The position numbers and the translations under genes were made by a program. A model generated the notes under the pieces. It saw only the letters and a program-made list of their open reading frames with translations, had not been told where the DNA came from and ran no database searches. Positions 1 to 64,000 of a stretch of 64,000 bases of DNA are shown one piece after another. Source of the stretch: Indolivaga alginatilytica. Its GTDB lineage: Bacteria; Bacteroidota; Bacteroidia; Bacteroidales; Dysgonomonadaceae. The first letter of the stretch is position 1. Each line of letters begins with the position of its first letter. The DNA lies in NCBI RefSeq assembly GCF_003201355.1, contig NZ_QICL01000011.1, positions 62,001 through 126,000 on the forward strand, given 5' to 3'.

Positions 1-120
1 TATGCCGTGAACTTTGTTATTCAAGATGATGAAAAAACATTAACAGATAAGCAGATTGATGCTATTATGCAGAAGATTCAAAAATCGTTAGAGCAGGAAT
101 TAAATGCTCAATTGAGATAG
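1..120 (+). CDS. pheT: Phenylalanyl-tRNA synthetase beta subunit, C-terminal fragment
   Basis: Only the last 39 codons are in the window; the gene continues to the left. The reading frame is open from base 1 to a TAG at 118-120. The fragment contains VNFVIQDDEKTLTDKQID followed by an amphipathic helix ending in EQELNAQLR, which is how the ferredoxin-fold anticodon-binding domain at the C-terminus of bacterial PheT typically ends (a 'tLtd.eid..m..i...l' helix). PheT charges tRNA-Phe in an alpha2-beta2 complex with PheS. A strong terminator follows. The call rests on a short tail, so it is probable rather than certain. Confidence 0.75.
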   Translation, partial: YAVNFVIQDDEKTLTDKQIDAIMQKIQKSLEQELNAQLR

Positions 121-143
121 TATTATACATCTATTTTATATAC

Positions 144-176
144 AAAAAAGGATTCTGTTATTCAGAATCCTTTTTT
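144..176. terminator. Bidirectional intrinsic terminator
   Basis: Arms of 14 bp (144-157 and 163-176) are perfectly complementary around a 5-base loop, with an A-run on the left and a T-run on the right. It can therefore stop transcription from both pheT and the convergent PepSY gene. Confidence 0.85.
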
Positions 177-192
177 AGTATGAATGAGTTTA

Positions 193-1347
193 TTACTTTT
201 TCTGTTTATTACTTTTTTTCCACCAAAGAATAAAACCAGTGATGGGAAGACTAGCTGTAATCAAACTAGCTAAAAAGACCATTAATTTACCTGCAAAGCC
301 ACCTATGGCTCCCACATGTATATCGTAGGTCATTCGATAGAATTTATCACCTGCAGACGAATCTTCGTACTTTATGCCATACATACCACCACCTTCTAAT
401 TCTTTTAGCGTATACTGATCGAAGAAACGAAAGTGTCTTTTGTAATAAGTATCGTCATTAGCAGAGTTAAATCCGATGCGATATGCATCCGCTTTCTTAT
501 TTGGAAAGTCAAAGATAAGTGAACCTCTTGTTCCTATAGGATATTCAGCCTTCACTTTTGACCAAAGGATATCAGCAGTATTCCCAAGTGGATATACAGC
601 TGTAGTATTTGATTCGGCAACTATCCATTTTTTAGGTTCTTCACCTCCTGATATTACTTTATAGTAAGAATTGGCAAACCATTCGAAACTCCATGTAAGC
701 CCTGTCAGTGCAATTACTAATACAATTAATGCAGCATAAATACCAAGTACATTATGCAGGTCATAATTAAATCGAAAGAATCCTGCTTTTCTTTTTATAG
801 TAAGACGAGGTTTTAATGACTTCTTATTCCATCTTTTAGGAATCCATAAAATAATACCTGTGATTAAGACAATAACAAAGATCAGAACCGCCCATCCTAC
901 AATTTGATGACCTACGGGATAAGGTAACCAAAGATTACGATGACCAGCAAGCACAAATCTAAAGAAATCATCTTTCAGAACTTGTTTTCCTAAATACTCA
1001 CCAGAATAAGGATTCAGTACCAATAATGTATAGCCATCTTGATAGTGATTATACGCTACTGTAGCTGCTTTGTTTTGTTTAGTATAAGTAATTCCATAAA
1101 TCACATTACTGCTATCCGCTGGTGATGTGTATACATATTCTATTGATTTCTCCTTTAGTTCTGATGGCGAAAGGAATGGTTTGTTTTGTACTTCTACGTA
1201 TTGGTAAGGTTGAGATATATCTCGTAATTCTGTCTGAAAGGTATATATACATCCGGTAATTGCAACAATAAATACAATTATACCCGAAATCATTCCCAGC
1301 CAAAGATGTAATAGATAACTTATCCTTTTGAATGATAGTTTTTTCAT
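193..1347 (-). CDS. PepSY-associated TM helix (PiuB-type) membrane protein
   Basis: Inner-membrane protein of 384 residues in the PepSY_TM family, often linked to siderophore or ferric-iron uptake and proposed to act as a reductase. Visible are an N-terminal TM helix preceded by HLWLGMISG, a periplasmic PepSY-like stretch (SGEYLGKQVLKDD), a HRNLWLP...VGHQIVGW segment, two central TM helices, and a last TM helix (GFAGKLMVFLASLITASLP) before a lysine-rich tail. Paired histidines near the TM helices could bind haem. The frame is open further upstream to a GTG at 1392, but the ATG at 1347 begins the usual K-rich start (MKKLSFKRISYLLH) and avoids running into the inverted repeats upstream. No TonB receptor is adjacent. 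Substrate unknown. Confidence 0.8.
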   Translation of the reverse strand: MKKLSFKRISYLLHLWLGMISGIIVFIVAITGCIYTFQTELRDISQPYQYVEVQNKPFLSPSELKEKSIEYVYTSPADSSNVIYGITYTKQNKAATVAYNHYQDGYTLLVLNPYSGEYLGKQVLKDDFFRFVLAGHRNLWLPYPVGHQIVGWAVLIFVIVLITGIILWIPKRWNKKSLKPRLTIKRKAGFFRFNYDLHNVLGIYAALIVLVIALTGLTWSFEWFANSYYKVISGGEEPKKWIVAESNTTAVYPLGNTADILWSKVKAEYPIGTRGSLIFDFPNKKADAYRIGFNSANDDTYYKRHFRFFDQYTLKELEGGGMYGIKYEDSSAGDKFYRMTYDIHVGAIGGFAGKLMVFLASLITASLPITGFILWWKKSNKQKK

Positions 1348-1384
1348 TAAATTTTTTAATTCCGTTATTCCAAAAATTATGCAA

Positions 1385-1405
1385 AGTAACACAATTAGTG
1401 TTACT
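1385..1405. promoter_or_regulatory. Inverted repeat upstream of the PepSY gene (possible operator)
   Basis: The 8-bp arms AGTAACAC (1385-1392) and GTGTTACT (1398-1405) are perfect with a 5-base spacer. It lies just upstream of the chosen PepSY start and could be a repressor site or a 5'-UTR hairpin. Function is inferred from position only. Confidence 0.4.
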
Positions 1406-1418
1406 CAGGCAATCGCAT

Positions 1419-1454
1419 ATAATAATGATTTTTAATATCTGAAATCATTATTAT
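1419..1454. promoter_or_regulatory. AT-rich 13-bp inverted repeat, Fur-box-like
   Basis: Arms 1419-1431 and 1442-1454 are perfectly complementary around a 10-base spacer. The right arm overlaps a second palindrome, TCATTA-N4-TAATGA (1445-1460). The ATAATGATT/AATCATTAT character is similar to Fur-type iron boxes, which would suit a PepSY gene. It sits between the divergent PepSY and yebC genes. Confidence 0.4.
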
Positions 1455-1510
1455 TAATGAGCGTATTATTAGTTTTTTGTATAGGCTATTTTTTATACTT
1501 TTGTATCCAG

Positions 1511-1541
1511 AAAATAAAGTAACAAATAGGTCTGAGACCTT
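1511..1541 (-). repeat. Interspersed GGTCTSAGACC repeat, copy 1
   Basis: Read on the minus strand this is AAGGTCTCAGACCTATTTGT followed by TACTTTATTTT. It matches copy 2 (19818-19850) over about 25 bases, well beyond the palindromic core, and shares the core with copies 3-6. It lies in the yebC leader, between a -7-like box (TACTTTTG, 1496-1503) and the yebC start. Confidence 0.6.
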
Positions 1542-1564
1542 AATGAAATTATAATAAACTTGAT

Positions 1565-2284
1565 ATGGGAAGAGCATTTGAATACCGTAAAGCAACGAAG
1601 ATGAAACGTTGGGGCAATATGGCTCGTGTATTTACTAAACTTGGAAAACAAATAACTATTGCAGTTAGAGAAGCAGGTCCTGAGCCTGATACAAATTCTC
1701 GTTTGCGTGTATTAATACAGCAATCGAAGAAGGAAAATATGCCTAAGGAGAACGTTGAACGTGCTATAAAAAAGGCTCTTTCTAAAGACGAATCTGACTA
1801 CAAAGAGGTTACTTACGAAGGGTATGGTCCTTTCGGTATTGCAATTGTGGTAGAGACTGCCACGGATAATCCAACTCGTACAGTGGCTAATGTGCGTAGC
1901 TATTTCAATAAAAATAATGGATCATTAGGTGTAACCGGTAGCTTAGAATTTTTATTCGATCATAAATGTGTTTTTAAAATTTCAGCTAAAGAAGGTGTTT
2001 CACTGGAAGATTTAGAGTTGGAGCTTATCGACTATGGTGTAGATGAAATAGAGCAAGATGAAGAAGATATACTTCTATACGGTGAGTTTAAATCTTACTC
2101 CGATATTCAAAAATATTTAGAAGAAAACGGATTTGAAATTCATAGTGCTGAATTTGAAAGAATTCCACATGAACTAAAAGAGGTTACAGAGGAGCAAAGA
2201 GCCCAAATAAATAAGCTTTTGGATAAGTTTGAGGATGATGAAGATGTTCAGAATGTATTTCATAATATGATGCCCGAAGAATAA
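1565..2284 (+). CDS. yebC: YebC/PmpR family regulator (TACO1-like)
   Basis: A 239-residue member of the YebC/TACO1 family. These proteins are annotated as transcriptional regulators, and several have been shown to help ribosomes pass difficult sequences such as proline runs. The N-terminal motif GRAFEYRKATKMKRWGNMAR is the family signature in its Bacteroidetes form, followed by the TKLGKQITIAVREAGPEPD segment, YEGYGPFGIAIVVE, and the middle/C-terminal domains (NGSLGVTGSLEFLF, IPHELKEVTEEQ). The ATG at 1565 starts exactly at the conserved N-terminus. It is followed by its own terminator, so it is probably a single-gene unit. Confidence 0.93.
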   Translation: MGRAFEYRKATKMKRWGNMARVFTKLGKQITIAVREAGPEPDTNSRLRVLIQQSKKENMPKENVERAIKKALSKDESDYKEVTYEGYGPFGIAIVVETATDNPTRTVANVRSYFNKNNGSLGVTGSLEFLFDHKCVFKISAKEGVSLEDLELELIDYGVDEIEQDEEDILLYGEFKSYSDIQKYLEENGFEIHSAEFERIPHELKEVTEEQRAQINKLLDKFEDDEDVQNVFHNMMPEE

Positions 2285-2304
2285 TTGACTATATCTATAA
2301 ATTG

Positions 2305-2340
2305 AAGAATCTTATTTGTTATTAAATAAGATTCTTTTTT
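2305..2340 (+). terminator. Terminator after yebC
   Basis: Perfect 13-bp arms (2305-2317 and 2324-2336) around a 6-base loop, ending in a run of T to 2340. Confidence 0.85.
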
Positions 2341-2383
2341 ATTATAAATGGTTAATTAATGCTCGGTACAATTGCGTATTGCG

Positions 2384-2391
2384 TATTTTTG
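2384..2391 (+). promoter_or_regulatory. -7 box (TATTTTTG) of the small-protein/apbE/rnfCD operon
   Basis: TATTTTTG fits the Bacteroidetes -7 consensus TAnnTTTG and lies 31 bases upstream of the first ATG of the operon. No clear TTTG is seen at the expected -33 distance, so the promoter is only partly supported. Confidence 0.45.
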
Positions 2392-2421
2392 TAAGGAAAA
2401 ATAACTTAATGTCTGAATAAG

Positions 2422-2817
2422 ATGACAACAGTAAAGAAAATTATTCTTTTTCTATTTGGTATTGTCTTGATAGTCTTTGGCAACAAAGCTGCAATAGATA
2501 CTATATTTAAGAATGATGATGGGGCAAAAATTCCTGATTCAGGAGAAAAAGAGATTGCAAGTAAAAATCGTGTAATCACGGAAGAAATAGAGACAGAGGT
2601 TGTAACAGAAAATAATGTAATCCCAGTTTCACAAGTTTCGGAAGTAAGAACGGAGGAGGTGACTAAGAAAGAAGCTCCGAAAAAATCTACAGAGAAAGCT
2701 TTAAAAGAGCAACCGGCTAAAAGTTCCGAAAAGAAAGAAGAGACAAAAGTAAAAGAGGCTGCTCCTCAAACAAAGATAGAACCAGTACAAGAAGAAACTG
2801 CTGCTGCAAGTGAATGA
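2422..2817 (+). CDS. Small membrane-anchored, charge-rich protein of unknown function
   Basis: A 131-residue protein not recognised as a named family. Residues about 5-25 (KKIILFLFGIVLIVFG) form one hydrophobic helix. The rest is a low-complexity tail rich in Glu, Lys, Thr and Ala, with repeated EEV/KKE/KEE patterns and no predicted globular fold. It is the first gene of an operon with apbE-, rnfC- and rnfD-like genes and overlaps the next gene by 8 bases, so a link to that membrane complex is plausible. An RnfG-like role is unlikely, because RnfG is larger and carries an FMN-binding domain that is absent here. Confidence 0.65.
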   Translation: MTTVKKIILFLFGIVLIVFGNKAAIDTIFKNDDGAKIPDSGEKEIASKNRVITEEIETEVVTENNVIPVSQVSEVRTEEVTKKEAPKKSTEKALKEQPAKSSEKKEETKVKEAAPQTKIEPVQEETAAASE

Positions 2818-3739
2818 CGGACTTTTATATAAAGCTCAGGTGCGATGGTTATTCCATGCACATATTAAAATAAAAATTCCGGTTTTCTGTGACGAAAGCC
2901 TGTTTGATGAACTTTTTGCTGTATTGGAAGATGTTGACAAACATTATAATTCATATAGCGAAGGTTCTTTTTTTGATTTGATAAATAAGAATGCAGGGCA
3001 ATTTGTTGAAGTTGATGATGAAACTATCAGTTTGTTGAGGCAGCTTATTTATTTTTCGGATCTGTTCGATGGTGAATATGATATAACTGTAATGCCTTTA
3101 GTTCGTCTATGGGGTTTTTATAAAGACGAAGAACCTCGTTTACCATTGAAGGAAGAAATAAAGGCTACAAAAAAACGGGTTAATTATAAAACAATAGAAA
3201 TCGAAGGATCTAAAGTCAGAATAGCAGAAGGACAGGAAATTATTACAGGCTCGTTTATGAAATCTTATGCAGTAGATAAGTTAGTTCAGAAAATGAGAAA
3301 AGAAGGTATTACCGATGCTATTATTAATGCAGGAGGCAGCACAATTAAAACTCTGAATAATAACATCCATCCCTTTTGGATTGTAAATGTACAGAACTCT
3401 TTGAAAAAGGATGATAGTTTATTTAAACTGGAGGTTTCGAATGCTTGTTTTTCGACTTCGGCACAAACTAAAACATTTGTAGAGATTGGTGGCAAAAAAT
3501 ATGGGCATATCATCAATCCCCTCACAGGCTATCCTTCCGAAAACAAACAGATAGGAATAATATCAACCAATTGTTTCGTTGGTGACATTATTTCGACAGG
3601 ATTATATAATCAAACATTGGATGGTTTTACAGAGAAAATGAAACTATTATCAACGCAGTTTGATGTTTCGGGTTTTTTGATGGATAAAAATAATAGTATC
3701 CGATTTTCGGATGGTTTCGAAAAATATATAGTACAATAA
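2810..3739 (+). CDS. apbE: FAD:protein FMN transferase, ApbE-like
   Basis: A 309-residue ApbE-family protein; the family cleaves FAD and attaches FMN covalently to threonine in targets such as RnfG/RnfD and NqrB/NqrC. Family landmarks are YDITVMPLVRLWGF (the 'FDiTvgPLv.lWGf' motif), GSFMKSYAVDK, IINAGGST (about residues 171-178), the near-universal HIINPLTGYP (about 233-242) and a GDIISTGLY segment matching the metal-binding 'aDalsTal' region. No signal peptide or lipobox is present, unlike many exported ApbE proteins. The start is GTG at 2810, overlapping the previous stop as GTGAATGA; no ATG is available nearby. Its target may be the rnfD-like product encoded downstream, but see the missing attachment motif there. 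Confidence 0.85.
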   Translation: MNDGLLYKAQVRWLFHAHIKIKIPVFCDESLFDELFAVLEDVDKHYNSYSEGSFFDLINKNAGQFVEVDDETISLLRQLIYFSDLFDGEYDITVMPLVRLWGFYKDEEPRLPLKEEIKATKKRVNYKTIEIEGSKVRIAEGQEIITGSFMKSYAVDKLVQKMRKEGITDAIINAGGSTIKTLNNNIHPFWIVNVQNSLKKDDSLFKLEVSNACFSTSAQTKTFVEIGGKKYGHIINPLTGYPSENKQIGIISTNCFVGDIISTGLYNQTLDGFTEKMKLLSTQFDVSGFLMDKNNSIRFSDGFEKYIVQ

Positions 3740-3742
3740 ATT

Positions 3743-5035
3743 ATGATGCATATTTTTTCGATGAAGAGCAAAACCAAGCAGATGAGTATATCGGATATTC
3801 CCGATGCTCCTGTCTTGTATTTGCCTTTATTACAACATATAGGGCAGGCAGCAAAGCCAATTGTAGAAGTTGGTGAGTACGTTCTTAAATATCAGCTTAT
3901 CGCTGAGGAAACGCGTAACTTGTCGGCTAATATTCATGCTCCCGTTTCGGGTACGATTAAGGCAATAGAGTTACACCCTTTAGCTGACGGAACTTTGGTA
4001 GAAACAATAGTTCTGCAAAATGATTTTCGTAACGAAGAGATTACAAGACCTGCAATTGAAGTAGATAATCTGACTTCTGATGAAATATTAGCTATCATAA
4101 AAGGTGCAGGTATAGTAGGAGAGGGAGGAGCACAGTTTCCGACTTTTGTAAAATATAATCTGTTAGGCAAAAAGATTGATACTTTTATAGTAAACGGTAC
4201 TGAATGTGAACCTTATCTAACAGCTGATTATGCCTTGATGAGAGATAAGACAGAAGAACTTTTCCGAGGCATATTATTGATAAATAAAGTACTGCAAGCA
4301 CGTGAAATAGTTCTTTCAATAGAAAAGCAGAATAAAGAGTTGTTGGATATATTTAGTCCATTTTTATCTCAGTCTGAATATAAAAATATAAGGGTTGCAA
4401 TATTGCCCAATCAATATCCTCAGGGTGGCGAATTACAACTTATAAAATCTGTTACAGGAAAAGAATTAGCTCGTGGAGTTCTTCCCAAAGATGAAGGCTT
4501 GATGGTTAGTAATGTAGGTACAATTCATGCTGTCTACAACGCACTTGTGGAGAGTAAACCTTTAACAGAACGTATAATAACAGTTTCAGGAGAACAATCT
4601 AAAAAATCGGGAAACTATCAGGTTAAAATTGGTACACCTATAAGCCATGTTCTAGAATATCAGAATCTGACAAATACATTAGACGATAAACAATTAGTTC
4701 TGGGTGGTCCTATGATGGGGAAGAATGTTGTGGAAACTTCTGCTCCCATAATCAAAGGCTCTTCGGGGGTACTGTTTTTCAAAAAGAAGGAGATCAAAAG
4801 AAACAACTGTATATCGTGTGGTTATTGTGTAGATGTATGTCCAATGAAATTGATGCCTCTTGTTTTTGCTGAAAATTATAGAACAGGAAAGATTGCTTCA
4901 TTAGAAAAGTACAGCTTAAATTCATGTATAGAATGTGCTGCCTGCGAATACATCTGTCCGAGTGATGTTCCTTTGATGGAAAGCATCAAAGAAGGAAAGA
5001 TAAAACTTAATGCTTTATTGACCCATGCAAACTGA
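3743..5035 (+). CDS. rnfC: RnfC-like iron-sulfur subunit of an ion-translocating electron transport complex
   Basis: A 430-residue RnfC-family protein, the peripheral subunit that passes electrons between NADH or ferredoxin and the membrane part of Rnf. In order: an N-terminal lipoyl-like/RnfC domain (HAPVSGTIKAIELHP), the Complex1_51K-like nucleotide-binding region (GIVGEGGAQFPT, FIVNGTECEPYLTADYALMR), an SLBB segment (ITVSGEQSKKSGNYQVKIG), and two 4Fe-4S motifs at about residues 356-367 (CISCGYCVDVCP) and 395-406 (CIECAACEYICP). Two ATGs are available at 3743 and 3746. It begins 3 bases after the apbE stop and overlaps rnfD by 11 bases. The rest of the canonical set (RnfA, B, E, G) is absent here. 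Confidence 0.88.
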   Translation: MMHIFSMKSKTKQMSISDIPDAPVLYLPLLQHIGQAAKPIVEVGEYVLKYQLIAEETRNLSANIHAPVSGTIKAIELHPLADGTLVETIVLQNDFRNEEITRPAIEVDNLTSDEILAIIKGAGIVGEGGAQFPTFVKYNLLGKKIDTFIVNGTECEPYLTADYALMRDKTEELFRGILLINKVLQAREIVLSIEKQNKELLDIFSPFLSQSEYKNIRVAILPNQYPQGGELQLIKSVTGKELARGVLPKDEGLMVSNVGTIHAVYNALVESKPLTERIITVSGEQSKKSGNYQVKIGTPISHVLEYQNLTNTLDDKQLVLGGPMMGKNVVETSAPIIKGSSGVLFFKKKEIKRNNCISCGYCVDVCPMKLMPLVFAENYRTGKIASLEKYSLNSCIECAACEYICPSDVPLMESIKEGKIKLNALLTHAN

Positions 5036-6110
5036 TAGTAAAACAATATATACACCTTTTGTACGAGCCAAAGATAGTGTTTGGGAAGTAATGTCGGATG
5101 TTCTTCTGGCACTCATTCCCTGTGCAGTTATTTCATACTTTGCGTATGGAGAGGCTCCTCTGTTTGTGATGTTTGTTGCTGTTATCAGTGCTATGGTTGG
5201 CGAATTTATATTTGCAGGTATTTTCCTGAAAAAATGGAATACATTGCTCGATGGTTCTGCAATAGTAACAGCTATTTTACTGGCTTTTACATTAGCACCT
5301 TTTACGCCTTGGTATGTAGTTGCCTTTGGTTCGGCTATGGCTGTAATCTTTGGTAAGATTCTATGGGGAGGATTAGGACGGAATATGTTTAATCCGGCTT
5401 TGGTCGGACGGGAATTTATGACTGTCTTTTTTCCTTTGGTAATGACTTCACGAACTATTTGGTATAATAAAGATTATGTCAATTTTCAGGATTTGAATAT
5501 ATTTAATTTCTTAGGAAATGGAGGCTTCACCGAATATATGAATTCTATATTCTTTAAACCGTCAGGTGCGATAGGAGAGTATTCGGTTCTATTATTAGTG
5601 TTGGGCGGATTATATCTTTTACTTCGTAGACGTATTTCGTGGCATATACCATTTGGACTGTTAGTTACATTCTTTATACTATTGCAAATATTTGCTTTCA
5701 AAGATATTAAGTTCTCTTTAGGAGGAATTTTATTAGGAACCTTATTTATGGCTACCGATATGCCCTCAAGTGCATCCACTAAGATGGGAAAACTATATTA
5801 TGGTGCTATGATTGGTTTGGTTGCTATGCTCTGCCTGTTGAATGATGTAAAATACGAATATATGTCATATTCCATTTTACTTGTAAATGGATTTGTAATT
5901 CCTATCAATTGGGTATTTAAGCCTAAAGTTTGGGGCGAAAACATAAATCTAAAGGAAAGAGTAGGGGCAGGAGTTCTGCTTACTATCGGAATTGTTGCTA
6001 CAACCTATGCTTTAGTTTATTTGCATCATTTTGATTTGGTGAGGTATTTAATCTTTGCTTATATATTGATTGTAATTGGTCGATTTTCTTTTTCAAAACA
6101 ATTGCATTAA
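5025..6110 (+). CDS. rnfD: RnfD/NqrB-like membrane subunit
   Basis: A 361-residue polytopic membrane protein of the NQR2/RnfD/RnfE family. Recognisable stretches are YTPFVRAKDSVWEVMSDVLLALIP at the N-terminus, the LLDGSAIVTAILLAFTL region, GRNMFNPALVGREFM, GAIGEYSVLLLVLGGLYLL, RRISWHIPFG and GTLFMATDMPSSASTKMGK. Canonical RnfD and NqrB carry an S-x-A-T motif between the 'FNPA' and 'GSIGE' segments, where ApbE links FMN to threonine. I see no such motif; the only SGA is SGAIGEY, which aligns with the later 'GSIGE' segment. Either this subunit has lost its flavin or it uses another site. It overlaps rnfC and shares a terminator with katA. Confidence 0.85.
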   Translation: MQTDSKTIYTPFVRAKDSVWEVMSDVLLALIPCAVISYFAYGEAPLFVMFVAVISAMVGEFIFAGIFLKKWNTLLDGSAIVTAILLAFTLAPFTPWYVVAFGSAMAVIFGKILWGGLGRNMFNPALVGREFMTVFFPLVMTSRTIWYNKDYVNFQDLNIFNFLGNGGFTEYMNSIFFKPSGAIGEYSVLLLVLGGLYLLLRRRISWHIPFGLLVTFFILLQIFAFKDIKFSLGGILLGTLFMATDMPSSASTKMGKLYYGAMIGLVAMLCLLNDVKYEYMSYSILLVNGFVIPINWVFKPKVWGENINLKERVGAGVLLTIGIVATTYALVYLHHFDLVRYLIFAYILIVIGRFSFSKQLH

Positions 6111-6111
6111 A

Positions 6112-6158
6112 ATAAATAGAAAGCGCTAAGATATGACATCTTAGCGCTTTCTATTTAT
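6112..6158. terminator. Bidirectional terminator between rnfD-like gene and catalase
   Basis: Exceptionally long perfect arms of 21 bp (6112-6132 and 6138-6158) around a 5-base loop. It sits 1 base after the rnfD stop and 8 bases from the katA stop, serving convergent units. Confidence 0.9.
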
Positions 6159-6166
6159 ACGAAATA

Positions 6167-7678
6167 TTATTGTGCAGTAGCTTTTACTCTATCTTCCTGA
6201 CTCATTTCAGCTAATTGTTTTACTCTGTCAACACTCAATCCCAAACCTTGTGCAATACGAGTTCCATATTCGGGATGAGCTTTGTAAAATAATGCAGCCT
6301 GACGTAATTGAATACGTTGTTGTGCATTCTTCATATGACCTACAAGATTATTGATAAGGTTGGTTTTATCATAATCGCTCAGTACACGACCATATAATTC
6401 CCCGGTCTGTACAAAATCAATATCACCTAATGGATATTCGTGTCGGGCAGCTAATCCCTGTACATCTAAAGCCGGAGGTGCAAACTTTGCATCTGGTGAA
6501 GGACCTTCGAACGAATTAGGATAGTAATTAGGGGCAGGTGCATCATTGCGGGTATTCATATAGCTATCACGTTGATAATTATGCATGGGGCATTTAGGTG
6601 CATTTACAGGCAATTGGTCAAAGTTTGCACCCAATCGATGTCTGTGAGTATCAGGATAACTGAACAGGCGTACTTGCAACATTTTATCGGGAGAAGCAGC
6701 TATACCGGGAACAAAATTTCCGGGAGAAAAAGCAGCTTGTTCAATTTCATTAAAATGATTCTCAGGATTACGGTTTAAAACAAACCTGCCTACGGGAATC
6801 AATGGATAATCGCCCTGATACCATACTTTAGTAATATCAAAAGGATCGAATTTATAATTGTTCGCTTCTTTGGGAGTCATTATCTGAATATAAGCATTCC
6901 ATGCAGGATAATCGCCTTTTTCGATACTTTCATACAAATCACGTGTTGCATAATTAGGATCTGTACCTGCCAGTTCGGTTGCTTGTTCATTTGTAAAGTT
7001 CTTTACTCCTTGTGCGGTTTTGAAATGCCATTTTATCCATACATGTTCACCATTCGCATTGTACCACATAAAAGTATGGCTCGAGAATCCGTGCATGTGA
7101 CGAAAACCATCGGGTGTGCCTCTGTCAGAGAAAAGAATGGTAACCTGATGTATACTTTCGGGAGTCAGTGACAGAAAATCCCAAAAAGCATCCGGGTCGG
7201 GGAGATTTGATATTGGATTTCTTTTTTGAGTATGGATGAAATCGGGAAATTTAATACCATCCCGAATAAAAAATACAGGTGTATTATTACCCACCATGTC
7301 GTAATTGCCTTGTTCTGTATAGAATTTCAAGGCAAATCCACGAGGATCACGCGCTGTATCAGCAGAACCTTTTTCGCCTCCTACGGTTGAAAATCGGGCT
7401 AACATTTCTGTCTTCTTTCCTACTTGTGATAGAAAATCGGCACAAGTATACTTTGTTACATCATTTGTTACTTCAAAGTAGCCAAAAGCTCCCGAACCTT
7501 TAGCATGTACAACTCTTTCGGGGATACGTTCTCTGTCGAAATGCGCTAGTTTTTCGATCATATGAGTATCCGAAAGTAAAGTCATGGTAGGGTTTTGAGT
7601 TGTAATCGAAGCCTGATCATTGTCAACAGGACTACCTTGATTAGTTGTTAAGGTTTTCTTTTTTTCTTCTTCTTTCAT
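6167..7678 (-). CDS. katA: Haem catalase, clade 3 small-subunit type
   Basis: A 503-residue monofunctional catalase, 2 H2O2 to 2 H2O + O2. Active-site landmarks are present: distal histidine in [19 protein letters not shown], the [20 protein letters not shown] signature, distal asparagine in [11 protein letters not shown], and the proximal haem-ligand tyrosine in [14 protein letters not shown]. The length fits the small-subunit class. The start ATG at 7678 gives a charged N-terminal tail ([12 protein letters not shown]) with no signal peptide, so it is cytoplasmic. It stands alone, divergent from the hexosaminidase gene with 189 bases between their starts; such genes are usually controlled by OxyR, but no clear site is visible. 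Presence of catalase suggests tolerance of oxygen in an otherwise anaerobic lineage. Confidence 0.95.
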
Positions 7679-7867
7679 AGTTTTAATTTGTTTGGATTAT
7701 GTTTATTAAGAGATATTTACATACTGTATAGTTTTAATAAAGTTTAGTAGCGTGTTTTTTGATAACACAAGATAGGATAAAAATGTTTATAAAATTTAGA
7801 ATTTTTTCACTATACATTTTATTTGTATATTTATTGTCTTAAATTTCTAGCTACAACCAATTTTACC

Positions 7868-10234
7868 ATGACACATTTCCCAATACTAAAAAGGATTATA
7901 ACCTTAAGATTATTCTTAATTACTGTTTTTTCTATATCTCTATTGTCTGCATGTACGAATGAAAATCAGTCTGCAAAAGCCGATTATAGTATAATACCCT
8001 TACCACAACAAGTAGTTCTTCAATCAGACAAAGAACCCTTTATTTTGGATAAGTCAACTAAAATTCTTTATCTGGAGAATGATAATGAATCGTATCAGTT
8101 AGCTACTTTTTTAGCAGCGTATGTAAAGGAATGTGTTGGCATTGAACTTCAATTGACTACTAAGGATGAGGGTGAGAATATTATCAAGTTTCAAATTGAT
8201 GATGCAATTGATAAAAATCCAGACTATTACAATTTATCAATAACCAATAATCATATAATCATACAAGCAACTAGCGGGGCAGGCATATTTTATGGTATTC
8301 AAACTTTGCGTAAATCATTGCCTGTAGAGAATATAAATAACGTTTCTTTTCCTGCTGTTGTGATTAAAGATTATCCGAAGTTCTCGCATCGGGGAGTATC
8401 ATTAGACGTTTCACGCCATTTTTATTCAGCAGACTTTATAAAGAAATATATAGATGTACTGGCATTATTCAATATGAATGTCTTTCATTGGCATTTAACA
8501 GATGATCAAGGGTGGCGAATAGAGATCAAGAAATATCCTAATCTGACAAAAATAGGTTCACAAAGATCAGAAACAGCCATTGACCGACATTCGGAAGAAT
8601 ATGACGGCAAACCTTATGGTGGTTTTTATACTCAGGAAGAAATAAAAGAAGTCGTAGAATATGCCCGTCAACGCTTTATAACGGTAATTCCCGAAATAGA
8701 TGTTCCCGGACATACATTAGCTGTTCTGGCATCTTATCCCGAATTAGGTTGTACCGGTGGACCTTACCAAGTCGGACGAGATTGGGGTATCTATGAAGAT
8801 GTTCTTTGTGCCGGAAACGATAGTGTATTTACATTTTTGGATGATGTATTTACTGAAGTTGTAGCATTATTTCCTGCAAAATATATTCATATTGGAGGAG
8901 ATGAATGTTTGAAAAACAGGTGGATGGCTTGTCCGAAATGTCAGGAAAGAATAAAATCATTAGGAATAAAAGTGAAGAAGGCAGCTCCTGTTGGTGAACA
9001 GTTGCAAAGCTATTTTATCCATCGGGTAGAAGAGATGATTAATAAGAAAGGAAGATCTATAATCGGTTGGGATGAAATATTAGAAGGAGGAATTGCGCCT
9101 AATGCTACTATTATGTCGTGGAGAGGAACTGACGGTGGAATATATGCCGCTAACAGGGATCATGATGTAATTATGACTCCCGAATCACATCTTTATCTGG
9201 ATTATTATCAGTCACCTGATGTTGATAACGAACCTTATACTTTCGGTTGGTTAACGGACTTGGAGAAAGTATATAGCTTTGATCCTATACCTGCTGAATT
9301 AGAGAAAGATCAACAAAAGCATATTTTGGGAGGACAAGTAAATGTCTGGGCTGAATATCTACCTACCAGTAAAAATGTAGAATATATGTTGTTGCCTCGT
9401 ATGGCAGCTTTGTCTGAAACCTTATGGTCGTATCCTCAGGAAAAAGATTATAATAATTTTGTAGCGAGAATGTATCGACAATCTTTATTATTGGATAAGC
9501 TGGGCTACGAAAATTGTAAACAGGCTTATGGGGTGCAGGCAAAATACGACTATAATACAGAAATGAGTGAGATAAAGATAACGTTATCCACATTCGATAA
9601 TGCTCCCATTTATTATACATTAGATGGTACTGCTCCAACAGAGAAAAGCCTTAAATATTCAGAACCTATTATTATTTCTAAATCTAGTGAACTGAAATCA
9701 TTAGTCGTAAGAAATGGTAAGCAAGATAACACTTATTCAAAGGAATTTTCTTTTAATAAAGCTACAGCGAGACCTATTGAATTGAAAAATCAGCCTGATA
9801 AGAAATATACTTTTAATGGTGCAGTAACTTTGGTTGATGGGCAAAGAGGGTATAAGAATAGTTATCGTACAGGATCGTGGCTTGGTTTTTTAGGAGAAGA
9901 TATGGTAGCAACAATAAAATTGGGGGATCAAGTACCAATTTCTTCGGTGAAATTAAATCAATTTGTAAATAGTCGTGGTGGATTATTTTTTGCTAAATCA
10001 ATAAAAATAGAGATGTCGGATGATGGAAAAACTTTCAGAGAAGTAAGTTCTAAAACTCAGCCAATACTTAATGAGCATATTAAACCGCAGATATTTGAAG
10101 TAAAAGAAACATTTGATACAGTAAAAGCCAATTATATAAGAGTAACACTTGAAGCTATTGACGGATTACCATCGTGGCATGAAAAAGCAGGAGCTATGGC
10201 ATATATAATGGTAGATGAAATAGTTGTAGAGTAA
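7868..10234 (+). CDS. GH20 beta-N-acetylhexosaminidase lipoprotein
   Basis: A family 20 glycoside hydrolase of 788 residues that removes terminal beta-linked GlcNAc/GalNAc. The ATG at 7868 gives a lipoprotein signal (RLFLITVFSISLLSAC, cysteine about residue 28); the frame is open upstream but would place extra residues before the signal. Next come the GH20b domain (about 35-160), and the catalytic barrel with FSHRGVSLDVSRHF, FHWHLTDDQGWRIEIKKYP, PEIDVPGHT and the Asp-Glu pair in HIGGDE (341-346). The C-terminal part has a chitobiase-type segment (PIYYTLDGTAPTEKSLKY) and a beta-sandwich resembling the F5/8 (CBM32) fold. A second GH20 begins at 61798. Likely role is glycoprotein or chitin-oligosaccharide foraging at the cell surface or in the periplasm. 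Confidence 0.93.
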   Translation: MTHFPILKRIITLRLFLITVFSISLLSACTNENQSAKADYSIIPLPQQVVLQSDKEPFILDKSTKILYLENDNESYQLATFLAAYVKECVGIELQLTTKDEGENIIKFQIDDAIDKNPDYYNLSITNNHIIIQATSGAGIFYGIQTLRKSLPVENINNVSFPAVVIKDYPKFSHRGVSLDVSRHFYSADFIKKYIDVLALFNMNVFHWHLTDDQGWRIEIKKYPNLTKIGSQRSETAIDRHSEEYDGKPYGGFYTQEEIKEVVEYARQRFITVIPEIDVPGHTLAVLASYPELGCTGGPYQVGRDWGIYEDVLCAGNDSVFTFLDDVFTEVVALFPAKYIHIGGDECLKNRWMACPKCQERIKSLGIKVKKAAPVGEQLQSYFIHRVEEMINKKGRSIIGWDEILEGGIAPNATIMSWRGTDGGIYAANRDHDVIMTPESHLYLDYYQSPDVDNEPYTFGWLTDLEKVYSFDPIPAELEKDQQKHILGGQVNVWAEYLPTSKNVEYMLLPRMAALSETLWSYPQEKDYNNFVARMYRQSLLLDKLGYENCKQAYGVQAKYDYNTEMSEIKITLSTFDNAPIYYTLDGTAPTEKSLKYSEPIIISKSSELKSLVVRNGKQDNTYSKEFSFNKATARPIELKNQPDKKYTFNGAVTLVDGQRGYKNSYRTGSWLGFLGEDMVATIKLGDQVPISSVKLNQFVNSRGGLFFAKSIKIEMSDDGKTFREVSSKTQPILNEHIKPQIFEVKETFDTVKANYIRVTLEAIDGLPSWHEKAGAMAYIMVDEIVVE

Positions 10235-10235
10235 G

Positions 10236-10276
10236 AAAAATAAAACGAGAGCCGTTTCGACTCTCCTTTTATTTTT
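10236..10276. terminator. Bidirectional terminator
   Basis: Arms of 16 bp (10236-10251 and 10261-10276) with one mismatch, GAGAG/CTCTC at the stem top, and A/T runs on both sides. It separates the convergent hexosaminidase and dehydratase-activase genes. Confidence 0.85.
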
Positions 10277-10288
10277 TGAATAGTAAAA

Positions 10289-13200
10289 TTATGATATCAT
10301 AAAATGTAAACGGTTCTGAATATTGACTTCTGCAATACCTCCATCAATATCGAGATATAGGATATTCATTTCGGGATATAGAGTTTTCAATCGCTTTTCA
10401 ATCCCTTTTGCTACAATGTGATTGGCGATACATCCGAAAGGTTGAATACAGACCACTTTGTTAACACCCTTACGTGCATAATGGGCTATTTCCCCGGCTA
10501 TAAGCCACCCTTCCCCGTATTGATTGGATAGACTTAATACTTCGGAAGCGGCTTCTGCTTTAGCAAAAATAGACTCGGATGGTTCGTAGAATTTGAAATT
10601 AGTCATAATCTTTTCAAACTTCTTAATCTTACTATTGATCCAAGTCCAGATAAGAGGTTGCATGGCTTTTGCGAAGATAGTCTCTTCTTTAAGACCATTC
10701 TTCACATCTTCTTTGTTGTTGACGAAAAATTGTATCAGGAAATCTAAAAGCGGAGGACATGAAACCTCGACTTCTTTCGATCGTAGCCATTCGGTTATAT
10801 TTGCCTGAGCATAATTATTATATTTCAAGAATATCTCTCCAATAAGACCAACTCTGGTATATTGTTTTTCAAAAATAGGTACATTATTGAAGTCGGCAAC
10901 AGCTTCTTTTAATAATCTGCGTAGAGTTTTAGGAGAATTGGCTCTTACGCCATCAATCCCTCTTTCTATATAAAAATCAAATACTTGTTGTGAGGCACCT
11001 TTTGTTTTTTCACGCACACTAATTGCACTGTGCATTTGTTGTAAAGCGTCCGAGTAAAGTACAGTATCAACCGCTATTTTAGCTAGTTTTTTCCAATCGA
11101 TATTAAATTCACTTTCTTCATTCTGATACGAATCTCCTGATGAAAGGGCAATAACGGGAATGTCTCTGAATCCAGCATTTTGTAATCCGCTCTTTATTTG
11201 AGCCAGATAATTAGTTGCACGGCATTGTCCTCCAGTCTGAGTAATCGCTAGAACCACATCTTGTACATCATATTCTCCCGATTGTAATGTGTTTATAATA
11301 TCCCCTAAAATAAGAGTTGAAGGGTAACATACTTCATTATTACCATACATCAAACCTAAATCTGCTGATATTTTGTTCGATTTAGGGAGGTTTTGTAGTT
11401 TATATCCGACCAGTTCACCCAAAGCAGGAGCAAAAGGTGATAAGAAATCGGTAAACCAAGGGAGAAGTATCGTTTTCTTTCGGTCTTCTTTTGTATAAGG
11501 CGTGCGATAGCCTTCGTATGCCGGTTGAGGTACTTTCTGCTCTTGTGTATTAATCGTTTTTAGAGATTCAACTAAAGATCTTAGACGTAATCGTATAGAT
11601 CCCGGACTGGCAATCTCGTCAATACGTAAGATCGTAAGATTCTTATCTGCTGCCTTTAGTATATCCTGTGTTTCATCCATAAAAAAGGAGTCAGGACCGC
11701 AACCAAAAGAATTCAACTGAATCAATTGTATATTCTGAGGTAGTTTTGCAACCTCCATTGCAGCTTGTACTACACGATTTGGATACGACCATTGCGATAC
11801 AATATTCAAACGTCCGAATCCTGAGCTTTCTTCTTTACGGAAAACATCATCCGTAAATACTGTAACACCCAGATCGGATAATATTTGTCCGACTTTTTGA
11901 TGAATAAGTGGGTCGGCATGGTAGGGTCTGCCTGCAACAACAAAGGCTGTCTCGTTATTTTCAATAGCTTGATTTAGTAAATCTTTTTGACTTTCTCTTA
12001 ACTTTATTTTTACCTCTGTTTTTACCTTCATTGCCTTTTCGAAAGCTTTGCTGAAAACAGACTTCGAAACTCCTAATGATGATAAATAATCATAGCAACC
12101 TTTCTCCAAAGCTTTATCGCTACTGAAAGTTATAACAGGTTTGTCGAAGGAGATACCATACTTTTCATCGGGTTCTACTGAGCTTCTGATAACTTCGGGA
12201 TAACCACTGACTACTGGGCAATTGAAAGAGTTAGACGAACCGCCAAATTCTTTTTCTTCTTTGGGTATAATGGGGTAGAAGATACGGTCTACTTTTTGTT
12301 CGATAAGTGATAATATGTGCCCATGTACCAATTTTGCAGGAAAACATATATTATCGGACATTACACTACCCACTCCTTTTTGATAGAGTGGATAGGTTGA
12401 TTCGGGTGATAATCTCACATTGAATCCGCATTCCGAAAGAAGTGTATGCCAGAAAGGATAATTGTCGAACATATTCAAAACACGAGGTATCCCGATTGTT
12501 TTTCCTTGTTGTATATTGTCGGCATTAACTCCTCGGTTGAATAATATATCATTTTTTTCGTCAAAACCGTTGTAGCCACCCTTTTGTATAGAGCTTTTAT
12601 TGTAAAATATCTTTTCGCATTTGTTACCAGCATAGCAGATATTACCATTCTCGAATTTGAAACGCAATACCGAACAATTATTTGTACAGCCTTTACATTG
12701 AAGTTCTCTTGTATCAATAGCTTCTATATTGGGCAAAGATATTGCTCTGGTACTGTAAGTTGTAGGCTGCTTTTTCTTCCATAATCTTTGAGAATAAAGA
12801 GCAGCACCCACGGCACCCATTAATTCGGGGTGATCCGTCGAGCTGATCGATTTTCCGGAAAGTAACTCCAAAGTACGATATACCGCATCATTACGGAATG
12901 TACCTCCCTGAACAACAATATGATCGCCTAATTGCTTTAGATTGGATATTTTAAGAACCTTATATAAGCAGTTCTTTACTACTGAATAAGCAAGTCCGGC
13001 TGCAATATCGTCCATTCCAGCATTTTCACGAAGAGACTGCTTTACCTTCGAATTCATAAAGACAGTACAACGAGAACCCAGATCAGAGGGATATTGTGCT
13101 ATACATGCGGCATGCGAAAATTCGCCTAAAGTCATATTCATTGTAGATGCAAAGTTCTGCAAAAATGAACCGCATCCGGCAGAACAAGCCTCATTCAATT

Positions 13201-14536
13201 CAATATTGGAAATTACTCCGTTTTCGGTGAATATCGATTTAATATCTTGTCCTCCAATGTCGAGAATGAAAGATACTTTAGGATCTACATATTGTGCCCC
13301 TGATAGGTGAGCCATCGTTTCTACAATTCCGTAATCGAGTCCTAGAGCCGATTTGATAAGATCTTCTCCATAACCTGTAGCTGCAGAGGATAGAAACTTA
13401 TAAGATACACCTCTGTCTTCTGCTTTTTTGTAAAACTTCGAAAGACCCTCTATAACTTTCTTAAGGGGATTTCCTTCATTACTTCCATAGAATCGATATA
13501 TGATATTGGCATCGGGATCCATTGCTACAATTTTAGTTGTAGTAGAACCTGAATCTATACCAAGAAAACATTCTATTTCTTTTTTACTTCCCAGTTCTTG
13601 AAATTTGAGAGGCTTTATCTTCCTGTTTTTCTTCCATTTCAAATATTCTTCTTCATCTTTAAATAAAGCAGGTAAATAGTCTTTCTGAGCGGTTGTATTA
13701 TCCTCAGATTTGCCTATTAAATCTTTCAGATTGTGATAAGTTATATCCTTTTCTTGATAGAGTGCTGTTCCCCAAGCCGGAAAATATTCACCGTTTTCGG
13801 GCAGTATAAAATCGTTATTTTCTATTTTTAGTACTTCTCTGAATGAATTTCGTAAAGCAGGAATAAAAGTAAGAGGACCACCAATACATAATATTTTAGG
13901 TTTTATATCACAACCTCTGGCAAGAGTTGTTACACTTTGAAGTGCTACAGCATGAAGTATAGAACCTGATATATCTGATACGGGAATGTTTCTGCTTATC
14001 AGGTTTTGAACATCTGTTTTAGCAAATACACCGCAACGAGAGGCGATGGGATATATTTTTTCGAATTTAAGGGCTTGATTTCCCAATTCCTCTGTTGAGA
14101 TATTCATCAGGTTTGCCATCTGATCGATGAAAGCGCCTGTACCTCCGGCACAACTACCATTCATACGTATATCAGGGTGTTTTCCCTCTTTGAAGAAAAC
14201 CATTTTGGCATCCTCACCACCCAGATCAATAAGTGTGTGAGTTTCAGGATATACTTTATTGACCACTTCTACAGCAGCCACTACTTCTTGTACAAAAGTA
14301 ACTCCTATACGTTCGCCAATACCCATACCTGCCGATCCTGTAATATTTATACAAAATTCGGTATCAGAAAATTGATTGGTTACCTTGTCTAGTTCTTCGG
14401 CAAACGATTGTTGTATATTTGCCTGATGTCTTCGATAGGCTTTATAGATAATCTGCGAATCAGAATCTATAATTACTATTTTAATAGTCGTTGATCCAAC
14501 GTCAACTCCCATTTTATATTGAAGTTTGGTGTACAT
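10289..14536 (-). CDS. Fused acyl-CoA dehydratase activase / 2-hydroxyacyl-CoA dehydratase-like protein
   Basis: A very large (1415-residue) protein built from parts of the 2-hydroxyacyl-CoA dehydratase system. Two BcrAD/BadFG-type ASKHA ATPase domains are tandem: one starts GVDVGSTTIKIVIID near residue 10, the second FLGIDSGSTTTKIVAMD near residue 320. Both have the iron-sulfur-associated loops (NGSCAGGTGAFIDQMA; NEACSAGCGSFLQNFA). A cysteine-rich linker (CKGCTNNCS) precedes a DUF2229-type region (IGIPRVLNMFDNYPFWHTLL) and a long C-terminal HgdB-like part (AGRPYHADPLIHQ, QTGGQCRATNYLAQIKSGL). Activases use ATP and a [4Fe-4S] cluster to inject an electron into a dehydratase. The substrate of these fused proteins is not known to me. 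The ATG at 14536 leaves 13 bases after the TetR stop; the longer start at 14578 would overlap it. Confidence 0.85.
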   Translation of the reverse strand: MYTKLQYKMGVDVGSTTIKIVIIDSDSQIIYKAYRRHQANIQQSFAEELDKVTNQFSDTEFCINITGSAGMGIGERIGVTFVQEVVAAVEVVNKVYPETHTLIDLGGEDAKMVFFKEGKHPDIRMNGSCAGGTGAFIDQMANLMNISTEELGNQALKFEKIYPIASRCGVFAKTDVQNLISRNIPVSDISGSILHAVALQSVTTLARGCDIKPKILCIGGPLTFIPALRNSFREVLKIENNDFILPENGEYFPAWGTALYQEKDITYHNLKDLIGKSEDNTTAQKDYLPALFKDEEEYLKWKKNRKIKPLKFQELGSKKEIECFLGIDSGSTTTKIVAMDPDANIIYRFYGSNEGNPLKKVIEGLSKFYKKAEDRGVSYKFLSSAATGYGEDLIKSALGLDYGIVETMAHLSGAQYVDPKVSFILDIGGQDIKSIFTENGVISNIELNEACSAGCGSFLQNFASTMNMTLGEFSHAACIAQYPSDLGSRCTVFMNSKVKQSLRENAGMDDIAAGLAYSVVKNCLYKVLKISNLKQLGDHIVVQGGTFRNDAVYRTLELLSGKSISSTDHPELMGAVGAALYSQRLWKKKQPTTYSTRAISLPNIEAIDTRELQCKGCTNNCSVLRFKFENGNICYAGNKCEKIFYNKSSIQKGGYNGFDEKNDILFNRGVNADNIQQGKTIGIPRVLNMFDNYPFWHTLLSECGFNVRLSPESTYPLYQKGVGSVMSDNICFPAKLVHGHILSLIEQKVDRIFYPIIPKEEKEFGGSSNSFNCPVVSGYPEVIRSSVEPDEKYGISFDKPVITFSSDKALEKGCYDYLSSLGVSKSVFSKAFEKAMKVKTEVKIKLRESQKDLLNQAIENNETAFVVAGRPYHADPLIHQKVGQILSDLGVTVFTDDVFRKEESSGFGRLNIVSQWSYPNRVVQAAMEVAKLPQNIQLIQLNSFGCGPDSFFMDETQDILKAADKNLTILRIDEIASPGSIRLRLRSLVESLKTINTQEQKVPQPAYEGYRTPYTKEDRKKTILLPWFTDFLSPFAPALGELVGYKLQNLPKSNKISADLGLMYGNNEVCYPSTLILGDIINTLQSGEYDVQDVVLAITQTGGQCRATNYLAQIKSGLQNAGFRDIPVIALSSGDSYQNEESEFNIDWKKLAKIAVDTVLYSDALQQMHSAISVREKTKGASQQVFDFYIERGIDGVRANSPKTLRRLLKEAVADFNNVPIFEKQYTRVGLIGEIFLKYNNYAQANITEWLRSKEVEVSCPPLLDFLIQFFVNNKEDVKNGLKEETIFAKAMQPLIWTWINSKIKKFEKIMTNFKFYEPSESIFAKAEAASEVLSLSNQYGEGWLIAGEIAHYARKGVNKVVCIQPFGCIANHIVAKGIEKRLKTLYPEMNILYLDIDGGIAEVNIQNRLHFMIS

Positions 14537-14549
14537 ATCGGGCAATATT

Positions 14550-15179
14550 TTAAAGCTTAGTATTTGGTTGCAGGGCATTAATGGTAAATTCTACAACATA
14601 TTTTTTATGATTGGCTATCAGTTCGCTGTATTTTTCTCTCGATACATCCATTAGTGCCATGGCTAATTCTCCGAACATAAAGGGGAATAGCGATAAAGAA
14701 ATAATATTTAAAAGAAAATCGGCAGACGGTGTTTCTCTTATTGTACCTTTAGCTGTTTCATCTTGTATGCGTTTTGCTATCTGCTCAAATGCCTGAAATG
14801 GATTCTTACTTTTTATTCGGGTTGTGAGTCTTTCAGGATTCAGGCTTACCTCATTTAAAATAAACATCGGTATTTGGGGATATTCAAAAAGAATCTCATA
14901 GTACGTATGTATCCATGTTTCTATCAATTCGAAGAAGGGAGCATCAGAACCCAAAGTCAAGAATATTTTTTGAGTAAGTATCTCCATTGCTTCCTCAAAT
15001 ATTATTTCAAATAAGTTGTATTTTGATTGAAAATAATAATTTACCATCGCAACATTTGTTTCCGATGCTTTGGCTATATCTCTGATACTTGTTCCATTGT
15101 ACCCATTTTTTATAAAGAGAGTTTTAGCTTCTTTCAGTATACGTTTTTTTACTTCATGAAGGTCTTTGTCGCTGATCAT
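14550..15179 (-). CDS. TetR/AcrR family transcriptional regulator
   Basis: A 209-residue regulator with an N-terminal helix-turn-helix (ILKEAKTLFIKNGYNGTSIRDIAKASETNVAMVNYYFQSK, about residues 13-52) typical of TetR proteins, and an all-helical ligand-binding C-terminal part with no recognised ligand. It lies 13 bases upstream of the fused dehydratase-activase gene on the same strand, so the two are probably one operon. Matching palindromes at 15209-15224 and 15249-15268 just upstream are the obvious operators, predicting autorepression and control of the large gene. Confidence 0.92.
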   Translation of the reverse strand: MISDKDLHEVKKRILKEAKTLFIKNGYNGTSIRDIAKASETNVAMVNYYFQSKYNLFEIIFEEAMEILTQKIFLTLGSDAPFFELIETWIHTYYEILFEYPQIPMFILNEVSLNPERLTTRIKSKNPFQAFEQIAKRIQDETAKGTIRETPSADFLLNIISLSLFPFMFGELAMALMDVSREKYSELIANHKKYVVEFTINALQPNTKL

Positions 15180-15208
15180 ATTGGGAGTAATAGTAATGTT
15201 CCTGTTTT

Positions 15209-15224
15209 AAACACTTGTTTAGTT
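15209..15224. promoter_or_regulatory. Putative TetR operator, promoter-proximal copy
   Basis: AAACACTTGTTTAGTT is the exact reverse complement of bases 15249-15264 and contains the palindromic core AAACANNTGTTT. It is 30 bases upstream of the TetR start codon, within the expected promoter/leader. Confidence 0.7.
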
Positions 15225-15248
15225 ATGCAAAATAATGAAAAAAATAGC

Positions 15249-15268
15249 AACTAAACAAGTGTTTAGTT
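15249..15268. promoter_or_regulatory. Putative TetR operator, distal copy
   Basis: AACTAAACAAGTGTTTAGTT has perfect 8-bp arms (AACTAAAC/GTTTAGTT) and shares 16 bases, inverted, with the site at 15209-15224. Centre-to-centre spacing is about 42 bases, close to four helical turns, which would allow two dimers on the same face. Confidence 0.7.
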
Positions 15269-15279
15269 ACTAAAAGGAA

Positions 15280-15304
15280 GAATTCAGATCTTAGACCTGA
15301 ATTC
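15280..15304. terminator. Hairpin upstream of the TetR operon
   Basis: GAATTCAGATC (15280-15290) and GACCTGAATTC (15294-15304) form an 11-bp stem with one mismatch. It lies 3' of kdsB on the minus strand's upstream side and 5' of the TetR operon, so it may be structural rather than a terminator for either gene. No strong T-run follows. Confidence 0.35.
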
Positions 15305-15383
15305 TATTTCTTATATTTTGCAAATATAACTAGTTCATTTTATGTTATTAGGCAAAGCTATAATTGTCTAATACAGATTAGTG

Positions 15384-16130
15384 CTAGAAATTTAATAGCT
15401 TGGTGGCTTTCTCCATATCTTCGGGGGTATCTATGCCAATAGTTTCTATATCAGTAAGTCCTACTTTTATTTTATAGCCATTTTCTATCCATCGTAGTTG
15501 TTCCAATGACTCGGCTAGTTCCAGCGTCGATTGTTCTAAAAGAGTTATCTCCTTTAGAATATCAGCCCTATACGCATACATACCTATATGCTTATAAAAA
15601 GTATGCTTATCGAGCCATTCTTGGTGATGTACATCTCTTATATATGGAATAATAGAACGACTAAAGTAGATAGCTTCACTATTTTTATTCAATATAACTT
15701 TAGGAGAGTTAGGATTAAATAATACCTCAAAGCCATCTTCTTTTTTGAATGGTTTTACTAAAGTTGCCAATTCAGTCTCTTTGGTTTCGAAACAAGCCTT
15801 TAGCGTCTCTATCTGTTGAGGCTGAATAAATGGTTCATCTCCCTGTATATTAATTATAACATCAAATCCAAGTCCTATTTTAGTATAAGCTTCATTACAT
15901 CTGTCTGTACCGCTTTTATGATCGGGTGAAGTTAATACAGCTTTTCCTCCAAAAGCTTCTACTGCTTTTATTATTCGTTCATCGTCAGTAGCTACCCAAA
16001 CTTCATCTAGAGCTTTCTTTACTTGTTCGTAAACTCGTTGTATCATGGGTTTTCCAGCCATATCTGCTAAAGGTTTTCCTGGAAAGCGAGACGATCCGTA
16101 TCTGGCTGGTACAATTCCTATAAATTTCAT
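15384..16130 (-). CDS. kdsB: 3-deoxy-manno-octulosonate cytidylyltransferase
   Basis: A 248-residue CMP-Kdo synthetase: CTP + Kdo to CMP-Kdo + PPi, the activation step before Kdo is added to lipid A. The N-terminal nucleotide-binding signature IVPARYGSSRFPGKPL is intact, followed by VWVATDDERI, the SGTDRC motif (HKSGTDRCNEAY), INIQGDEPF (metal-binding Asp) and HIGMYAYR, all in the standard KdsB order. Length is normal. It is followed upstream by the NfeD-like protease gene on the same strand (78-base gap). Confidence 0.96.
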   Translation of the reverse strand: MKFIGIVPARYGSSRFPGKPLADMAGKPMIQRVYEQVKKALDEVWVATDDERIIKAVEAFGGKAVLTSPDHKSGTDRCNEAYTKIGLGFDVIINIQGDEPFIQPQQIETLKACFETKETELATLVKPFKKEDGFEVLFNPNSPKVILNKNSEAIYFSRSIIPYIRDVHHQEWLDKHTFYKHIGMYAYRADILKEITLLEQSTLELAESLEQLRWIENGYKIKVGLTDIETIGIDTPEDMEKATKLLNF

Positions 16131-16208
16131 ATTCTTTATTATAAAACGATCTAATGCTCTGGTTTTCGCTGTCTATGATTACTATATTTATCTAAATAAA
16201 ATTATGTC

Positions 16209-17597
16209 TTAAACCTTTATCTCTACTACATATAGTTGAGAGCTTTCGTATTTAATGACCTTAATGTTTTTGCCACTTTCTATAAAACCTTGGTTGGCAA
16301 CCGCATCATAGTATTCCCCATCTATAATTACTTTTCCCGATGGTCTTAATACGGTAGCAGCATGTCCGATTTTTCCAATCATTAGTTTCTGTTCTTCGGG
16401 TACAGAGATAAATCCTTCCTGATCACTTGTTAATGCAATATTCCTGAATAGGCTTCCTTCTTTCCCAATCCTGCTAATGAGAGTAATAATGAGAACGAAA
16501 GACATAAAGACTCCCACAATGACTGTTATTAATGATTTGAGTGTTTGATCGGATGATACTCCTGTAAAGTCAAAATCAACATTACCTACTAAACTGAGGA
16601 ATAATCCGGCAATGGTAAGTACGATACCACTGATACCTGCAACGCCAAACCCGGGTATGACGAATATCTCGAAGGCGATTAAAATAAGACCGATAACAAA
16701 TATGATGATTTCCCAATTTTGAGCATAGCCATCCATATATAAAGGAGTAAAATACAATAAAGCTGCCGTTATAGCCATTGCAATAGGAAGACCTACACCC
16801 GGTGTTTTAAGCTCTATATATATTCCTCCTATGATAATCATAATAAGAATACTCTGGACTATTCCATTAGTAAGAATATTTTTGATATAATCGAAAATTG
16901 TAGGATTGTAGGTATGAACTTCATAATCCTCAATATTCATATGTTTTACTATAACTTCGGAAATGTTTTCGGCAATTCCATCGCAATATCCCACACTAAG
17001 GGCTTCATTAGCTGTTAAAGTCAAAACCTTGGTTGTATCGGTTAGCATTGGTATTACCACTCGTTCGTCTACCATTGCCTCTGCTATTCTGGGATCTCGC
17101 TTCCATTTAAGTATGGTGTCGTTGCTCTGAGATATAAGAGTGTCTTTACCATGACTTTCGGCAGTAGATCTGATAAGTGAGCGCATATAGGATTGATACT
17201 TATCGGGGGCTTTTTCTCCCAAAGCATCAACTACTGTTGCTGCTCCTATATTGGCACTGTTTCGCATGAAAATTTTGTCACAAGCAATAGCAATCAAAGC
17301 TCCGGCCGATGCTGCATTGTTGTTAATAAATACATACACAGGTATTTTGCTGTTGAGGATAGCCGTTCGCATCGAGTCGGCTTCTACTACATTACCTCCA
17401 TAGGTATTCATTTCAATAAGTATATAATCTGCTTTTTCTTTTTCAGCAAGATGCAATCCGTTTTGAAGATATTGCCACGTAACTGGTCCTATCTCTTGTT
17501 TGATATTGATTTTGTATATAAGGGGTGTATTGTTGTCGGCTATAAGCTGAATACATCCAACGAGAATTAAAAAAAGAAGAGTAAGTGTTTTTTTCAT
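16209..17597 (-). CDS. NfeD family / ClpP-class membrane-bound serine protease
   Basis: A 462-residue NfeD1b-type protein. The N-terminus is a signal sequence (MKKTLTLLFLILVGCIQLIA). A ClpP-like periplasmic protease domain follows, with the catalytic-serine motif NNAASAGALIAIACDKIFM at about residues 93-111 and ANIGAATVVDALGEK after it. About four to five TM segments occupy roughly residues 230-385, including the GFGVAGISG turn characteristic of NfeD. The C-terminal OB-fold NfeD domain (IGHAATVLRPSGKVIIDGE) is cytosolic. These proteins are thought to act with SPFH/stomatin partners in membrane quality control; no stomatin gene is adjacent here. Confidence 0.9.
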   Translation of the reverse strand: MKKTLTLLFLILVGCIQLIADNNTPLIYKINIKQEIGPVTWQYLQNGLHLAEKEKADYILIEMNTYGGNVVEADSMRTAILNSKIPVYVFINNNAASAGALIAIACDKIFMRNSANIGAATVVDALGEKAPDKYQSYMRSLIRSTAESHGKDTLISQSNDTILKWKRDPRIAEAMVDERVVIPMLTDTTKVLTLTANEALSVGYCDGIAENISEVIVKHMNIEDYEVHTYNPTIFDYIKNILTNGIVQSILIMIIIGGIYIELKTPGVGLPIAMAITAALLYFTPLYMDGYAQNWEIIIFVIGLILIAFEIFVIPGFGVAGISGIVLTIAGLFLSLVGNVDFDFTGVSSDQTLKSLITVIVGVFMSFVLIITLISRIGKEGSLFRNIALTSDQEGFISVPEEQKLMIGKIGHAATVLRPSGKVIIDGEYYDAVANQGFIESGKNIKVIKYESSQLYVVEIKV

Positions 17598-17764
17598 GCA
17601 AGTAATTTCAACTGTTAATGCTATATCTTATAAGTATAACTAATTTCCTATATTCTATTTACCCATTAAATAAAAAGGGCAGTGACCTTTTTTCTATAGT
17701 GGATATGACCTTAAACAAAGATAATTCAAAATAATCAATCTATAACTTTTTAATAAAATGAATG

Positions 17765-17772
17765 TATATTTG
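17765..17772 (+). promoter_or_regulatory. -7 box (TATATTTG) of folK-like gene
   Basis: TATATTTG fits TAnnTTTG exactly. It overlaps codons of the longer possible reading frame that starts at 17758, and so favours the ATG at 17782 as the real start, with a very short leader. Confidence 0.5.
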
Positions 17773-17781
17773 TACCCGATT

Positions 17782-18153
17782 ATGAATACATTTATTATAA
17801 GCATGGGGTCGAACGAAAACAGGACAGAAAATATGTCTCGTTGCCGTTACCTGCTTAGTAAGTATTATCCTGATGTAATGTTTTCTGAAATGATTAACAC
17901 CGAGCCTTTTGGTGATAATTATCAGAGTGATTTCTTAAATCAACTGGCATTGATTAACTCGGAAGATGATGACTTAACAGTGACTGAAAGATTGAAGAAG
18001 ATAGAAACTGAAATCGGGCGACAGCCAGAAGAAAAATCGAGAGGTATTATTAAGATAGATGTTGATCTGCTGGTTGTGAACGGGAATATTATTAAAACCG
18101 AAGATTTTGAGCGTCCCTACATAAATAATCTATTCGAGAATTTTATCAAATAA
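17782..18153 (+). CDS. folK: Short 2-amino-4-hydroxy-6-hydroxymethyldihydropteridine pyrophosphokinase (HPPK)
   Basis: A 123-residue protein with the HPPK plan: FIISMGSNENRTENM (the 'slGSN.gdr...' motif), TEPFGDNYQSDFLNQLALI, the helix LKKIETEIGRQPEEKSRGII and the metal-binding D-x-D in KIDVDLLVVNG. HPPK transfers pyrophosphate from ATP to the pterin in folate synthesis. The protein is shorter than the classical enzyme of about 160 residues and lacks the usual C-terminal 'HP.l..R.Fvl.PL' stretch, so activity is likely but not assured. The ATG at 17782 was preferred because a -7 box overlaps the earlier ATG. Confidence 0.72.
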   Translation: MNTFIISMGSNENRTENMSRCRYLLSKYYPDVMFSEMINTEPFGDNYQSDFLNQLALINSEDDDLTVTERLKKIETEIGRQPEEKSRGIIKIDVDLLVVNGNIIKTEDFERPYINNLFENFIK

Positions 18154-18164
18154 GTAATCAGTAT

Positions 18165-18192
18165 AAAAAAGGTTGACTTTATTTAGTCAACC
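18165..18192 (-). terminator. Terminator of the DUF3109 gene
   Basis: GGTTGACT (18171-18178) and AGTCAACC (18185-18192) form an 8-bp stem; on the minus strand it is followed by a T-run (18170 down to 18165). The hairpin overlaps the last codons and the stop codon of the DUF3109 gene. Confidence 0.7.
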
Positions 18193-18772
18193 CATTCTTT
18201 TTCATTTCTTTGTATTCATCTGCTGCAATACATAGTTCGTTATACCAGGCATTTCCGAATTTACGGATAAGAGGTTCTTTCAGGAACTGATAGATTCGTA
18301 ATCCTTCTTTATTTCCTAATAATACTGCTGCCTTGCATATACGCCATCTATGATAATTTACTGCTGTAAACTCTCTGAATTTTTCTAATCTTATAGGGTA
18401 TAAGTGACAAGAAATAGGTTTGTAAAAATCGGTTTTACCCTCTTTGTGTGCTTTTTCGATAGCACATTTACATATTCCTTTGTCATCATAGTATGTAAAT
18501 ACACAGTCCTTTCCATTCACAATGGAAGTAACCATGTCGCCATCTCTATCCTTGTAGGCAACACCTTGTGCGTTGATAACTTCTTGAGCTTTGGGTGATA
18601 AATCGTCCCATATTGCAGGTAATAGCTTTTCGATAATTTCTACCTCTTCATTTTCGAGAGGGGCACCTGATTCTCCTTCTACACAGCATTCTCCTTGGCA
18701 GACTGAAAGATCGCAGATAAAATTTTCTTCTATAACGTCTAATGCTACTATGGCATCATCTATTTGTATCAT
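18179..18772 (-). CDS. DUF3109 family protein
   Basis: A 197-residue protein of the DUF3109 family, common and conserved in Bacteroidetes, with no established function. It is cysteine-rich in the pattern of putative metal or Fe-S binding proteins: CDLSVCQGECCVEGESGAP near residues 20-38, then DCVFTYYDDKGICKCAIEKA and ISCHLYPIRL, and WRICKAAV. The spacing of these cysteines resembles the YkgJ-type (CxxCxxxCC) zinc/iron-sulfur cluster family. It has no signal peptide or TM segment. Confidence 0.85.
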   Translation of the reverse strand: MIQIDDAIVALDVIEENFICDLSVCQGECCVEGESGAPLENEEVEIIEKLLPAIWDDLSPKAQEVINAQGVAYKDRDGDMVTSIVNGKDCVFTYYDDKGICKCAIEKAHKEGKTDFYKPISCHLYPIRLEKFREFTAVNYHRWRICKAAVLLGNKEGLRIYQFLKEPLIRKFGNAWYNELCIAADEYKEMKKNGLTK

Positions 18773-18942
18773 TCTATTCTTTGTATAAAGTAAATGCCTG
18801 TTGCTTTAGTATGAGTCAGTTTTTGTAAAAGCAATAAATAGGCTTGAAATTTTAGTTGAGCGTGTAAAGATAGTGATTTTATATAAGTTTACTAAATCGG
18901 AATAAGTGCTGTTTATAGCTTTTATAGCCTATTATTTTTTTG

Positions 18943-18950
18943 TAGCTTTG
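18943..18950 (+). promoter_or_regulatory. -7 box (TAGCTTTG) upstream of comB
   Basis: TAGCTTTG fits TAnnTTTG and lies 113 bases upstream of comB. No good -33 element is visible. A short hairpin (AAGGT/ACCTT, 19032-19047) sits in the predicted leader just before the start codon. Confidence 0.35.
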
Positions 18951-19062
18951 CTTATATAAGTCACTATGCGTATTTATACAGTATTTTATACTGATAACTT
19001 ATTGTTGTATTAATGCTTACTTAAGAAATAAAAGGTTTTGACACCTTAAAGAATAGTTAAAG

Positions 19063-19779
19063 ATGAAAATAGACGTTTGTTTTTCCCCGATTTTATATCC
19101 TTATTATGTAGAAAATACTGATACTATTGTAGTTGTAGTAGATATCTTCCGTGCTACTACTACCATGTGTATGGCTCTCAACAATGGCGCAGCCAGTATT
19201 ATGCCAGTAGCAACGGTAGAAGAAGCTAAGGCATACAAAGAGAAGGGATATTTAGTAGGAGGAGAAAGAAATGTTGTGAAATTCGAATTTGGCGATTTCG
19301 GTAATACTCCATCAGAATATACTCGCGAAAAAGTAGAGGGAAAAGATGTTGTTATCTCTACAACCAATGGTACTCATGCCATAGATATGGCAGAAGATTG
19401 TTCTTGTCTGATAATCGGTTCTTTTTCTAATATTTCGACGGTAGCTGATTTCTGTCTTTCTCAAAAAAAAGATGTTTTGGTTCTTTGTGCGGGGTGGAAA
19501 GATAAATTTAATCTGGAGGATAGCTTGTTTGGTGGTGCTTTGGCAGAGATATTAGTTGATAAAGGCGCATATAATGCGAACTTTGATGCTGCAGGTGTGG
19601 CCTTGTCTATGTGGAAAGAGGCTAAACCGGATATTCTCGCATATATAAAAAGAGGAGAGCATATGAAACGACTGGAAGCACATGGGCTTTTGGATGTTGC
19701 CGATTTCTGCTTACAATCAGATACAACTCCAGTTTTGCCCATTTACAATAAAAACACGAAAAAGATATCCCTACAGTAA
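19063..19779 (+). CDS. comB: 2-phosphosulfolactate phosphatase family protein
   Basis: A 238-residue ComB-family enzyme. Family features are VVVVDIFRATTTMCMALNNGA (the 'DvlRAttti..al..Ga' motif), YLVGGERNVVKFEFGDFGNTPSEY, VISTTNGTHAI, VLCAGWKDKFNLEDSLFGGA. ComB was defined in coenzyme M synthesis, where it dephosphorylates 2-phospho-3-sulfolactate in a Mg-dependent way. Bacteroidetes commonly have a homologue although they do not make coenzyme M, so the physiological substrate (sulfolactate for sulfonolipid, or another alpha-hydroxy acid phosphate) is open. No other sulfonate gene is nearby. The gene stands alone. Confidence 0.85.
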   Translation: MKIDVCFSPILYPYYVENTDTIVVVVDIFRATTTMCMALNNGAASIMPVATVEEAKAYKEKGYLVGGERNVVKFEFGDFGNTPSEYTREKVEGKDVVISTTNGTHAIDMAEDCSCLIIGSFSNISTVADFCLSQKKDVLVLCAGWKDKFNLEDSLFGGALAEILVDKGAYNANFDAAGVALSMWKEAKPDILAYIKRGEHMKRLEAHGLLDVADFCLQSDTTPVLPIYNKNTKKISLQ

Positions 19780-19817
19780 TTAGATATAATTCTTTTATAT
19801 AACTTTGAAAAATAAAT

Positions 19818-19850
19818 AAAGGTCGCAGACCTATCTGTTACTTTCGTAAC
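19818..19850 (+). repeat. Interspersed GGTCTSAGACC repeat, copy 2
   Basis: AAAGGTCGCAGACCTATCTG followed by TTACTTTCGTAAC. The first half is the shared core (GGTC-GCA-GACC); the second half forms its own small hairpin, GTTAC-TTTC-GTAAC. It lies 38 bases after the comB stop in the same orientation. Confidence 0.6.
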
Positions 19851-19871
19851 TACAATATATATTGGTAGTTA
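19847..19871. repeat. Near-palindrome adjoining repeat copy 2
   Basis: TAACTAC (19847-19853) and GTAGTTA (19865-19871) flank the self-complementary AATATATATT. It overlaps the end of the interspersed repeat and may be a terminator-like or cruciform structure; no T-run follows. Confidence 0.4.
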
Positions 19872-19941
19872 TAATGGAAAGCTATAGAAAATAATAAGTT
19901 GGAAATATTTATAATAATAAAGAAAATAATTAGCTAGACTC

Positions 19942-20496
19942 ATGGTATTTAGGTTTTTAATGTTGTCAGATGAAGTGGAGGATTTCAAAAGAGAAATTCA
20001 GATAGATGCCGATGCAACTTTTCTGGATTTACACAATGCTATTCTTTCATCAGTAGATTACAAAGAGGGTGAAATGTCTTCGTTCTTTATTTGTAGTGAT
20101 AACTGGGAAAAAGAGCGTGAAATAACTTTGACCGAAATGGATACAAGTTCGGAAGAAGACTCCTATATAATGGAAGATTCTGTATTGAATGATTTCCTTG
20201 AAGACGAAAAGCAAAAACTTATGTATGTTTTTGACTATATGACTGAACGATCTTTCTTTATTGAGCTAAGAGAGATTATTACAGGAAAAGACTTGGATGA
20301 AGCCATTTGTACAAAATCGATAGGTGATGCACCGGCTCAATTTGTAGATTTCAATGATTTCGAAGTAAAAAGTACGGTTATAGATACCGGTGAGAATTTT
20401 TACGGAGATGAAGGATATGATTTGGATGAATTAGATGCAGAAGGTTTTGATGGTTTAGACGATGCTCTACCTCCATCAGATGGTGAAAATTTTTGA
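19942..20496 (+). CDS. Plasmid pRiA4b ORF-3-like protein
   Basis: A 184-residue acidic protein whose N-terminal half matches the pRiA4b_ORF3 fold (also annotated as IS1096 passenger TnpR): [35 protein letters not shown]...[10 protein letters not shown], followed by [21 protein letters not shown]. Despite the plasmid name, chromosomal homologues next to miaA are usual in Bacteroidetes and are not evidence of mobility. The C-terminal third is Asp/Glu-rich ([20 protein letters not shown]). It overlaps miaA as TGATG (stop 20494-20496, start 20496), so the two are translationally coupled. Function unknown. Confidence 0.75.
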
Positions 20497-21401
20497 TGAA
20501 AAAACTTCTTGTACTACTCGGTCCAACCGGAGTTGGTAAAACTGAATTAAGCGTGAGTCTTGCTGAATATTGGAATTGTCCAATAATATCAGCAGACTCA
20601 CGTCAATTATATAAAGGTCTTTCGATAGGTACTGCCGCTCCTACCGAGAATCAGTTGTCTCGTGTTCCTCATTATATGGTCGGCACTCTTAGTGTTGAAG
20701 ATTATTATAGTGCTAGTGAATTCGAGACCGAAGCATTAAAGATAATATCGGAGTTGCACGAAACTTTAGATGTGCTTATTGTGACGGGAGGATCAATGAT
20801 GTACATAGATGCACTGTGTAAAGGGATTGACGAAGTTCCTACCATTGATGATGTTCTCCGCAAAGAGCTTTATGATCGTTTTGAAAAAGAGGGATTAGAG
20901 CCTGTTCGTTCACAATTAAAGATATTGGATCCTGTTTTTTACGATCAGGTAGATCTGAAAAACTATAAAAGAGTGATTCATGCTTTAGAGGTCTGCCTGA
21001 TTTCGGGTAAGCCATATTCTTCTTTTCGGACTAATACGGTTAAGCAACGTCCTTTTGAAATCATTAAGATTGGATTGATGAGGGATAGGGAAGAGCTTTA
21101 TCAAAGAATAAATATGCGTGTGGATGAAATGATGAGGGATGGATTATTAGCAGAGGCTGAAAAATTTTATCCTTTACGAATGAATAATTCACTAAATACG
21201 GTGGGGTATAAAGAGTTATTTAAGTATTTAGATGGTGAATGGACTTTAGATTTTGCAGTAGAGAAGATAAAACAAAACTCACGTATATATTCTCGTAAAC
21301 AGATGACATGGTTTAAAAGAGATACAGATATTACTTGGATAAACTTGTCTGATACGCCTCAAAATATAGCACTTCAAACAATAATAGAAAAAACTATATA
21401 G
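20496..21401 (+). CDS. miaA: tRNA dimethylallyltransferase
   Basis: MiaA adds a dimethylallyl group to N6 of A37 in tRNAs reading UNN codons. The P-loop [13 protein letters not shown], the catalytic/substrate motif [24 protein letters not shown], the [11 protein letters not shown] segment and the C-terminal [13 protein letters not shown] and QMTWFKRD motifs are all in place, and the length of 301 residues is normal. The ATG at 20496 is preferred over the preceding in-frame TTG. It is followed by a terminator-like hairpin. Confidence 0.95.
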
Positions 21402-21430
21402 TATAGATATTTTATATCGTATATCAATGG

Positions 21431-21464
21431 AAACTCTATCAATGTATATTGGTGGAGTTTTTTA
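21431..21464 (+). terminator. Terminator after miaA
   Basis: AAACTCTATCAA (21431-21442) pairs with TTGGTGGAGTTT (21449-21460) with two G-U pairs, followed by T residues to 21463. Confidence 0.65.
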
Positions 21465-22252
21465 TTCTCTATATATTAGGTGATTATGATGTTTGTTTAT
21501 TAGATGTAGATGTTAAGGAATACGCGAGGTATACTCTGTTCTATATTAGTATATCAGTCTGTTGTGGTTTTTAATACCAGTTTTTATCAAAGAATTTTTT
21601 TAATGTTATGTCTTTATTCAAGTTTACATTATCTGTGTAAAAGAGGAACTTAATTTGAATAACCTCTCATATTATTTTATGTTGATTGCGGTTACTTATT
21701 TGAATCACCTTATTTTAGTGTATTATTTTTTAGTGATAAAAAGGGTATATTCTTTTATTGCAGTTTTCTTTCATTCTTTTTGTGTATTTAATTCTATAGA
21801 TGTACTTGATAAGCAGATTATCCCATCTATGTATATCGATAGTCTTGTTATAGTGTAGATATATAGGTGTTTAGTTTGTTCTCGCTGCAAATGAAAATGT
21901 TAAAATATTTGTCTGGTTATAGTCGTATATATCAATATTGTATTTAAGTTGATAATTGTAGTCTATTATCTTTTGTTAGATATAGATGGTTTTTGAGAGA
22001 TGAAATTGTAGGGGAGAATTATGTTAGAAAAAGAATAAGAAATATTGTGATGTGTATTTTTAATTCAAAACTTGTTATTCGTTTTCTAAAGCAGAAATAT
22101 CAATTTGTATTTTCGTTTTTATGTGCAAATATGATTGATAGTGAGTGTTTTATGTTTTTAATTTGAAGGTTTTCGCTATCTGAGAAGTGAGTATTAAAAT
22201 AAAGATTGAGAGAGCTATGTAAATATATTATACAGAAGGAGTTGAGATGCAG
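21465..22252. other. AT-rich stretch without a supported gene
   Basis: About 790 bases between the miaA terminator and the 3' end of a convergent glycosyltransferase gene. The composition is strongly AT-rich with TTTTA runs. One 67-codon open frame (21655-21858) starts with TTG, would encode a hydrophobic aromatic-rich peptide, and has no recognisable family, so I do not call it. No tRNA, repeat array or clear promoter is seen. It may be the decayed remains of a gene. Confidence 0.6.
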
Positions 22253-23287
22253 TTATTTTTGAATATTCCAAGATAGAAGTTTGAATGTTTTATGCCCTCT
22301 TATATAAAAATGCCAGAGTAAACTATTAGGGTAGATTGTATTTATATTTTTAGAAGTTTGTTTGTCTAGATTCTCAGATCTTAGGCTATTATAATTCTTT
22401 TTTATTTTTGTGAATTCAATATGTGCCTGATGTGTTGCTTTTGCACTACTAGTTTTACCTTTTAGTATCATTTGTAATGCAGCTAAATAATCTAAAAAGA
22501 ATCGGACTCTATAAATTTTTCTAAAAGCTTTATCATCTAGATTTTTATAGAGCATAATTAAGTTATTCCTAAAATTAAGAAAAGTCTTTCTTGGGTTTTC
22601 ACCGGCTAAGGTTGCTCCACCTACATGGTATACTACCGATTGAGGTATGCATACTATTTTTAACCCTCTAGCATTAAGTCTCCAGCAAAGGTCTATTTCT
22701 TCCATGTGAGCAAAGAAAGATACATCTAGTCCACCCGCTTTAAGGTACTCTTCTGTGCGAATAACTAAGCATGCTCCCGAAGCCCAAAATATGTCAATAG
22801 GTTGATCGTATTGATTTTTATCTATCTCTAATGAGTCAAATATGCGCCCGCGACAAAAAGGATACCCATATTTATCAATAAAGCCTCCTGATGCTCCTGC
22901 ATACTCAAAATGGTCTTTCTTTTGTTGGGCAAGTATTTTAGGTTGAACTGCAACAACATCAGGATGTGTATCCAGAAAGTTGATTATTGGAGCTAACCAA
23001 CCGGCAGTCACTTCTACATCCGAATTGAGAAGTATAGAATATTCGGTTTCTATTTGTTTCAGTGCTTGATTATATCCTTCAGCATATCCAAAATTTTCAG
23101 ATAATCGGATAATAGACAGAGTGGGGTAGTTTTCTTGAATAAAGGAGACCGAATCGTCTGACGAAGCGTTATCTGCGACAATAACATCAGCCATATCACT
23201 GTCAGTATATTTTACGACAGATGGAAGAAATTGTTCAAGAAGATGTTTTCCATTCCAATTAAGTATAACCACAGATACTTTTTTCAT
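22253..23287 (-). CDS. GT2 family glycosyltransferase
   Basis: A 344-residue family 2 glycosyltransferase. The N-terminal GT-A fold begins VSVVILNWNGKHLLEQFLPSV, continues with DVIVADNASSDDSVSFIQ, GYAEGYNQAL and the metal-binding DxD-equivalent in SILLNSDVEV (about residues 85-94), and FWASGACLVIR later. The second half (HMEEIDLCWRLNARGLKI, VYHVGGATL) is typical of the rhamnosyltransferase-like subgroup. The gene is last in a minus-strand trio with an acyltransferase (4-base ATGA overlap) and mtaB, an arrangement I associate with Bacteroidales generally, so it is probably core rather than part of the polysaccharide locus to the right. Sugar specificity unknown. Confidence 0.88.
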   Translation of the reverse strand: MKKVSVVILNWNGKHLLEQFLPSVVKYTDSDMADVIVADNASSDDSVSFIQENYPTLSIIRLSENFGYAEGYNQALKQIETEYSILLNSDVEVTAGWLAPIINFLDTHPDVVAVQPKILAQQKKDHFEYAGASGGFIDKYGYPFCRGRIFDSLEIDKNQYDQPIDIFWASGACLVIRTEEYLKAGGLDVSFFAHMEEIDLCWRLNARGLKIVCIPQSVVYHVGGATLAGENPRKTFLNFRNNLIMLYKNLDDKAFRKIYRVRFFLDYLAALQMILKGKTSSAKATHQAHIEFTKIKKNYNSLRSENLDKQTSKNINTIYPNSLLWHFYIRGHKTFKLLSWNIQK

Positions 23288-24177
23288 CTTTTTTCGAAAT
23301 CTTCTTTCTTATATTTCCAACGTTTGTGTGTCCAGAGCCAATAAGCGGGATTGTGTAAGATGGTTTTTTCCATCTCTCTGATGTATCTTTCAGTGATCGC
23401 AAATTCAGGTTCTTCTTTTGGATTTGCTGAAATTAACTTTACTTCACAATTATATTTGCCTCTTGCAACCTTTTTTATATCGAGATAGGTTATTGAGAAA
23501 CCTGTTTGTTTAGATATTCGCTCTACACCTGTAAATACAGCGGTATTCTGATTCATAAACGTAGTCCAATAATGTATATTATTCCAAGCTGGAGTCTGAT
23601 CGGACATAAACCCAATAAGTACTTTTTGACCCGATTGCTTGTACTGAATAATAGATCTCAACGTATTGTTCTTGGAAATACTGACACTACCAAAGCGGCT
23701 TCTTATTTTTAGAAATATATTATCGAAAGCTTTATTCTTGAGAGGGCGATATATTTGACCTAGCAAGGTGTCTTTGTTGACATGTAGAGTGATTGATGGT
23801 ACCCACTCCCAATTACCATAATGACCTAAATACATGATAGCCGAATTTCCATCCTTCATCAGGTTATCAACCAATTCCATGTTTTTGAAAGTGATATGCT
23901 TTTTTATCTCTTCGTCTGTTATGTGAAGTAATTTGATCGTTTCAACAAAGTAATCACAAAAATGATGATAGAATTGGTGTTCTATTTCGAGTAGTTCTTT
24001 TTTACTCTTTTCTGGAAAAGAATTTTTCAGATTAGTCCTTACAACTTTACGCCTATATCTTACAATATAATATACAGGAATGTATAATATATCGGATAGT
24101 ATATACAGTACTCTGAATGGTAGTAGAGCATGCATGTACAGTATGGCGTATATTATTTTGTATATTATATGATTCAT
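23284..24177 (-). CDS. LpxL/HtrB-type lipid A acyltransferase
   Basis: A 297-residue member of the LpxL/HtrB/MsbB family of inner-membrane acyltransferases, which add the late acyl chains to lipid A. The N-terminal membrane anchor (LLPFRVLYILSDILYIPVYYIV) is followed by a KVVRTNLKNSFPEKSKKE segment typical of the family, the catalytic H-x4-E motif in LGHYGNWEW (about residues 118-126), GQIYRPLKN and FMSDQTPAW. The C-terminal NPAYWLWTHKRWK motif is the usual 'w.w.H.RWk' ending. It overlaps the glycosyltransferase downstream by 4 bases. A role in lipid A or ornithine-lipid acylation is inferred from the family. Confidence 0.9.
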   Translation of the reverse strand: MNHIIYKIIYAILYMHALLPFRVLYILSDILYIPVYYIVRYRRKVVRTNLKNSFPEKSKKELLEIEHQFYHHFCDYFVETIKLLHITDEEIKKHITFKNMELVDNLMKDGNSAIMYLGHYGNWEWVPSITLHVNKDTLLGQIYRPLKNKAFDNIFLKIRSRFGSVSISKNNTLRSIIQYKQSGQKVLIGFMSDQTPAWNNIHYWTTFMNQNTAVFTGVERISKQTGFSITYLDIKKVARGKYNCEVKLISANPKEEPEFAITERYIREMEKTILHNPAYWLWTHKRWKYKKEDFEKR

Positions 24178-24186
24178 CTTCTTTCT

Positions 24187-25497
24187 TTATTGAAGAACTA
24201 CTGCTGTCCCTTCTATGTTTAATCCTCCTAAATGTACTTCACCTACTACGTTTACAAGTCTTTCGTCGTACTCTCGTTCTATTTTTACATAGTTTTCTGT
24301 AAAGCCATACATTTTATTATCATGAATAGAATGTTCGAACAGAGCTTTTCTTAATAAGCCTTGTTGAGAAAGATAAAAGTCTCTAAGTTTTCTATCTGAT
24401 ATGTCTAGTAATGCTTTGCTTCTGAAATGTTTAGTTCTGACATCCACTGCATAATCTATTTTTAAAGCTTGTGTATTTGGGCGTTCAGAATATGTAAACA
24501 CGTGGAGCTGAGAAATATCTAGACTTTGGATAAATTGTCGGCATTCTTCGAAATATTCATCCGTTTCACCTCTGGTACCAACTATAACATCTACGCCAAT
24601 AAAGGCATGAGGGAGAACCGTTTTTATTTTTTCTACCTTATGTCTGAATAAAGCTGTATCGTATTTTCTTTTCATCAGCTTTAATACAGTATCGGATCCC
24701 GATTGTAATGGAATATGAAAATGTGGAGCAAAACGTTTGGAGCGCGCTACAAATTCAATAATCTCATCTGTCAGAAGATTTGGTTCTATTGATGAGATAC
24801 GGTAACGTGCAATTCCTTCCACATTATCGAGAGCTTTTACTAGATCGAAGAATGTTTCGCCTGTGGTTTTACCAAAATCACCAATATTTACACCAGTTAA
24901 TACAATTTCTTTACCTCCGTTTGCAGCAACTTCTTCGGCTTGTTTAACAAGGTCGGCAACGCTTCCATTACGGCTTCTTCCTCTTGCGAAAGGAATGGTG
25001 CAGAAAGAACAAAAATAGTCGCAGCCATCCTGTACTTTAAGGAAATACCTGGTTCTGTCGTCCTTCGAACATGAAGGAACGAATGTTTTTATATGATTGG
25101 TTTTACTGGTAAAAACAGTTCCTTTTTCTTTTTTCTTAAGTTCGTCAAGATAAGCTATTACATCTAACTTTTGCTCAGCACCAAGTACAATATCTACACC
25201 TTCTATTGAGGCTATATCATCGGGTTTAAGTTGTGCGTAGCAACCGGTTACTATAACATAGGCTCCGGGATTTTCTTTAATTAACTTTCTTACAGCTTGT
25301 CTGCATTTCTTATCTGCAAATTCAGTAACAGAACAAGTATTTATTACACAGATGTTGGCAATTTCCCCTTCACGGGCTTTGCGTACACCTACTTCTGATA
25401 ATTGTTTACCTATTGCCGAAGTTTCGGCAAAGTTCAGCTTGCAACCTAAAGTAAGATAAGCGGCAAGCTTATTTTCGAATATAGTATTATCTATCAT
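24187..25497 (-). CDS. mtaB: tRNA t6A37 methylthiotransferase MtaB
   Basis: A 436-residue radical-SAM methylthiotransferase that converts t6A37 to ms2t6A37 in tRNAs. It has the three family modules: an N-terminal UPF0004 domain with cysteines (LGCKLNFAETS, INTCSVTEFADKKCR, VTGCYAQ), the radical-SAM core with CDYFCSFCTIPFARGRSR (CxxxCxxC binding the SAM cluster), and a C-terminal TRAM domain (GFTENYVKIEREYDERLVNVVG). The subgroup is MtaB rather than MiaB by the RGRSRNGS and IPLQSGSDTVLKLMKRKY context. The ATG at 25497 is chosen; the upstream frame begins with TTG. Confidence 0.92.
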   Translation of the reverse strand: MIDNTIFENKLAAYLTLGCKLNFAETSAIGKQLSEVGVRKAREGEIANICVINTCSVTEFADKKCRQAVRKLIKENPGAYVIVTGCYAQLKPDDIASIEGVDIVLGAEQKLDVIAYLDELKKKEKGTVFTSKTNHIKTFVPSCSKDDRTRYFLKVQDGCDYFCSFCTIPFARGRSRNGSVADLVKQAEEVAANGGKEIVLTGVNIGDFGKTTGETFFDLVKALDNVEGIARYRISSIEPNLLTDEIIEFVARSKRFAPHFHIPLQSGSDTVLKLMKRKYDTALFRHKVEKIKTVLPHAFIGVDVIVGTRGETDEYFEECRQFIQSLDISQLHVFTYSERPNTQALKIDYAVDVRTKHFRSKALLDISDRKLRDFYLSQQGLLRKALFEHSIHDNKMYGFTENYVKIEREYDERLVNVVGEVHLGGLNIEGTAVVLQ

Positions 25498-25611
25498 TGA
25501 TTTATTAAACAAATGTGACTAAGTGTGTATTGATACTCAGTAAAATATAACTATACATTATAAATAACTTGCAAAAATACACAAAATGGATCAATATTGA
25601 AGTTAAAAAAG

Positions 25612-25642
25612 TTTGCAATTACCATTTCTGTATCTATTTTTG
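25612..25642 (+). promoter_or_regulatory. Bacteroidetes housekeeping promoter of the acyl-CoA ligase gene
   Basis: TTTG at 25612-25615 (-33) and TATTTTTG at 25635-25642 (-7, TAnnTTTG) are separated by exactly 19 bases, the classical arrangement for the Bacteroidetes primary sigma factor. The start codon is 29 bases further on. Confidence 0.8.
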
Positions 25643-25671
25643 CACAAACAACGAAAAAATGAGCAGTTTTT

Positions 25672-27330
25672 ATGATTAAAGAAAATTTCATCAAATTATA
25701 TGAGGATAGTTTTAAATATAACTGGGATTTACCTGCACTGTCCGATTATGGAGACACGGATGCCTTATTCTATAAAGATTTGGCAAAAGAAATTGCTCGT
25801 TTGCATATTTTGTTTGATAAGTTAGAAATAAAGAAAGGTACAAAGGTTGCGCTGATTGGTAAGAATACACAACAATGGTGTATGGTTTATATGGCTACCA
25901 TCACGTATGGAGCGGTTGTTGTTCCGATTTTGCAGGACTTCCACCCCGATAATATCCACCATATTGTAAATCATTCTGAATCGGAGCTGCTTTTTGTTAG
26001 TGATTCTATTTGGGAAAGCCTGGAAGAAGGACAGATGTCTCATTTAACAGGAATATTTAGCTTATCTGATTTTTCTTGTATATACGATAACAGTAAAAAA
26101 CATATAAAGTCAGCTATCAGAAACCTCGATAATGATATGGAGGTTAAATACCCAAAAGGCTTTTCGAAAGAAGATATAATATATGCTGATGTAGATAATT
26201 CTGAGGTTGTATTAATTAATTACACATCAGGGACTACAGGGTTTAGTAAAGGTGTTATGCTTCTTGCTAATAATTTGGCTGGAAATGTAACTTATGCCAA
26301 AACATTAGATTTGTTATTCAGAGGGGATAGAGTTGTTTCTTTTCTGCCTTTAGCTCATGCATACGGCTGTGCATTTGATTTTCTATATGCACTGTCGGAA
26401 GGTGTTCACATTACGTTATTAGGAAAAGCACCATCTCCTAAAATCTTGGCGGCTGCATTCTCTGAGATAAAGCCCAATCTTATAGTTACTGTCCCGTTGG
26501 TTATTGAAAAACTATATAAGAAGGCTATTTTGCCTAAGCTGGAGAAGTCGAGTATTAAAATGGCTTTGAAGATCCCTATTGTTAAAGATCAGATATATGC
26601 AAAAATCAGAAAAGGATTGATAGATGCTCTTGGGGGTTCTTTTAGAGAGGTTATTATTGGTGGAGCAGCCTTCAATAAAGAAGTCGAAAGTTTTCTTTAT
26701 AAAATTAAATTTCCATTTACAGTAGGGTATGGCATGACAGAATGTGGTCCTTTGATTTCGTATGATCACCATTATGATTTTGTTCCAACTTCGTGTGGAA
26801 AAGTTTTGTCTATAATGGAAGTGCGTGTAGATTCTCCTGATCCTTACAATACTCTTGGAGAAATACAAGTTCGAGGAGAGAATGTAATGAAAGGTTACTA
26901 TAAAAATGAAGAGGCTACTAATGCTGCTTTTACAGCTGACGGATGGCTTAAAACTGGAGATTTAGGTACTATTGATGAAAATAATAGAATTTACCTTAGA
27001 GGAAGAAGTAAAACAATGATATTGGGCGCTAGTGGTCAGAATATCTTTCCTGAAGAGATAGAGGCCAAGTTAAATAATTTGCCCTATATAACAGAATCAT
27101 TGGTTGTAAGTCGAAACAATAAGTTGGTAGCTTTGGTGTATCCTGATTATGAAGCTATGAATTCAACCGGCTTATCTTCCAGTGCATTAGATATAGTAAT
27201 GGAAGAGAACAGGCAGGTTTTAAATAAGTCTGTTGCGAATTATGAAACTCTTTCTTCCATACATGTTTATCCCACAGAGTTCGAAAAAACACCTAAAAAG
27301 AGTATAAAAAGATATTTATACGAAACATAA
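25672..27330 (+). CDS. AMP-binding long-chain acyl-CoA ligase family protein
   Basis: A 552-residue adenylate-forming enzyme, probably a fatty-acid:CoA ligase. Core motifs are INYTSGTTGFSKGVML (phosphate-binding loop, about residues 179-194), FLPLAHAYG, GGAAFNKEVESFLY, VGYGMTECGPL, GWLKTGDLG and RGRSKTMILGASGQNIFPEEIE, followed by a C-terminal lid ending KTPKKSIKRYLYE, where the lysine is expected to be catalytic. No signal or membrane segment. It has its own promoter and terminator, so it is a single-gene unit that separates the conserved left part from the polysaccharide locus. Exact acyl chain length cannot be read from sequence. Confidence 0.9.
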   Translation: MIKENFIKLYEDSFKYNWDLPALSDYGDTDALFYKDLAKEIARLHILFDKLEIKKGTKVALIGKNTQQWCMVYMATITYGAVVVPILQDFHPDNIHHIVNHSESELLFVSDSIWESLEEGQMSHLTGIFSLSDFSCIYDNSKKHIKSAIRNLDNDMEVKYPKGFSKEDIIYADVDNSEVVLINYTSGTTGFSKGVMLLANNLAGNVTYAKTLDLLFRGDRVVSFLPLAHAYGCAFDFLYALSEGVHITLLGKAPSPKILAAAFSEIKPNLIVTVPLVIEKLYKKAILPKLEKSSIKMALKIPIVKDQIYAKIRKGLIDALGGSFREVIIGGAAFNKEVESFLYKIKFPFTVGYGMTECGPLISYDHHYDFVPTSCGKVLSIMEVRVDSPDPYNTLGEIQVRGENVMKGYYKNEEATNAAFTADGWLKTGDLGTIDENNRIYLRGRSKTMILGASGQNIFPEEIEAKLNNLPYITESLVVSRNNKLVALVYPDYEAMNSTGLSSSALDIVMEENRQVLNKSVANYETLSSIHVYPTEFEKTPKKSIKRYLYET

Positions 27331-27361
27331 TATCCCTATATATTGTTAATTAACATAATGT

Positions 27362-27387
27362 AGCGCCCATAATTTAACATGGGCGCT
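27362..27387 (+). terminator. Terminator after the acyl-CoA ligase gene
   Basis: Perfect 9-bp GC-rich arms, AGCGCCCAT (27362-27370) and ATGGGCGCT (27379-27387), with an 8-base loop and a short T tract after. Confidence 0.75.
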
Positions 27388-27427
27388 TTATGTCTCGGGA
27401 TGATGAATACATTTTCCATAAAAGTAT

Positions 27428-27435
27428 TATCTTTG
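27428..27435 (+). promoter_or_regulatory. -7 box (TATCTTTG) ahead of the polysaccharide locus
   Basis: TATCTTTG fits TAnnTTTG and lies 39 bases before the wzm start. No matching -33 TTTG is seen at 19-21 bases. It is the only visible promoter candidate for the 18-kb run of co-oriented genes that follows. Confidence 0.45.
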
Positions 27436-27473
27436 TCGTCTGATATTAATTTATTTAATTACTTTACTAACGT

Positions 27474-28337
27474 ATGGATATAGCAAGAGACGATCAGTGG
27501 GATATCGTCATAAAACCCAAAGAAAAGGGTATTCATCTACATTTAAAAGAAGTTTGGAGATACAAAGATTTATTGTATCTGTATGTTAAACGAGATTTTA
27601 TTTCAGCATATAAGCAGACAATATTAGGACCTCTTTGGTTTTTTATTCAACCGATCTTTTCTACACTTATTTATACATTAGTATTTGGAGGTATTGCTCA
27701 AATATCAACAGATGGTTTACCTCCCATGTTATTTTATATGTCAGGTATTTTGTGCTGGAACTTTTTTTCTGATTGTTTAGGACGTAGTTCCGGAACATTT
27801 TCGGGAAATGCAGGAGTATTTAGCAAAGTGTATTTTCCACGGTTGGTTGTTCCGATCGCAGGGCTGGCTTCAGCTGTCCTTAAAATGTTCATACAGATGC
27901 TCTTGTTTTTCTCTATTTATGCATATTTTTTGTTCACTGGATCATCCATCGGAGTAACTGTTTATATTCTATTATTTCCTTTATTGGTAATTATGCTTGC
28001 CGGTATTGCGTTTGGCGTTGGTATTCTTATATCGTCCGTAACTATTAAGTATCGTGATTTAAATATACTATTTTCTTTTGCAATTGGATTGATAATGTAT
28101 ATAACTCCGATTATTTATCCATTGTCGGCCATTCCTGCAAAATACAGTGCTTTCAAATGGGTTATCCAATTAAATCCATTATCGTCTGTTGTTGAAGCAT
28201 TCAGATTTGGGATGTTAGGAACCGGAGAACTTTCATGGGGAGGTTTGCTTTACAGCAGCATATTCACTTTTATAATTGTTTTATTAGGGATAATTGTCTT
28301 TAATAAAGTAGAGCGCCGTTTTATAGATATTGTATAA
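27474..28337 (+). CDS. wzm: ABC-2 type polysaccharide exporter permease
   Basis: A 287-residue membrane component of a Wzm/Wzt exporter, which moves a finished lipid-linked glycan across the inner membrane. The cytoplasmic N-terminal amphipathic segment (LKEVWRYKDLLYLYVKRDF...YKQTILGPLWFFIQP) is the ABC-2 permease signature; it is followed by six hydrophobic helices and the NPLSSVVEAFRFGMLG motif near the C-terminus. It is the first gene of the locus, 19 bases before the ATPase gene. Presence of an ABC exporter means chain polymerisation in the cytoplasm rather than by a Wzy-type polymerase. Confidence 0.93.
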   Translation: MDIARDDQWDIVIKPKEKGIHLHLKEVWRYKDLLYLYVKRDFISAYKQTILGPLWFFIQPIFSTLIYTLVFGGIAQISTDGLPPMLFYMSGILCWNFFSDCLGRSSGTFSGNAGVFSKVYFPRLVVPIAGLASAVLKMFIQMLLFFSIYAYFLFTGSSIGVTVYILLFPLLVIMLAGIAFGVGILISSVTIKYRDLNILFSFAIGLIMYITPIIYPLSAIPAKYSAFKWVIQLNPLSSVVEAFRFGMLGTGELSWGGLLYSSIFTFIIVLLGIIVFNKVERRFIDIV

Positions 28338-28356
28338 TTAAAGAAGAAGAACATTT

Positions 28357-29649
28357 ATGTCAAATATAGCAATCGAGTTTGAAAATATATCAAAACAATA
28401 TCGTTTAGGTACTATAGGAACGGGTACTCTAGCTCATGACCTTAACAGGTGGTGGCATCAGGTTAGAGGTAAAGAAGATCCTTATTTACAAGTTGGACAA
28501 GTAAACGATAGCAGTGCAAAATCTACTAGTGATTATGTTTGGGCATTAAAAGATATCTCTTTTAATGTAGAACAAGGCGAAGTATTAGGAATAATAGGAA
28601 AGAATGGAGCTGGAAAATCGACATTATTAAAGATTCTGTCAAGAGTTACATCTCCAACTACAGGTAGTATTAAGGCTAAAGGACGTATTGCTTCCTTGCT
28701 CGAAGTTGGTACAGGTTTTCACGGAGAGTTAACAGGACGAGAAAACATCTATATGAATGGTGCTATCTTGGGAATGACCAAGAGAGAAATAAATAGAAAA
28801 TTTGATGAAATCGTTGATTTTTCGGGAATAGAAAAGTATATTGATACTCCGGTAAAACGATATTCTTCAGGAATGACTGTTCGTCTGGGATTTGCTATTG
28901 CAGCACACTTAGAGCCTGAAATACTGGTTGTGGATGAGGTTTTAGCTGTAGGTGATGCCGAATTCCAAAAGAAAGCTATTGGTAAGATGAAAGATGTAGC
29001 ACAAGGAGGAGGGCGTACGGTTTTATTTGTAAGCCATAATATGGGTTCAATCAAAAGCTTATGTACTAAGGGACTCTTATTAAAAAATGGAAGTATCGAC
29101 TGTTTTGATAAAATTGATAAAACTGTTGAACGCTATATGATGTTAAATACAAATACGACGACTAATGTCGAACTTATAAAAAACAGGAAAGGTTCGGGTA
29201 GTATTATCTTTTCAGATTTCTATATTGAAAATAGCAATGGGGAAAGAGTTGATACAATTATTACAGGAGAGGATATTACTTTTGTTTTTGTATTAAAGGC
29301 GAACCAATTAAATCTCAGGAATATTGACCTAGGTTTTTCTTTACATGATGTTTATGGCGATCCCATATCCAATTTATATAGCTCTTATCAAGGGCAATTG
29401 TTTTCAACCGAAGACGAGAAATATATTACTGTAAAATGTAGTGTGGAAGATTTCCCTATATCCTCAAATATTGTATTAGTTAGAGGACTGTTAAGGTCGA
29501 AAGGTGAAATATTAGATTGGCCACAAGATGAAATAGGGCAAATTCAGATAGAACACGGAGATTTTTATAGAACAGGAGGAGTAAGAACAGATCAATGGAA
29601 TGCTAAATTTTTAATTAAAGGTATATGGGACAGATCAAACAAAAGATAA
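28357..29649 (+). CDS. wzt: Polysaccharide ABC exporter ATPase with substrate-binding C-terminal domain
   Basis: A 430-residue ATPase partner of Wzm. The ABC domain (about residues 1-250) has Walker A GKNGAGKSTLLK, signature YSSGMTVRLGFAIA, Walker B ILVVDEVLAVGD and the H-loop FVSHN. Residues about 265-430 form an extra beta-rich domain (Wzt_C) of the kind that, in E. coli O8/O9a exporters, recognises the modified non-reducing end of the chain. The gene overlaps the following FkbM methyltransferase by 25 bases. A long Wzt_C next to a methyltransferase suggests export triggered by a methyl cap, by analogy with the known O8/O9a systems. Confidence 0.92.
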   Translation: MSNIAIEFENISKQYRLGTIGTGTLAHDLNRWWHQVRGKEDPYLQVGQVNDSSAKSTSDYVWALKDISFNVEQGEVLGIIGKNGAGKSTLLKILSRVTSPTTGSIKAKGRIASLLEVGTGFHGELTGRENIYMNGAILGMTKREINRKFDEIVDFSGIEKYIDTPVKRYSSGMTVRLGFAIAAHLEPEILVVDEVLAVGDAEFQKKAIGKMKDVAQGGGRTVLFVSHNMGSIKSLCTKGLLLKNGSIDCFDKIDKTVERYMMLNTNTTTNVELIKNRKGSGSIIFSDFYIENSNGERVDTIITGEDITFVFVLKANQLNLRNIDLGFSLHDVYGDPISNLYSSYQGQLFSTEDEKYITVKCSVEDFPISSNIVLVRGLLRSKGEILDWPQDEIGQIQIEHGDFYRTGGVRTDQWNAKFLIKGIWDRSNKR

Positions 29650-30350
29650 AAAAAATATTTTTCGAAAATTGTCCAACTTATATTGCGAATGAATTACTGA
29701 ATTATAAATACCAATATTTTAGTAATATTTCTTTCTCCCAGGTAGGTGAAGATATGGTTTTAAGTCGTTTTTTTGAAAAAAAACTTACTGGATTTTATGT
29801 TGATATTGGAGCACATCACCCCATAAGATTTTCAAATACGTATAAATTCTATTTACAAGGTTGGCGAGGTATTAATGTCGATGCGATGCCCGGAAGTATG
29901 ATTCCTTTTCAACAAATACGACCTCTCGACATAAATTTAGAATTTGCTATCTCTGGAAGTTCTCAGAATCTAACGTATTATATTTTTAATGAACCTGCTC
30001 TGAATACATTTTCTAAAGAAGAAGCTGATAAAAAAAATGGATTGCGTCAATATAGAATAATAGATACAAGGGTAATAAAAACTAAAACACTGAAAGAGGT
30101 ATTGGATTCATATCTACCAGTTGGTATGACTATTGATTTTATGAGTATTGATGTTGAGGGGTTGGATTTTGCAGTTTTGAAATCTAATGATTGGAATAAG
30201 TATAAACCTTCTATTGTAATAGTTGAATCTCTTGAGGGAAATTTAGATGAAATAGATAAAAATGAAATTTATCTTTTTCTTAAAGAAAAAGGCTATGAAG
30301 TTGTCGTGAAAATTTATGACTCTATGTTTTTTAAATTGAAGAATGACTGA
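29625..30350 (+). CDS. FkbM family methyltransferase
   Basis: A 241-residue SAM-dependent methyltransferase of the FkbM group, which O-methylates sugars and polyketides. The SAM-binding motif GFYVDIGAHHPIRFSNTY lies at about residues 56-73, followed by GWRGINVDAMPGSM, and the Asp-rich IDFMSIDVEGLDFAVLKS motif at about 170-187, all diagnostic for FkbM. It starts inside the wzt gene (25-base overlap, different frame) and its stop overlaps the next glycosyltransferase start (ATGACTGA). Tight coupling to wzt makes chain-end methylation an attractive role; methylation of an internal sugar is equally consistent with the sequence. Confidence 0.88.
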   Translation: MGQIKQKIKKIFFENCPTYIANELLNYKYQYFSNISFSQVGEDMVLSRFFEKKLTGFYVDIGAHHPIRFSNTYKFYLQGWRGINVDAMPGSMIPFQQIRPLDINLEFAISGSSQNLTYYIFNEPALNTFSKEEADKKNGLRQYRIIDTRVIKTKTLKEVLDSYLPVGMTIDFMSIDVEGLDFAVLKSNDWNKYKPSIVIVESLEGNLDEIDKNEIYLFLKEKGYEVVVKIYDSMFFKLKND

Positions 30351-31272
30351 AAAACTCGCACCCATAGTTCTTTTTGTTTATAACAGGCCTTGGCATACAA
30401 GGCAAACATTAGAGGCATTAGCTAATAATTCTTTAGCTAAAGATTCTGTCTTATATATATATGCCGATGGTGCTAGAACCAATGCTTCTGATGATGTTTT
30501 AAAAGAAGTGTATGAAGTGCGTAGAATAATAAGAGAAAAAAAATGGTGTGGTGAAGTTCATATTATAGAATCAGAAGTGAATAAAGGGCTAGCCTCTTCT
30601 ATTATTGATGGTGTTACTGATATTATAAACCAATATGGTAAAATAGTAGTGTTGGAAGACGATATTGTAACTTCTGTGGGGTTTTTACAATATATGAATG
30701 ATGCACTACAACTATATCAGAATGTAGATAGAGTAATGCATATTTCTGGTTTTGTTCCAGTCACTACAGGAGCTGATAGGCTACTAGAAACATATTTTTT
30801 ACGATTTATGAGTTGTTGGGGATGGGCAACATGGAAGAGGTCCTGGGATCAAGTTATTCTTGATATCGACTATCTATTTAAAACGATCCCTTTGCAACGG
30901 GATTATAAAGCCTTTAACCTAAATGGTGCTATAAACTTGTATAGGCAAATAGAAGATAATTATCATGGAAATATTAATACTTGGGCTATTAGATGGTATT
31001 CGACAATCTTTCTAAAAAAAGGATTATGCCTTTATCCTCGTTATTCGATGGTGGATAACATAGGTATTGACTTAAGTGGAGAACATTGTTCTTCTCCTGA
31101 TGATAGATATAATGTTGAATTAGCTAAATCTATAAAAGTAGAACCTGTAAAAATCAAAGAGAGTAAGTATGGTAAAGAATATCTGAGACGATTCTATATA
31201 TTTGGAACAGATTCCTCAAGGAAAAAGCGGATACGAAACATATTATTCAGAATCTACAAAAAAATAAAATAG
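30343..31272 (+). CDS. Glycosyltransferase (APIVLFVYNRP type), copy A
   Basis: A 309-residue putative glycosyltransferase with a GT-A fold. It starts APIVLFVYNRPWHTRQTLEAL, then LYIYADGARTNAS, WCGEVHIIESEVNKGLASSI, the acidic metal-binding VVLEDDIVTSVGFLQYMN at about residues 103-120, and CWGWATWKRSWD, with NTWAIRWYSTIFLKKG further on. The same sequence landmarks recur in the gene at 42875-43798, so the two are paralogues. It resembles the GNT-I-like/sugar-transferase group rather than classical GT2. Sugar and linkage unknown. Confidence 0.82.
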   Translation: MTEKLAPIVLFVYNRPWHTRQTLEALANNSLAKDSVLYIYADGARTNASDDVLKEVYEVRRIIREKKWCGEVHIIESEVNKGLASSIIDGVTDIINQYGKIVVLEDDIVTSVGFLQYMNDALQLYQNVDRVMHISGFVPVTTGADRLLETYFLRFMSCWGWATWKRSWDQVILDIDYLFKTIPLQRDYKAFNLNGAINLYRQIEDNYHGNINTWAIRWYSTIFLKKGLCLYPRYSMVDNIGIDLSGEHCSSPDDRYNVELAKSIKVEPVKIKESKYGKEYLRRFYIFGTDSSRKKRIRNILFRIYKKIK

Positions 31273-31274
31273 AA

Positions 31275-32498
31275 ATGAAAGTTACACATATTTCGGTAGC
31301 TACTACAGGTGGTGCTGGTATTGCAGCATATCGATTACATTGTGCTTTACTAAAATATACTGATGTAGATTCGAACTTTGTTCAGCAATATAATCTTGCA
31401 AAGGAAAATCTAGGCGCTAAAGTATATACAGTTCCTCCTGTAAGTTCATTTGTACACAAAATAAAATGTCACTTCGAAATTACCCCGGAGCACCTAAACT
31501 GGAAGAATACACAAAGGTACCCTGGCGACTATGAGATTATTACGTATCCAAGGACCTCATATCGAATAGAAAATTTGGATATTTTTAAAGATACGGATAT
31601 TGTGCATTTACATTGGGTTGCTGATTTTATTAATTATCCTTCATTCTTTAAAAAAATAAAGAAACCTATTCTTTGGACATTACATGATATGAACCCATTT
31701 ATGGGATTATTTCATTATGAGGGAGATCGAATTAGAAATGAGGCAACATTAGGAAAGTTAGATCATAAAATTTTTGAACAAAAAATAAGATATATAGATC
31801 GTAATAAAGATATTAATATTGTATGTCCTTCTGATTGGTTAAAGAATAAATCACAAGCAAGTCTAATTTTGGGGAGATACCCGCACTATACATCGATCCC
31901 TCATGGAATCGATCTCTCTAAATATCCGGATCTGGATAGATTAATGGTCAAAGAGAAACTAGGTTTAAATAATGGATTAAAGACTATTCTTTTTGTGGCT
32001 CACGATATTACAGTTTATCGAAAAGGAATAGGGCTTCTTATTGATGCAATTAATCAATTAGATACTTCTAAATTTAATTTAGTAAGTGTTGGTGGAGGAA
32101 AAATACAGTTGAATAGTAAAATTAATTATATTCATTTTCCAAAGATTCACGATATTTCGGTTCTAAATACTATTTATTCAGCCGCTGATTTAACTGTAAT
32201 TCCCTCTAGGGAAGATGTTATTACAAATGTTATGCCGGAGTCATTTGCTAATGGAACTCCTGTTTTAAGTTTTTCTAATGGAGGGATGGTCGAACACATA
32301 AAAACAGGTGAAAATGGTATACTGGTAGAAGAGATAAGTGTTAAATCTTTAATTGATAATCTTAAAGATTTTCTTGATAATAATTACTCTTTTAATAATG
32401 AGGATATAAGGAAATATGCATTAGATCACTTTTCAGAAAAATTGCATGCCGAAAAATATAAGCAATTATATGAAGATATACTAAATAAAAGGAAATGA
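31275..32498 (+). CDS. GT4 family glycosyltransferase, copy A
   Basis: A 407-residue retaining-type glycosyltransferase with a GT-B fold. N-terminus MKVTHISVATTGGAGIAAYRLH is shared in plan with the gene at 38793-40064 (MKIVTLSTKDSFGGAARVAFRLH), as are VHLHWV, the ILWTLHDMNPF segment, CPSDWL and IPHGIDLS. The C-terminal domain has FVAHDITVYRKGIGLLIDAI and the nucleotide-sugar E-x7-E motif in PSREDVITNVMPESFANGTPV. It starts 2 bases after the previous stop and overlaps the next gene as ATGA. Substrate unknown. Confidence 0.88.
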   Translation: MKVTHISVATTGGAGIAAYRLHCALLKYTDVDSNFVQQYNLAKENLGAKVYTVPPVSSFVHKIKCHFEITPEHLNWKNTQRYPGDYEIITYPRTSYRIENLDIFKDTDIVHLHWVADFINYPSFFKKIKKPILWTLHDMNPFMGLFHYEGDRIRNEATLGKLDHKIFEQKIRYIDRNKDINIVCPSDWLKNKSQASLILGRYPHYTSIPHGIDLSKYPDLDRLMVKEKLGLNNGLKTILFVAHDITVYRKGIGLLIDAINQLDTSKFNLVSVGGGKIQLNSKINYIHFPKIHDISVLNTIYSAADLTVIPSREDVITNVMPESFANGTPVLSFSNGGMVEHIKTGENGILVEEISVKSLIDNLKDFLDNNYSFNNEDIRKYALDHFSEKLHAEKYKQLYEDILNKRK

Positions 32499-34096
32499 AA
32501 CTATCCATCATTACCATTAATTATAATAATGCCGGTGGTTTAGAACGAACCGTTAAAAGCATAGTCAATCAGGATTTTTCTGATTTTGAATATATTGTAA
32601 TTGATGGAGCTTCGATAGACAATAGTGTTGATATTATAAAAACGTACTCCGAAAAAATAGATTATTGGGTTTCCGAACCTGATACCGGTGTTTATAATGC
32701 CATGAATAAAGGCATCAGACAAGCCAAAGGAGAGTATCTTTTATTTATAAATAGTGGAGATACGCTTTATACAAATGATGTTTTATCAAAAGTATTCGAA
32801 TTTAACCCCAAGCATGATCTTGTATATGGTAATTTGCACAGAATATTTCCTGATGGTCATGAAGATATTGTAAGAATGCCTAAACATGTTAGTGTTTTGC
32901 ATATGCTAAGAGCAACGTTGACACATCCTACAACATTTATAAGACGGGGCTTATTTGAAAAATATGGCTACTACAGGGAGGATCTTAAAATTGTTTCAGA
33001 TTGGGCTTTTTTTCTTAAAATCATAGCTTTTACGAATAGTACTCAAGAATATATCCCCATAGTTATTTCTTCTTTTGAAATGAATGGGATGAGCAGTAAT
33101 AATGCCGATCTAGTTGAAAGTGAAAGGTATAAGGTGGTTAGTGAATCTTTTTCTCCTGAATTAAATCATATTTGTTATACTCAGGAGTTATATGCAAATT
33201 TTTATAATAAAAGAGTATTCAGAGTTCTTAGAACTGCAAGAAAATTAGTCAGCGATTTTTTATCGGTAGCAAAGAAAATAATAACTCTGGGTTTCTCTAA
33301 AAAAAAAAATAAGGAATATATATACAGGGAAAGAATACATCCACTGATATGGTGTTTCAATAAAAATGTACGTAGACAAAAGTCAGATACTGGAAAAGTT
33401 CCTATTATTATTATTAATTATAACAGGCTTTCGGATCTAAAAGAAATGGTGGATTTCTTTCTAAAAAGAAATCACAAGAATATAGTGATAGTAGATAATG
33501 ACTCGCAATATCCACCTCTTCTTGAATATTATGACCAAATAAAAAACACTGTGGTTGTAAAAAGAATGGATAGAAACTACGGGCATCTTGTTTTTTGGGA
33601 TAACAAGGAACTGTATAGAGAATATGCCTCAGGTTATTATATTGTAACGGACTCGGACATTATACCAAATAAAAACTTGCCGGAAAATTATCTGGAACAA
33701 TTAATTAAGGTTCTAGATAAATATACAAAAGTAACCAAGGTTGGGTTTGCTCTTGAAATTGATGATATTCCCGATTCATTTAGTGCAAAAGAGGAAGTTA
33801 TTGCTTGGGAGAAAAAGTATTGGGAAATTCCTATAACAGATAATGTGTATGTGGCTGATACCGATACAACTTTTGCGATTTATCCTCCTTATTATGAACA
33901 TAACAAGAAAACTTTCCTGAAAGGATTAAGAATCGGGGGTGATTTTACAGCACAACATAGAGGATGGTATATTGATAGTCAGAATCTATCGGAAGAGGAT
34001 AAGTTTTACTTCAAAACATCAAATAATTCAAATTCGTGGAAATTAAGTGAGGATGGTATTTTTCAAGGTGAATCGGCTTATAATACCAAGACCTAA
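32495..34096 (+). CDS. Two-domain glycosyltransferase (GT2 + second GT-A domain)
   Basis: A 533-residue fusion. Residues about 1-230 are a complete GT2 domain: LSIITINYNNAGGLERTVKS, YIVIDGASIDNSVDIIKTY, YWVSEPDTGVYNAMNKGI, LFINSGDTLYTND. After a basic linker (about 255-300), residues about 303-533 begin a second GT-A-like unit, VPIIIINYNRLSDLKEMVDF, IVIVDNDSQYPP, YIVTDSDIIPN (a DxD motif) and LRIGGDFTAQHRGWY. The first domain is closely related in motif to the genes at 42063 and 44712. The fusion implies two successive sugar transfers, or a transferase plus an accessory domain. No frameshift or stop separates the halves. Confidence 0.85.
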   Translation: MKLSIITINYNNAGGLERTVKSIVNQDFSDFEYIVIDGASIDNSVDIIKTYSEKIDYWVSEPDTGVYNAMNKGIRQAKGEYLLFINSGDTLYTNDVLSKVFEFNPKHDLVYGNLHRIFPDGHEDIVRMPKHVSVLHMLRATLTHPTTFIRRGLFEKYGYYREDLKIVSDWAFFLKIIAFTNSTQEYIPIVISSFEMNGMSSNNADLVESERYKVVSESFSPELNHICYTQELYANFYNKRVFRVLRTARKLVSDFLSVAKKIITLGFSKKKNKEYIYRERIHPLIWCFNKNVRRQKSDTGKVPIIIINYNRLSDLKEMVDFFLKRNHKNIVIVDNDSQYPPLLEYYDQIKNTVVVKRMDRNYGHLVFWDNKELYREYASGYYIVTDSDIIPNKNLPENYLEQLIKVLDKYTKVTKVGFALEIDDIPDSFSAKEEVIAWEKKYWEIPITDNVYVADTDTTFAIYPPYYEHNKKTFLKGLRIGGDFTAQHRGWYIDSQNLSEEDKFYFKTSNNSNSWKLSEDGIFQGESAYNTKT

Positions 34097-34116
34097 TTCT
34101 TTTAATTATATTTTTA

Positions 34117-35010
34117 ATGATATCAATTGTCATATCAACCTATAAGCCCGATAATTTCCGAAAATTTTCGGAAAATGTAAAATTAAATATTGGAGTTATT
34201 TATGAAATAATTTCAATCGAGAATCCCGGCTTAATGGGTTTATGCGAAGCGTATAATAAGGGAGCGGAAAAAGCTCAATATCCATATATATGCTTTTGTC
34301 ATGATGATATTTTAATAAATACACCCAATTGGGGACAAGAAGTAATTGATGTATTTGAAGAAAATGAAAATGCAGGATTATTAGGTGTTGCAGGAGGAAG
34401 TTACAAGCCCCAGACTCCTTCCAGTTGGTTTTTTCCCGGAGATGAGAAATATGCGAAGATGAATGTAACACAAGTTTATCCTCAGAATAATGAGATTGCA
34501 AAATGTTATAAGAATCCAAATAATAAGATATTAGATAGCGTTGTTGTATTGGACGGTTGTTGGTTTTGTACAAGAACTGCTATAACAAAAGAATTTAAGT
34601 TCGATCAGGAAACCTTTCGGAGTTATCATTGTTATGATATTGATTATTCTTTGCAAGTTGCTCAGAAATATCAGAATTTAGTTACTCTGGGAATTGAGCT
34701 GGAGCATTATTCGTACGGCGATTTTACAATCGAATGGCTCGAAGAATCATTCAAACTCTATAACAAGTGGAAAAAGGTATTGCCTTATTATATTGGAGAA
34801 ATTTCAACAAGTGAAATTTCTCGAAATGAATTTAATACCTTTTGCTTTATTTTAGCCAGAGTTGAGAAACATCGAAAATGTATTTTTCAACTACTAAAAT
34901 TACTATATTCATATAATTTTATGAAGTTGGTAAAATGGAATAAATGGATTTTACTGAACAAGTATACTTGGGGAGGAATGTATCGCATCCTAAGAAATAA
35001 AGAAGTTTAA
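34117..35010 (+). CDS. Glycosyltransferase-like protein (Glyco_tranf_2_5 / StrF type)
   Basis: A 297-residue protein of the Glyco_tranf_2_5 type, a GT-A variant first noted in StrF-like proteins. It starts ISIVISTYKPDNFRKFSENV, then GLMGLCEAYNKGAEKAQYPYI, the acidic CFCHDDILINTPNWG (about residues 62-76), LLGVAGGSY and VVLDGCWFCTRTAI. The order matches the family, which lacks the strict GT2 DxD but keeps an HDD at the same place. Gap of 20 bases to the previous gene. Donor sugar unknown. Confidence 0.78.
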   Translation: MISIVISTYKPDNFRKFSENVKLNIGVIYEIISIENPGLMGLCEAYNKGAEKAQYPYICFCHDDILINTPNWGQEVIDVFEENENAGLLGVAGGSYKPQTPSSWFFPGDEKYAKMNVTQVYPQNNEIAKCYKNPNNKILDSVVVLDGCWFCTRTAITKEFKFDQETFRSYHCYDIDYSLQVAQKYQNLVTLGIELEHYSYGDFTIEWLEESFKLYNKWKKVLPYYIGEISTSEISRNEFNTFCFILARVEKHRKCIFQLLKLLYSYNFMKLVKWNKWILLNKYTWGGMYRILRNKEV

Positions 35011-35018
35011 AATTTGCT

Positions 35019-35921
35019 ATGGTTTCAGTAATTATACCCAATTATAATCATGAAAAATATCTTCAGCATCGGATTGATTCGGTGTTGAATCAAACATATC
35101 AGGATTTTGAGCTTATTATTTTGGATGATAAATCAAAAGATAGTAGTATTGAGATTATAGAAAAATACAGGAATCACCCTAAAGTTTCTCATGTTGTTTA
35201 TAATGAGGTTAATAGCGGAACAACCTTTAAACAATGGAAAAAAGGAATAGAATTAGCCCAAGGTGAATATATTTGGATTGCTGAAAGTGATGATTATGCA
35301 GACGTTACTTTTCTGGAGAAGATAATTTCTTTAATAGAGAAAAATAATTCGGTACTTTGTTTTTCCCAATCTTATGTAATTGATGAATACGACACTATTA
35401 AGCGAAAGAGAGATGAAGTCTTAAAAACGGACTTTTGTAACCTTGATTATTTTCTTTCCAATAATTTACTTTATGGAAATGTAATTTACAATGCCAGTAT
35501 GGTTGTATTCCGTAAAGATGCAATTGAAGAATCTATCTGGGAAGAATTAACAAAACTGACTTATTGCGGAGATTGGTTGTTCTGGGCAAAACTGGCAATG
35601 AATACCAGAGGAACTGTATCTGAAGTAAAAGAATATTTAAATTATTTTCGAAATCATAGCTCGAATGTTTCTAATCGGTCGGAAGTGAATGGCTTAACTT
35701 TTCTGGAAGGTTTTCCTATTTCTAAAATGATAGCTAAGAGGCAAGGTATTAAATCAGATAAACAATTTAGGGAAAAATGGTTCGCAGAATGGCAGCATTA
35801 CAGATTGTATTATTTACTATCTAAAAAAACAAATTTAAAAATTCTTCTCTTATTTTTAAGGCAGCAACCTATAATCGCATTTTATGAATTTAAACGATTA
35901 TTTTTGAGATTATTCAAATAA
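35019..35921 (+). CDS. GT2 family glycosyltransferase
   Basis: A 300-residue GT2 enzyme: MVSVIIPNYNHEKYLQHRID, FELIILDDKSKDSSIEIIEKY, the W-rich GEYIWIAESDDYAD with its SDD metal-binding motif (about residues 84-97), and a variable C-terminal half. The stop overlaps the next start by one base (TAATG), so translation is coupled. It carries a basic, aromatic C-terminal region that may associate with the membrane surface. Confidence 0.88.
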   Translation: MVSVIIPNYNHEKYLQHRIDSVLNQTYQDFELIILDDKSKDSSIEIIEKYRNHPKVSHVVYNEVNSGTTFKQWKKGIELAQGEYIWIAESDDYADVTFLEKIISLIEKNNSVLCFSQSYVIDEYDTIKRKRDEVLKTDFCNLDYFLSNNLLYGNVIYNASMVVFRKDAIEESIWEELTKLTYCGDWLFWAKLAMNTRGTVSEVKEYLNYFRNHSSNVSNRSEVNGLTFLEGFPISKMIAKRQGIKSDKQFREKWFAEWQHYRLYYLLSKKTNLKILLLFLRQQPIIAFYEFKRLFLRLFK

Positions 35922-36907
35922 TGAGTATAAAATATCCATATACGGTTTCAGTTCTTATGCCTGCATATAATGCTGCGGAGTATATCGGAGAGGCTATTGA
36001 TAGTATTCTGGAGCAGACATTTAAAAATTTTGAATTTTTAATAATAGATGACGGTTCAACGGACTCTACAGCTGATATTATTGAGCAATTTAATGATACC
36101 CGGATAAAATTAATTCGTAATGAAGGGAATAAAGGACTGATTTACTCCTTAAATTATGGATTAGATATTGCTCAGGGAAAATATATTGCCCGTATGGATG
36201 CTGACGACATAGCTTTCAATACGAGATTGGAGAAGCAGGTAGAATTTTTAGAGAATAATCCCGATATATCGATTCTTGGAACGGCTTTTGTTTTTATGGG
36301 CACTTCGTATGAGATACACCATCCCAATTATAATGATGAAATACGTATTAAATTATTAGACGATGTTGTTTTTGCTCATCCGACAGTAATGATGCGTAGG
36401 GATGTTATCAATTTGAATAATATAAGGTATAATGCTGACTATACATACATAGAGGATTATCGTTTTTGGGTAGAAGCTGCCATTAAGAATGTGAAAATGG
36501 CAAATTTAGAGGAAGTATTACTGCAATACCGACAACACCCAAACCAAGTTACGAGTCAAAGGGCTCAAGAGCAGTTAGAAACAAAGCAGAGAATAAAATT
36601 AGAATATTTATCCCACTATTTTGGAGAGAATTTAACTTCTGATGAACTGATTTCTGTAAATAGATGTTTTGATATTGATTTACCTTCGAAAATATTGATT
36701 CTGGATAAGTTAAGCAAAACTAATAGGCGGCTCAATCTGTTTTATAAGAAATGTTTTGATCAATATATTGATATAATTATTTATCGGAATGTGCCTCGGG
36801 ATCGATTTATCTCTCTCGGAGAATTGTTAAGAGTGATAAGGAATAATGTATCTTTGAGGTTTATAAATGTTTTATTGAAAATCAATATAAAGAAATTACT
36901 AAGATAA
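35921..36907 (+). CDS. GT2 family glycosyltransferase
   Basis: A 328-residue GT2 enzyme with YTVSVLMPAYNAAEYIGEAI, FEFLIIDDGSTDSTADIIEQ, and the metal-binding GKYIARMDADDIAF (about residues 86-99), then FAHPTVMMRRDV and EDYRFWVEAA, a pattern common in capsule and O-antigen loci. It is the last gene of the more AT-rich first half of the locus; interspersed repeat copy 3 begins 4 bases after its stop codon. Confidence 0.88.
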   Translation: MSIKYPYTVSVLMPAYNAAEYIGEAIDSILEQTFKNFEFLIIDDGSTDSTADIIEQFNDTRIKLIRNEGNKGLIYSLNYGLDIAQGKYIARMDADDIAFNTRLEKQVEFLENNPDISILGTAFVFMGTSYEIHHPNYNDEIRIKLLDDVVFAHPTVMMRRDVINLNNIRYNADYTYIEDYRFWVEAAIKNVKMANLEEVLLQYRQHPNQVTSQRAQEQLETKQRIKLEYLSHYFGENLTSDELISVNRCFDIDLPSKILILDKLSKTNRRLNLFYKKCFDQYIDIIIYRNVPRDRFISLGELLRVIRNNVSLRFINVLLKINIKKLLR

Positions 36908-36910
36908 TTT

Positions 36911-36950
36911 AAGGTCGAAGGCCTTTTTATGGCTTTGGCAACTATAAAAT
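36911..36950 (+). repeat. Interspersed GGTCTSAGACC repeat, copy 3
   Basis: AAGGTCGAAGGCCTTTTTAT followed by GGCTTTGGCAACTATAAAAT. It aligns with copy 6 (minus strand, 59280 down to 59241) over about 38 bases with few differences. It fills the gap between two glycosyltransferase genes, in the same orientation as the upstream gene, and marks where the base composition of the locus changes. Confidence 0.6.
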
Positions 36951-37005
36951 ACCCGGATATAGTTATTTTGATAAAATATCGCATTAAATATTTAACGTCA
37001 CTTAT

Positions 37006-37839
37006 ATGCCTAAGATTTCTCCCGTTATATCTATAATAGTTCCCTGTTACAATCAGGCGGAATATTTACCCGAAACTTTGCAAACGGTTTTGGAGCAAGA
37101 GTATATCGATTGGGAATGTATTATTGTGAATGACGGATCACCCGATAATACGGAAGAAGTTGCATTGGCATGGTGCCGGAAAGATGATCGGTTCAAATAC
37201 CTGAAAAAAGAAAACGGAGGGCTTTCAGATGCCCGAAATTATGGAATTAAACATTCTACAGGTAAATATATACTACCTCTTGATTCGGATGATAAAATAT
37301 CGAAAGATTATACCATCGAAGCAATTGGTATTTTGGAAAAAGACCCGTCCGTAAAACTTGTGTTTTGCAGAGCAAAGCTATTTGGGGTCCAAAATGAGGA
37401 ATGGGATTTATTGCCGTATACATATGATAATATGTTATTTGTGCGTAATTGCATTTATTGTTCCGCCATTTATAAGCGCTCCGATTATGACCTGACAGCA
37501 GGTTATAATGTGAATATGATTTATGGTTGGGAAGATTATGATTTCTGGTTAAGTCTGCTCCGTCGTGAGGATAAAGTGGTGAAACTGGATAAATTTCATT
37601 TCTTCTATCGGACAAAAGATGTATCGATGCGTACGTTAATAAATGAAGAGAAAGAGCGTTTCTTAAGGCTTCAAATATTTAAAAATCATATGGATATTTA
37701 TCTGGAATATATCAATCCGATAGAAATGTACAGTGAATTAAAGAGGTATAAACTTATTGAAAATTCATTACAATATAGAATCGGCGGAATCATACTGGCT
37801 CCACTCCGTTATATTCATCAATTATTAAAAAAGAAATAA
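37006..37839 (+). CDS. GT2 family glycosyltransferase
   Basis: A 277-residue GT2 enzyme: SPVISIIVPCYNQAEYLPETLQ, WECIIVNDGSPDNTEEVALAW, NGGLSDARNYGIKHSTGKYI, and LPLDSDDKIS with the DSDD metal-binding motif (about residues 91-100), then YGWEDYDFWLSLL. This subgroup is frequent in polysaccharide loci of Bacteroidetes. Repeat copy 4 begins within its stop codon. Compared with genes before 36.9 kb, its codon use is less extreme in A+T. Confidence 0.88.
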   Translation: MPKISPVISIIVPCYNQAEYLPETLQTVLEQEYIDWECIIVNDGSPDNTEEVALAWCRKDDRFKYLKKENGGLSDARNYGIKHSTGKYILPLDSDDKISKDYTIEAIGILEKDPSVKLVFCRAKLFGVQNEEWDLLPYTYDNMLFVRNCIYCSAIYKRSDYDLTAGYNVNMIYGWEDYDFWLSLLRREDKVVKLDKFHFFYRTKDVSMRTLINEEKERFLRLQIFKNHMDIYLEYINPIEMYSELKRYKLIENSLQYRIGGIILAPLRYIHQLLKKK

Positions 37840-37870
37840 GGTCTCAGACCTTTTTATTGCCACTTAATAT
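37838..37870 (+). repeat. Interspersed GGTCTSAGACC repeat, copy 4
   Basis: AAGGTCTCAGACCTTTTTAT followed by TGCCACTTAATAT. The first two bases belong to the TAA stop codon of the preceding glycosyltransferase. The first 25 bases are identical in plan to copy 6. It separates the GT2 gene from the fucosyltransferase gene. Confidence 0.65.
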
Positions 37871-37878
37871 GTTTTGGT

Positions 37879-38790
37879 ATGGTTTATATAGAACTGAACG
37901 GGCGGATTGGGAACAATCTTTTTCAGATAGCCGCAGGAGCTTCTTATGCTAAGAAATATAACCTGAACTATAGGGTTGTATGTCATGATGGTTATTTTTT
38001 GCCTGAACCTGACAACTGTTATATAAAAGATTATATAAAACAATTTAAAGATAATATCTTAAGGAATATACCTATTCAAGAGGGACGACCTCAGGAAGAG
38101 TGTTTTTATTATTATGATATTGATTTTGTATACAGAGAGATACCGTATCATGAAAATATTCTGCTGTATGGTACTTTTCATTCCTATAAATACTTTGATA
38201 AGGAGTTGGTTAATAGCTTGTTCGAGATTTCGCCAAGTGAAAAGGAATATATTCTGAACAAATACGGAGATATATTATCAGAGGATGTGACCTCCATACA
38301 CGTTCGCAGAGGCGATTATTGTAAACAACCTCATAGGTATGCAGTTGCATCGATGCCTTATTTTAATAAGGCGATAGATTATATAGGGCGTGATAAGAAA
38401 TTTCTGATTATTAGCGATGATATTGAATGGTGTAAAAAGAAATTTAAAGGAGATAATTTTTATTTTAGCGATAACGAAAAGCCGATTATCGATTTATATA
38501 TTCAGATGCTATGCAAGAATAATATTATAAGTAACAGTACTTTCAGTTGGTGGGGAGCGTGGCTGAATCCTAATTCCGATAAAGTGGTGATATACCCTGA
38601 TCCTTGGTATGGAAAAACTTTTAGTAATTATAATACAAAAGATTTAATACCTCTCGATTGGATACGCACGGAAAGTAAGTTGTCGTGGGGATTATATCTT
38701 TTAGCTATAAGCTTGAACTTTAAGGAAAAGGTTCAAAATTTAGCACCCAAATCGTTGAAGGAAAAAGTGAAGAAATTTTTGAAGAGATAA
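37879..38790 (+). CDS. Alpha-1,2-fucosyltransferase, GT11 family
   Basis: A 303-residue GT11 protein. The N-terminal MVYIELNGRIGNNLFQIAAG (family motif 'G.lGNq.fq.a.g') and the donor-binding motif VTSIHVRRGDYCK (H-x-R-R-G-D-Y, about residues 138-150) are diagnostic, followed by FLIISDDIEWCKKKF and the C-terminal NNIISNSTFSWWGAWLN motif. GT11 enzymes transfer L-fucose from GDP-fucose in alpha-1,2 linkage, typically onto galactose. This predicts fucose in the exported glycan, although no GDP-fucose synthesis genes are in the window. Start ATG at 37879 immediately precedes the conserved region. Confidence 0.93.
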   Translation: MVYIELNGRIGNNLFQIAAGASYAKKYNLNYRVVCHDGYFLPEPDNCYIKDYIKQFKDNILRNIPIQEGRPQEECFYYYDIDFVYREIPYHENILLYGTFHSYKYFDKELVNSLFEISPSEKEYILNKYGDILSEDVTSIHVRRGDYCKQPHRYAVASMPYFNKAIDYIGRDKKFLIISDDIEWCKKKFKGDNFYFSDNEKPIIDLYIQMLCKNNIISNSTFSWWGAWLNPNSDKVVIYPDPWYGKTFSNYNTKDLIPLDWIRTESKLSWGLYLLAISLNFKEKVQNLAPKSLKEKVKKFLKR

Positions 38791-38792
38791 GT

Positions 38793-40064
38793 ATGAAAAT
38801 TGTAACGCTAAGCACTAAAGATTCTTTTGGAGGAGCTGCACGTGTTGCATTTCGTCTCCACGAAGAGATTAATAAGAAGGGTATTGAGGATATCCTTTTG
38901 GTTAATAGCAAAAGAACTTCATGTAAAACAGTGCATCTGGCCGAAAATTACCATGATCCGCAAAATCGTATCGTTGGTTTTCTGAATAAATATAAGCTTA
39001 AGCTTCAAGAAAAGAGAAGACGTCTTATTTGGGGAGGCTACCCTGATATGCAAAATAAAATACTCTCGGATATTGCAATTTCGCTATTGAAAAACTCATT
39101 GGATAAATTGGATTTCGATCTGGTTCATATGCATTGGGTAGGGGAGAGTTATGTCGATTTTACGGAATTTTCGAACGTAACGAAGCCTATAATCTGGACA
39201 ATACACGATTGTTTCTCATTTACAGGATTATGTTCGTATTTCGAAGATTGCGACAAATATAAAACACATTGCAATGCTTGTCCTCAATTAGGATCAACTA
39301 AAGAAAAAGACTTAAGCTACAAGGTATTTGAGATGAAGAAGAAGAGGTATTCTTCGCTCCGTTTTCATATTGTAAGCCCAAGCAGGTGGCTTGCGGATGC
39401 AGCTAAAGGTAGCTTGTTGCTAAATAAATATCCTGTAACAGTTATTCCCAATGGTATTGACACTTCTGTTTTTGCTCCCATGAATAAGGAGGAAGCAAAG
39501 AAATCATTATCTTTAGATACAGCAAAGAAGACTATTCTTTTTGGGGGAATATCTGCAATGGCAGATCCCCGAAAAGGCGGAGAGTTGTTGATGGAGAGTT
39601 TAAAAATATTGTCGGGAATGTATTCCGAAGATGAAGTAGAATTGCTTATATTCGGGTCAGAGAAGCGTGATGATTATCAGTTTAACTTTCCTGCCAAGTT
39701 TTTAGGATATGTAAGTGGAGAAGCCGACTTAGCTTTGGCATACAATGCAGCGGATGTTGCAATTGTACCGTCTACACACGAAAATTTTCCGAATACGATT
39801 CTTGAAAGTTTATCTTGTGGAACGCCTGTTGTGGCATTTAATATCGGAGGAAATCCCGATATGATCGACCATCATCAGAATGGGTATTTAGCAAAGCCTT
39901 ATGATACAGGTGATTTGACGGTTGGTATTGTTTATTGTCTTAGTCATAACGAAGATAACAGTCTTAGTTATAATGCCCGGAAAAAAGTATTGGATAACTT
40001 CAGGATAGAAGATATCGCCAATCGATATATAGAATTGTACAAAGAAATTTTAGCCAATGAATAA
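38793..40064 (+). CDS. GT4 family glycosyltransferase, copy B
   Basis: A 423-residue GT-B enzyme. N-terminus MKIVTLSTKDSFGGAARVAF, then VHMHWVGESYVDF, IIWTIHDCFSFTGLCSYFEDC with several cysteines (a CxxC pair follows at NACPQLG), SPSRWLADAA, VIPNGIDTSVFAP, and the C-terminal E-x7-E region PSTHENFPNTILESLSCGTP. It is the paralogue in plan of the gene at 31275-32498. It starts 2 bases after the fucosyltransferase stop and overlaps the methyltransferase by 8 bases (ATGAATAA). Confidence 0.9.
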   Translation: MKIVTLSTKDSFGGAARVAFRLHEEINKKGIEDILLVNSKRTSCKTVHLAENYHDPQNRIVGFLNKYKLKLQEKRRRLIWGGYPDMQNKILSDIAISLLKNSLDKLDFDLVHMHWVGESYVDFTEFSNVTKPIIWTIHDCFSFTGLCSYFEDCDKYKTHCNACPQLGSTKEKDLSYKVFEMKKKRYSSLRFHIVSPSRWLADAAKGSLLLNKYPVTVIPNGIDTSVFAPMNKEEAKKSLSLDTAKKTILFGGISAMADPRKGGELLMESLKILSGMYSEDEVELLIFGSEKRDDYQFNFPAKFLGYVSGEADLALAYNAADVAIVPSTHENFPNTILESLSCGTPVVAFNIGGNPDMIDHHQNGYLAKPYDTGDLTVGIVYCLSHNEDNSLSYNARKKVLDNFRIEDIANRYIELYKEILANE

Positions 40065-40899
40065 CAAAAAATGTCTTATTTGTGGAGGCGAAAGCATAAA
40101 ATTGTTTTCGGCAAAAGTGTTACATAAATACGATGTCGATTATCATAGATGCACTTGTTGCGGTTTCATTCAGTCCGATACTCCGTATTGGTTGGACGAA
40201 GCTTATAGCGATGCCATTACCTCTATGGATATTGGCTTGATATATCGTAATCTGGTATATTCGTCAGCAGTGGAGAATGTAATAAAAAGTTCGTTCGACT
40301 ATACTAAAAAATTTCTTGATTATGCAGGTGGCTACGGAATGTATGTCCGTTTGATGCGTGATAAAGGATTTGATTTTTATTGGGACGATAAATATTGTGA
40401 TAATCTGTTTGCCAAGTATTTTACATTGGAGGAATTGGAGCCGTCACCTAAATTTGAGGCTGTTACCGCTTTCGAGATTTTTGAACATTTAGCAAATCCT
40501 TTGGAGGAAATAGAGAAACTATTCACTTATTCGGATTCTATCATTTTTTCGACCGAATTAGTCCCCGATAAAGAAGTCGCAAGTACTAACGATTGGTGGT
40601 ATTTTGCTCCCGAGGGAGGTCAGCATGTCAGTTTCTACACCAAACAGGCATTTGAAGTTATTGCGGGTAAATTCTCCTGTAATTTTTACTCTAATGGAAA
40701 AGACCTTCATATTCTGACTAAAAAGACATTGAAAAAGAATCCATTGGATTATACACGAACTTTCTGGGATAAAGTAGCCGATCGTTTGATTGGTATATTA
40801 CGCAGAAGTAAAAGTAATGCTCCTGCTGCCGTAAATTTAGGTAGTAAGATTCCTCAGGATGTGCAATATATACGTAAAATTGTTCATAAAGAAGATTAA
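40057..40899 (+). CDS. Class I SAM methyltransferase with N-terminal zinc-finger-like motif
   Basis: A 280-residue protein of the Methyltransf_23 type. An N-terminal four-cysteine motif (CLICGG...CTCCGF, about residues 6-37) is followed by the SAM-binding FLDYAGGYGMYVRLMRDKGF (about 93-112) and AFEIFEHLANPLEEI, which is where this family has the post-II motif. The usual GxGxG is AGGYG here. Such proteins methylate sugars or act in polysaccharide synthesis. It overlaps the preceding GT4 gene and is followed directly by repeat copy 5. Substrate unknown. Confidence 0.82.
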   Translation: MNNKKCLICGGESIKLFSAKVLHKYDVDYHRCTCCGFIQSDTPYWLDEAYSDAITSMDIGLIYRNLVYSSAVENVIKSSFDYTKKFLDYAGGYGMYVRLMRDKGFDFYWDDKYCDNLFAKYFTLEELEPSPKFEAVTAFEIFEHLANPLEEIEKLFTYSDSIIFSTELVPDKEVASTNDWWYFAPEGGQHVSFYTKQAFEVIAGKFSCNFYSNGKDLHILTKKTLKKNPLDYTRTFWDKVADRLIGILRRSKSNAPAAVNLGSKIPQDVQYIRKIVHKED

Positions 40900-40911
40900 A
40901 GGTCTCAGGCT
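40899..40911 (+). repeat. Interspersed GGTCTSAGACC repeat, copy 5 (truncated)
   Basis: AAAGGTCTCAGGC retains the left part of the repeat core and begins at the last base of the methyltransferase stop codon. It is cut short by the next gene's ATG at 40912. The weakest of the six copies; included because of its identical position relative to a stop codon. Confidence 0.4.
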
Positions 40912-42066
40912 ATGAAAGTATTATACGATCATCAGATATTTGAACATCAACGTATAGGCGGTGTATCTCGCTATTTCGCTGAGATTATCAGGCACTTGCC
41001 TGCTGGTGTTGAAGCTGATGTATCTGTACAGTATGCTTTCAATGAATATCTGAAAGGTTTGAATATCCCTTTTGAGTGGAAAGATCAGTTAATTTCTTAT
41101 TATTCTTTTCTTCCGAAAATAAATTTTAAAGGTAAAAAAAGACTGTATTCGTTTTTACAAGAGAGGTTTCCTGAGAAATATCCTGATTTTTATAAGATTA
41201 ATGAAGCAAGAACCATTGATAAGCTCAAAAAAGGAGATTTCGATGTTTTTCATCCGACTTTCTTTGGCGATTATTATCTCGATCACTTAAATGGTAAGCC
41301 TTATGTGCTGACTGTACATGATATGATTATCGAGTTATATCCCGAATTTATAAATAGTCCGCAATTTATTAAACGAAAGAAGAAGCTGGTCGATAATGCA
41401 GCTCATATAATTGCAGTCTCGGAAAATACAAAACGAGACATTATAGACGTATTCGGAACTTCAGCCGATAAAATATCGGTGACATATCATGCCTCGTCTT
41501 TGGTTGACGGAGGTCATAAACCCGAAAATTTGCCGAAGAAATATCTGCTGTATGTAGGGGACAGGCGTTTGGGGTATAAGAATTTCAGTTTTTTCATTGC
41601 AGCTATACAGCCGATCTTGTTGGAAAACAAAGAATTGTGTGTTGTTTGTACAGGCGATCATTTTACTTCGGAGGAGAACAAATACTTTGAAGCATTGGGG
41701 ATAAAAGACCAGCTCAAAATTATATTTGTGAATGATACGCAACTATTTGGATTGTATAAATCTGCTGAAATGTTTATATATCCATCTTATTATGAGGGTT
41801 TTGGTATTCCGATTTTGGAAGCATTCCAAGCTCAATGCCCTGTCGTTTTAAGTAATGAGAGTTGTTTTCCCGAAGTTGCAAGAGATGCGGGTGTTTATTT
41901 TGACTCTAAATCGCCCGCCCGGTTAAGACAAGCAGTGTCGAGCTTGTTGAACAACAAAGAATTGAGGCACGATATGATAAATAAAGGCACGCAACGCTTA
42001 CAAAATTTCTCTTGGGAAAAGAGTGCTTTGCAGACTGTCGAAATATATAAGGAAGTACTTAGATGA
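40912..42066 (+). CDS. GT4 family glycosyltransferase
   Basis: A 384-residue GT4 enzyme of the mannosyltransferase-like kind. N-terminus MKVLYDHQIFEHQRIGGVSRYF, then VLTVHDMIIELYPEF, HIIAVSENTKRDIIDVFG, LLYVGDRRLGYKNFSFFIAAI, and the E-x7-E motif in PSYYEGFGIPILEAFQAQCPV. This layout is typical of WbaZ/WcaI-type mannosyl- or glucosyltransferases. It ends with an ATGA overlap with the next gene. Confidence 0.9.
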   Translation: MKVLYDHQIFEHQRIGGVSRYFAEIIRHLPAGVEADVSVQYAFNEYLKGLNIPFEWKDQLISYYSFLPKINFKGKKRLYSFLQERFPEKYPDFYKINEARTIDKLKKGDFDVFHPTFFGDYYLDHLNGKPYVLTVHDMIIELYPEFINSPQFIKRKKKLVDNAAHIIAVSENTKRDIIDVFGTSADKISVTYHASSLVDGGHKPENLPKKYLLYVGDRRLGYKNFSFFIAAIQPILLENKELCVVCTGDHFTSEENKYFEALGIKDQLKIIFVNDTQLFGLYKSAEMFIYPSYYEGFGIPILEAFQAQCPVVLSNESCFPEVARDAGVYFDSKSPARLRQAVSSLLNNKELRHDMINKGTQRLQNFSWEKSALQTVEIYKEVLR

Positions 42067-42878
42067 AGAAAGTATCCATAATAACCATATCGTACAACAA
42101 TGCGAAAGGATTGCTGCGTACGATTGAAAGTGTAGTTGGGCAAACGTATACCGACTACGAATATATTGTTATAGATGGAGGTTCTACGGACGAAAGTAGA
42201 GAGATAATAAACTCTTTTTCGGATAAGATAACCTATTGGGTAAGTGAACCCGATAATGGCGTATACAATGCCATGAATAAAGGTATTGCGGTTGCTAAAG
42301 GCGAGTATCTTCATTTTCTTAATTCGGGTGACAGCTACGCCTCGGAAGATGTTTTGCAGAAAACATTTTCGAGAGAATATATAGAACCTCTGCTTAGAGG
42401 TATTCAAATATGCGATTATGGTACTCACCAAATTAAATGGGAGAATCTGGGTAATCGTCAAGTGACTCTATATGATATGTTTGTAAATACGATGTTGCAT
42501 CAGGCTACATTTATCAGACGCGATATGTTTGAGAAATACGGACTATACGATGAGACTCTGAAAATAGTATCGGATTGGAAATTTTTCTTTCTAACAATAT
42601 TGGGTGGAGAACATACAGCTTTCCTCGATCTGGATGTTGTTATCTTCGAAATGGAAGGTATCAGTACCAATAAAACACACGGAGAATACCATTTAGAAGA
42701 ACGCAGGCAAGTTATAAAAGAGCTGATGCCTCATAATCTGTTAACAGATTACGAAAGACTTCGAATGTTGGAACAGGAGGCTTATATTCCTAAATTTATA
42801 AAGTCAAACAGATTGATTTATTGTTCTTTCAGAGTGTTATACAAACTATTTAAACCTATAAAAATACACCTTTTATGA
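42063..42878 (+). CDS. GT2 family glycosyltransferase (YWVSEPDNG type)
   Basis: A 271-residue GT2 enzyme: VSIITISYNNAKGLLRTIESV, YIVIDGGSTDESREII, ITYWVSEPDNGVYNAMNKGI, HFLNSGDSYASEDVL, LHQATFIRRDMFEKYGLYDE and KIVSDWKFF. These are the same landmarks as in the first domain of the 32495 gene and the 44712 gene, making three related enzymes in one locus. Both ends overlap neighbours as ATGA, indicating strict translational coupling. Confidence 0.9.
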   Translation: MKKVSIITISYNNAKGLLRTIESVVGQTYTDYEYIVIDGGSTDESREIINSFSDKITYWVSEPDNGVYNAMNKGIAVAKGEYLHFLNSGDSYASEDVLQKTFSREYIEPLLRGIQICDYGTHQIKWENLGNRQVTLYDMFVNTMLHQATFIRRDMFEKYGLYDETLKIVSDWKFFFLTILGGEHTAFLDLDVVIFEMEGISTNKTHGEYHLEERRQVIKELMPHNLLTDYERLRMLEQEAYIPKFIKSNRLIYCSFRVLYKLFKPIKIHLL

Positions 42879-43798
42879 CTCTAGCACCAATCGTTTTGTT
42901 TGTTTATAATAGACCTAAACATACAGAGCAAACGTTAATCGCTTTGATGAAGAACGATTTATCGAAAGATAGTATATTGTATATATATGCAGATGGTCCT
43001 AAAGCGGATGCCTCGGAAGATGATTTAAAGAAAATAGCAGAAGTCAGGGCTTTAATCAAATCACAGCAATGGTGCGGAGAAGTCCACATAATAGAGTCGG
43101 ACCGTAATAAAGGATTAGCCGATTCTATCGTAAAAGGAGTTACCGAAACGGTAGATAAATACGGAAAAGTTATTGTTGTGGAAGATGACATTGAAACCAG
43201 TGTAGGCTTTCTGACATACATGAACGATGCTTTGAATTTGCACGAGAACAACGAGAAAATAATGTCTGTTGCAGGATTTATGTTTCCTATAGATTCGGAA
43301 GGATTGCCTCATACCTTTTGTTTTGATGCAGGTACTTGCTGGGGATGGGCTACTTGGAAACGTGCATGGAAATATTTCGACGTTGATATTGAGCGTATAT
43401 ATAACCGGTTGGAAAATGAAAATGTGGACTGGCGTAAATTCAACGCTTTACAGGGAACATCTTATCAGGAGCAATTGATGTATAATGTAAGGGGCACACT
43501 CAAAACATGGGCTGTAAAATGGCAGGCAGCAATTTACCTGAATAAGGGAACTGCTTTGCATCCGCGTCAAAGCTTAGTGAAAAATCTGGGATTTGACGGG
43601 TCGGGCATGAATTGCGATGATAATGAAGTGTATCGTAATATGTTAATAGCAGATTATATAAAAGTTGAGCCTCTAAAGAACATGTATAGCAAAGAAGCTC
43701 ACAAAAGGCTGAAAGAGTATTTTCAAACGCCTACGGACAGATTGTATCGGCTGAAACGAATTGTATGGAGAATACAACGGGCAATAAAGCATAAGTGA
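42875..43798 (+). CDS. Glycosyltransferase (APIVLFVYNRP type), copy B
   Basis: A 307-residue paralogue of the 30343 gene: APIVLFVYNRPKHTEQTLIAL, LYIYADGPKADASEDDL, WCGEVHIIESDRNKGLADSI, the acidic VVEDDIETSVGFLTYMN motif, CWGWATWKRAWK and KTWAVKWQAAIYLNKG. Conservation runs end to end, so a cassette duplication or recruitment of related genes is likely. It overlaps the previous gene as ATGA; 35 bases separate it from the next start. Confidence 0.82.
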   Translation: MTLAPIVLFVYNRPKHTEQTLIALMKNDLSKDSILYIYADGPKADASEDDLKKIAEVRALIKSQQWCGEVHIIESDRNKGLADSIVKGVTETVDKYGKVIVVEDDIETSVGFLTYMNDALNLHENNEKIMSVAGFMFPIDSEGLPHTFCFDAGTCWGWATWKRAWKYFDVDIERIYNRLENENVDWRKFNALQGTSYQEQLMYNVRGTLKTWAVKWQAAIYLNKGTALHPRQSLVKNLGFDGSGMNCDDNEVYRNMLIADYIKVEPLKNMYSKEAHKRLKEYFQTPTDRLYRLKRIVWRIQRAIKHK

Positions 43799-43833
43799 GA
43801 ATCATAAACATGACTTGAATATTGTATATCAGA

Positions 43834-44715
43834 ATGAATAACTACCCTAAAATATCAATTGTTACACCTAATTATAATCAGGTTAAGTATCTGGAGGAAA
43901 CAATACTGTCGGTATTGAATCAAGGGTATCCTAATCTCGAATACATAGTTATAGACGGAGGCAGTACCGATGGTTCTGTTGAAATCATCAAGAAGTATGC
44001 CGACCGATTAGCATATTGGGAAAGTGTACCCGACAATGGGATGTATGATGCTATACGTAAAGGATTCGAGAAATCGACAGGCGAGGTTATGGCATGGATC
44101 AATTCGGATGATATGTATCAATCCAAGTCTTTTTTTACTGTAGCAGAGATATTCGGAAAGTATAGTCAGGTTAACTGGTTATTGGGATTTCCATCTATAT
44201 ATGATGCCTTGGGACGTATTGTCGAATGTCCGCATACATTACGTCAATGGTCTAAGTATGACCTGTACATTGGTCAATACCAGTGGATACAGCAAGAATC
44301 GGTATTCTGGCGCCGCTCTTTATGGGAGAAAGCCGGATCGAGAATAGAATCTTCACTGAAATATGCAGGAGATTTTGAATTGTGGTTCAGATTTTTCACA
44401 TACGAGAAATTATATGTGACCACTGCTATATTAAGCGGTTTCAGAATGAGGGATGGCGAACAGCTTTCCATGAAACAAAAAGATGCTTATGATGCAGAGA
44501 TCAAATCTGTATTGGCTGCCAGAGTATATACAGAGGAGGAGAAATCTATTTTAAAGCGATACAATAAGAGGAAAAAACAATTCTTATTTCTGTCAAAATT
44601 CAAAATATTTAATGCTAAACTGATTCTTGATAAATTTAAATTGGATAATTTCGGATATCCGGAGGTTATATCTTTCGATCGCCATGAACAATGCTTTAAA
44701 CTTGGAAGTCAATGA
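43834..44715 (+). CDS. GT2 family glycosyltransferase
   Basis: A 293-residue GT2 enzyme: PKISIVTPNYNQVKYLEETI, YIVIDGGSTDGSVEIIKKY, YWESVPDNGMYDAIRKGFEKS, and the metal-binding EVMAWINSDDMYQ (about residues 84-96), then QQESVFWRRSLW. The ATG at 43834 is preferred to an in-frame TTG four codons earlier. It ends with an ATGA overlap. Closely related in plan to bacterial PGL/LOS-type GT2 enzymes; sugar unknown. Confidence 0.9.
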   Translation: MNNYPKISIVTPNYNQVKYLEETILSVLNQGYPNLEYIVIDGGSTDGSVEIIKKYADRLAYWESVPDNGMYDAIRKGFEKSTGEVMAWINSDDMYQSKSFFTVAEIFGKYSQVNWLLGFPSIYDALGRIVECPHTLRQWSKYDLYIGQYQWIQQESVFWRRSLWEKAGSRIESSLKYAGDFELWFRFFTYEKLYVTTAILSGFRMRDGEQLSMKQKDAYDAEIKSVLAARVYTEEEKSILKRYNKRKKQFLFLSKFKIFNAKLILDKFKLDNFGYPEVISFDRHEQCFKLGSQ

Positions 44716-45530
44716 AAGTATCGATTATCACTATTAATTGGAATAACAAAATAGGATTGGAGCAGACCATAAAAAGTGTCTTATCCCAATCGTTTATTGA
44801 TTATGAGTTTATTGTAGTTGATGGAGGGTCTACCGATGGAAGTGTTGAAGTAATACAGGAGCATAAAAATAATATCCATTATTGGGTAAGTGAATCCGAT
44901 TCGGGTATTTATAATGCCATGAATAAGGGTATTTATACAGCTCTGGGCGAATATTGTTATTTTCTTAATTCGGGAGATGTCTTTGCGTCCGATGATGTTT
45001 TGACAGATATTTTCAGACACGATCTTGAAGACAATTTTGTGTGTGGCAATATAATCTGGGATGAGAAAGGAAAGCTCCGAAAAGATGACAGTTACAGGCA
45101 TCGAGATTGGTTATTTTCATTGTATGATATTTATTCAGGGTTTTTATGCCATCAGGCTTTTCTGGTAAAGAGAGAAATGTTTGACGAATATGGGTATTAT
45201 GATGAGAGTCTTCGAATTATGTCCGATTGGAAACATTTTTTGATAGCGATAGGTATTAATCACGAAAAGGTGCAATATGTCGATGTGGATATTGCAGTCT
45301 ATAATACCGATGGTTTGAGCAGTACTATAGGTGGTAAAGCTATTCTGGCAGAGAAGCAGAAGGTAGCTCAAGAAGAACTTTCCGAACAAGTTTATAAAGA
45401 GATCGACAGGCTGTATTATTTATCCAGAAATGGTTTTGTAATAGACTTTGTTCATTCAAAAAAATGGATACATTTTCTATTTAAGGTTTTCTTAAAGATT
45501 TGCACAACTTTGAAATTAACAAAACTATAA
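44712..45530 (+). CDS. GT2 family glycosyltransferase (YWVSESDSG type)
   Basis: A 272-residue GT2 enzyme and the last gene of the locus: VSIITINWNNKIGLEQTIKSV, FIVVDGGSTDGSVEVIQEH, YWVSESDSGIYNAMNKGI, CYFLNSGDVFASDDVL, LCHQAFLVKREMFDEYGYYDE and MSDWKHFLIA. It is the third member of the subgroup shared with 32495 (first domain) and 42063. No clear terminator is seen immediately after; the following 440 bases carry the repeats described separately. Confidence 0.9.
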   Translation: MKVSIITINWNNKIGLEQTIKSVLSQSFIDYEFIVVDGGSTDGSVEVIQEHKNNIHYWVSESDSGIYNAMNKGIYTALGEYCYFLNSGDVFASDDVLTDIFRHDLEDNFVCGNIIWDEKGKLRKDDSYRHRDWLFSLYDIYSGFLCHQAFLVKREMFDEYGYYDESLRIMSDWKHFLIAIGINHEKVQYVDVDIAVYNTDGLSSTIGGKAILAEKQKVAQEELSEQVYKEIDRLYYLSRNGFVIDFVHSKKWIHFLFKVFLKICTTLKLTKL

Positions 45531-45671
45531 ACCTACAAAGATTTTTAAAGCTTTTGCGTTCCTTATAAATATGCGAATCAGAAGTTGAGTTTATCTATAA
45601 GAAAACTGATCAGTCAACAATCAACAGTTATGAATAAAAAGTAACAACAGAAGAGAGAATATAAGACAGTG

Positions 45672-45814
45672 AAAAAGTGTCACTTTTGTTACCTTTGTAA
45701 CCTTTTAGGTTTTTAATTTCTGATTAACAGGTGTTTGTGGGATTCTCAAAAGTGACATTTTTTAGTTATTTACAGGTTACTTTTGTTACCTTAATTGTTT
45801 ACTTTTTGTAACTT
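45672..45814. repeat. Cluster of inverted and direct repeats between the polysaccharide locus and aroK
   Basis: The segment holds an inverted repeat (arms 45672-45687 and 45748-45763, about 15 of 16 matching), an exact 14-bp direct repeat ACTTTTGTTACCTT (45682-45695 and 45779-45792), a third degenerate copy (45801-45814) and a small hairpin GTTACCTTTGTAAC (45688-45701). The hairpin resembles the second half of interspersed repeat copy 2. The rest of 45531-45969 shows no gene. Confidence 0.6.
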
Positions 45815-45948
45815 ATGAGTCTTTACGAAAGAATTATTCAACTCTTGATTGGCATAATCGACAAAACTATAAGATTATAAAGTAGCTTAAAGTTTTGTAT
45901 ACGTTAATAATATTCGTTTATAGATAGTTTTTCCAATAATTATTTACT

Positions 45949-45956
45949 TATTTTTG
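45949..45956 (+). promoter_or_regulatory. -7 box (TATTTTTG) of aroK
   Basis: TATTTTTG matches TAnnTTTG and lies 13 bases before the aroK start, which predicts a very short leader. A convincing -33 TTTG is not seen. Confidence 0.45.
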
Positions 45957-45969
45957 TAAAAAGCATTTT

Positions 45970-46509
45970 ATGACACGTATTTTCTTAATCGGATATATGG
46001 GCGTCGGTAAAACTACAGCAGGCAGGGAGTTAGCAAAGTCTCTAAACCTGGAATTTGTAGATTTAGACCATTTTATCCAAACCAGATATAATAAAACAAT
46101 CAGCCAATTATTCGAGCAATTTGGAGAAGAGGGTTTTAGAGAAATAGAAAATAAAATATTGAAGGAGGTTGCCGATTTCGAGGATGTTGTTATCTCGACA
46201 GGAGGCGGTGCTCCTTGTTTTTATGACAATATGGAGACAATGAATGCAGCCGGAACTACTGTCTATATGAAAGCCAGTCCGGAATTGTTATCCGAAAGGT
46301 TGGATTTGTGTAAAGAAAAACGTCCTTTGATTAAGGATAAAAACAAAGAAGAACTTTTGTTGTTTATAAAAGAAAATCTAAGTCGAAGAGAGCCTCACTA
46401 TAGTCAGGCAAAAATTATCTTCGAAGCTGATGAGCTAGTAAATAGAGAGGATGTAGATAAGTACGTTCTTCTCATAATTGACAAAATAAATAATACACAA
46501 ATACTTTAA
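45970..46509 (+). CDS. aroK: Shikimate kinase
   Basis: A 179-residue shikimate kinase (shikimate + ATP to shikimate 3-phosphate). Walker A GYMGVGKTTAGRELA, the DLDHFIQ substrate motif, GEEGFREIENKILKE (the 'G...FR..E' shikimate-binding region) and VVISTGGGAPCF (GGG motif) are all in order, with the lid and RxxRxPxY replaced by the usual LSRREPHYSQA. It has its own promoter candidate and is followed 5 bases later by the secreted protease gene. Confidence 0.95.
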   Translation: MTRIFLIGYMGVGKTTAGRELAKSLNLEFVDLDHFIQTRYNKTISQLFEQFGEEGFREIENKILKEVADFEDVVISTGGGAPCFYDNMETMNAAGTTVYMKASPELLSERLDLCKEKRPLIKDKNKEELLLFIKENLSRREPHYSQAKIIFEADELVNREDVDKYVLLIIDKINNTQIL

Positions 46510-46514
46510 GAACG

Positions 46515-48248
46515 ATGATTAATAAACAGATTCTTATCATATTAGTTTCTCTGATATCCAGCTTATCGGTTTTTAGTCAGATCAGTGAAGGTGGAACTCC
46601 TCCCAGTTTCAGATATAAGAATAGTACACGATCGGCCCTTTCTGTTTCTCAGGTTCCGGTTAACTTGGATATAAGTCGCTTGACATGGGAAGATGAAATG
46701 GTTGAGCAGAGAAAAGATGCTCCTCTTCGAATAGCTAAAGTGATCCCTGTAAATATTAATATAGATAGTATCGGGAGTTGGACTACATTTAGCGATTCTG
46801 TAAAGATATGGCAACAGGTAATTGAGGCTGAAGGCGCTCAGGGATTGATCTTAGGTTATAAAGATTTTTATATTCCGGAAGGTGCAAAGCTATACGTATA
46901 TAATGAGGATCATTCCCGGATACTTGGAGCATATACACGTAATACACATCCACAGGGAGGTAAGTTTGCGTCTGAAATTATAGCAGGTGATAAAATAACT
47001 TTAGAATATGTTGCCTCTACAATTTCGAACGAATCTCCTCGCATTGTAGTTGAAGATGTTGGATATGTGTATGGTGATAACTTTAATACAGCACTAAGGG
47101 CTTTGCCTACCAGTCCGCCCCGGATTAATTCTTCTCAAAGTTGTATGATTAATGTAAATTGTGCAGATGGAGCTAATTGGAAGGATCAAAAAAGAGGTGT
47201 AGTACTTTATCAGGTTAAGCTTGGCGGTAATTGGTTTGTCTGTTCGGGTAGTCTGGTTAATAATACTAAAAGGGATGGTACTCCATATCTATTAACAGCT
47301 TCACACTGTTTCAACACCAATGGTATTGTAGAATACGAAACAATTGTGGTTTATTTTAATCATGAATTTCCGGGATGTGAAAATGAAGATGTATTCCCTG
47401 TGACAAGCAGAACATTGGTAGGTACTGACCTTCTTGTTCAGATGCCTCTTGAAAGAATATCAGGTGGTATACAAACACATGGGTCTGATGGTGCTTTATT
47501 AAAATTGAAAAATAATATACCCTTAGAATATAAAGTCTTTTTTAATGGCTGGGATAGAAGAGATGTGGCTGCATCGTCGGGTGTAGTTATACACCATCCT
47601 AACGGAGATGTGAAAAAAATAGTAACTTTTTTGCCGCGTGAAGATTTGAAAACCCCTGTAACGACAGAGACCTATAGGGGAGGTTCGGGGTACAATGGTG
47701 CAACAAATGGTTTTTGGGGAGTTTTTTATGATGGGCGTAGTGCTACCCAAGGTGGTTCTTCCGGGTCTCCTATCTTTAGTCAGAATGGTCTGATTGTTGG
47801 TACTTTAACCGGAGGTGTAAATACTACAGACTACTGTTTATATCGAAATTCACAAGAATATTTTGGCAAGTTCGGTTATCATTTTGATTATCTCGAGGAT
47901 GAGAGTATGCAAATGAAAAAATATCTGGATCCTATAAATGAGGGAACTCTCTACCTTCGGGGCTACGATCCGAATAATCCTTTAGGGATAGAAGAACCAA
48001 AGATTGACAACAGCCCTCAGGAACTTGTCGTTTTTCCTACTCTGGCAGATAATGAAGTAAATATTAATGCAAATTCAATCATTCGGACTATTAAAGTGTA
48101 TGATCTGAATGGACGTCAGGTATATTCTAAATCAGGGTATAATGCATCGACAACCACAATTTCGGTTGATTCATGGACGAAAGGGGTTTATTCTATTTTG
48201 GTTCAAACCGAATCTAAGAAACTATCCGGCAAGTTTATAAAGAAATAA
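46515..48248 (+). CDS. Secreted trypsin-fold serine protease with T9SS type A sorting domain
   Basis: A 577-residue exported protein. Signal peptide MINKQILIILVSLISSLSVF; a pro-region up to about residue 210; then a chymotrypsin-fold protease resembling lysyl endopeptidase (Achromobacter protease I type). The triad is visible as LLTASHC (His about 263), HGSDGALLKL (Asp about 325) and GGSSGSPIF (Ser about 417), and several cysteines could form disulfides. The C-terminal 75 residues (LVVFPTLADNEVNINA, IKVYDLNGRQVYSK, GVYSILVQTESKKLSGKFIK) are the type A sorting domain recognised by the type IX secretion system and removed on the surface. No T9SS machinery gene is nearby. It follows aroK by 5 bases but is unrelated in function. 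Confidence 0.88.
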   Translation: MINKQILIILVSLISSLSVFSQISEGGTPPSFRYKNSTRSALSVSQVPVNLDISRLTWEDEMVEQRKDAPLRIAKVIPVNINIDSIGSWTTFSDSVKIWQQVIEAEGAQGLILGYKDFYIPEGAKLYVYNEDHSRILGAYTRNTHPQGGKFASEIIAGDKITLEYVASTISNESPRIVVEDVGYVYGDNFNTALRALPTSPPRINSSQSCMINVNCADGANWKDQKRGVVLYQVKLGGNWFVCSGSLVNNTKRDGTPYLLTASHCFNTNGIVEYETIVVYFNHEFPGCENEDVFPVTSRTLVGTDLLVQMPLERISGGIQTHGSDGALLKLKNNIPLEYKVFFNGWDRRDVAASSGVVIHHPNGDVKKIVTFLPREDLKTPVTTETYRGGSGYNGATNGFWGVFYDGRSATQGGSSGSPIFSQNGLIVGTLTGGVNTTDYCLYRNSQEYFGKFGYHFDYLEDESMQMKKYLDPINEGTLYLRGYDPNNPLGIEEPKIDNSPQELVVFPTLADNEVNINANSIIRTIKVYDLNGRQVYSKSGYNASTTTISVDSWTKGVYSILVQTESKKLSGKFIKK

Positions 48249-48305
48249 GCATTAATAACCTTATTTCTGTTTTAATAAAGGAGATCTTAAAAAATGGGTC
48301 TCCTT
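48240..48305 (+). terminator. Two tandem hairpins after the T9SS protease gene
   Basis: Hairpin 1 has 9-bp arms (48241-48249 and 48260-48268) that overlap the stop codon and is followed by TGTTTT. Hairpin 2 has arms AAGGAGA (48278-48284) and TCTCCTT (48299-48305) with extra G-U pairing. Together they likely terminate transcription before radA. Confidence 0.6.
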
Positions 48306-48334
48306 ATCATTTTACTTAATTCGATCTATAAATA

Positions 48335-49699
48335 ATGGCTAAGACCAAATCAGTATATGTTTGTAGTAATTGTGGTAACGACTCAGCTAAATGGTTGGGA
48401 AAATGCCCTATCTGTGGAGAATGGAATACTTATGTAGAAGAGCTTATAGCCAAAGAAAGCGGAAGCAGGCGCACTGATACACTATTCGACTCTCCGAAGG
48501 CCAAACCGATTTTATTGCAGGATGTAAAAACGGGTGAAGAGCCTCGTTTGGATCTTAATGATGGTGAACTTAATCGCGTTTTAGGAGGAGGCCTAGTACC
48601 CGGTTCTTTGATTCTTTTAGGAGGAGAACCCGGAATTGGAAAGTCAACCCTTATATTGCAAACTGTACTAAACTTAGATTCTCTGAAAACATTGTATGTA
48701 TCGGGGGAGGAGAGTGTACGCCAACTTAAATTGAGAGCCGATCGCATAAACGAAAAGAGTCAGAACTGCTATATTGTTTGTGAAACAAATCTGCAACAAA
48801 TTTTTGTTCATATACAAAACACAAAACCGGAACTGGTTGTAATAGATTCTATTCAGACCATATTTACGGAGGGAATTGAGTCTTCTCCGGGAAGTGTAGC
48901 TCAAGTAAGAGAGTGTTCTGCTGCTATTCTGAAGTTTGCAAAAGAAACAAGTACCCCTGTAATACTTATCGGTCATATAAATAAAGAAGGTAGTATTGCC
49001 GGTCCTAAAGTCTTAGAGCATATTGTTGATACAGTATTGCAATTTGAGGGCGATCAGCATTATATGTATCGTATTCTGAGAGGTATAAAGAACCGATTTG
49101 GTAGTACTGCCGAATTAGGTATATATGAGATGCGCCAGAATGGATTAAGAGAAGTTAGCAATCCTTCGGAATTGTTGTTGACTCAGAATCATGAAGGCTT
49201 GAGTGGTGTGTCTATTGCTGCTGCTATTGAAGGCGTACGCCCATTTTTGATTGAGACGCAAGCCTTAGTGAGTACAGCCGCTTATGGAACGCCTCAGAGG
49301 TCTGCTACGGGCTTTGATAGCCGACGGATGAATATGTTACTTGCAGTTCTTGAAAAACGAGCAGGTTTTAAATTGATACAAAAAGATGTATTCCTAAATA
49401 TTGCAGGAGGGTTGAAAGTGAACGATCCTGCGATAGATATGGCTGTGATAAGCGCTGTCTTATCTTCGAGCCTTGATATTGCTGTTGAAAGACATGTTTG
49501 TATGTCAGGAGAAGTAGGTTTGTCAGGAGAGATTCGTCCAGTCAATAGAATTGAACAGCGTATATTAGAGGCAGAAAAATTGGGCTTTTCTAAGATTCTT
49601 ATACCTCACAATAATCTGAAAGGATTTACTGCGAAAGTAAATATTGAGATTATTCCTGTAAGAAAAGTTGAAGAAGCATTCCGCCAATTATTTGGATAA
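48335..49699 (+). CDS. radA: DNA repair protein RadA
   Basis: A 454-residue RadA (Sms), a RecA-like helicase that extends D-loops in recombination. It has the N-terminal C4 zinc finger CSNCGNDSAKWLGKCPICGEW (about residues 10-30), Walker A GGEPGIGKSTLIL, Walker B-type LVVIDSIQTI, the RadA-specific KNRFG motif (RGIKNRFGSTAELG) and a C-terminal Lon-protease-like domain (DPAIDMAVISAVLSS, GEVGLSGEIRPV). Full length. It converges on and overlaps the pseudouridine synthase gene by 12 bases. Confidence 0.96.
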   Translation: MAKTKSVYVCSNCGNDSAKWLGKCPICGEWNTYVEELIAKESGSRRTDTLFDSPKAKPILLQDVKTGEEPRLDLNDGELNRVLGGGLVPGSLILLGGEPGIGKSTLILQTVLNLDSLKTLYVSGEESVRQLKLRADRINEKSQNCYIVCETNLQQIFVHIQNTKPELVVIDSIQTIFTEGIESSPGSVAQVRECSAAILKFAKETSTPVILIGHINKEGSIAGPKVLEHIVDTVLQFEGDQHYMYRILRGIKNRFGSTAELGIYEMRQNGLREVSNPSELLLTQNHEGLSGVSIAAAIEGVRPFLIETQALVSTAAYGTPQRSATGFDSRRMNMLLAVLEKRAGFKLIQKDVFLNIAGGLKVNDPAIDMAVISAVLSSSLDIAVERHVCMSGEVGLSGEIRPVNRIEQRILEAEKLGFSKILIPHNNLKGFTAKVNIEIIPVRKVEEAFRQLFG

Positions 49700-50368
49700 T
49701 TGGGCTTCAAAAGCTTTCCATAGGTTATCTTCTGGTACGGGTGCGGTTATTTCTATCAGCTCTTGAGATACAGGATGAATAAAACTTATGCTGCGAGCAT
49801 GTAGACTTATACCTCCGTCAGGATTTGATCGGTCGGCTCCATACTTTAAGTCTCCTTTTATTGTACATCCCATTTTTGCTAATTGGCAACGTATTTGATG
49901 ATGACGCCCTGTTTCCAAATCAACTTCTAGGAGATTATATTTATCTGATTGAGCGATTAGCTTATAATGTAGAATAGCTTTTTTAGAATCAGGCTTTTCT
50001 GTATCATAGGCATACGATTTATTTTGCTTTTCGTTCCGAACCAGATAATTGATTAATGTCCCTTCTGGCTCTTTCGGAGTGTTTTTTACAATAGCCCAAT
50101 AAGTTTTCTTTATTTCTTTATCCTGAAACATTTTATTTAGACGAGGAAGAGCCTTGCTTGTTTTTGCAAATACAACGATTCCGCTAACAGGTCTATCCAG
50201 ACGATGCGTTACTCCACAGAATACATTCCCGGGTTTGTTATATTTTTCCTTAAGCCATTCTTTCACTATTTCAGAAAGAGGCTTATCTCCTGTTTTATCG
50301 CCTTGTACGATTTCCGAAACAGTTTTATTTACAATAATGATATGATTATCTTCGTATAGTACAGTCAT
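49688..50368 (-). CDS. RluA family pseudouridine synthase
   Basis: A 226-residue pseudouridine synthase of the RluA/RluD family with catalytic aspartate in THRLDRPVSGIVVFAKTSKA (HRLDR), preceded by VLYEDNHIIIVNK and followed by KTYWAIV and GRHHQIRCQLA. No S4 RNA-binding domain is seen, so it is the short form. RluA-type enzymes modify rRNA or tRNA; the target cannot be read from the sequence. The gene is convergent with radA. Confidence 0.9.
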   Translation of the reverse strand: MTVLYEDNHIIIVNKTVSEIVQGDKTGDKPLSEIVKEWLKEKYNKPGNVFCGVTHRLDRPVSGIVVFAKTSKALPRLNKMFQDKEIKKTYWAIVKNTPKEPEGTLINYLVRNEKQNKSYAYDTEKPDSKKAILHYKLIAQSDKYNLLEVDLETGRHHQIRCQLAKMGCTIKGDLKYGADRSNPDGGISLHARSISFIHPVSQELIEITAPVPEDNLWKAFEAQLSK

Positions 50369-50380
50369 AATGTTTGGGAC

Positions 50381-50419
50381 AAAAAATAAAGACGCAAAGT
50401 TAATTAAAATCTTTGCGCC
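50381..50419 (-). terminator. Terminator downstream of fabG
   Basis: CGCAAAG (50393-50399) pairs with CTTTGCG (50411-50417); on the minus strand the hairpin is followed by the T-rich tract complementary to 50381-50391. Confidence 0.7.
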
Positions 50420-50526
50420 TTTTATATTATGTGAGTGAAATGTCTCTCTCGAATATTATTGCCGTATTTAATAAAACTGATATAAGATAATCTTACTAGC
50501 TAAAGCAATAAAATTGGGTTGTGATA

Positions 50527-51273
50527 TTACATATTCATACCGCCACAAACAGGAATTGCTTGTCCGCTAACATAAGATGATAGATCAGAACCTAAGAATA
50601 CTGCTACATTAGCAACATCTTCGGGAGTACCTCCACGACGAAGTGGAATTTGTTCTGCCCATTGTTTTTTAACATCGTCAGATAATGCACCTGTCATTTC
50701 GGTAATAATAAATCCTGGACAAATACAGTTTGCACGTATTCCTCTTGAACCTATTTCTTTTGCAATAGATTTAGCAAGACCAATCATACCGGCTTTTGAT
50801 GCTGAGTAATTAGTTTGACCAGCATTTCCTGAAAGACCTACAACAGAACTCATGTTGATGATGCTACCCGATTTTTGTTTCATCATTACAGGTGTAATAG
50901 CATGGATGAAGTTGAATGCCGATTTTAGGTTTACATTGATAACCAGATCCCATTGTTGTTCAGTCATACGCATCATAAGACCATCACGAGTGATACCTGC
51001 ATTGTTAACCAAGATATCTACTTTTCCGAAATCGGCTACGATTGCATCCACTACTTTGTGTGTATCGTCGAAATCCGCAGCATTTGATGCATATGCTTTA
51101 ACTTTAACGCCTAAAGCAGCTATTTCTTTTTCTGTTTGTTTTGCATTATCATCAACAGCTAGATCGGTGAATGCTATGTTTGCACCTTCTTGTGCATATT
51201 TTATTGCTATTGCTTTTCCGATACCTCTGGCTGCACCGGTTATGATCGCTGTTTTTCCTTCTAAAAGTTTCAT
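50527..51273 (-). CDS. fabG: 3-oxoacyl-[acyl-carrier-protein] reductase
   Basis: A 248-residue short-chain dehydrogenase that reduces 3-oxoacyl-ACP in fatty-acid elongation with NADPH. The cofactor motif TGAARGIGKAIA, NNAGITRDGLMMRM, the active-site serine/tyrosine/lysine set (MSSVVGLSGNAGQTNYSASKAG) and the C-terminal GGMNM ending are classic for FabG. The ATG at 51273 is preferred over an in-frame TTG two codons earlier. A TetR gene lies 41 bases upstream on the same strand, so regulation of the pair by that protein is possible. Confidence 0.95.
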   Translation of the reverse strand: MKLLEGKTAIITGAARGIGKAIAIKYAQEGANIAFTDLAVDDNAKQTEKEIAALGVKVKAYASNAADFDDTHKVVDAIVADFGKVDILVNNAGITRDGLMMRMTEQQWDLVINVNLKSAFNFIHAITPVMMKQKSGSIINMSSVVGLSGNAGQTNYSASKAGMIGLAKSIAKEIGSRGIRANCICPGFIITEMTGALSDDVKKQWAEQIPLRRGGTPEDVANVAVFLGSDLSSYVSGQAIPVCGGMNM

Positions 51274-51314
51274 AATCAAATATTAAATTACTCGTGAATA
51301 TTTATTTTGTTGAT

Positions 51315-51908
51315 TCAGTTTTTGTTCTTTTTGATTCCTTGAAAAATAAGATGCGATATATTGAGATAACGTCTCTTATTATCTGAATCTTTAGGATTGA
51401 TGAGTCCTCTTATATAAGGAACTTCTAATCCTCTAAGGGCATTGTGTACTATCTCCGCCGTAAAGTCAACATCGGGCATCGAGAGAGTACCTTCGTCTAC
51501 TCCCTTTTGTAGTATTTCTTTGAGGATTTCGGTTTCTTTTCTGTCGAATGTTTTGCGAACATTCTGTACACGCCAGATATCTCTGAAGAAATCGGCTCTA
51601 AGGTTTCCATTTCGTGCTACAACATTCTTTACAGCATCGAGACGAGTATAAAAAAACAGCATTAATTTTTCGTCAGCGGGAAGATCTTTTTCGACTACGG
51701 CTTGGAGTGCTTTGATCATCTTATCGAGCTCGGATTCTACAACCGCTTTATATACCTCATTTTTATTATTGAAATAAGTATATAAGGTGCGACGACCTTT
51801 ATGAGAAGCAACGGCAATGTCATTCATAGTTGTATTATCGACACCCAGCTTAGCAAATAATTGCCGGGCGACATCAATCAACATATTTCTTGTTTTGGTT
51901 ATTGCCAT
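51315..51908 (-). CDS. TetR/AcrR family transcriptional regulator
   Basis: A 197-residue regulator with an N-terminal DNA-binding domain (NMLIDVARQLFAKLGVDNTTMNDIAVASHKGRRTLYTYFNNKNEVYKAV, about residues 8-57) and a helical C-terminal ligand domain. The proximity to fabG and lack of a gap for another promoter suggest co-transcription. No palindromic operator is evident in the upstream 200 bases. Ligand unknown; control of fatty-acid genes is an inference. Confidence 0.88.
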   Translation of the reverse strand: MAITKTRNMLIDVARQLFAKLGVDNTTMNDIAVASHKGRRTLYTYFNNKNEVYKAVVESELDKMIKALQAVVEKDLPADEKLMLFFYTRLDAVKNVVARNGNLRADFFRDIWRVQNVRKTFDRKETEILKEILQKGVDEGTLSMPDVDFTAEIVHNALRGLEVPYIRGLINPKDSDNKRRYLNISHLIFQGIKKNKN

Positions 51909-52054
51909 ATTCTATAAAACTGCACAGTCCTTTATTTTTTGTGCAAAAATAACACAAAATATTCAGACTTGATTAGTTCTTTCTTTTTTAATTATAAATT
52001 TTTTGAAGCTGTGAAGTTCTTTCTTCTGCTAAAATAGGGGCTTTTCTATGTAAA

Positions 52055-52096
52055 GCAAAAGAGATACCTATTAAATAAGTACCTCTTCTGTTTTGC
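52055..52096 (-). terminator. Terminator after the FISUMP fimbrillin gene
   Basis: AGAGATAC (52060-52067) pairs with GTACCTCT (52079-52086), and outer bases GCAAAA (52055-52060) pair with TTTTGC (52091-52096). On the minus strand the stem is followed by T-rich sequence. Confidence 0.55.
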
Positions 52097-52110
52097 TGAG
52101 TAAAGACGAA

Positions 52111-54057
52111 TTAATTTCTAAGACATCTAACCGATTCGGCATATGTCTTAAGAAGGTTGGCTTCTACCCAGACTCCAGTGTTACCATAATCTATATAAAC
52201 TCTTTTTCCATAAGCTGCATTATATTCAGTAGTACTCCACCACTGACCATAAAGGTTTATTTCGTTGAAGGTACCATTATCAAGTCTTCTTCCTCCTGGT
52301 AGAGCATCAAACCCGGTAATGTTACTATTATTGACTGTAGTACTCCACATTCTCATTGCTTTTAACTTTTTACCTGCATTATAATAAGGTGCTGTAGCTG
52401 TTCCTGCTGCATAAATCGAAAGAGTCTTAAATTCATCATGCGTTGGTACGTGCCATCCTTTGGGTGCTAAATTGCTAGGGTTGGTTGCAGTATTCCATGT
52501 ATAAAGTCCTCCTAACAGATTTTTATTGGCAATGCTATTGTTATAGTAATAAGTTTCTGCTGGCGATCCGTCTCTATGGCGTTCTACTCTCAGATTTTCA
52601 CGCATCCAATATTGAGTTCCTATTTTTACTACACCATACTTGTTTTCGTCAATATCAGTCACCATGTCAGGTTCTAGAGTTAATGAGTATATGGCATCTG
52701 CACCAGCAGCAGAAACATCACTTTTGTCAATTTGTACTTTGTTGATGATATCACTCTTGCCTGCTGTATAAGCCATCAGGTTGGTTGGTTTATGCCAGCT
52801 AACACTGCCTCCATGTGTTGTTATTGCAGTATTAGGATCGTATTCGTTATTTCCGTTTAATGTTGTTTGCATTATTTGTGCAACAAAACCTCTAGTCAGA
52901 TCGGCGTTAGAGTTTGCATCCATTGGATATACAACAATTGCTTGTACATCTATTGCTGTTCCGCTAAGTAAGTACTCTTTGCTTACTTCAGCAATTTGAA
53001 TTCCTTTATCCATCACCTTATATACTCTTGTCAGACTCCAATTGATGCTAGAAATGTCGATTGCTTTTTTTACTGGCTTATTGATGTTTCCTTCAATATC
53101 GGGTGTTGTTGTCCAATCTTGAATCTCATCAGTAGTTACTGAAATACCCGTCCTTGAAATTGTAATATTAAAAGTATATTGTTTTTGAGAGCTGAATATT
53201 ACTTTGTTAGCTGCTTTATAAGTATATGGAGTTGTACCTTCAGCCGATCTTATCGCAAATAATTCTGCTGAAGCTGTAATTGTTTGCGGAAGAACTATCG
53301 CTTCAAATGTGATGCCATAGCCGGTTGTCGGATTATTACGCTTGCGTGGGATCAGATTCTTAACTTGAGAGCCCGATGCTATTGATACTGTACCCGAAGA
53401 TAGGTCAACTTTTGCATCAAGATGCAAATTGAGAAAGTTGGCACTAAAGTTCTGAACTTCTTCTTCTGTAAAATCTCTTTCCGATTTGATATTGATAATA
53501 ACCTTACTCATTTGGTGAGTAAAAGACAAAGGGATTTTATTTTTTGTGGGGCTAGTAGCTTCTGACTTCGCCCACAAGAAATCGCTTGTCATAAGAGATT
53601 CTGCCTTACTTTGGTCTAATTTTGCCGAGAATGGATAATCTTTGGCATTGGAGGTTGTTGCAGCTTGGTTATACGGGTAATAGGCATATAACTCTACTTT
53701 TGTTTGACCGCCAGCCCAAGGGAAATATACCCCTTGCGGTAATGTCCAAGAAGTTCCATTATATATATGTTTGATATTAGGAGCATAACTATCTTGTATG
53801 TCTCCTATTATTTGATTGTTACTTAAATGAGCTACAGCATATACTCCTATTTCATCATTCTCCTGAAATGAAGATCCGCCCATTCTGTTTGTAAGCCCTT
53901 CATTTATATAGGGTGATAAAGTAATAGTGTTTTCTGTTACTCCTTCTTCCGGGCTTATTGTATCACTGATATTGTCACATGAGGTTATATTCAGTACTGT
54001 GAAAATACCAAATATAACAGGAAATAGTGACATTGTTTTTGTTAGTAAACCTTTCAT
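52111..54057 (-). CDS. Fimbrillin-family lipoprotein with C-terminal FISUMP domain
   Basis: A 648-residue surface lipoprotein. The N-terminus MKGLLTKTMSLFPVIFGIF leads to a lipobox-like LNITSC. Residues about 35-310 have the Mfa_like_1/FimA fold landmarks: IGVYAVAH, FPWAGGQTKVELYAYYPYN, LMTSDFLWAKSE, KIPLSFTHQMSKVIINIKSERD, FNITISRTGISVTTDEIQDW. A second region (about 320-465) is of no recognised family. The last 180 residues (about 469-648) form a FISUMP domain: YGVVKIGTQYWMRENLRVER, GGLYTWNTAT, APKGWHVPTHDEF, FDALPGGRR and WWSTTEYN. In fimbrillin systems the large last protein is often the tip, so this is a candidate tip adhesin. It is 42 bases after the 54100 gene, probably co-transcribed. 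Confidence 0.85.
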   Translation of the reverse strand: MKGLLTKTMSLFPVIFGIFTVLNITSCDNISDTISPEEGVTENTITLSPYINEGLTNRMGGSSFQENDEIGVYAVAHLSNNQIIGDIQDSYAPNIKHIYNGTSWTLPQGVYFPWAGGQTKVELYAYYPYNQAATTSNAKDYPFSAKLDQSKAESLMTSDFLWAKSEATSPTKNKIPLSFTHQMSKVIINIKSERDFTEEEVQNFSANFLNLHLDAKVDLSSGTVSIASGSQVKNLIPRKRNNPTTGYGITFEAIVLPQTITASAELFAIRSAEGTTPYTYKAANKVIFSSQKQYTFNITISRTGISVTTDEIQDWTTTPDIEGNINKPVKKAIDISSINWSLTRVYKVMDKGIQIAEVSKEYLLSGTAIDVQAIVVYPMDANSNADLTRGFVAQIMQTTLNGNNEYDPNTAITTHGGSVSWHKPTNLMAYTAGKSDIINKVQIDKSDVSAAGADAIYSLTLEPDMVTDIDENKYGVVKIGTQYWMRENLRVERHRDGSPAETYYYNNSIANKNLLGGLYTWNTATNPSNLAPKGWHVPTHDEFKTLSIYAAGTATAPYYNAGKKLKAMRMWSTTVNNSNITGFDALPGGRRLDNGTFNEINLYGQWWSTTEYNAAYGKRVYIDYGNTGVWVEANLLKTYAESVRCLRN

Positions 54058-54099
54058 ATAAGTTGTTATATATCGTGTAACAAATTTCCTTTCGTTAAA

Positions 54100-55032
54100 T
54101 TAGAAAGAGGTTTTATTTACTAATGAGATTTTTCGTTCTATGCTAGAGTTTTGAGTACTTCTTGCATTTGCCTCTCCAATTACTAGATTGAAGGTATAAG
54201 ACATGCCTGACTCAAACGAAAGAGGGCTATCTAAAGTAAAAGCAAATAATTGATCGTTTACTGTTACTGTAAATAAAGATGTTCCGGTTTCTACTAATTG
54301 AGGAATAATGATCGCACTAAATGTTTTATCAAATCCTGTATTTGCAGTATCATGAAGATATGGAGTTATCTCATAATTAGTGTTAGTACTTATTTTTGAG
54401 ATATCCGCAGTTCGCATATCGATCGAGGTATCTTTTATTAGGTTATGAATGGTAACAGATTCATTTCCATTCCCTAAATTGCCATACCTTACGTTAAGGA
54501 CAACTTTTGAGAGTATATGTCTAAATGTGAGCTTTGCGATTGTGTTTGTGTTCGATAATTCATCATACTTAGCCCATAGGAAATCACTTTTTTGAGAAGA
54601 CAAGCTTTGGTCACTTTCCACACTGAAAGGGTATGCTCTAAGGTCTGTTTTTCCAGGTGCTCTGCTCATTTCATAATCAAACGGGTAATATGCATATAAG
54701 TCAGCTTTGGTTTGCTCGGTTGTCAGATACAACTCTTCACCATCTTTGCTATTCCAATAAGTTCCGTCATAGGTGTATTCTGTATTCATAAAATCAGAGA
54801 TAGTTCCTATGGGCATTGGAGTACTATTTTTGTAATCAACCATGTATAATCCAATATTGTCATTTTCAGAGAACCCTGATTTTGAAGATCGTGTTTTCAA
54901 TTTAGAGCTTACAATATCTGATACAACACTTACTCTTAGTGTATCATTGTTTCCGCATTCACTATCACTAAGACATGATGTAAAGATTAAGCAAATGCTT
55001 GTTATTAATAATATGTAGAGTTTTTTTGTCAT
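54100..55032 (-). CDS. Fimbrillin-family lipoprotein
   Basis: A 310-residue lipoprotein: the ATG at 55032 gives MTKKLYILLITSICLIFTSC, an ideal lipobox; the longer frame to 55083 would run into the hairpin that terminates the preceding gene and is rejected. The mature part has Mfa_like_1 landmarks: DNIGLYMVDYKN, TKADLYAYYPFDYEMS, SDFLWAKYDEL, LTFRHILSKVVLNVRYG and SYTFNLVIG. Fimbrillins assemble into short or long fimbriae by donor-strand exchange after lipoprotein export; this smaller member could be an anchor or adaptor. The C-terminus is normal for the family. Confidence 0.85.
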   Translation of the reverse strand: MTKKLYILLITSICLIFTSCLSDSECGNNDTLRVSVVSDIVSSKLKTRSSKSGFSENDNIGLYMVDYKNSTPMPIGTISDFMNTEYTYDGTYWNSKDGEELYLTTEQTKADLYAYYPFDYEMSRAPGKTDLRAYPFSVESDQSLSSQKSDFLWAKYDELSNTNTIAKLTFRHILSKVVLNVRYGNLGNGNESVTIHNLIKDTSIDMRTADISKISTNTNYEITPYLHDTANTGFDKTFSAIIIPQLVETGTSLFTVTVNDQLFAFTLDSPLSFESGMSYTFNLVIGEANARSTQNSSIERKISLVNKTSF

Positions 55033-55055
55033 AATCTGATAATACAATGGCTTAT

Positions 55056-55092
55056 AAAAAGGATATGGATTTAGATTTGCCATATCCTTTTT
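55056..55092 (-). terminator. Terminator between fimbrillin genes
   Basis: Perfect 13-bp arms (55056-55068 and 55080-55092) around an 11-base loop, with T residues on both strands. On the minus strand it follows the 55116 gene, so the first fimbrillin can be expressed at higher level than the two downstream genes. Confidence 0.85.
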
Positions 55093-55115
55093 ATTATTTT
55101 CTTATTCAGTATATT

Positions 55116-56042
55116 TTAAGCTATTTCTCCTTCTCCGTCTATGTTGCCACCATTTTGCCAATCTACAATACTAGATGTAACTGTAATTCCAGCCATATTT
55201 ACTGTAATGGTGTAGTTATAAGCGGTTCCCATTGTTAGTTCTAGTGCTGCTGTAGGAGCATATAGATATGCAACACCACCAATTGTAACTCTTAGCAGAG
55301 TTTGTCCTGCTTTCACCGTTTGTGGTACTACAATTGCAGCTGCGCCTGTTAACTGGAGGTCACTTGCAGTTCCTGTCGGTACATTATATGCTTTAATAGT
55401 TGTTGCCGTACCATCAGCTGCAACACTTCTCTTTTCAAAGTCTACTAATGCTTCATTGTTTAATCCTAGTACTTCGATAGAGCTTAATCCTTCTAGACTT
55501 GCACCATTTCCCTTTTTAACGGTAAATGTAAGTTTCGAGAATAAGTGATTAAATTCAATAGGCACTGCGCTAGTTGTTCTTGCAATATTTGCAACAGATC
55601 CGAAAAGAACGTCTGAGTTTAAATAGTTATCCTTTACTGTCTGATCAGCCTGAATACCGAATGTATAAATGGATCCGACACCTGTTACAGATTCATTGTA
55701 AGGATGATAAGCCATTAAATCTACATTTCCACCATCAGAAGGATAGTACATTGAAGAAGGATAGGTGAAGCCTCCACTACCATTAGCTGTAAGTTTAATA
55801 TTATCATATAATACAGTAGTGTATGGATTGTTAGTTACCACTAACCCTACTTCTTGACCAGATTCAATTTGAGTGTTTTGTGCTGTCGAACGAGTAGCTA
55901 GTTGGTTTATAGCACTTGTTAAACGGATTTGGGTTTGCTCGTTAGATCCATTTCCTGTTAATTCTTCATCTTTTGAACAGCTCGAAAAAATGATTCCGGA
56001 AGTAATTGCGATTAATAGAAATTGTAAAAATCTTTTGTTCAT
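55116..56042 (-). CDS. Fimbrillin-family lipoprotein, likely major subunit
   Basis: A 308-residue lipoprotein with signal and lipobox MNKRFLQFLLIAITSGIIFSSC. Landmarks: EVGLVVTNNPYT, GNVDLMAYHPYNES, LNSDVLFGSVANI, IEFNHLFSKLTFTVKKGNG, GTAYNYTITVNMAGITVTSSIVDW. It is the first gene of the group and is followed by its own strong terminator, a layout that in other fimbrial operons favours abundant shaft protein. Its composition is richer in Thr, Ala and Gly than its two neighbours. Which subunit forms the shaft is an inference. Confidence 0.85.
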   Translation of the reverse strand: MNKRFLQFLLIAITSGIIFSSCSKDEELTGNGSNEQTQIRLTSAINQLATRSTAQNTQIESGQEVGLVVTNNPYTTVLYDNIKLTANGSGGFTYPSSMYYPSDGGNVDLMAYHPYNESVTGVGSIYTFGIQADQTVKDNYLNSDVLFGSVANIARTTSAVPIEFNHLFSKLTFTVKKGNGASLEGLSSIEVLGLNNEALVDFEKRSVAADGTATTIKAYNVPTGTASDLQLTGAAAIVVPQTVKAGQTLLRVTIGGVAYLYAPTAALELTMGTAYNYTITVNMAGITVTSSIVDWQNGGNIDGEGEIA

Positions 56043-56083
56043 TTTATATAAATTATAATTAATAGATAGATGTAACTCTTATG

Positions 56084-56091
56084 CAAAGATA
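56084..56091 (-). promoter_or_regulatory. -7 box (TATCTTTG, minus strand) of the fimbrillin group
   Basis: CAAAGATA on the plus strand reads TATCTTTG on the minus strand, matching TAnnTTTG, 42 bases upstream of the first fimbrillin start. The rest of the AT-rich gap 56092-56520 shows no gene or RNA I can support. Confidence 0.4.
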
Positions 56092-56523
56092 TACTCTCAT
56101 AAATTAGGAAAAAAGGCCTAATGCTCATTTTTAACACAATGGAAAATCCATATATTTGTTCTGTTTTGTTATATAAGTATATGATATATGTTATGGTGTT
56201 TAATAGATCTAGTTTATTGATTTTGTTGTTTTATTTATTTAATATCCAATGTTGTATATATTGATTGCCTGTGTCTTTATTTTGTGTTTTTTAATTTTAT
56301 GTAAAGTGTACCTATAAAGTGTTCTTTCGAATCAATATGGCGTATTTATTTACATTATCTTAACTCAATTAGGGTAGGTGAAATGTTTAAAAATGTCATT
56401 ATTTTCTCTTGTTTTTCTCCTTTTTGTGGAAGAAATAAGGTAGGCTTATTGTGTTTTTCAGATTGTTTATCCTTGTAAAATCTTTGAGTATTACATTTTT
56501 CTATAATCTTGTTTGTTTTTTAG

Positions 56524-56554
56524 TTGGATATTAAATGGAATATTTGTAATTTTG
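56524..56554 (+). promoter_or_regulatory. Promoter of rplU-rpmA
   Basis: TTG at 56524-56526 and TAATTTTG at 56547-56554 (TAnnTTTG) are separated by 20 bases. This leaves a leader of about 70 bases before rplU. Confidence 0.55.
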
Positions 56555-56582
56555 GCACCCGATTGCTAATAGGCAGATAAGA

Positions 56583-56616
56583 AACTATAAAGAATAGTTC
56601 GCCTCAGGCTCATAAC
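56583..56616 (+). promoter_or_regulatory. Possible structured leader of rplU
   Basis: Within the rplU leader, AACTAT-AAAGA-ATAGTT (from 56583) forms a 6-bp hairpin followed by GCCTCAGGC. Ribosomal-protein operons often carry an autoregulatory leader recognised by the encoded protein; a specific L21-binding structure here is only a guess. Confidence 0.3.
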
Positions 56617-56634
56617 TTGTAAAATATATTGCAG

Positions 56635-56946
56635 ATGTACGCAATTGTAGAAATTCGAGGACAACAATTCAAAGTTGAGAAAGATCAGAAGTTGTTTGTT
56701 CACAGAGTAACAGCAGATAGTGGTGCTGATCTTGAAATAGAGAAAGTGTTATTAGTTGATAAAAATGGTGCTGTAACAGTAGGTGCACCTTTTGTAAGCG
56801 GAGCGAAAGTTATCCTTACAGTTGGAGATCAAGTAAAAGGCGATAAAGTTCTTATTTTCCACAAGAAGAGAAGAAAAGGATATCGTAAGTTGAACGGTCA
56901 CCGTCAACAATTTACACAAGTTACAGTAAAAGATATTATTGCTTAA
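56635..56946 (+). CDS. rplU: 50S ribosomal protein L21
   Basis: A 103-residue L21: [20 protein letters not shown] at the N-terminus, then the [20 protein letters not shown] motif (KRRKxYxxxxGHRQ) that contacts 23S rRNA. The ATG at 56635 starts precisely at the conserved N-terminus; an in-frame TTG six bases earlier is rejected. The next gene is rpmA 20 bases away. Confidence 0.97.
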
Positions 56947-56966
56947 TCAGTTAAAATTAGAAGAAA

Positions 56967-57236
56967 ATGGCACACAAGAAAGGTGTAGGTAGTTCGAAGA
57001 ATGGCCGTGAATCGGAAAGTAAACGATTAGGCGTTAAAGCATTTGGTGGTGAAGTAGTGAAAGCTGGAAACATCATCGTTCGTCAAAGAGGAACAACACA
57101 TCATCCGGGTGAAAATGTAGGTATCGGTAAAGATCATACATTATTTGCTCTTGTTGATGGAGTAGTTGCATTCCGTAGAAAAAAGAACGAAAGATCATTT
57201 GTATCTGTAGTTCCTAAAACAGAAGCAGAAGCTTAA
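56967..57236 (+). CDS. rpmA: 50S ribosomal protein L27
   Basis: An 89-residue L27 with the classic [20 protein letters not shown] start, [20 protein letters not shown] and [20 protein letters not shown]. The N-terminus reaches the peptidyl-transferase centre. MAHKKG is already the mature form, with no cleavable Firmicutes-type extension. The gene is followed by a terminator; serS, often next in Bacteroidetes, is not here. Confidence 0.97.
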
Positions 57237-57257
57237 TAGCAGATTCTTTAAAATAAG

Positions 57258-57289
57258 AAAAGCAGTTTGATTTATTTCAAGCTGCTTTT
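57258..57289. terminator. Terminator of rpmA, overlapping the 3' end of the TOPRIM gene
   Basis: AAAAGCAGTTTGA (57258-57270) pairs with TTCAAGCTGCTTTT (57276-57289) with a short loop, followed by T residues to about 57299. The minus-strand gene's stop codon (57272-57274) and last codons lie inside this hairpin. Confidence 0.75.
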
Positions 57290-58030
57290 TTCTTTTTTTA
57301 GGATAACTGATTTTTGTAGCTCTCCATTTTTAAATCGTTCTATGGTCTGAATCAATTCATTTAAGGAAGGGGTTCTGAATCTTATATCATTCATTATTTT
57401 ATTAAAATCGAGCCGATGGACTAATTTTTCTACTTGCCAGTATTTCTTGGTGTAGGATCTCCCTATCAATTTATATATCTTGTTGATGTCTTCCGATGGA
57501 TGTTCTCGTGATATGGGGTTTACAGTATCGGGATTGAATCCTAGATTTTTTTCGATAAATCTTCCAGTCAGCTTTCTGTCGACTCTCAAAAAATGGCTGC
57601 TTTCAGCTAAAAACCAAGTTTCGACCTCTCTTACTGCAACCACAATATCAAAAGGACAATCTTTTTTCTTAAGAGGGTAGGGCAGAAATTTTAAACCTTG
57701 CTCGAGGCGGGGTAATTCTTCTATAGATAATGGATACAAATCTCGTAAGCCGATTATGCATGTGTAACCTGCCTCTCGTAAACTATTTATATTGTCTAAT
57801 ATTTCTGATTTTACACGGTTGTCCGATCCGCAATCGTAGATGAGTGCAGTGTATTCAGATTTTAGTGAGATGCTGTAATTTCTTACAAATTCGCGTTTCG
57901 GGGCATTGGTTCCTCCTGATATTTTTTTCAGCAGAACTGTAAGGTTCCCATAGCCAATAATCTCCTTTACAAGCCTATTGATAAAGACCTGCTCGGTTTG
58001 TCCTTCAACAAAGAATGCAATCTTTTTCAT
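57272..58030 (-). CDS. TOPRIM-like (DUF4276-type) protein of an ATPase/TOPRIM pair
   Basis: A 252-residue protein with the layout of small TOPRIM nuclease-like proteins (DUF4276, near RloB and OLD-type nucleases). The first strand carries a catalytic-type glutamate in KKIAFFVEGQTEQVFINRLV (Glu 9); the acidic cluster ALIYDCGSDNRVKSEI (Asp 66, Asp 70) and IIGLRDLYP follow, then VREVETWFLAES with further acidic residues. TOPRIM folds coordinate divalent metal for cleavage, so a DNA or RNA nuclease is expected but not shown. It lies 9 bases downstream of the AAA ATPase gene on the same strand, as in PARIS and OLD-like two-gene defence modules. Its last codons sit inside the rpmA terminator. Confidence 0.65.
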   Translation of the reverse strand: MKKIAFFVEGQTEQVFINRLVKEIIGYGNLTVLLKKISGGTNAPKREFVRNYSISLKSEYTALIYDCGSDNRVKSEILDNINSLREAGYTCIIGLRDLYPLSIEELPRLEQGLKFLPYPLKKKDCPFDIVVAVREVETWFLAESSHFLRVDRKLTGRFIEKNLGFNPDTVNPISREHPSEDINKIYKLIGRSYTKKYWQVEKLVHRLDFNKIMNDIRFRTPSLNELIQTIERFKNGELQKSVILKKEKSSLK

Positions 58031-58039
58031 ATATCGGCT

Positions 58040-59200
58040 TTATTCTTCCTCTTCTTTCTCTTCCTCTTGTTCGTCTTTGAATCCTTGAAGATAAAAATCT
58101 GTGGCTAAAAAATCAAAGTTATTTAATCCAGTATATTTAAAATCGTCAAATATTTCCCTTGCATTGTGATAGTTGTGAAAAACAGAAATATTATGTTTTC
58201 GTTCTATTACAGACCAATACCTTAAAGGTATTTTGTTCATTATATAGCGGTCGTTCGAAGTTATAAATATCTGTATATCTGAATTGTTGACTTTGTAGAT
58301 CAAAATATCGATAAGAGATTTCGATCGGGCATAATCCAAACCTTCGCCTAAATCGTCAATAAGAAGACATACGGAGATTTTGCTGAGTAAGGCAAACTCC
58401 ATTTGTATAAGAAAAGATAATGCTCTGAACATCCCTTGAGACATGTCTAGTTGGAGGGTAGGTTCAGATAGCTCTTCTTCTTGTACGGATATACCTATAC
58501 CTAGTTTGTTTTTTAGTAGATCAATGTTAGTAACATCATAGCCTATATCGTGAAGATCGGAAATAATAGTATCTATAAAAGGCTGTCCGAAACGATTCTT
58601 GCCTTCGAAGAAAAGTTTGATAACATTGTCTGGGGAAAAGTCTTCTATTAATTTAGAGCTTTCCAGATCTTCTTTATCTTTGATGAGATGGTTCTTCTCA
58701 TATTGATTTGTAAATGCATAATTCTTCAAAGCATTACTCCATTCGAATATCTCTGGTATGTAAGGATATTCATCATCTTTATCTTGGATGGAAGTAATTG
58801 GGTCTGTGGCAGCAATGTCTAATTTATCAAACCGGAGAGAAGTTTGTGAATAGATTATATTCTTTGTTCGGTTGTATTTTTCGATACCTTTTACTCGTAG
58901 AATTTCTTCAGTAATTAGTCGATTTTCTATTGATATAGTATATTCGTAAGTTATGTTATCTTCTTTTAGTATAAGATGATATTTGGAATCTTTAAATTTG
59001 AGGTTTGAAACCGGTTTTTTTAGAGATAATAGAGTTGCTATTTCGCATAAGGCAGATAAAGTTCTACTTTTTCCCACAGCATTTTTCCCCACGAAAAGGT
59101 TGATATTGTCAAATCTTACCAAATCGCCGTCTTTCCCCTCAATACCCCATTGATTGGGCTTGCCTTCTTCTCTAATATATTTGAAAAATTCTAATATCAT
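58040..59200 (-). CDS. AAA/ABC-type ATPase (AAA_21/OLD-like) of an ATPase/TOPRIM pair
   Basis: A 386-residue SMC/ABC-related ATPase. The Walker A motif GKNAVGKSRTLSAL is at about residues 37-50, a long variable middle carries the coupling helices, LDMSQGMFRALSFLIQ stands where the ABC signature/LSxG motif is, and Walker B is CLLIDDLGEGLDYARS (about residue 295), where the usual DEP is DDL, followed by the switch-like ITSNDRY. The C-terminal tail is a low-complexity EEQEEEKEEEE. The layout fits the AAA_21/OLD family that pairs with TOPRIM nucleases in anti-phage modules. The unusual Walker B could weaken catalysis. No named system is assigned. Confidence 0.75.
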   Translation of the reverse strand: MILEFFKYIREEGKPNQWGIEGKDGDLVRFDNINLFVGKNAVGKSRTLSALCEIATLLSLKKPVSNLKFKDSKYHLILKEDNITYEYTISIENRLITEEILRVKGIEKYNRTKNIIYSQTSLRFDKLDIAATDPITSIQDKDDEYPYIPEIFEWSNALKNYAFTNQYEKNHLIKDKEDLESSKLIEDFSPDNVIKLFFEGKNRFGQPFIDTIISDLHDIGYDVTNIDLLKNKLGIGISVQEEELSEPTLQLDMSQGMFRALSFLIQMEFALLSKISVCLLIDDLGEGLDYARSKSLIDILIYKVNNSDIQIFITSNDRYIMNKIPLRYWSVIERKHNISVFHNYHNAREIFDDFKYTGLNNFDFLATDFYLQGFKDEQEEEKEEEE

Positions 59201-59240
59201 ACTTTCTGTTTGATGGTTATAGTTTTAACAGGCTCTGATT

Positions 59241-59280
59241 ATTATGCTTGCCATAGCAATAAAAAGGTCTGAGACCTTTT
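59241..59280 (-). repeat. Interspersed GGTCTSAGACC repeat, copy 6
   Basis: On the minus strand: AAAAGGTCTCAGACCTTTTT then ATTGCTATGGCAAGCATAAT. It starts immediately after (overlapping the last base of) the stop codon of the coiled-coil protein gene and has the same orientation. The core is a perfect 21-base palindrome in the strand sequence; the second half has the hairpin TTGC-TATG-GCAA. Confidence 0.65.
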
Positions 59281-60179
59281 TATTTTTCAAGAGAAAACGA
59301 TCGTGAGCCTATCAGGCTGCCATCAGCAAACAAATCTACTCGATAAGTTCCCGGCATTAAATACTCTTCTACTTTCCAGTATAGAGTAACGGGCACTTCT
59401 TCGCCTCCATATTCGATAATTCTTTTGATAGAGTATTGAATTTCTTTATTTTCAAAAGGAAAAGTATTGGCTCTGTTTTTTACGAGAATGTCATCGTCGG
59501 GTTTCATTATTCGAACATATATAGTTCTTTCGCCCGGTTCTGCCGTAATGTTCTTAGTGATAGTGAATGAGACAACCAGTTGTTCTACACTCTTTATCTT
59601 CTTTTGTACTTTGCCTTTCGAATTGGTTGCTGCTACACTTATACCCGTTGCATCAAGCTTGGCTGCCCGTGTTACTTTTTCGGTCAGGTTAGCTCTTTCT
59701 TGTGAAACTTTGTTCAGTGTTTTGCTCGTTTCCTGATACTTGTTTGTAATTTCTTTATTTTGTTGTACCAGTCTTTCGTTAGCTCTGTTTAAAGAGTCTA
59801 TTTGTACAATGTACGATTTCAGAATTTTGCGAAGGCTGCTAAGTTCATTATTTAAGCGACCTATTTCAACTTTATCAGCAGCTTTTACCGTACGAAGTTC
59901 TTCACGTAAACGTTGAACTTTTGCTTGTTCATTACTCAATTGTTGAAATAAAGAATCGTTCTTTATCGAAAGTTTAAACCCTTCGTATTGAGTATCTATA
60001 CTTGCATATTCGTCTTCGAGCTGTTGTTTTGAGATTTCGTTTTGTTGTTGGCTTTCTTCTAATTTTATATTTTGTTTAAATATAAAATATGCTGCAACTC
60101 CCATTCCTACAATTAAACCCACTATAATGGCAATTAATATTTTAGTATTTCTTGTCGAAGGTTTTGTATTCTGTTCCAT
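59280..60179 (-). CDS. Coiled-coil membrane-anchored protein, conserved Bacteroidales type
   Basis: A 299-residue protein with a short polar N-terminus, one TM helix (ILIAIIVGLIVGMGVAAYFIF, about residues 14-34), a long coiled coil of about 130 residues with many Gln, Glu and Leu heptads (about 35-175), and a beta-rich C-terminal domain (about 195-299: VVSFTITKNITAEPGERTIY, IIEYGGEEVPVTLYWKVEEY, GTYRVDLFADGSLIGSR). No enzyme signature. The C-terminal part looks like an immunoglobulin-like fold and would be periplasmic. Possible envelope-spanning or scaffolding role, inferred only from architecture. Confidence 0.8.
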   Translation of the reverse strand: MEQNTKPSTRNTKILIAIIVGLIVGMGVAAYFIFKQNIKLEESQQQNEISKQQLEDEYASIDTQYEGFKLSIKNDSLFQQLSNEQAKVQRLREELRTVKAADKVEIGRLNNELSSLRKILKSYIVQIDSLNRANERLVQQNKEITNKYQETSKTLNKVSQERANLTEKVTRAAKLDATGISVAATNSKGKVQKKIKSVEQLVVSFTITKNITAEPGERTIYVRIMKPDDDILVKNRANTFPFENKEIQYSIKRIIEYGGEEVPVTLYWKVEEYLMPGTYRVDLFADGSLIGSRSFSLEK

Positions 60180-60514
60180 ATAACTTTACTTTCTTACTTC
60201 TTTTGATATGTTAGACTTATATACAAATATATTAATAAAATGTGTGAGAGAGCCCAGCCGGAACAAAATTTTTCACGAATTAAGCTTTCCTTTAGCAAAG
60301 TGTATGGCTGTCAATAAGTAAATTATTATTCGAAGGAAATATCGAAATAACAATTGGCTTACATGTGAAGTTGCAAAAGCATATAATGAACGATTGGTGC
60401 TTAGAAAAACGTTTTCTAGGGGAAAACTTCTTGTCAATATTTTTTAATAATTGAATCGAAATTTAGCCCTGAAATAGTTCCTTTATTGCAAATAACAAAT
60501 TACTTTTGTTTGTC

Positions 60515-60568
60515 TATTCGAAATAGATGTTGTTTATCACTAAACTTAATGGTAAAGTATTTCGAATA
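60515..60568. promoter_or_regulatory. Inverted repeat pair upstream of mdh
   Basis: TATTCGAAATA (60515-60525) and TATTTCGAATA (60558-60568) are exact reverse complements separated by 32 bases. A -7-like box TACTTTTG lies just upstream. Either two operator half-sites of a dimeric regulator or a leader stem; the rest of the 431-base gap has no gene. Confidence 0.45.
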
Positions 60569-60610
60569 ATTTACATGTAATCTAATTTATAACTATAAAA
60601 CAAAATTATC

Positions 60611-61552
60611 ATGTCTAAAGTAACAGTTGTGGGAGCCGGTAATGTCGGAGCCACTTGTGCAAATGTACTCGCATTTAAAAAAATTGCTGACGAAGTAATA
60701 ATGCTTGATGTAAAAGAAGGTGTTGCCGAAGGAAAAGCAATGGATATGAACCAAACAGCTCAATTGCTTGAGTTCAGTTCTAGAATCAAAGGTGTTACTA
60801 ATGATTATGCTGCAACAGCTAATTCGGATGTAGTAGTTATCACATCGGGTATTCCTCGCAAACCAGGTATGACTCGCGAAGAGTTGATCGGTGTAAATGC
60901 AGGTATTGTGAAGAGTGTTGCTGAAAATATTCTAAAATATTCACCTAATGCTATTTTGGTTATTATTTCCAATCCAATGGATACAATGACTTATTTAGCT
61001 TCTAAAGTTACTGGTCTTTCAAAACACCGTATTGTAGGTATGGGAGGAGCTTTAGATAGTTCACGTTTCAAATATTATTTGAGCGAAGCTTTGGGTGTTA
61101 ACCCTACTGAAGTAGAAGGTATGGTTATTGGTGGACATGGTGATACTACAATGATTCCAGTGGCGCGCTTAGCTACTTATAAAGGTATTCCAGTATCAGA
61201 TCTTTTATCAAAAGAAGCTTTAGATAAAGTTGTTGCTGATACTATGGTTGGTGGAGCTACTCTAACAGGTCTGTTGGGTACTTCAGCTTGGTATGCACCG
61301 GGAGCAGCAGGAGCAGCAGTTGTAGAATCTATTATTCACGATCAAAAGAAAGTTGTTCCATGTTGTGTTAGCCTGGAAGGTGAATACGGACAAAACGATA
61401 TTTGTATCGGTGTGCCTGTTGTATTAGGTAAAAACGGTTGGGAGAAAATTATCGACCTTAAACTTACAGCAGAAGAAAAAGAAAAATTCGAAGCGTCTGC
61501 AGCAGCAGTTCGTAAAACCAATAATGTATTGAACGAGATTAACGCTATCTAA
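60611..61552 (+). CDS. mdh: Malate dehydrogenase (LDH-like type)
   Basis: A 313-residue NAD-dependent malate dehydrogenase of the LDH-like clade. The Rossmann motif VVGAGNVGATCAN, substrate-binding arginine region GIPRKPGMTREELIGVNAGI, ISNPMDTMTYL, and the catalytic-pair histidine in VIGGHGDTTMIPV are all intact. The RKPGMTRE loop (R-x4-T-R) is the malate rather than lactate form. It reverses oxaloacetate/malate in the fumarate-respiration branch typical of succinate-producing Bacteroidales. Single-gene unit with terminator. Confidence 0.96.
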   Translation: MSKVTVVGAGNVGATCANVLAFKKIADEVIMLDVKEGVAEGKAMDMNQTAQLLEFSSRIKGVTNDYAATANSDVVVITSGIPRKPGMTREELIGVNAGIVKSVAENILKYSPNAILVIISNPMDTMTYLASKVTGLSKHRIVGMGGALDSSRFKYYLSEALGVNPTEVEGMVIGGHGDTTMIPVARLATYKGIPVSDLLSKEALDKVVADTMVGGATLTGLLGTSAWYAPGAAGAAVVESIIHDQKKVVPCCVSLEGEYGQNDICIGVPVVLGKNGWEKIIDLKLTAEEKEKFEASAAAVRKTNNVLNEINAI

Positions 61553-61585
61553 TACACCGGGTAGTTATAATCTAATTTATACAAT

Positions 61586-61624
61586 AAGAGGGGAAGTCTT
61601 TTAGTAGATTCCCCTCTTTTTTTG
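61586..61624 (+). terminator. Terminator after mdh
   Basis: AAGAGGGGAA (61586-61595) and TTCCCCTCTT (61609-61618) are perfectly complementary and followed by T residues to 61623. Confidence 0.9.
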
Positions 61625-61626
61625 TG

Positions 61627-61722
61627 AAGGCTATACATGTTTTGATGATTAAGAAAGCCTCTACCTATGTTATATAACATAAAGGGCTTTTTGTAGGTAA
61701 GGCTATATGTCATTTTTGATTA
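61627..61722. repeat. Imperfect direct repeats flanking an inverted repeat
   Basis: AAGGCTATA occurs at 61627-61635 and again at 61699-61707, each followed by a similar ATG/TGTTTTTGAT tract. Between them lies an inverted repeat (GCCTCTACCTA at 61657-61667 against TAGGTAAGGC at 61694-61703) with the inner palindrome TGTTATATAACA (61668-61679). The pattern could be a decayed small mobile element or duplicated regulatory sequence. Confidence 0.4.
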
Positions 61723-61797
61723 TCTTAGCATTCTGATCGATTGTTAAATAACATATACGTGTAGTTAACCTTGATTAAATAACTAAAAATATTATCT

Positions 61798-64000
61798 ATG
61801 TTGAAAAAACTTATACCGGTATGCACTGTGGCATTAGCCATGTTAGTGTCATCTTGTGGTAGTACTGAAACACCTATTCAGAAGCCCTATAATGAAGGCA
61901 TAAATGTTACTCCAATACCACTGGAGTTAAAACAAAATGAAGGAAACTTCGAACTTACAAAATCTGCGGTATTTGCAGTAAATGATCCTTCCTTAGATAA
62001 AGTTGCGTCTTACTTTGCTGCTAAAATTAAGAATTCAACAGGTTATGATTTAGATATCAAAACTGGAGTTCCGAGTTCTAACTTCATCAGCCTTAATCTT
62101 GATAAAGATATAGCTGTAAATGGCGAAGGTTATTTGGTGGAAGTGACAGAAAAAGGAATAGATATAAAAGCTAAAACTCCACAAGGAGTATTTTATGCTA
62201 TGCAAACAGTAATGCAATTGTTGCCTGCTGAAATTGAAAGTCCGACATTGATAAAATACATAGCATGGAAAGTGCCTAATGTGAGTATTAAAGACGAACC
62301 TCGTTTTCCTTATCGTGGACAGCATCTTGATGTATGTCGTCACTTTGCTGATGTAGACTATCTGAAAAAACAGTTAGATGTATTGGCAATGTTCAAGATA
62401 AATACATTTCACTGGCATTTGACAGAAGATCAAGCATGGCGCATCGAAATAAAGAAATATCCTAAATTGACCGAAATAGGATCAAAACGTGTAGAAGGTG
62501 ATGGTAGTACTTATGGACCTTATTTTTATACACAAGATCAAGTTAAAGAAATAGTAGCTTATGCAAAAGAACGCTTTATTGAGGTAATTCCAGAAATAGA
62601 ACTTCCCGGACATGGTGTTGCTGCATTGGCGGCTTATCCTGAGCTTTCTTGTACAGGAGGTCCTTTCGAAGTACGTAATATTTGGGGAGTTGCAAATGAT
62701 GTATATTGTGCAGGAAATGATTCAGTATTTCAGTTCCTTACAGATGTTATTGAAGAAGTAATCCCATTATTCGAAAGTGATTATTTTCACATAGGAGGCG
62801 ATGAATGTCCTAAAATCAGATGGGAAAAATGCCCAAAATGTCAAGCTCGTATCAAAGAACTTGGTCTGAAATCTGATAAAGAGCATAGTGCTGAAGAAAG
62901 ACTTCAAAGCTATTTCGTACAACGTATGGAAAAAGTCTTATTAAAGCATAATAAGAAAATGATAGGTTGGGATGAAATTCTTGAAGGAGGATTAGCTCCA
63001 ACAGCTGCTGTTATGAGCTGGAGAGGCGAAGAAGGTGGTATTGCTGCCGCTAATATGGGACATGATGTGATTATGACTCCCGGTGGATGGTTGTATTTAG
63101 ATAAATATCAAGGCGATTCTAAAATATTACCTGTTACTATTGGTGGGTTGCTTACTTTGGAAAAGACCTATGATTATGAGCCTATCCCGGAGAAAATAGC
63201 AGACGATAAAAAACATCATATCTTAGGTGCTCAAGGCAATGTATGGGCAGAATATATGTACGATACTGATCGTATGGAGAATATGACTTTCCCTCGTATT
63301 ATTGCAGTGGCAGAAGTTAACTGGTCTGCTAAAGATAAAAAAGATTATAAAGATTTTGAACGTAGAATGAATAATCAGTTGGTACGTTTAGATTTCCATG
63401 GTATTAATTATTTTATACCTAACCCTGAACAAACAACGCCTTCTGCTAATTTTGTTGTGTTTTTAGATTCTACAACTCTTGAATTTAAAACCTCAATGCC
63501 TGTGAAATTTGTATATACTACGGATGGAACAGAGCCTACTTTGGCATCTGCTGTTTATGAGAAACCATTGACTTTCAAAGAAAATACAACTTTGAAAATC
63601 CGTACAGTATTGATGTCGGAAAAAATGGGGGAAACAAGAACAATTACTATCGAGAAGCAATCTCCTGCTCCTGCTGTTCAAAAAGCTGCTGGCGAAAAAC
63701 CAGGCTTGAAAGCAGAGCATTTTAAAGGAGTGGCACGCAAAATGTCAGATTTAGAAGGTAAAACTCCTGATGAAGTTGAATATGTTGCATCTCCACAAAA
63801 AACGAAACATCGTGTTAATGATTATGTAGAAGTATATCCGAATGACTTTTACAGTACTATTTTAACAGGATATATCGATATTCCGGAGGATGGTGTATAT
63901 TACTTTAGCACAGATTCTGAATTGTGGATTGATGGAAAACAATTGATAACTAACGATAACGGTAAAGATACAGCTCGCAGATTTTCGCGTGCTGATAAAT
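61798..64000 (+). CDS. GH20 beta-N-acetylhexosaminidase lipoprotein with PA14 domain, 3'-truncated by the window
   Basis: The frame is open from the ATG at 61798 to the end of the window (734 codons), so the C-terminus is missing. It begins with a lipoprotein signal (LAMLVSSC lipobox, cysteine about residue 20). The GH20b domain, then the barrel with FPYRGQHLDVCRHFAD, FHWHLTEDQAWRIEIKKYP, PEIELPGHG and the catalytic Asp-Glu in HIGGDE (331-336) follow. After the barrel come a chitobiase-type segment (YTTDGTEPTLASAVYE) and, near the end, a PA14 carbohydrate-binding domain (LTGYIDIPEDGVYYFSTDS, LWIDGKQLITND). It resembles the gene at 7868 in its catalytic part but differs in the C-terminal modules. 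Confidence 0.92.
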   Translation, partial: MLKKLIPVCTVALAMLVSSCGSTETPIQKPYNEGINVTPIPLELKQNEGNFELTKSAVFAVNDPSLDKVASYFAAKIKNSTGYDLDIKTGVPSSNFISLNLDKDIAVNGEGYLVEVTEKGIDIKAKTPQGVFYAMQTVMQLLPAEIESPTLIKYIAWKVPNVSIKDEPRFPYRGQHLDVCRHFADVDYLKKQLDVLAMFKINTFHWHLTEDQAWRIEIKKYPKLTEIGSKRVEGDGSTYGPYFYTQDQVKEIVAYAKERFIEVIPEIELPGHGVAALAAYPELSCTGGPFEVRNIWGVANDVYCAGNDSVFQFLTDVIEEVIPLFESDYFHIGGDECPKIRWEKCPKCQARIKELGLKSDKEHSAEERLQSYFVQRMEKVLLKHNKKMIGWDEILEGGLAPTAAVMSWRGEEGGIAAANMGHDVIMTPGGWLYLDKYQGDSKILPVTIGGLLTLEKTYDYEPIPEKIADDKKHHILGAQGNVWAEYMYDTDRMENMTFPRIIAVAEVNWSAKDKKDYKDFERRMNNQLVRLDFHGINYFIPNPEQTTPSANFVVFLDSTTLEFKTSMPVKFVYTTDGTEPTLASAVYEKPLTFKENTTLKIRTVLMSEKMGETRTITIEKQSPAPAVQKAAGEKPGLKAEHFKGVARKMSDLEGKTPDEVEYVASPQKTKHRVNDYVEVYPNDFYSTILTGYIDIPEDGVYYFSTDSELWIDGKQLITNDNGKDTARRFSRADK

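Follow-up and report, generated by a model that had tools for sequence, protein, structure and literature searches.

A ~93-base MITE-like repeat flanked by TA, with a sense-oriented stop-codon excess, in a Dysgonomonas genome

The short interspersed repeats in the window (the whole 64,000-nucleotide stretch of DNA analysed) are very probably copies and remnants of one ~93 bp MITE-like, non-autonomous mobile element that inserts at TA and is moved by an enzyme acting in trans. The unit reads TA-AGGTCTCAGACCTTTTTATTGC...CATTAAATA...TTACT-TA, or about 89-91 bp plus one TA per end, and many copies are decayed or reduced to the 5' end alone. A resemblance to TTTG and TAnnTTTG inside the element may mark a candidate promoter. 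Seven profile matches were observed within the window, two of them (17600-17689 and 18957-19048) overlooked by the initial annotation, which had listed six copies of a 30-40 base element. They are given below, with the sixth listed copy last; genes were called with a simple longest-ORF caller (>=100 codons).

36910-37004, plus strand: full-length copy (earlier copy 3; 54 bits, model 1-93), starting 3 bases past the stop of gene 35921-36907 and ending 2 bases upstream of where gene 37006-37839 starts
59217-59278, minus strand: copy without 3' end (earlier copy 6; 44 bits, model 2-63), adjoining the stop of gene 59280-60179, directly downstream
17600-17689, minus strand: full-length diverged copy, new, in a divergent intergenic region (34 bits, model 2-92)
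18957-19048, minus strand: full-length diverged copy, new, in a divergent intergenic region (29 bits, model 1-93)
19819-19889, plus strand: copy without 3' end (earlier copy 2; 33 bits, model 2-72), ~38 bases past the stop of gene 19063-19779
37837-37860, plus strand: 5'-end-only remnant (earlier copy 4; 18.7 bits, model 1-24), whose TAA serves gene 37006-37839 as stop codon
1516-1542, minus strand: 5'-end-only remnant (earlier copy 1; 16.6 bits, model 1-27), between divergent genes 193-1392 and 1565-2284
40899-40911, plus strand: earlier copy 5, sharing ten letters and located at a stop codon, unmatched by the profile at E up to 1

The length first proposed therefore has to be replaced by 93 bases, with copy 3 full, copies 2 and 6 partial, and copies 1 and 4 remnants. 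Copy 5 lost its support, although it may be an element remnant; its 10-mer AAGGTCTCAG is present 16 times when a single strand of 917 kb is counted. Copy 3 does lie shortly past a stop codon as described, and copy 4 starts on one, but copy 6, also said to overlap a stop, begins right after it.

The core GGTC-N3-GACC occurs four times exactly in the window against 0.18 expected (the maximum over 100 shuffles was 1) and 519 times in the genome, compared with 14 occurrences of the pattern read backward. A profile trained on copies from 464 kb of the genome gave 151 full and partial matches of >=14 bits in 917,176 bases that include this training DNA, or ~165 per megabase across the sixth of the genome that was sampled. 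The reversed sequence and three dinucleotide simulations gave zero matches at that threshold. The initial annotation had named two outcomes that would undo the family, namely only a few copies at background frequency or similarity confined to the 11-base palindrome. Copies in the genome-wide search were instead far above background, and similarity extends beyond the palindromic core in a 44-copy alignment, so the family stands. The element is short, non-coding and high in copy number, as a MITE would be. Among the matches listed, it is abundant in genome G001 and in Dysgonomonas sp. HGC4. Both ends can also be recognised, around a different middle, in other genera and, among the matches listed, in a second family of the order. 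Copies with the middle swapped for another hairpin retain both ends. A young copy gave no match in plasmids or phages, and neither a young copy nor the exact left end matched viral contigs.

To compare filled and empty sites, near-full copies of this genome were aligned with 1.41 Mb of HGC4, and those of HGC4 with 917 kb of this genome. Eight gap-free filled/empty pairs (7 + 1) were observed, in which the element has been added at a TA that then stands on both sides. For the 94 copies of this genome there were 7 gap-free empty, 12 gapped empty-like and 10 shared sites, and the sample contained no orthologous site for the other 65; at least one of the 12 gapped sites (C1:96968) is really a decayed copy. 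The 73 HGC4 copies gave 1 gap-free, 4 gapped and 10 shared sites, with 56 having none and 2 skipped, and at least one of the 4 gapped cases (C163:98872) is a short remnant. Window copy 3 is missing from HGC4 between alignable flanks (alignment with L016), and there, as at the eight gap-free sites, the TA is single when empty, consistent with precise insertion and target duplication. In the gap-free cases the left TA is preceded by T six times and by A twice, and the right TA by T in 8/8; because these differ, the duplication is no longer than TA. The two TAs could alternatively reflect insertion beside a TA by an element that itself ends in TA. Copies are of different age, the old ones being common to both genomes and others absent from the relative. 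Over 11 shared orthologous pairs, with one pair below 80% identity left out, differences amounted to 9.8% in hairpin I (16/164), 10.7% in the rest of the element (91/847) and 6.5% in the flanks (276/4256).

The most surprising result is an excess of copies on stop codons in the sense orientation. The TAA stop of the preceding gene is supplied by 55 of 279 copies in this orientation, where copies common to both genomes count twice, once per genome, and in a third genome 7/32 copies likewise lie at stop codons. For near-full copies, target preference was modelled with a weight matrix based on the 124 near-full insertions away from stop codons. It predicts 3.0 on stop codons in sense and 4.4 in antisense, while 25 and 6 of 155 were observed; the antisense count is near expectation, and simple target preference was rejected as the source of the excess. 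Between tandem genes elsewhere there was little orientation bias, with 51 sense and 40 antisense near-full copies, and 62 sense and 71 antisense among all left-end copies. Truncation of genes by in-frame insertion was also rejected, as no cluster appeared at ~-38, the first of two other frame exits, in a scan whose range stopped short of ~-76. At the sites readable against HGC4 (by eye), the ancestral stop is in the same place, a TAA at C1:82803, C1:381082 and C2:63706 and a TAG at C1:136475 of the sample. We infer that the sense excess arises at insertion and not through later selection.

The left palindrome AAGGTC-N3-GACCTT (hairpin I) is kept paired through GC/CG/TA exchanges among lineages. 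At pair 5-13, the 44-copy alignment (47 listed copies minus 3, and closer to an unbiased sample than the 52-copy set) holds GC 34, CG 4, TA 1, GT 1 and other 4, while 52 copies from several genomes, picked to include palindrome variants and hence biased, hold GC 41, CG 6, TA 5 and none unpaired. The 255 copies that have a left end, also closer to an unbiased sample, carry GGTC/GACC in 136 cases, GCTC/GAGC in 8 and GTTC/GAAC in 4, and 76 were incompletely paired. The first palindrome is where two-sided change is clear. Compensatory change had originally been proposed for a second small hairpin (element 21-24/29-32); pairing there was confirmed in 86-88% of cells, but the compensatory signal is weak because paired departures from the commonest pair are mostly one-sided.

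These hairpins bear on whether the repeat is a family of intrinsic terminators, with AAGGTC/GACCTT and its T run kept for ending transcripts past stops. Many copies do carry this hairpin with a T run, hairpin plus T5 looks terminator-like, and the 55 sense copies begin on stop codons, yet we consider the idea quite unlikely. Empty sites and a unit of 93 bases set the repeat apart from a plain terminator, and all four core pairs of hairpin I are no better kept at stop codons (32/51) than in other left-end copies (147/204). A simple scan found other terminator-like hairpins after 288/1617 genes, with a median start 26 bases past the stop, and window copies 3 and 4 lie inside the same-strand ORF run 27474-45530, where termination would be polar. 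Hairpin decay in orthologous and stop-codon copies, together with position, led us to reject it.

A 3'-UTR RNA signal, as the initial annotation had also suggested, would be a processing or stability element that mobility had dispersed and that was retained because of its RNA structure. The sense bias at stop codons would suit this, and hairpin II leans toward it with G-T 32 vs A-C 10. Against this, hairpin I has G-T 5 vs A-C 5, all helices together give 95 vs 71 (p 0.07, alignment A4) or 74 vs 81 (A1), hairpin I diverges no slower than the rest in orthologous copies, and orientation bias elsewhere is small. The window had no Rfam match at the gathering cutoff, and the sole match up to E 1 among four element loci was at E 0.8, below gathering. 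Since hairpin I is not specially conserved after insertion and has no excess of G-T over A-C, neither a terminator nor an RNA role is supported; with the G-T/A-C test, divergence and Rfam all against it, and hairpin II nevertheless at 32 vs 10, the RNA element was rejected as very improbable.

No mobilising enzyme was found by the searches made, which covered end-bounded ORFs, DDE_3 and Y1. Within ~2 Mb of two genomes there were 19 left/right-end pairs, 6 of them less than 110 bases apart and 13 longer. The longer pairs enclose 32 ORFs of >=100 codons; 30 were searched, giving 26 with a Pfam match, none to a transposase, and 4 without a match, and an autonomous copy was rejected for this sample. 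A search of this genome for IS630-type DDE_3 found none. We use only the label MITE-like because no end-sharing autonomous element was recognised (~2 Mb of two genomes; DDE_3 in its own genome).

The element had first been called REP/MITE-like, and the MITE side is borne out by the filled/empty sites, the flanking TAs, the hundreds of copies and their mixed ages. A REP system, in which a REP-associated Y1 tyrosine transposase moves the palindromes, would account for hairpins, many copies and the one Y1 gene of the genome. Y1 is, however, present in 3/6 genus genomes and went undetected in G001 and HGC4 (G003), both element-rich. The palindromes surrounding the Y1 gene of this genome are of another kind, and 534.0-538.5 kb around it lacks the core; the 93-base unit with a TA at either side also speaks against a REP system. 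Given the Y1 distribution and the palindromes around the gene, this origin was rejected and we hold it to be extremely unlikely.

For a MITE-like element, a transposase supplied in trans would recognise the left palindrome together with the right end CATTAAATA...TTACT, which has a weaker hairpin of its own, both palindromes being putative transposase binding sites. Insertion into a TA within an A+T-rich context would leave TA on either side, and copies would afterwards decay, probably neutrally, to 5'-end fragments such as several of those first annotated. It makes a poor classical MITE, since the only perfect terminal inverted repeat is the four-base TAAG/CTTA, and covariation in the inner arms, which are 84% paired, does not exceed that of shuffles.

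TA-ended bacterial MITEs are <200 bp, non-coding and A+T-rich with TA ends and target duplication (PMC2229807), and ERIC reaches up to hundreds of copies per genome (PMC10969869). The element resembles ERIC, RUP and Correia/NEMIS in all of these features, its hundreds of copies included. Unlike ERIC/RUP/Correia, it has a four-base perfect terminal inverted repeat, a short 3-base-loop palindrome at one end and a strong sense stop-codon excess, and no related IS ends were found for it. It shares palindromes and hundreds of copies with REP/BIME sequences associated with RAYT. These are defined by a 20-40 base palindrome and a GTAG or CGTC tag, with GTAG ends reported as a frequent source of TAG stop codons (PMC3733652), whereas the element is 93 bases, ends in TAAG/CTTA, and has neither tag nor a consistent Y1 gene. 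SPRITE of Streptococcus pneumoniae is a small MITE-like, terminator-resembling repeat near gene 3' ends, with 30 copies described, for which an empty site and target duplication could not be established (PMC3049150); both were observed for the element, a comparison by description. BrickBuilt of Porphyromonas gingivalis, likewise a MITE-like repeat in Bacteroidales, differs by an internal minisatellite and terminal repeats resembling P. gingivalis IS, with 19 copies in one strain (PMC4596501). Literature on a 93-base Dysgonomonas repeat was not found among the matches listed.

In this Dysgonomonas the element is a major repeat, one that would mislead the annotation of terminators, 3' UTRs and operons. 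For an order in which BrickBuilt was the sole MITE among the literature matches listed, it provides a further MITE-like family, with clear boundaries and empty sites, and it suggests an unrecognised mobilising enzyme. It is conceivable, though we think it doubtful, that this enzyme's insertions are drawn in only one orientation to the stop-codon TA by coupling to transcription or translation and not by DNA sequence, and that the ends conserved across two families belong to an old, persistent mobile lineage whose mobiliser is undescribed. Should the stop-codon excess reflect an insertion preference, one could ask, in a testable way, how a mobile element senses gene ends.

The window contains 4 copies of the core GGTC-N3-GACC where 0.18 would be expected by chance, and the 5.12-Mb source Dysgonomonas genome, to whose contig C11 the window belongs, contains 519 against 14 for the backward pattern, so the repeat proposed in the initial annotation stands well above background. 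Five genus relatives carried 527, 282, 265, 105, and 12 cores (backward controls 9, 12, 6, 33, and 29, respectively); the last, which showed no excess, is a genome 62% complete. Reading 55 core places with their flanks showed a far longer unit, and the resulting 93-position profile has the consensus TAAGGTCTCAGACCTTTTTATTGCTTTGGTAAGTATAACAACAATAGATAGTTATAATTATAAAATATAGCATTAAATATTTTATATTACTTA. We identified 68 profile copies at E <1e-4 (464 kb) and 151 matches of at least 14 bits (917 kb), with none at that score in reversed or simulated sequence; extrapolating from the 917-kb sample gives ~840 matches per genome, full and partial. Of the six window copies first described, five are real, while copy 5 (40899-40911, plus strand) had no profile match. 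The unit had been put at 30-40 bases rather than 93 because four of the five real copies are 5'-end remnants or partial copies. Two further copies, both profile matches, had been overlooked:

17600-17689, diverged full-length copy
18957-19048, diverged full-length copy

Of the 61 relatives searched with a covariance model of the element, 9 matched: 5 of the 6 Dysgonomonas, 4 of the 31 other family members, and none of the 24 genomes from other families. There were 147 matches in Dysgonomonas sp. HGC4, the closest named relative (97% identity, one protein), 6 in Dysgonomonas sp. Marseille-P4677, and 0 in UBA10850. When 295 genomes were drawn evenly from the order, 4 matched at 1e-4. One of these, G198, belongs to another family and had 7 matches; the six that were inspected had both ends in common but hardly the middle. 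Plasmids, phages, and viral contigs gave no match.

The element is a new MITE-like family of TA-ended small mobile sequences with a clear filled/empty record, of the same kind as ERIC, RUP, and Correia. Window copy 3 is absent from HGC4, where the flanks on both sides can be aligned. When 94 near-full copies from the source genome were compared systematically with 1.41 Mb of HGC4, 7 sites were gap-free and empty, 12 empty-like with gaps, 10 shared, and 65 without an orthologous site; the reverse test (73 HGC4 copies against 917 kb) gave 1, 4, 10, and 56, with 2 skipped. At least two gapped sites hold remnants instead (C1:96968 and HGC4 C163:98872). Gap-free pairs have a single TA when empty, as in AATAAT-TA-TTTACAA at C1:362334, and TA at both ends when filled. 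In the 8 such pairs, TA is preceded on the left by either T or A but on the right always by T (8/8), so the duplication cannot exceed TA. Target context is weakly biased, with a pyrimidine before TA and A/T after. Across 11 shared pairs (one further pair below 80% identity was omitted), hairpin I, the left palindrome AAGGTC-N3-GACCTT, differed at 16/164 positions, about the same rate as the rest of the element (91/847); partly coding flanks differed at 276/4256 (6.5%, against ~10% inside). Given the empty and shared sites and this divergence, the copies are of varied age and seem to decay freely.

The strongest covarying pair lies in hairpin I. In a 52-copy alignment from several genomes, which deliberately included palindrome variants, it was GC in 41, CG in 6, TA in 5, and unpaired in 0; in a 44-copy set, it was GC 34, CG 4, TA 1, GT 1, and other 4. 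Young copies in the third sampled genome, G005, carry a GTTC/GAAC variant, and copies in the source genome and HGC4 carry GCTC/GAGC, so the left palindrome has been maintained in different active lineages. A weaker hairpin around ATCATTAA at the right end had 75.7% of cells paired. For a four-helix structure, 41 cells were changed on both sides against 21.1 in shuffles (sd 4.8), a comparison inflated by relatedness; the excess was smaller in the 44-copy alignment (23 vs 15.1, sd 3.1), where the pair set differs. The long inner arms are alike, yet no covariation was found between them. The initial annotation had also raised a 3'-UTR RNA signal, which fits poorly with equal G-T and A-C cells in hairpin I (5 vs 5) and near-equal cells overall (95 vs 71, p 0.07; 74 vs 81 in the 44-copy alignment). 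This balance points to a structure serving as a DNA site, although hairpin II, the second small hairpin, leans the other way (32 vs 10; 21 vs 9 in the 44-copy alignment). One young copy folded as RNA no better than its shuffles (z -0.59) and as DNA somewhat better (z -1.57 on one strand, -2.54 on the other).

With gene positions from a simple gene caller in two sampled genomes, 55 of 279 copies were stop-sense, supplying their own TAA as the stop codon of the preceding gene in the same orientation. Among 155 near-full copies, 25 were stop-sense against 3.0 expected from the target matrix, and 6 stop-antisense against 4.4. In a slightly wider cut (162 near-full copies, of which 27 were stop-sense and 4 lay at sample edges), densities per thousand TA-orientations were 17.9 sense and 4.0 antisense at stops, 2.7 and 2.1 between tandem genes, 2.0 in divergent and 0.33 in convergent intergenes, and 0 in coding sequence. 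Convergent intergenes were thus poor in near-full copies (2 per 6140 TA-orientations in 2.3 Mb of source and HGC4 samples). G005 (n=32) had 7 stop-sense and 0 antisense copies, with 0.66 expected for each. Of the 19 source copies with an empty-like HGC4 site, 5 were stop-sense, one of which (C1:96968) has a decayed copy in HGC4, and 1 was stop-antisense.

From youngest to oldest score class, stop-sense copies made up 3/24, 7/36, 13/57, 14/74, and 10/48, and antisense copies numbered 1, 0, 1, 4, and 0. The youngest class has the lowest share, so selection may have contributed in part to the excess, but the share shows no clear rise with age. Better retention of hairpin I at stop codons was looked for and not found, and other terminator-like hairpins begin a median 26 bases past the stop. 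We therefore lean towards a bias at insertion, although selection soon afterwards may also have acted.

The 2 Mb sampled yielded no recognisable autonomous version, and no IS630-type DDE_3 was found in the source genome. A linked Y1 transposase, initially considered, did not emerge: none was found in G001 or HGC4, and the sole Y1 gene found in the source genome (L226:1450-1986; C1:535931-536467) lies among GGATTTGCAATCC-type palindromes and tandem copies of small ORFs beginning MKTDLYTK or similar.

Other repeats were observed beside the element. A separate ~195 bp repeat, whose inverted ends read GAGCCTGTTTAAATTT and which is flanked by TTA on either side, adjoins the 3' end of one copy (L114:3162-3356; C1:363162-363356), and similar stretches recur elsewhere in the genus. 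A ~540-bp repeat (L114:5533-6069; C1:365533-366069) occurs in dozens of places in the source genome, and other genomes of the genus contain shorter matches; several occurrences lie directly beside a 93-base copy. Some copies retain both ends around a long hairpin of the GTAGGGGTGAACCTATGTGTTC...GGTCTGCCCCTAC type, relatives of which are present in many contigs:

Source genome, C1:252824, 254828, 506050, 521245, 555061, 562730, copies with replaced middle
G005, 255588, 287057, copies with replaced middle

According to PMC3733652, stop codons supplied by repeat ends are on record for GTAG REPs, and stop-codon contact itself is therefore not new. What is worth following up is the sense orientation at stops and its occurrence in copies missing from HGC4.
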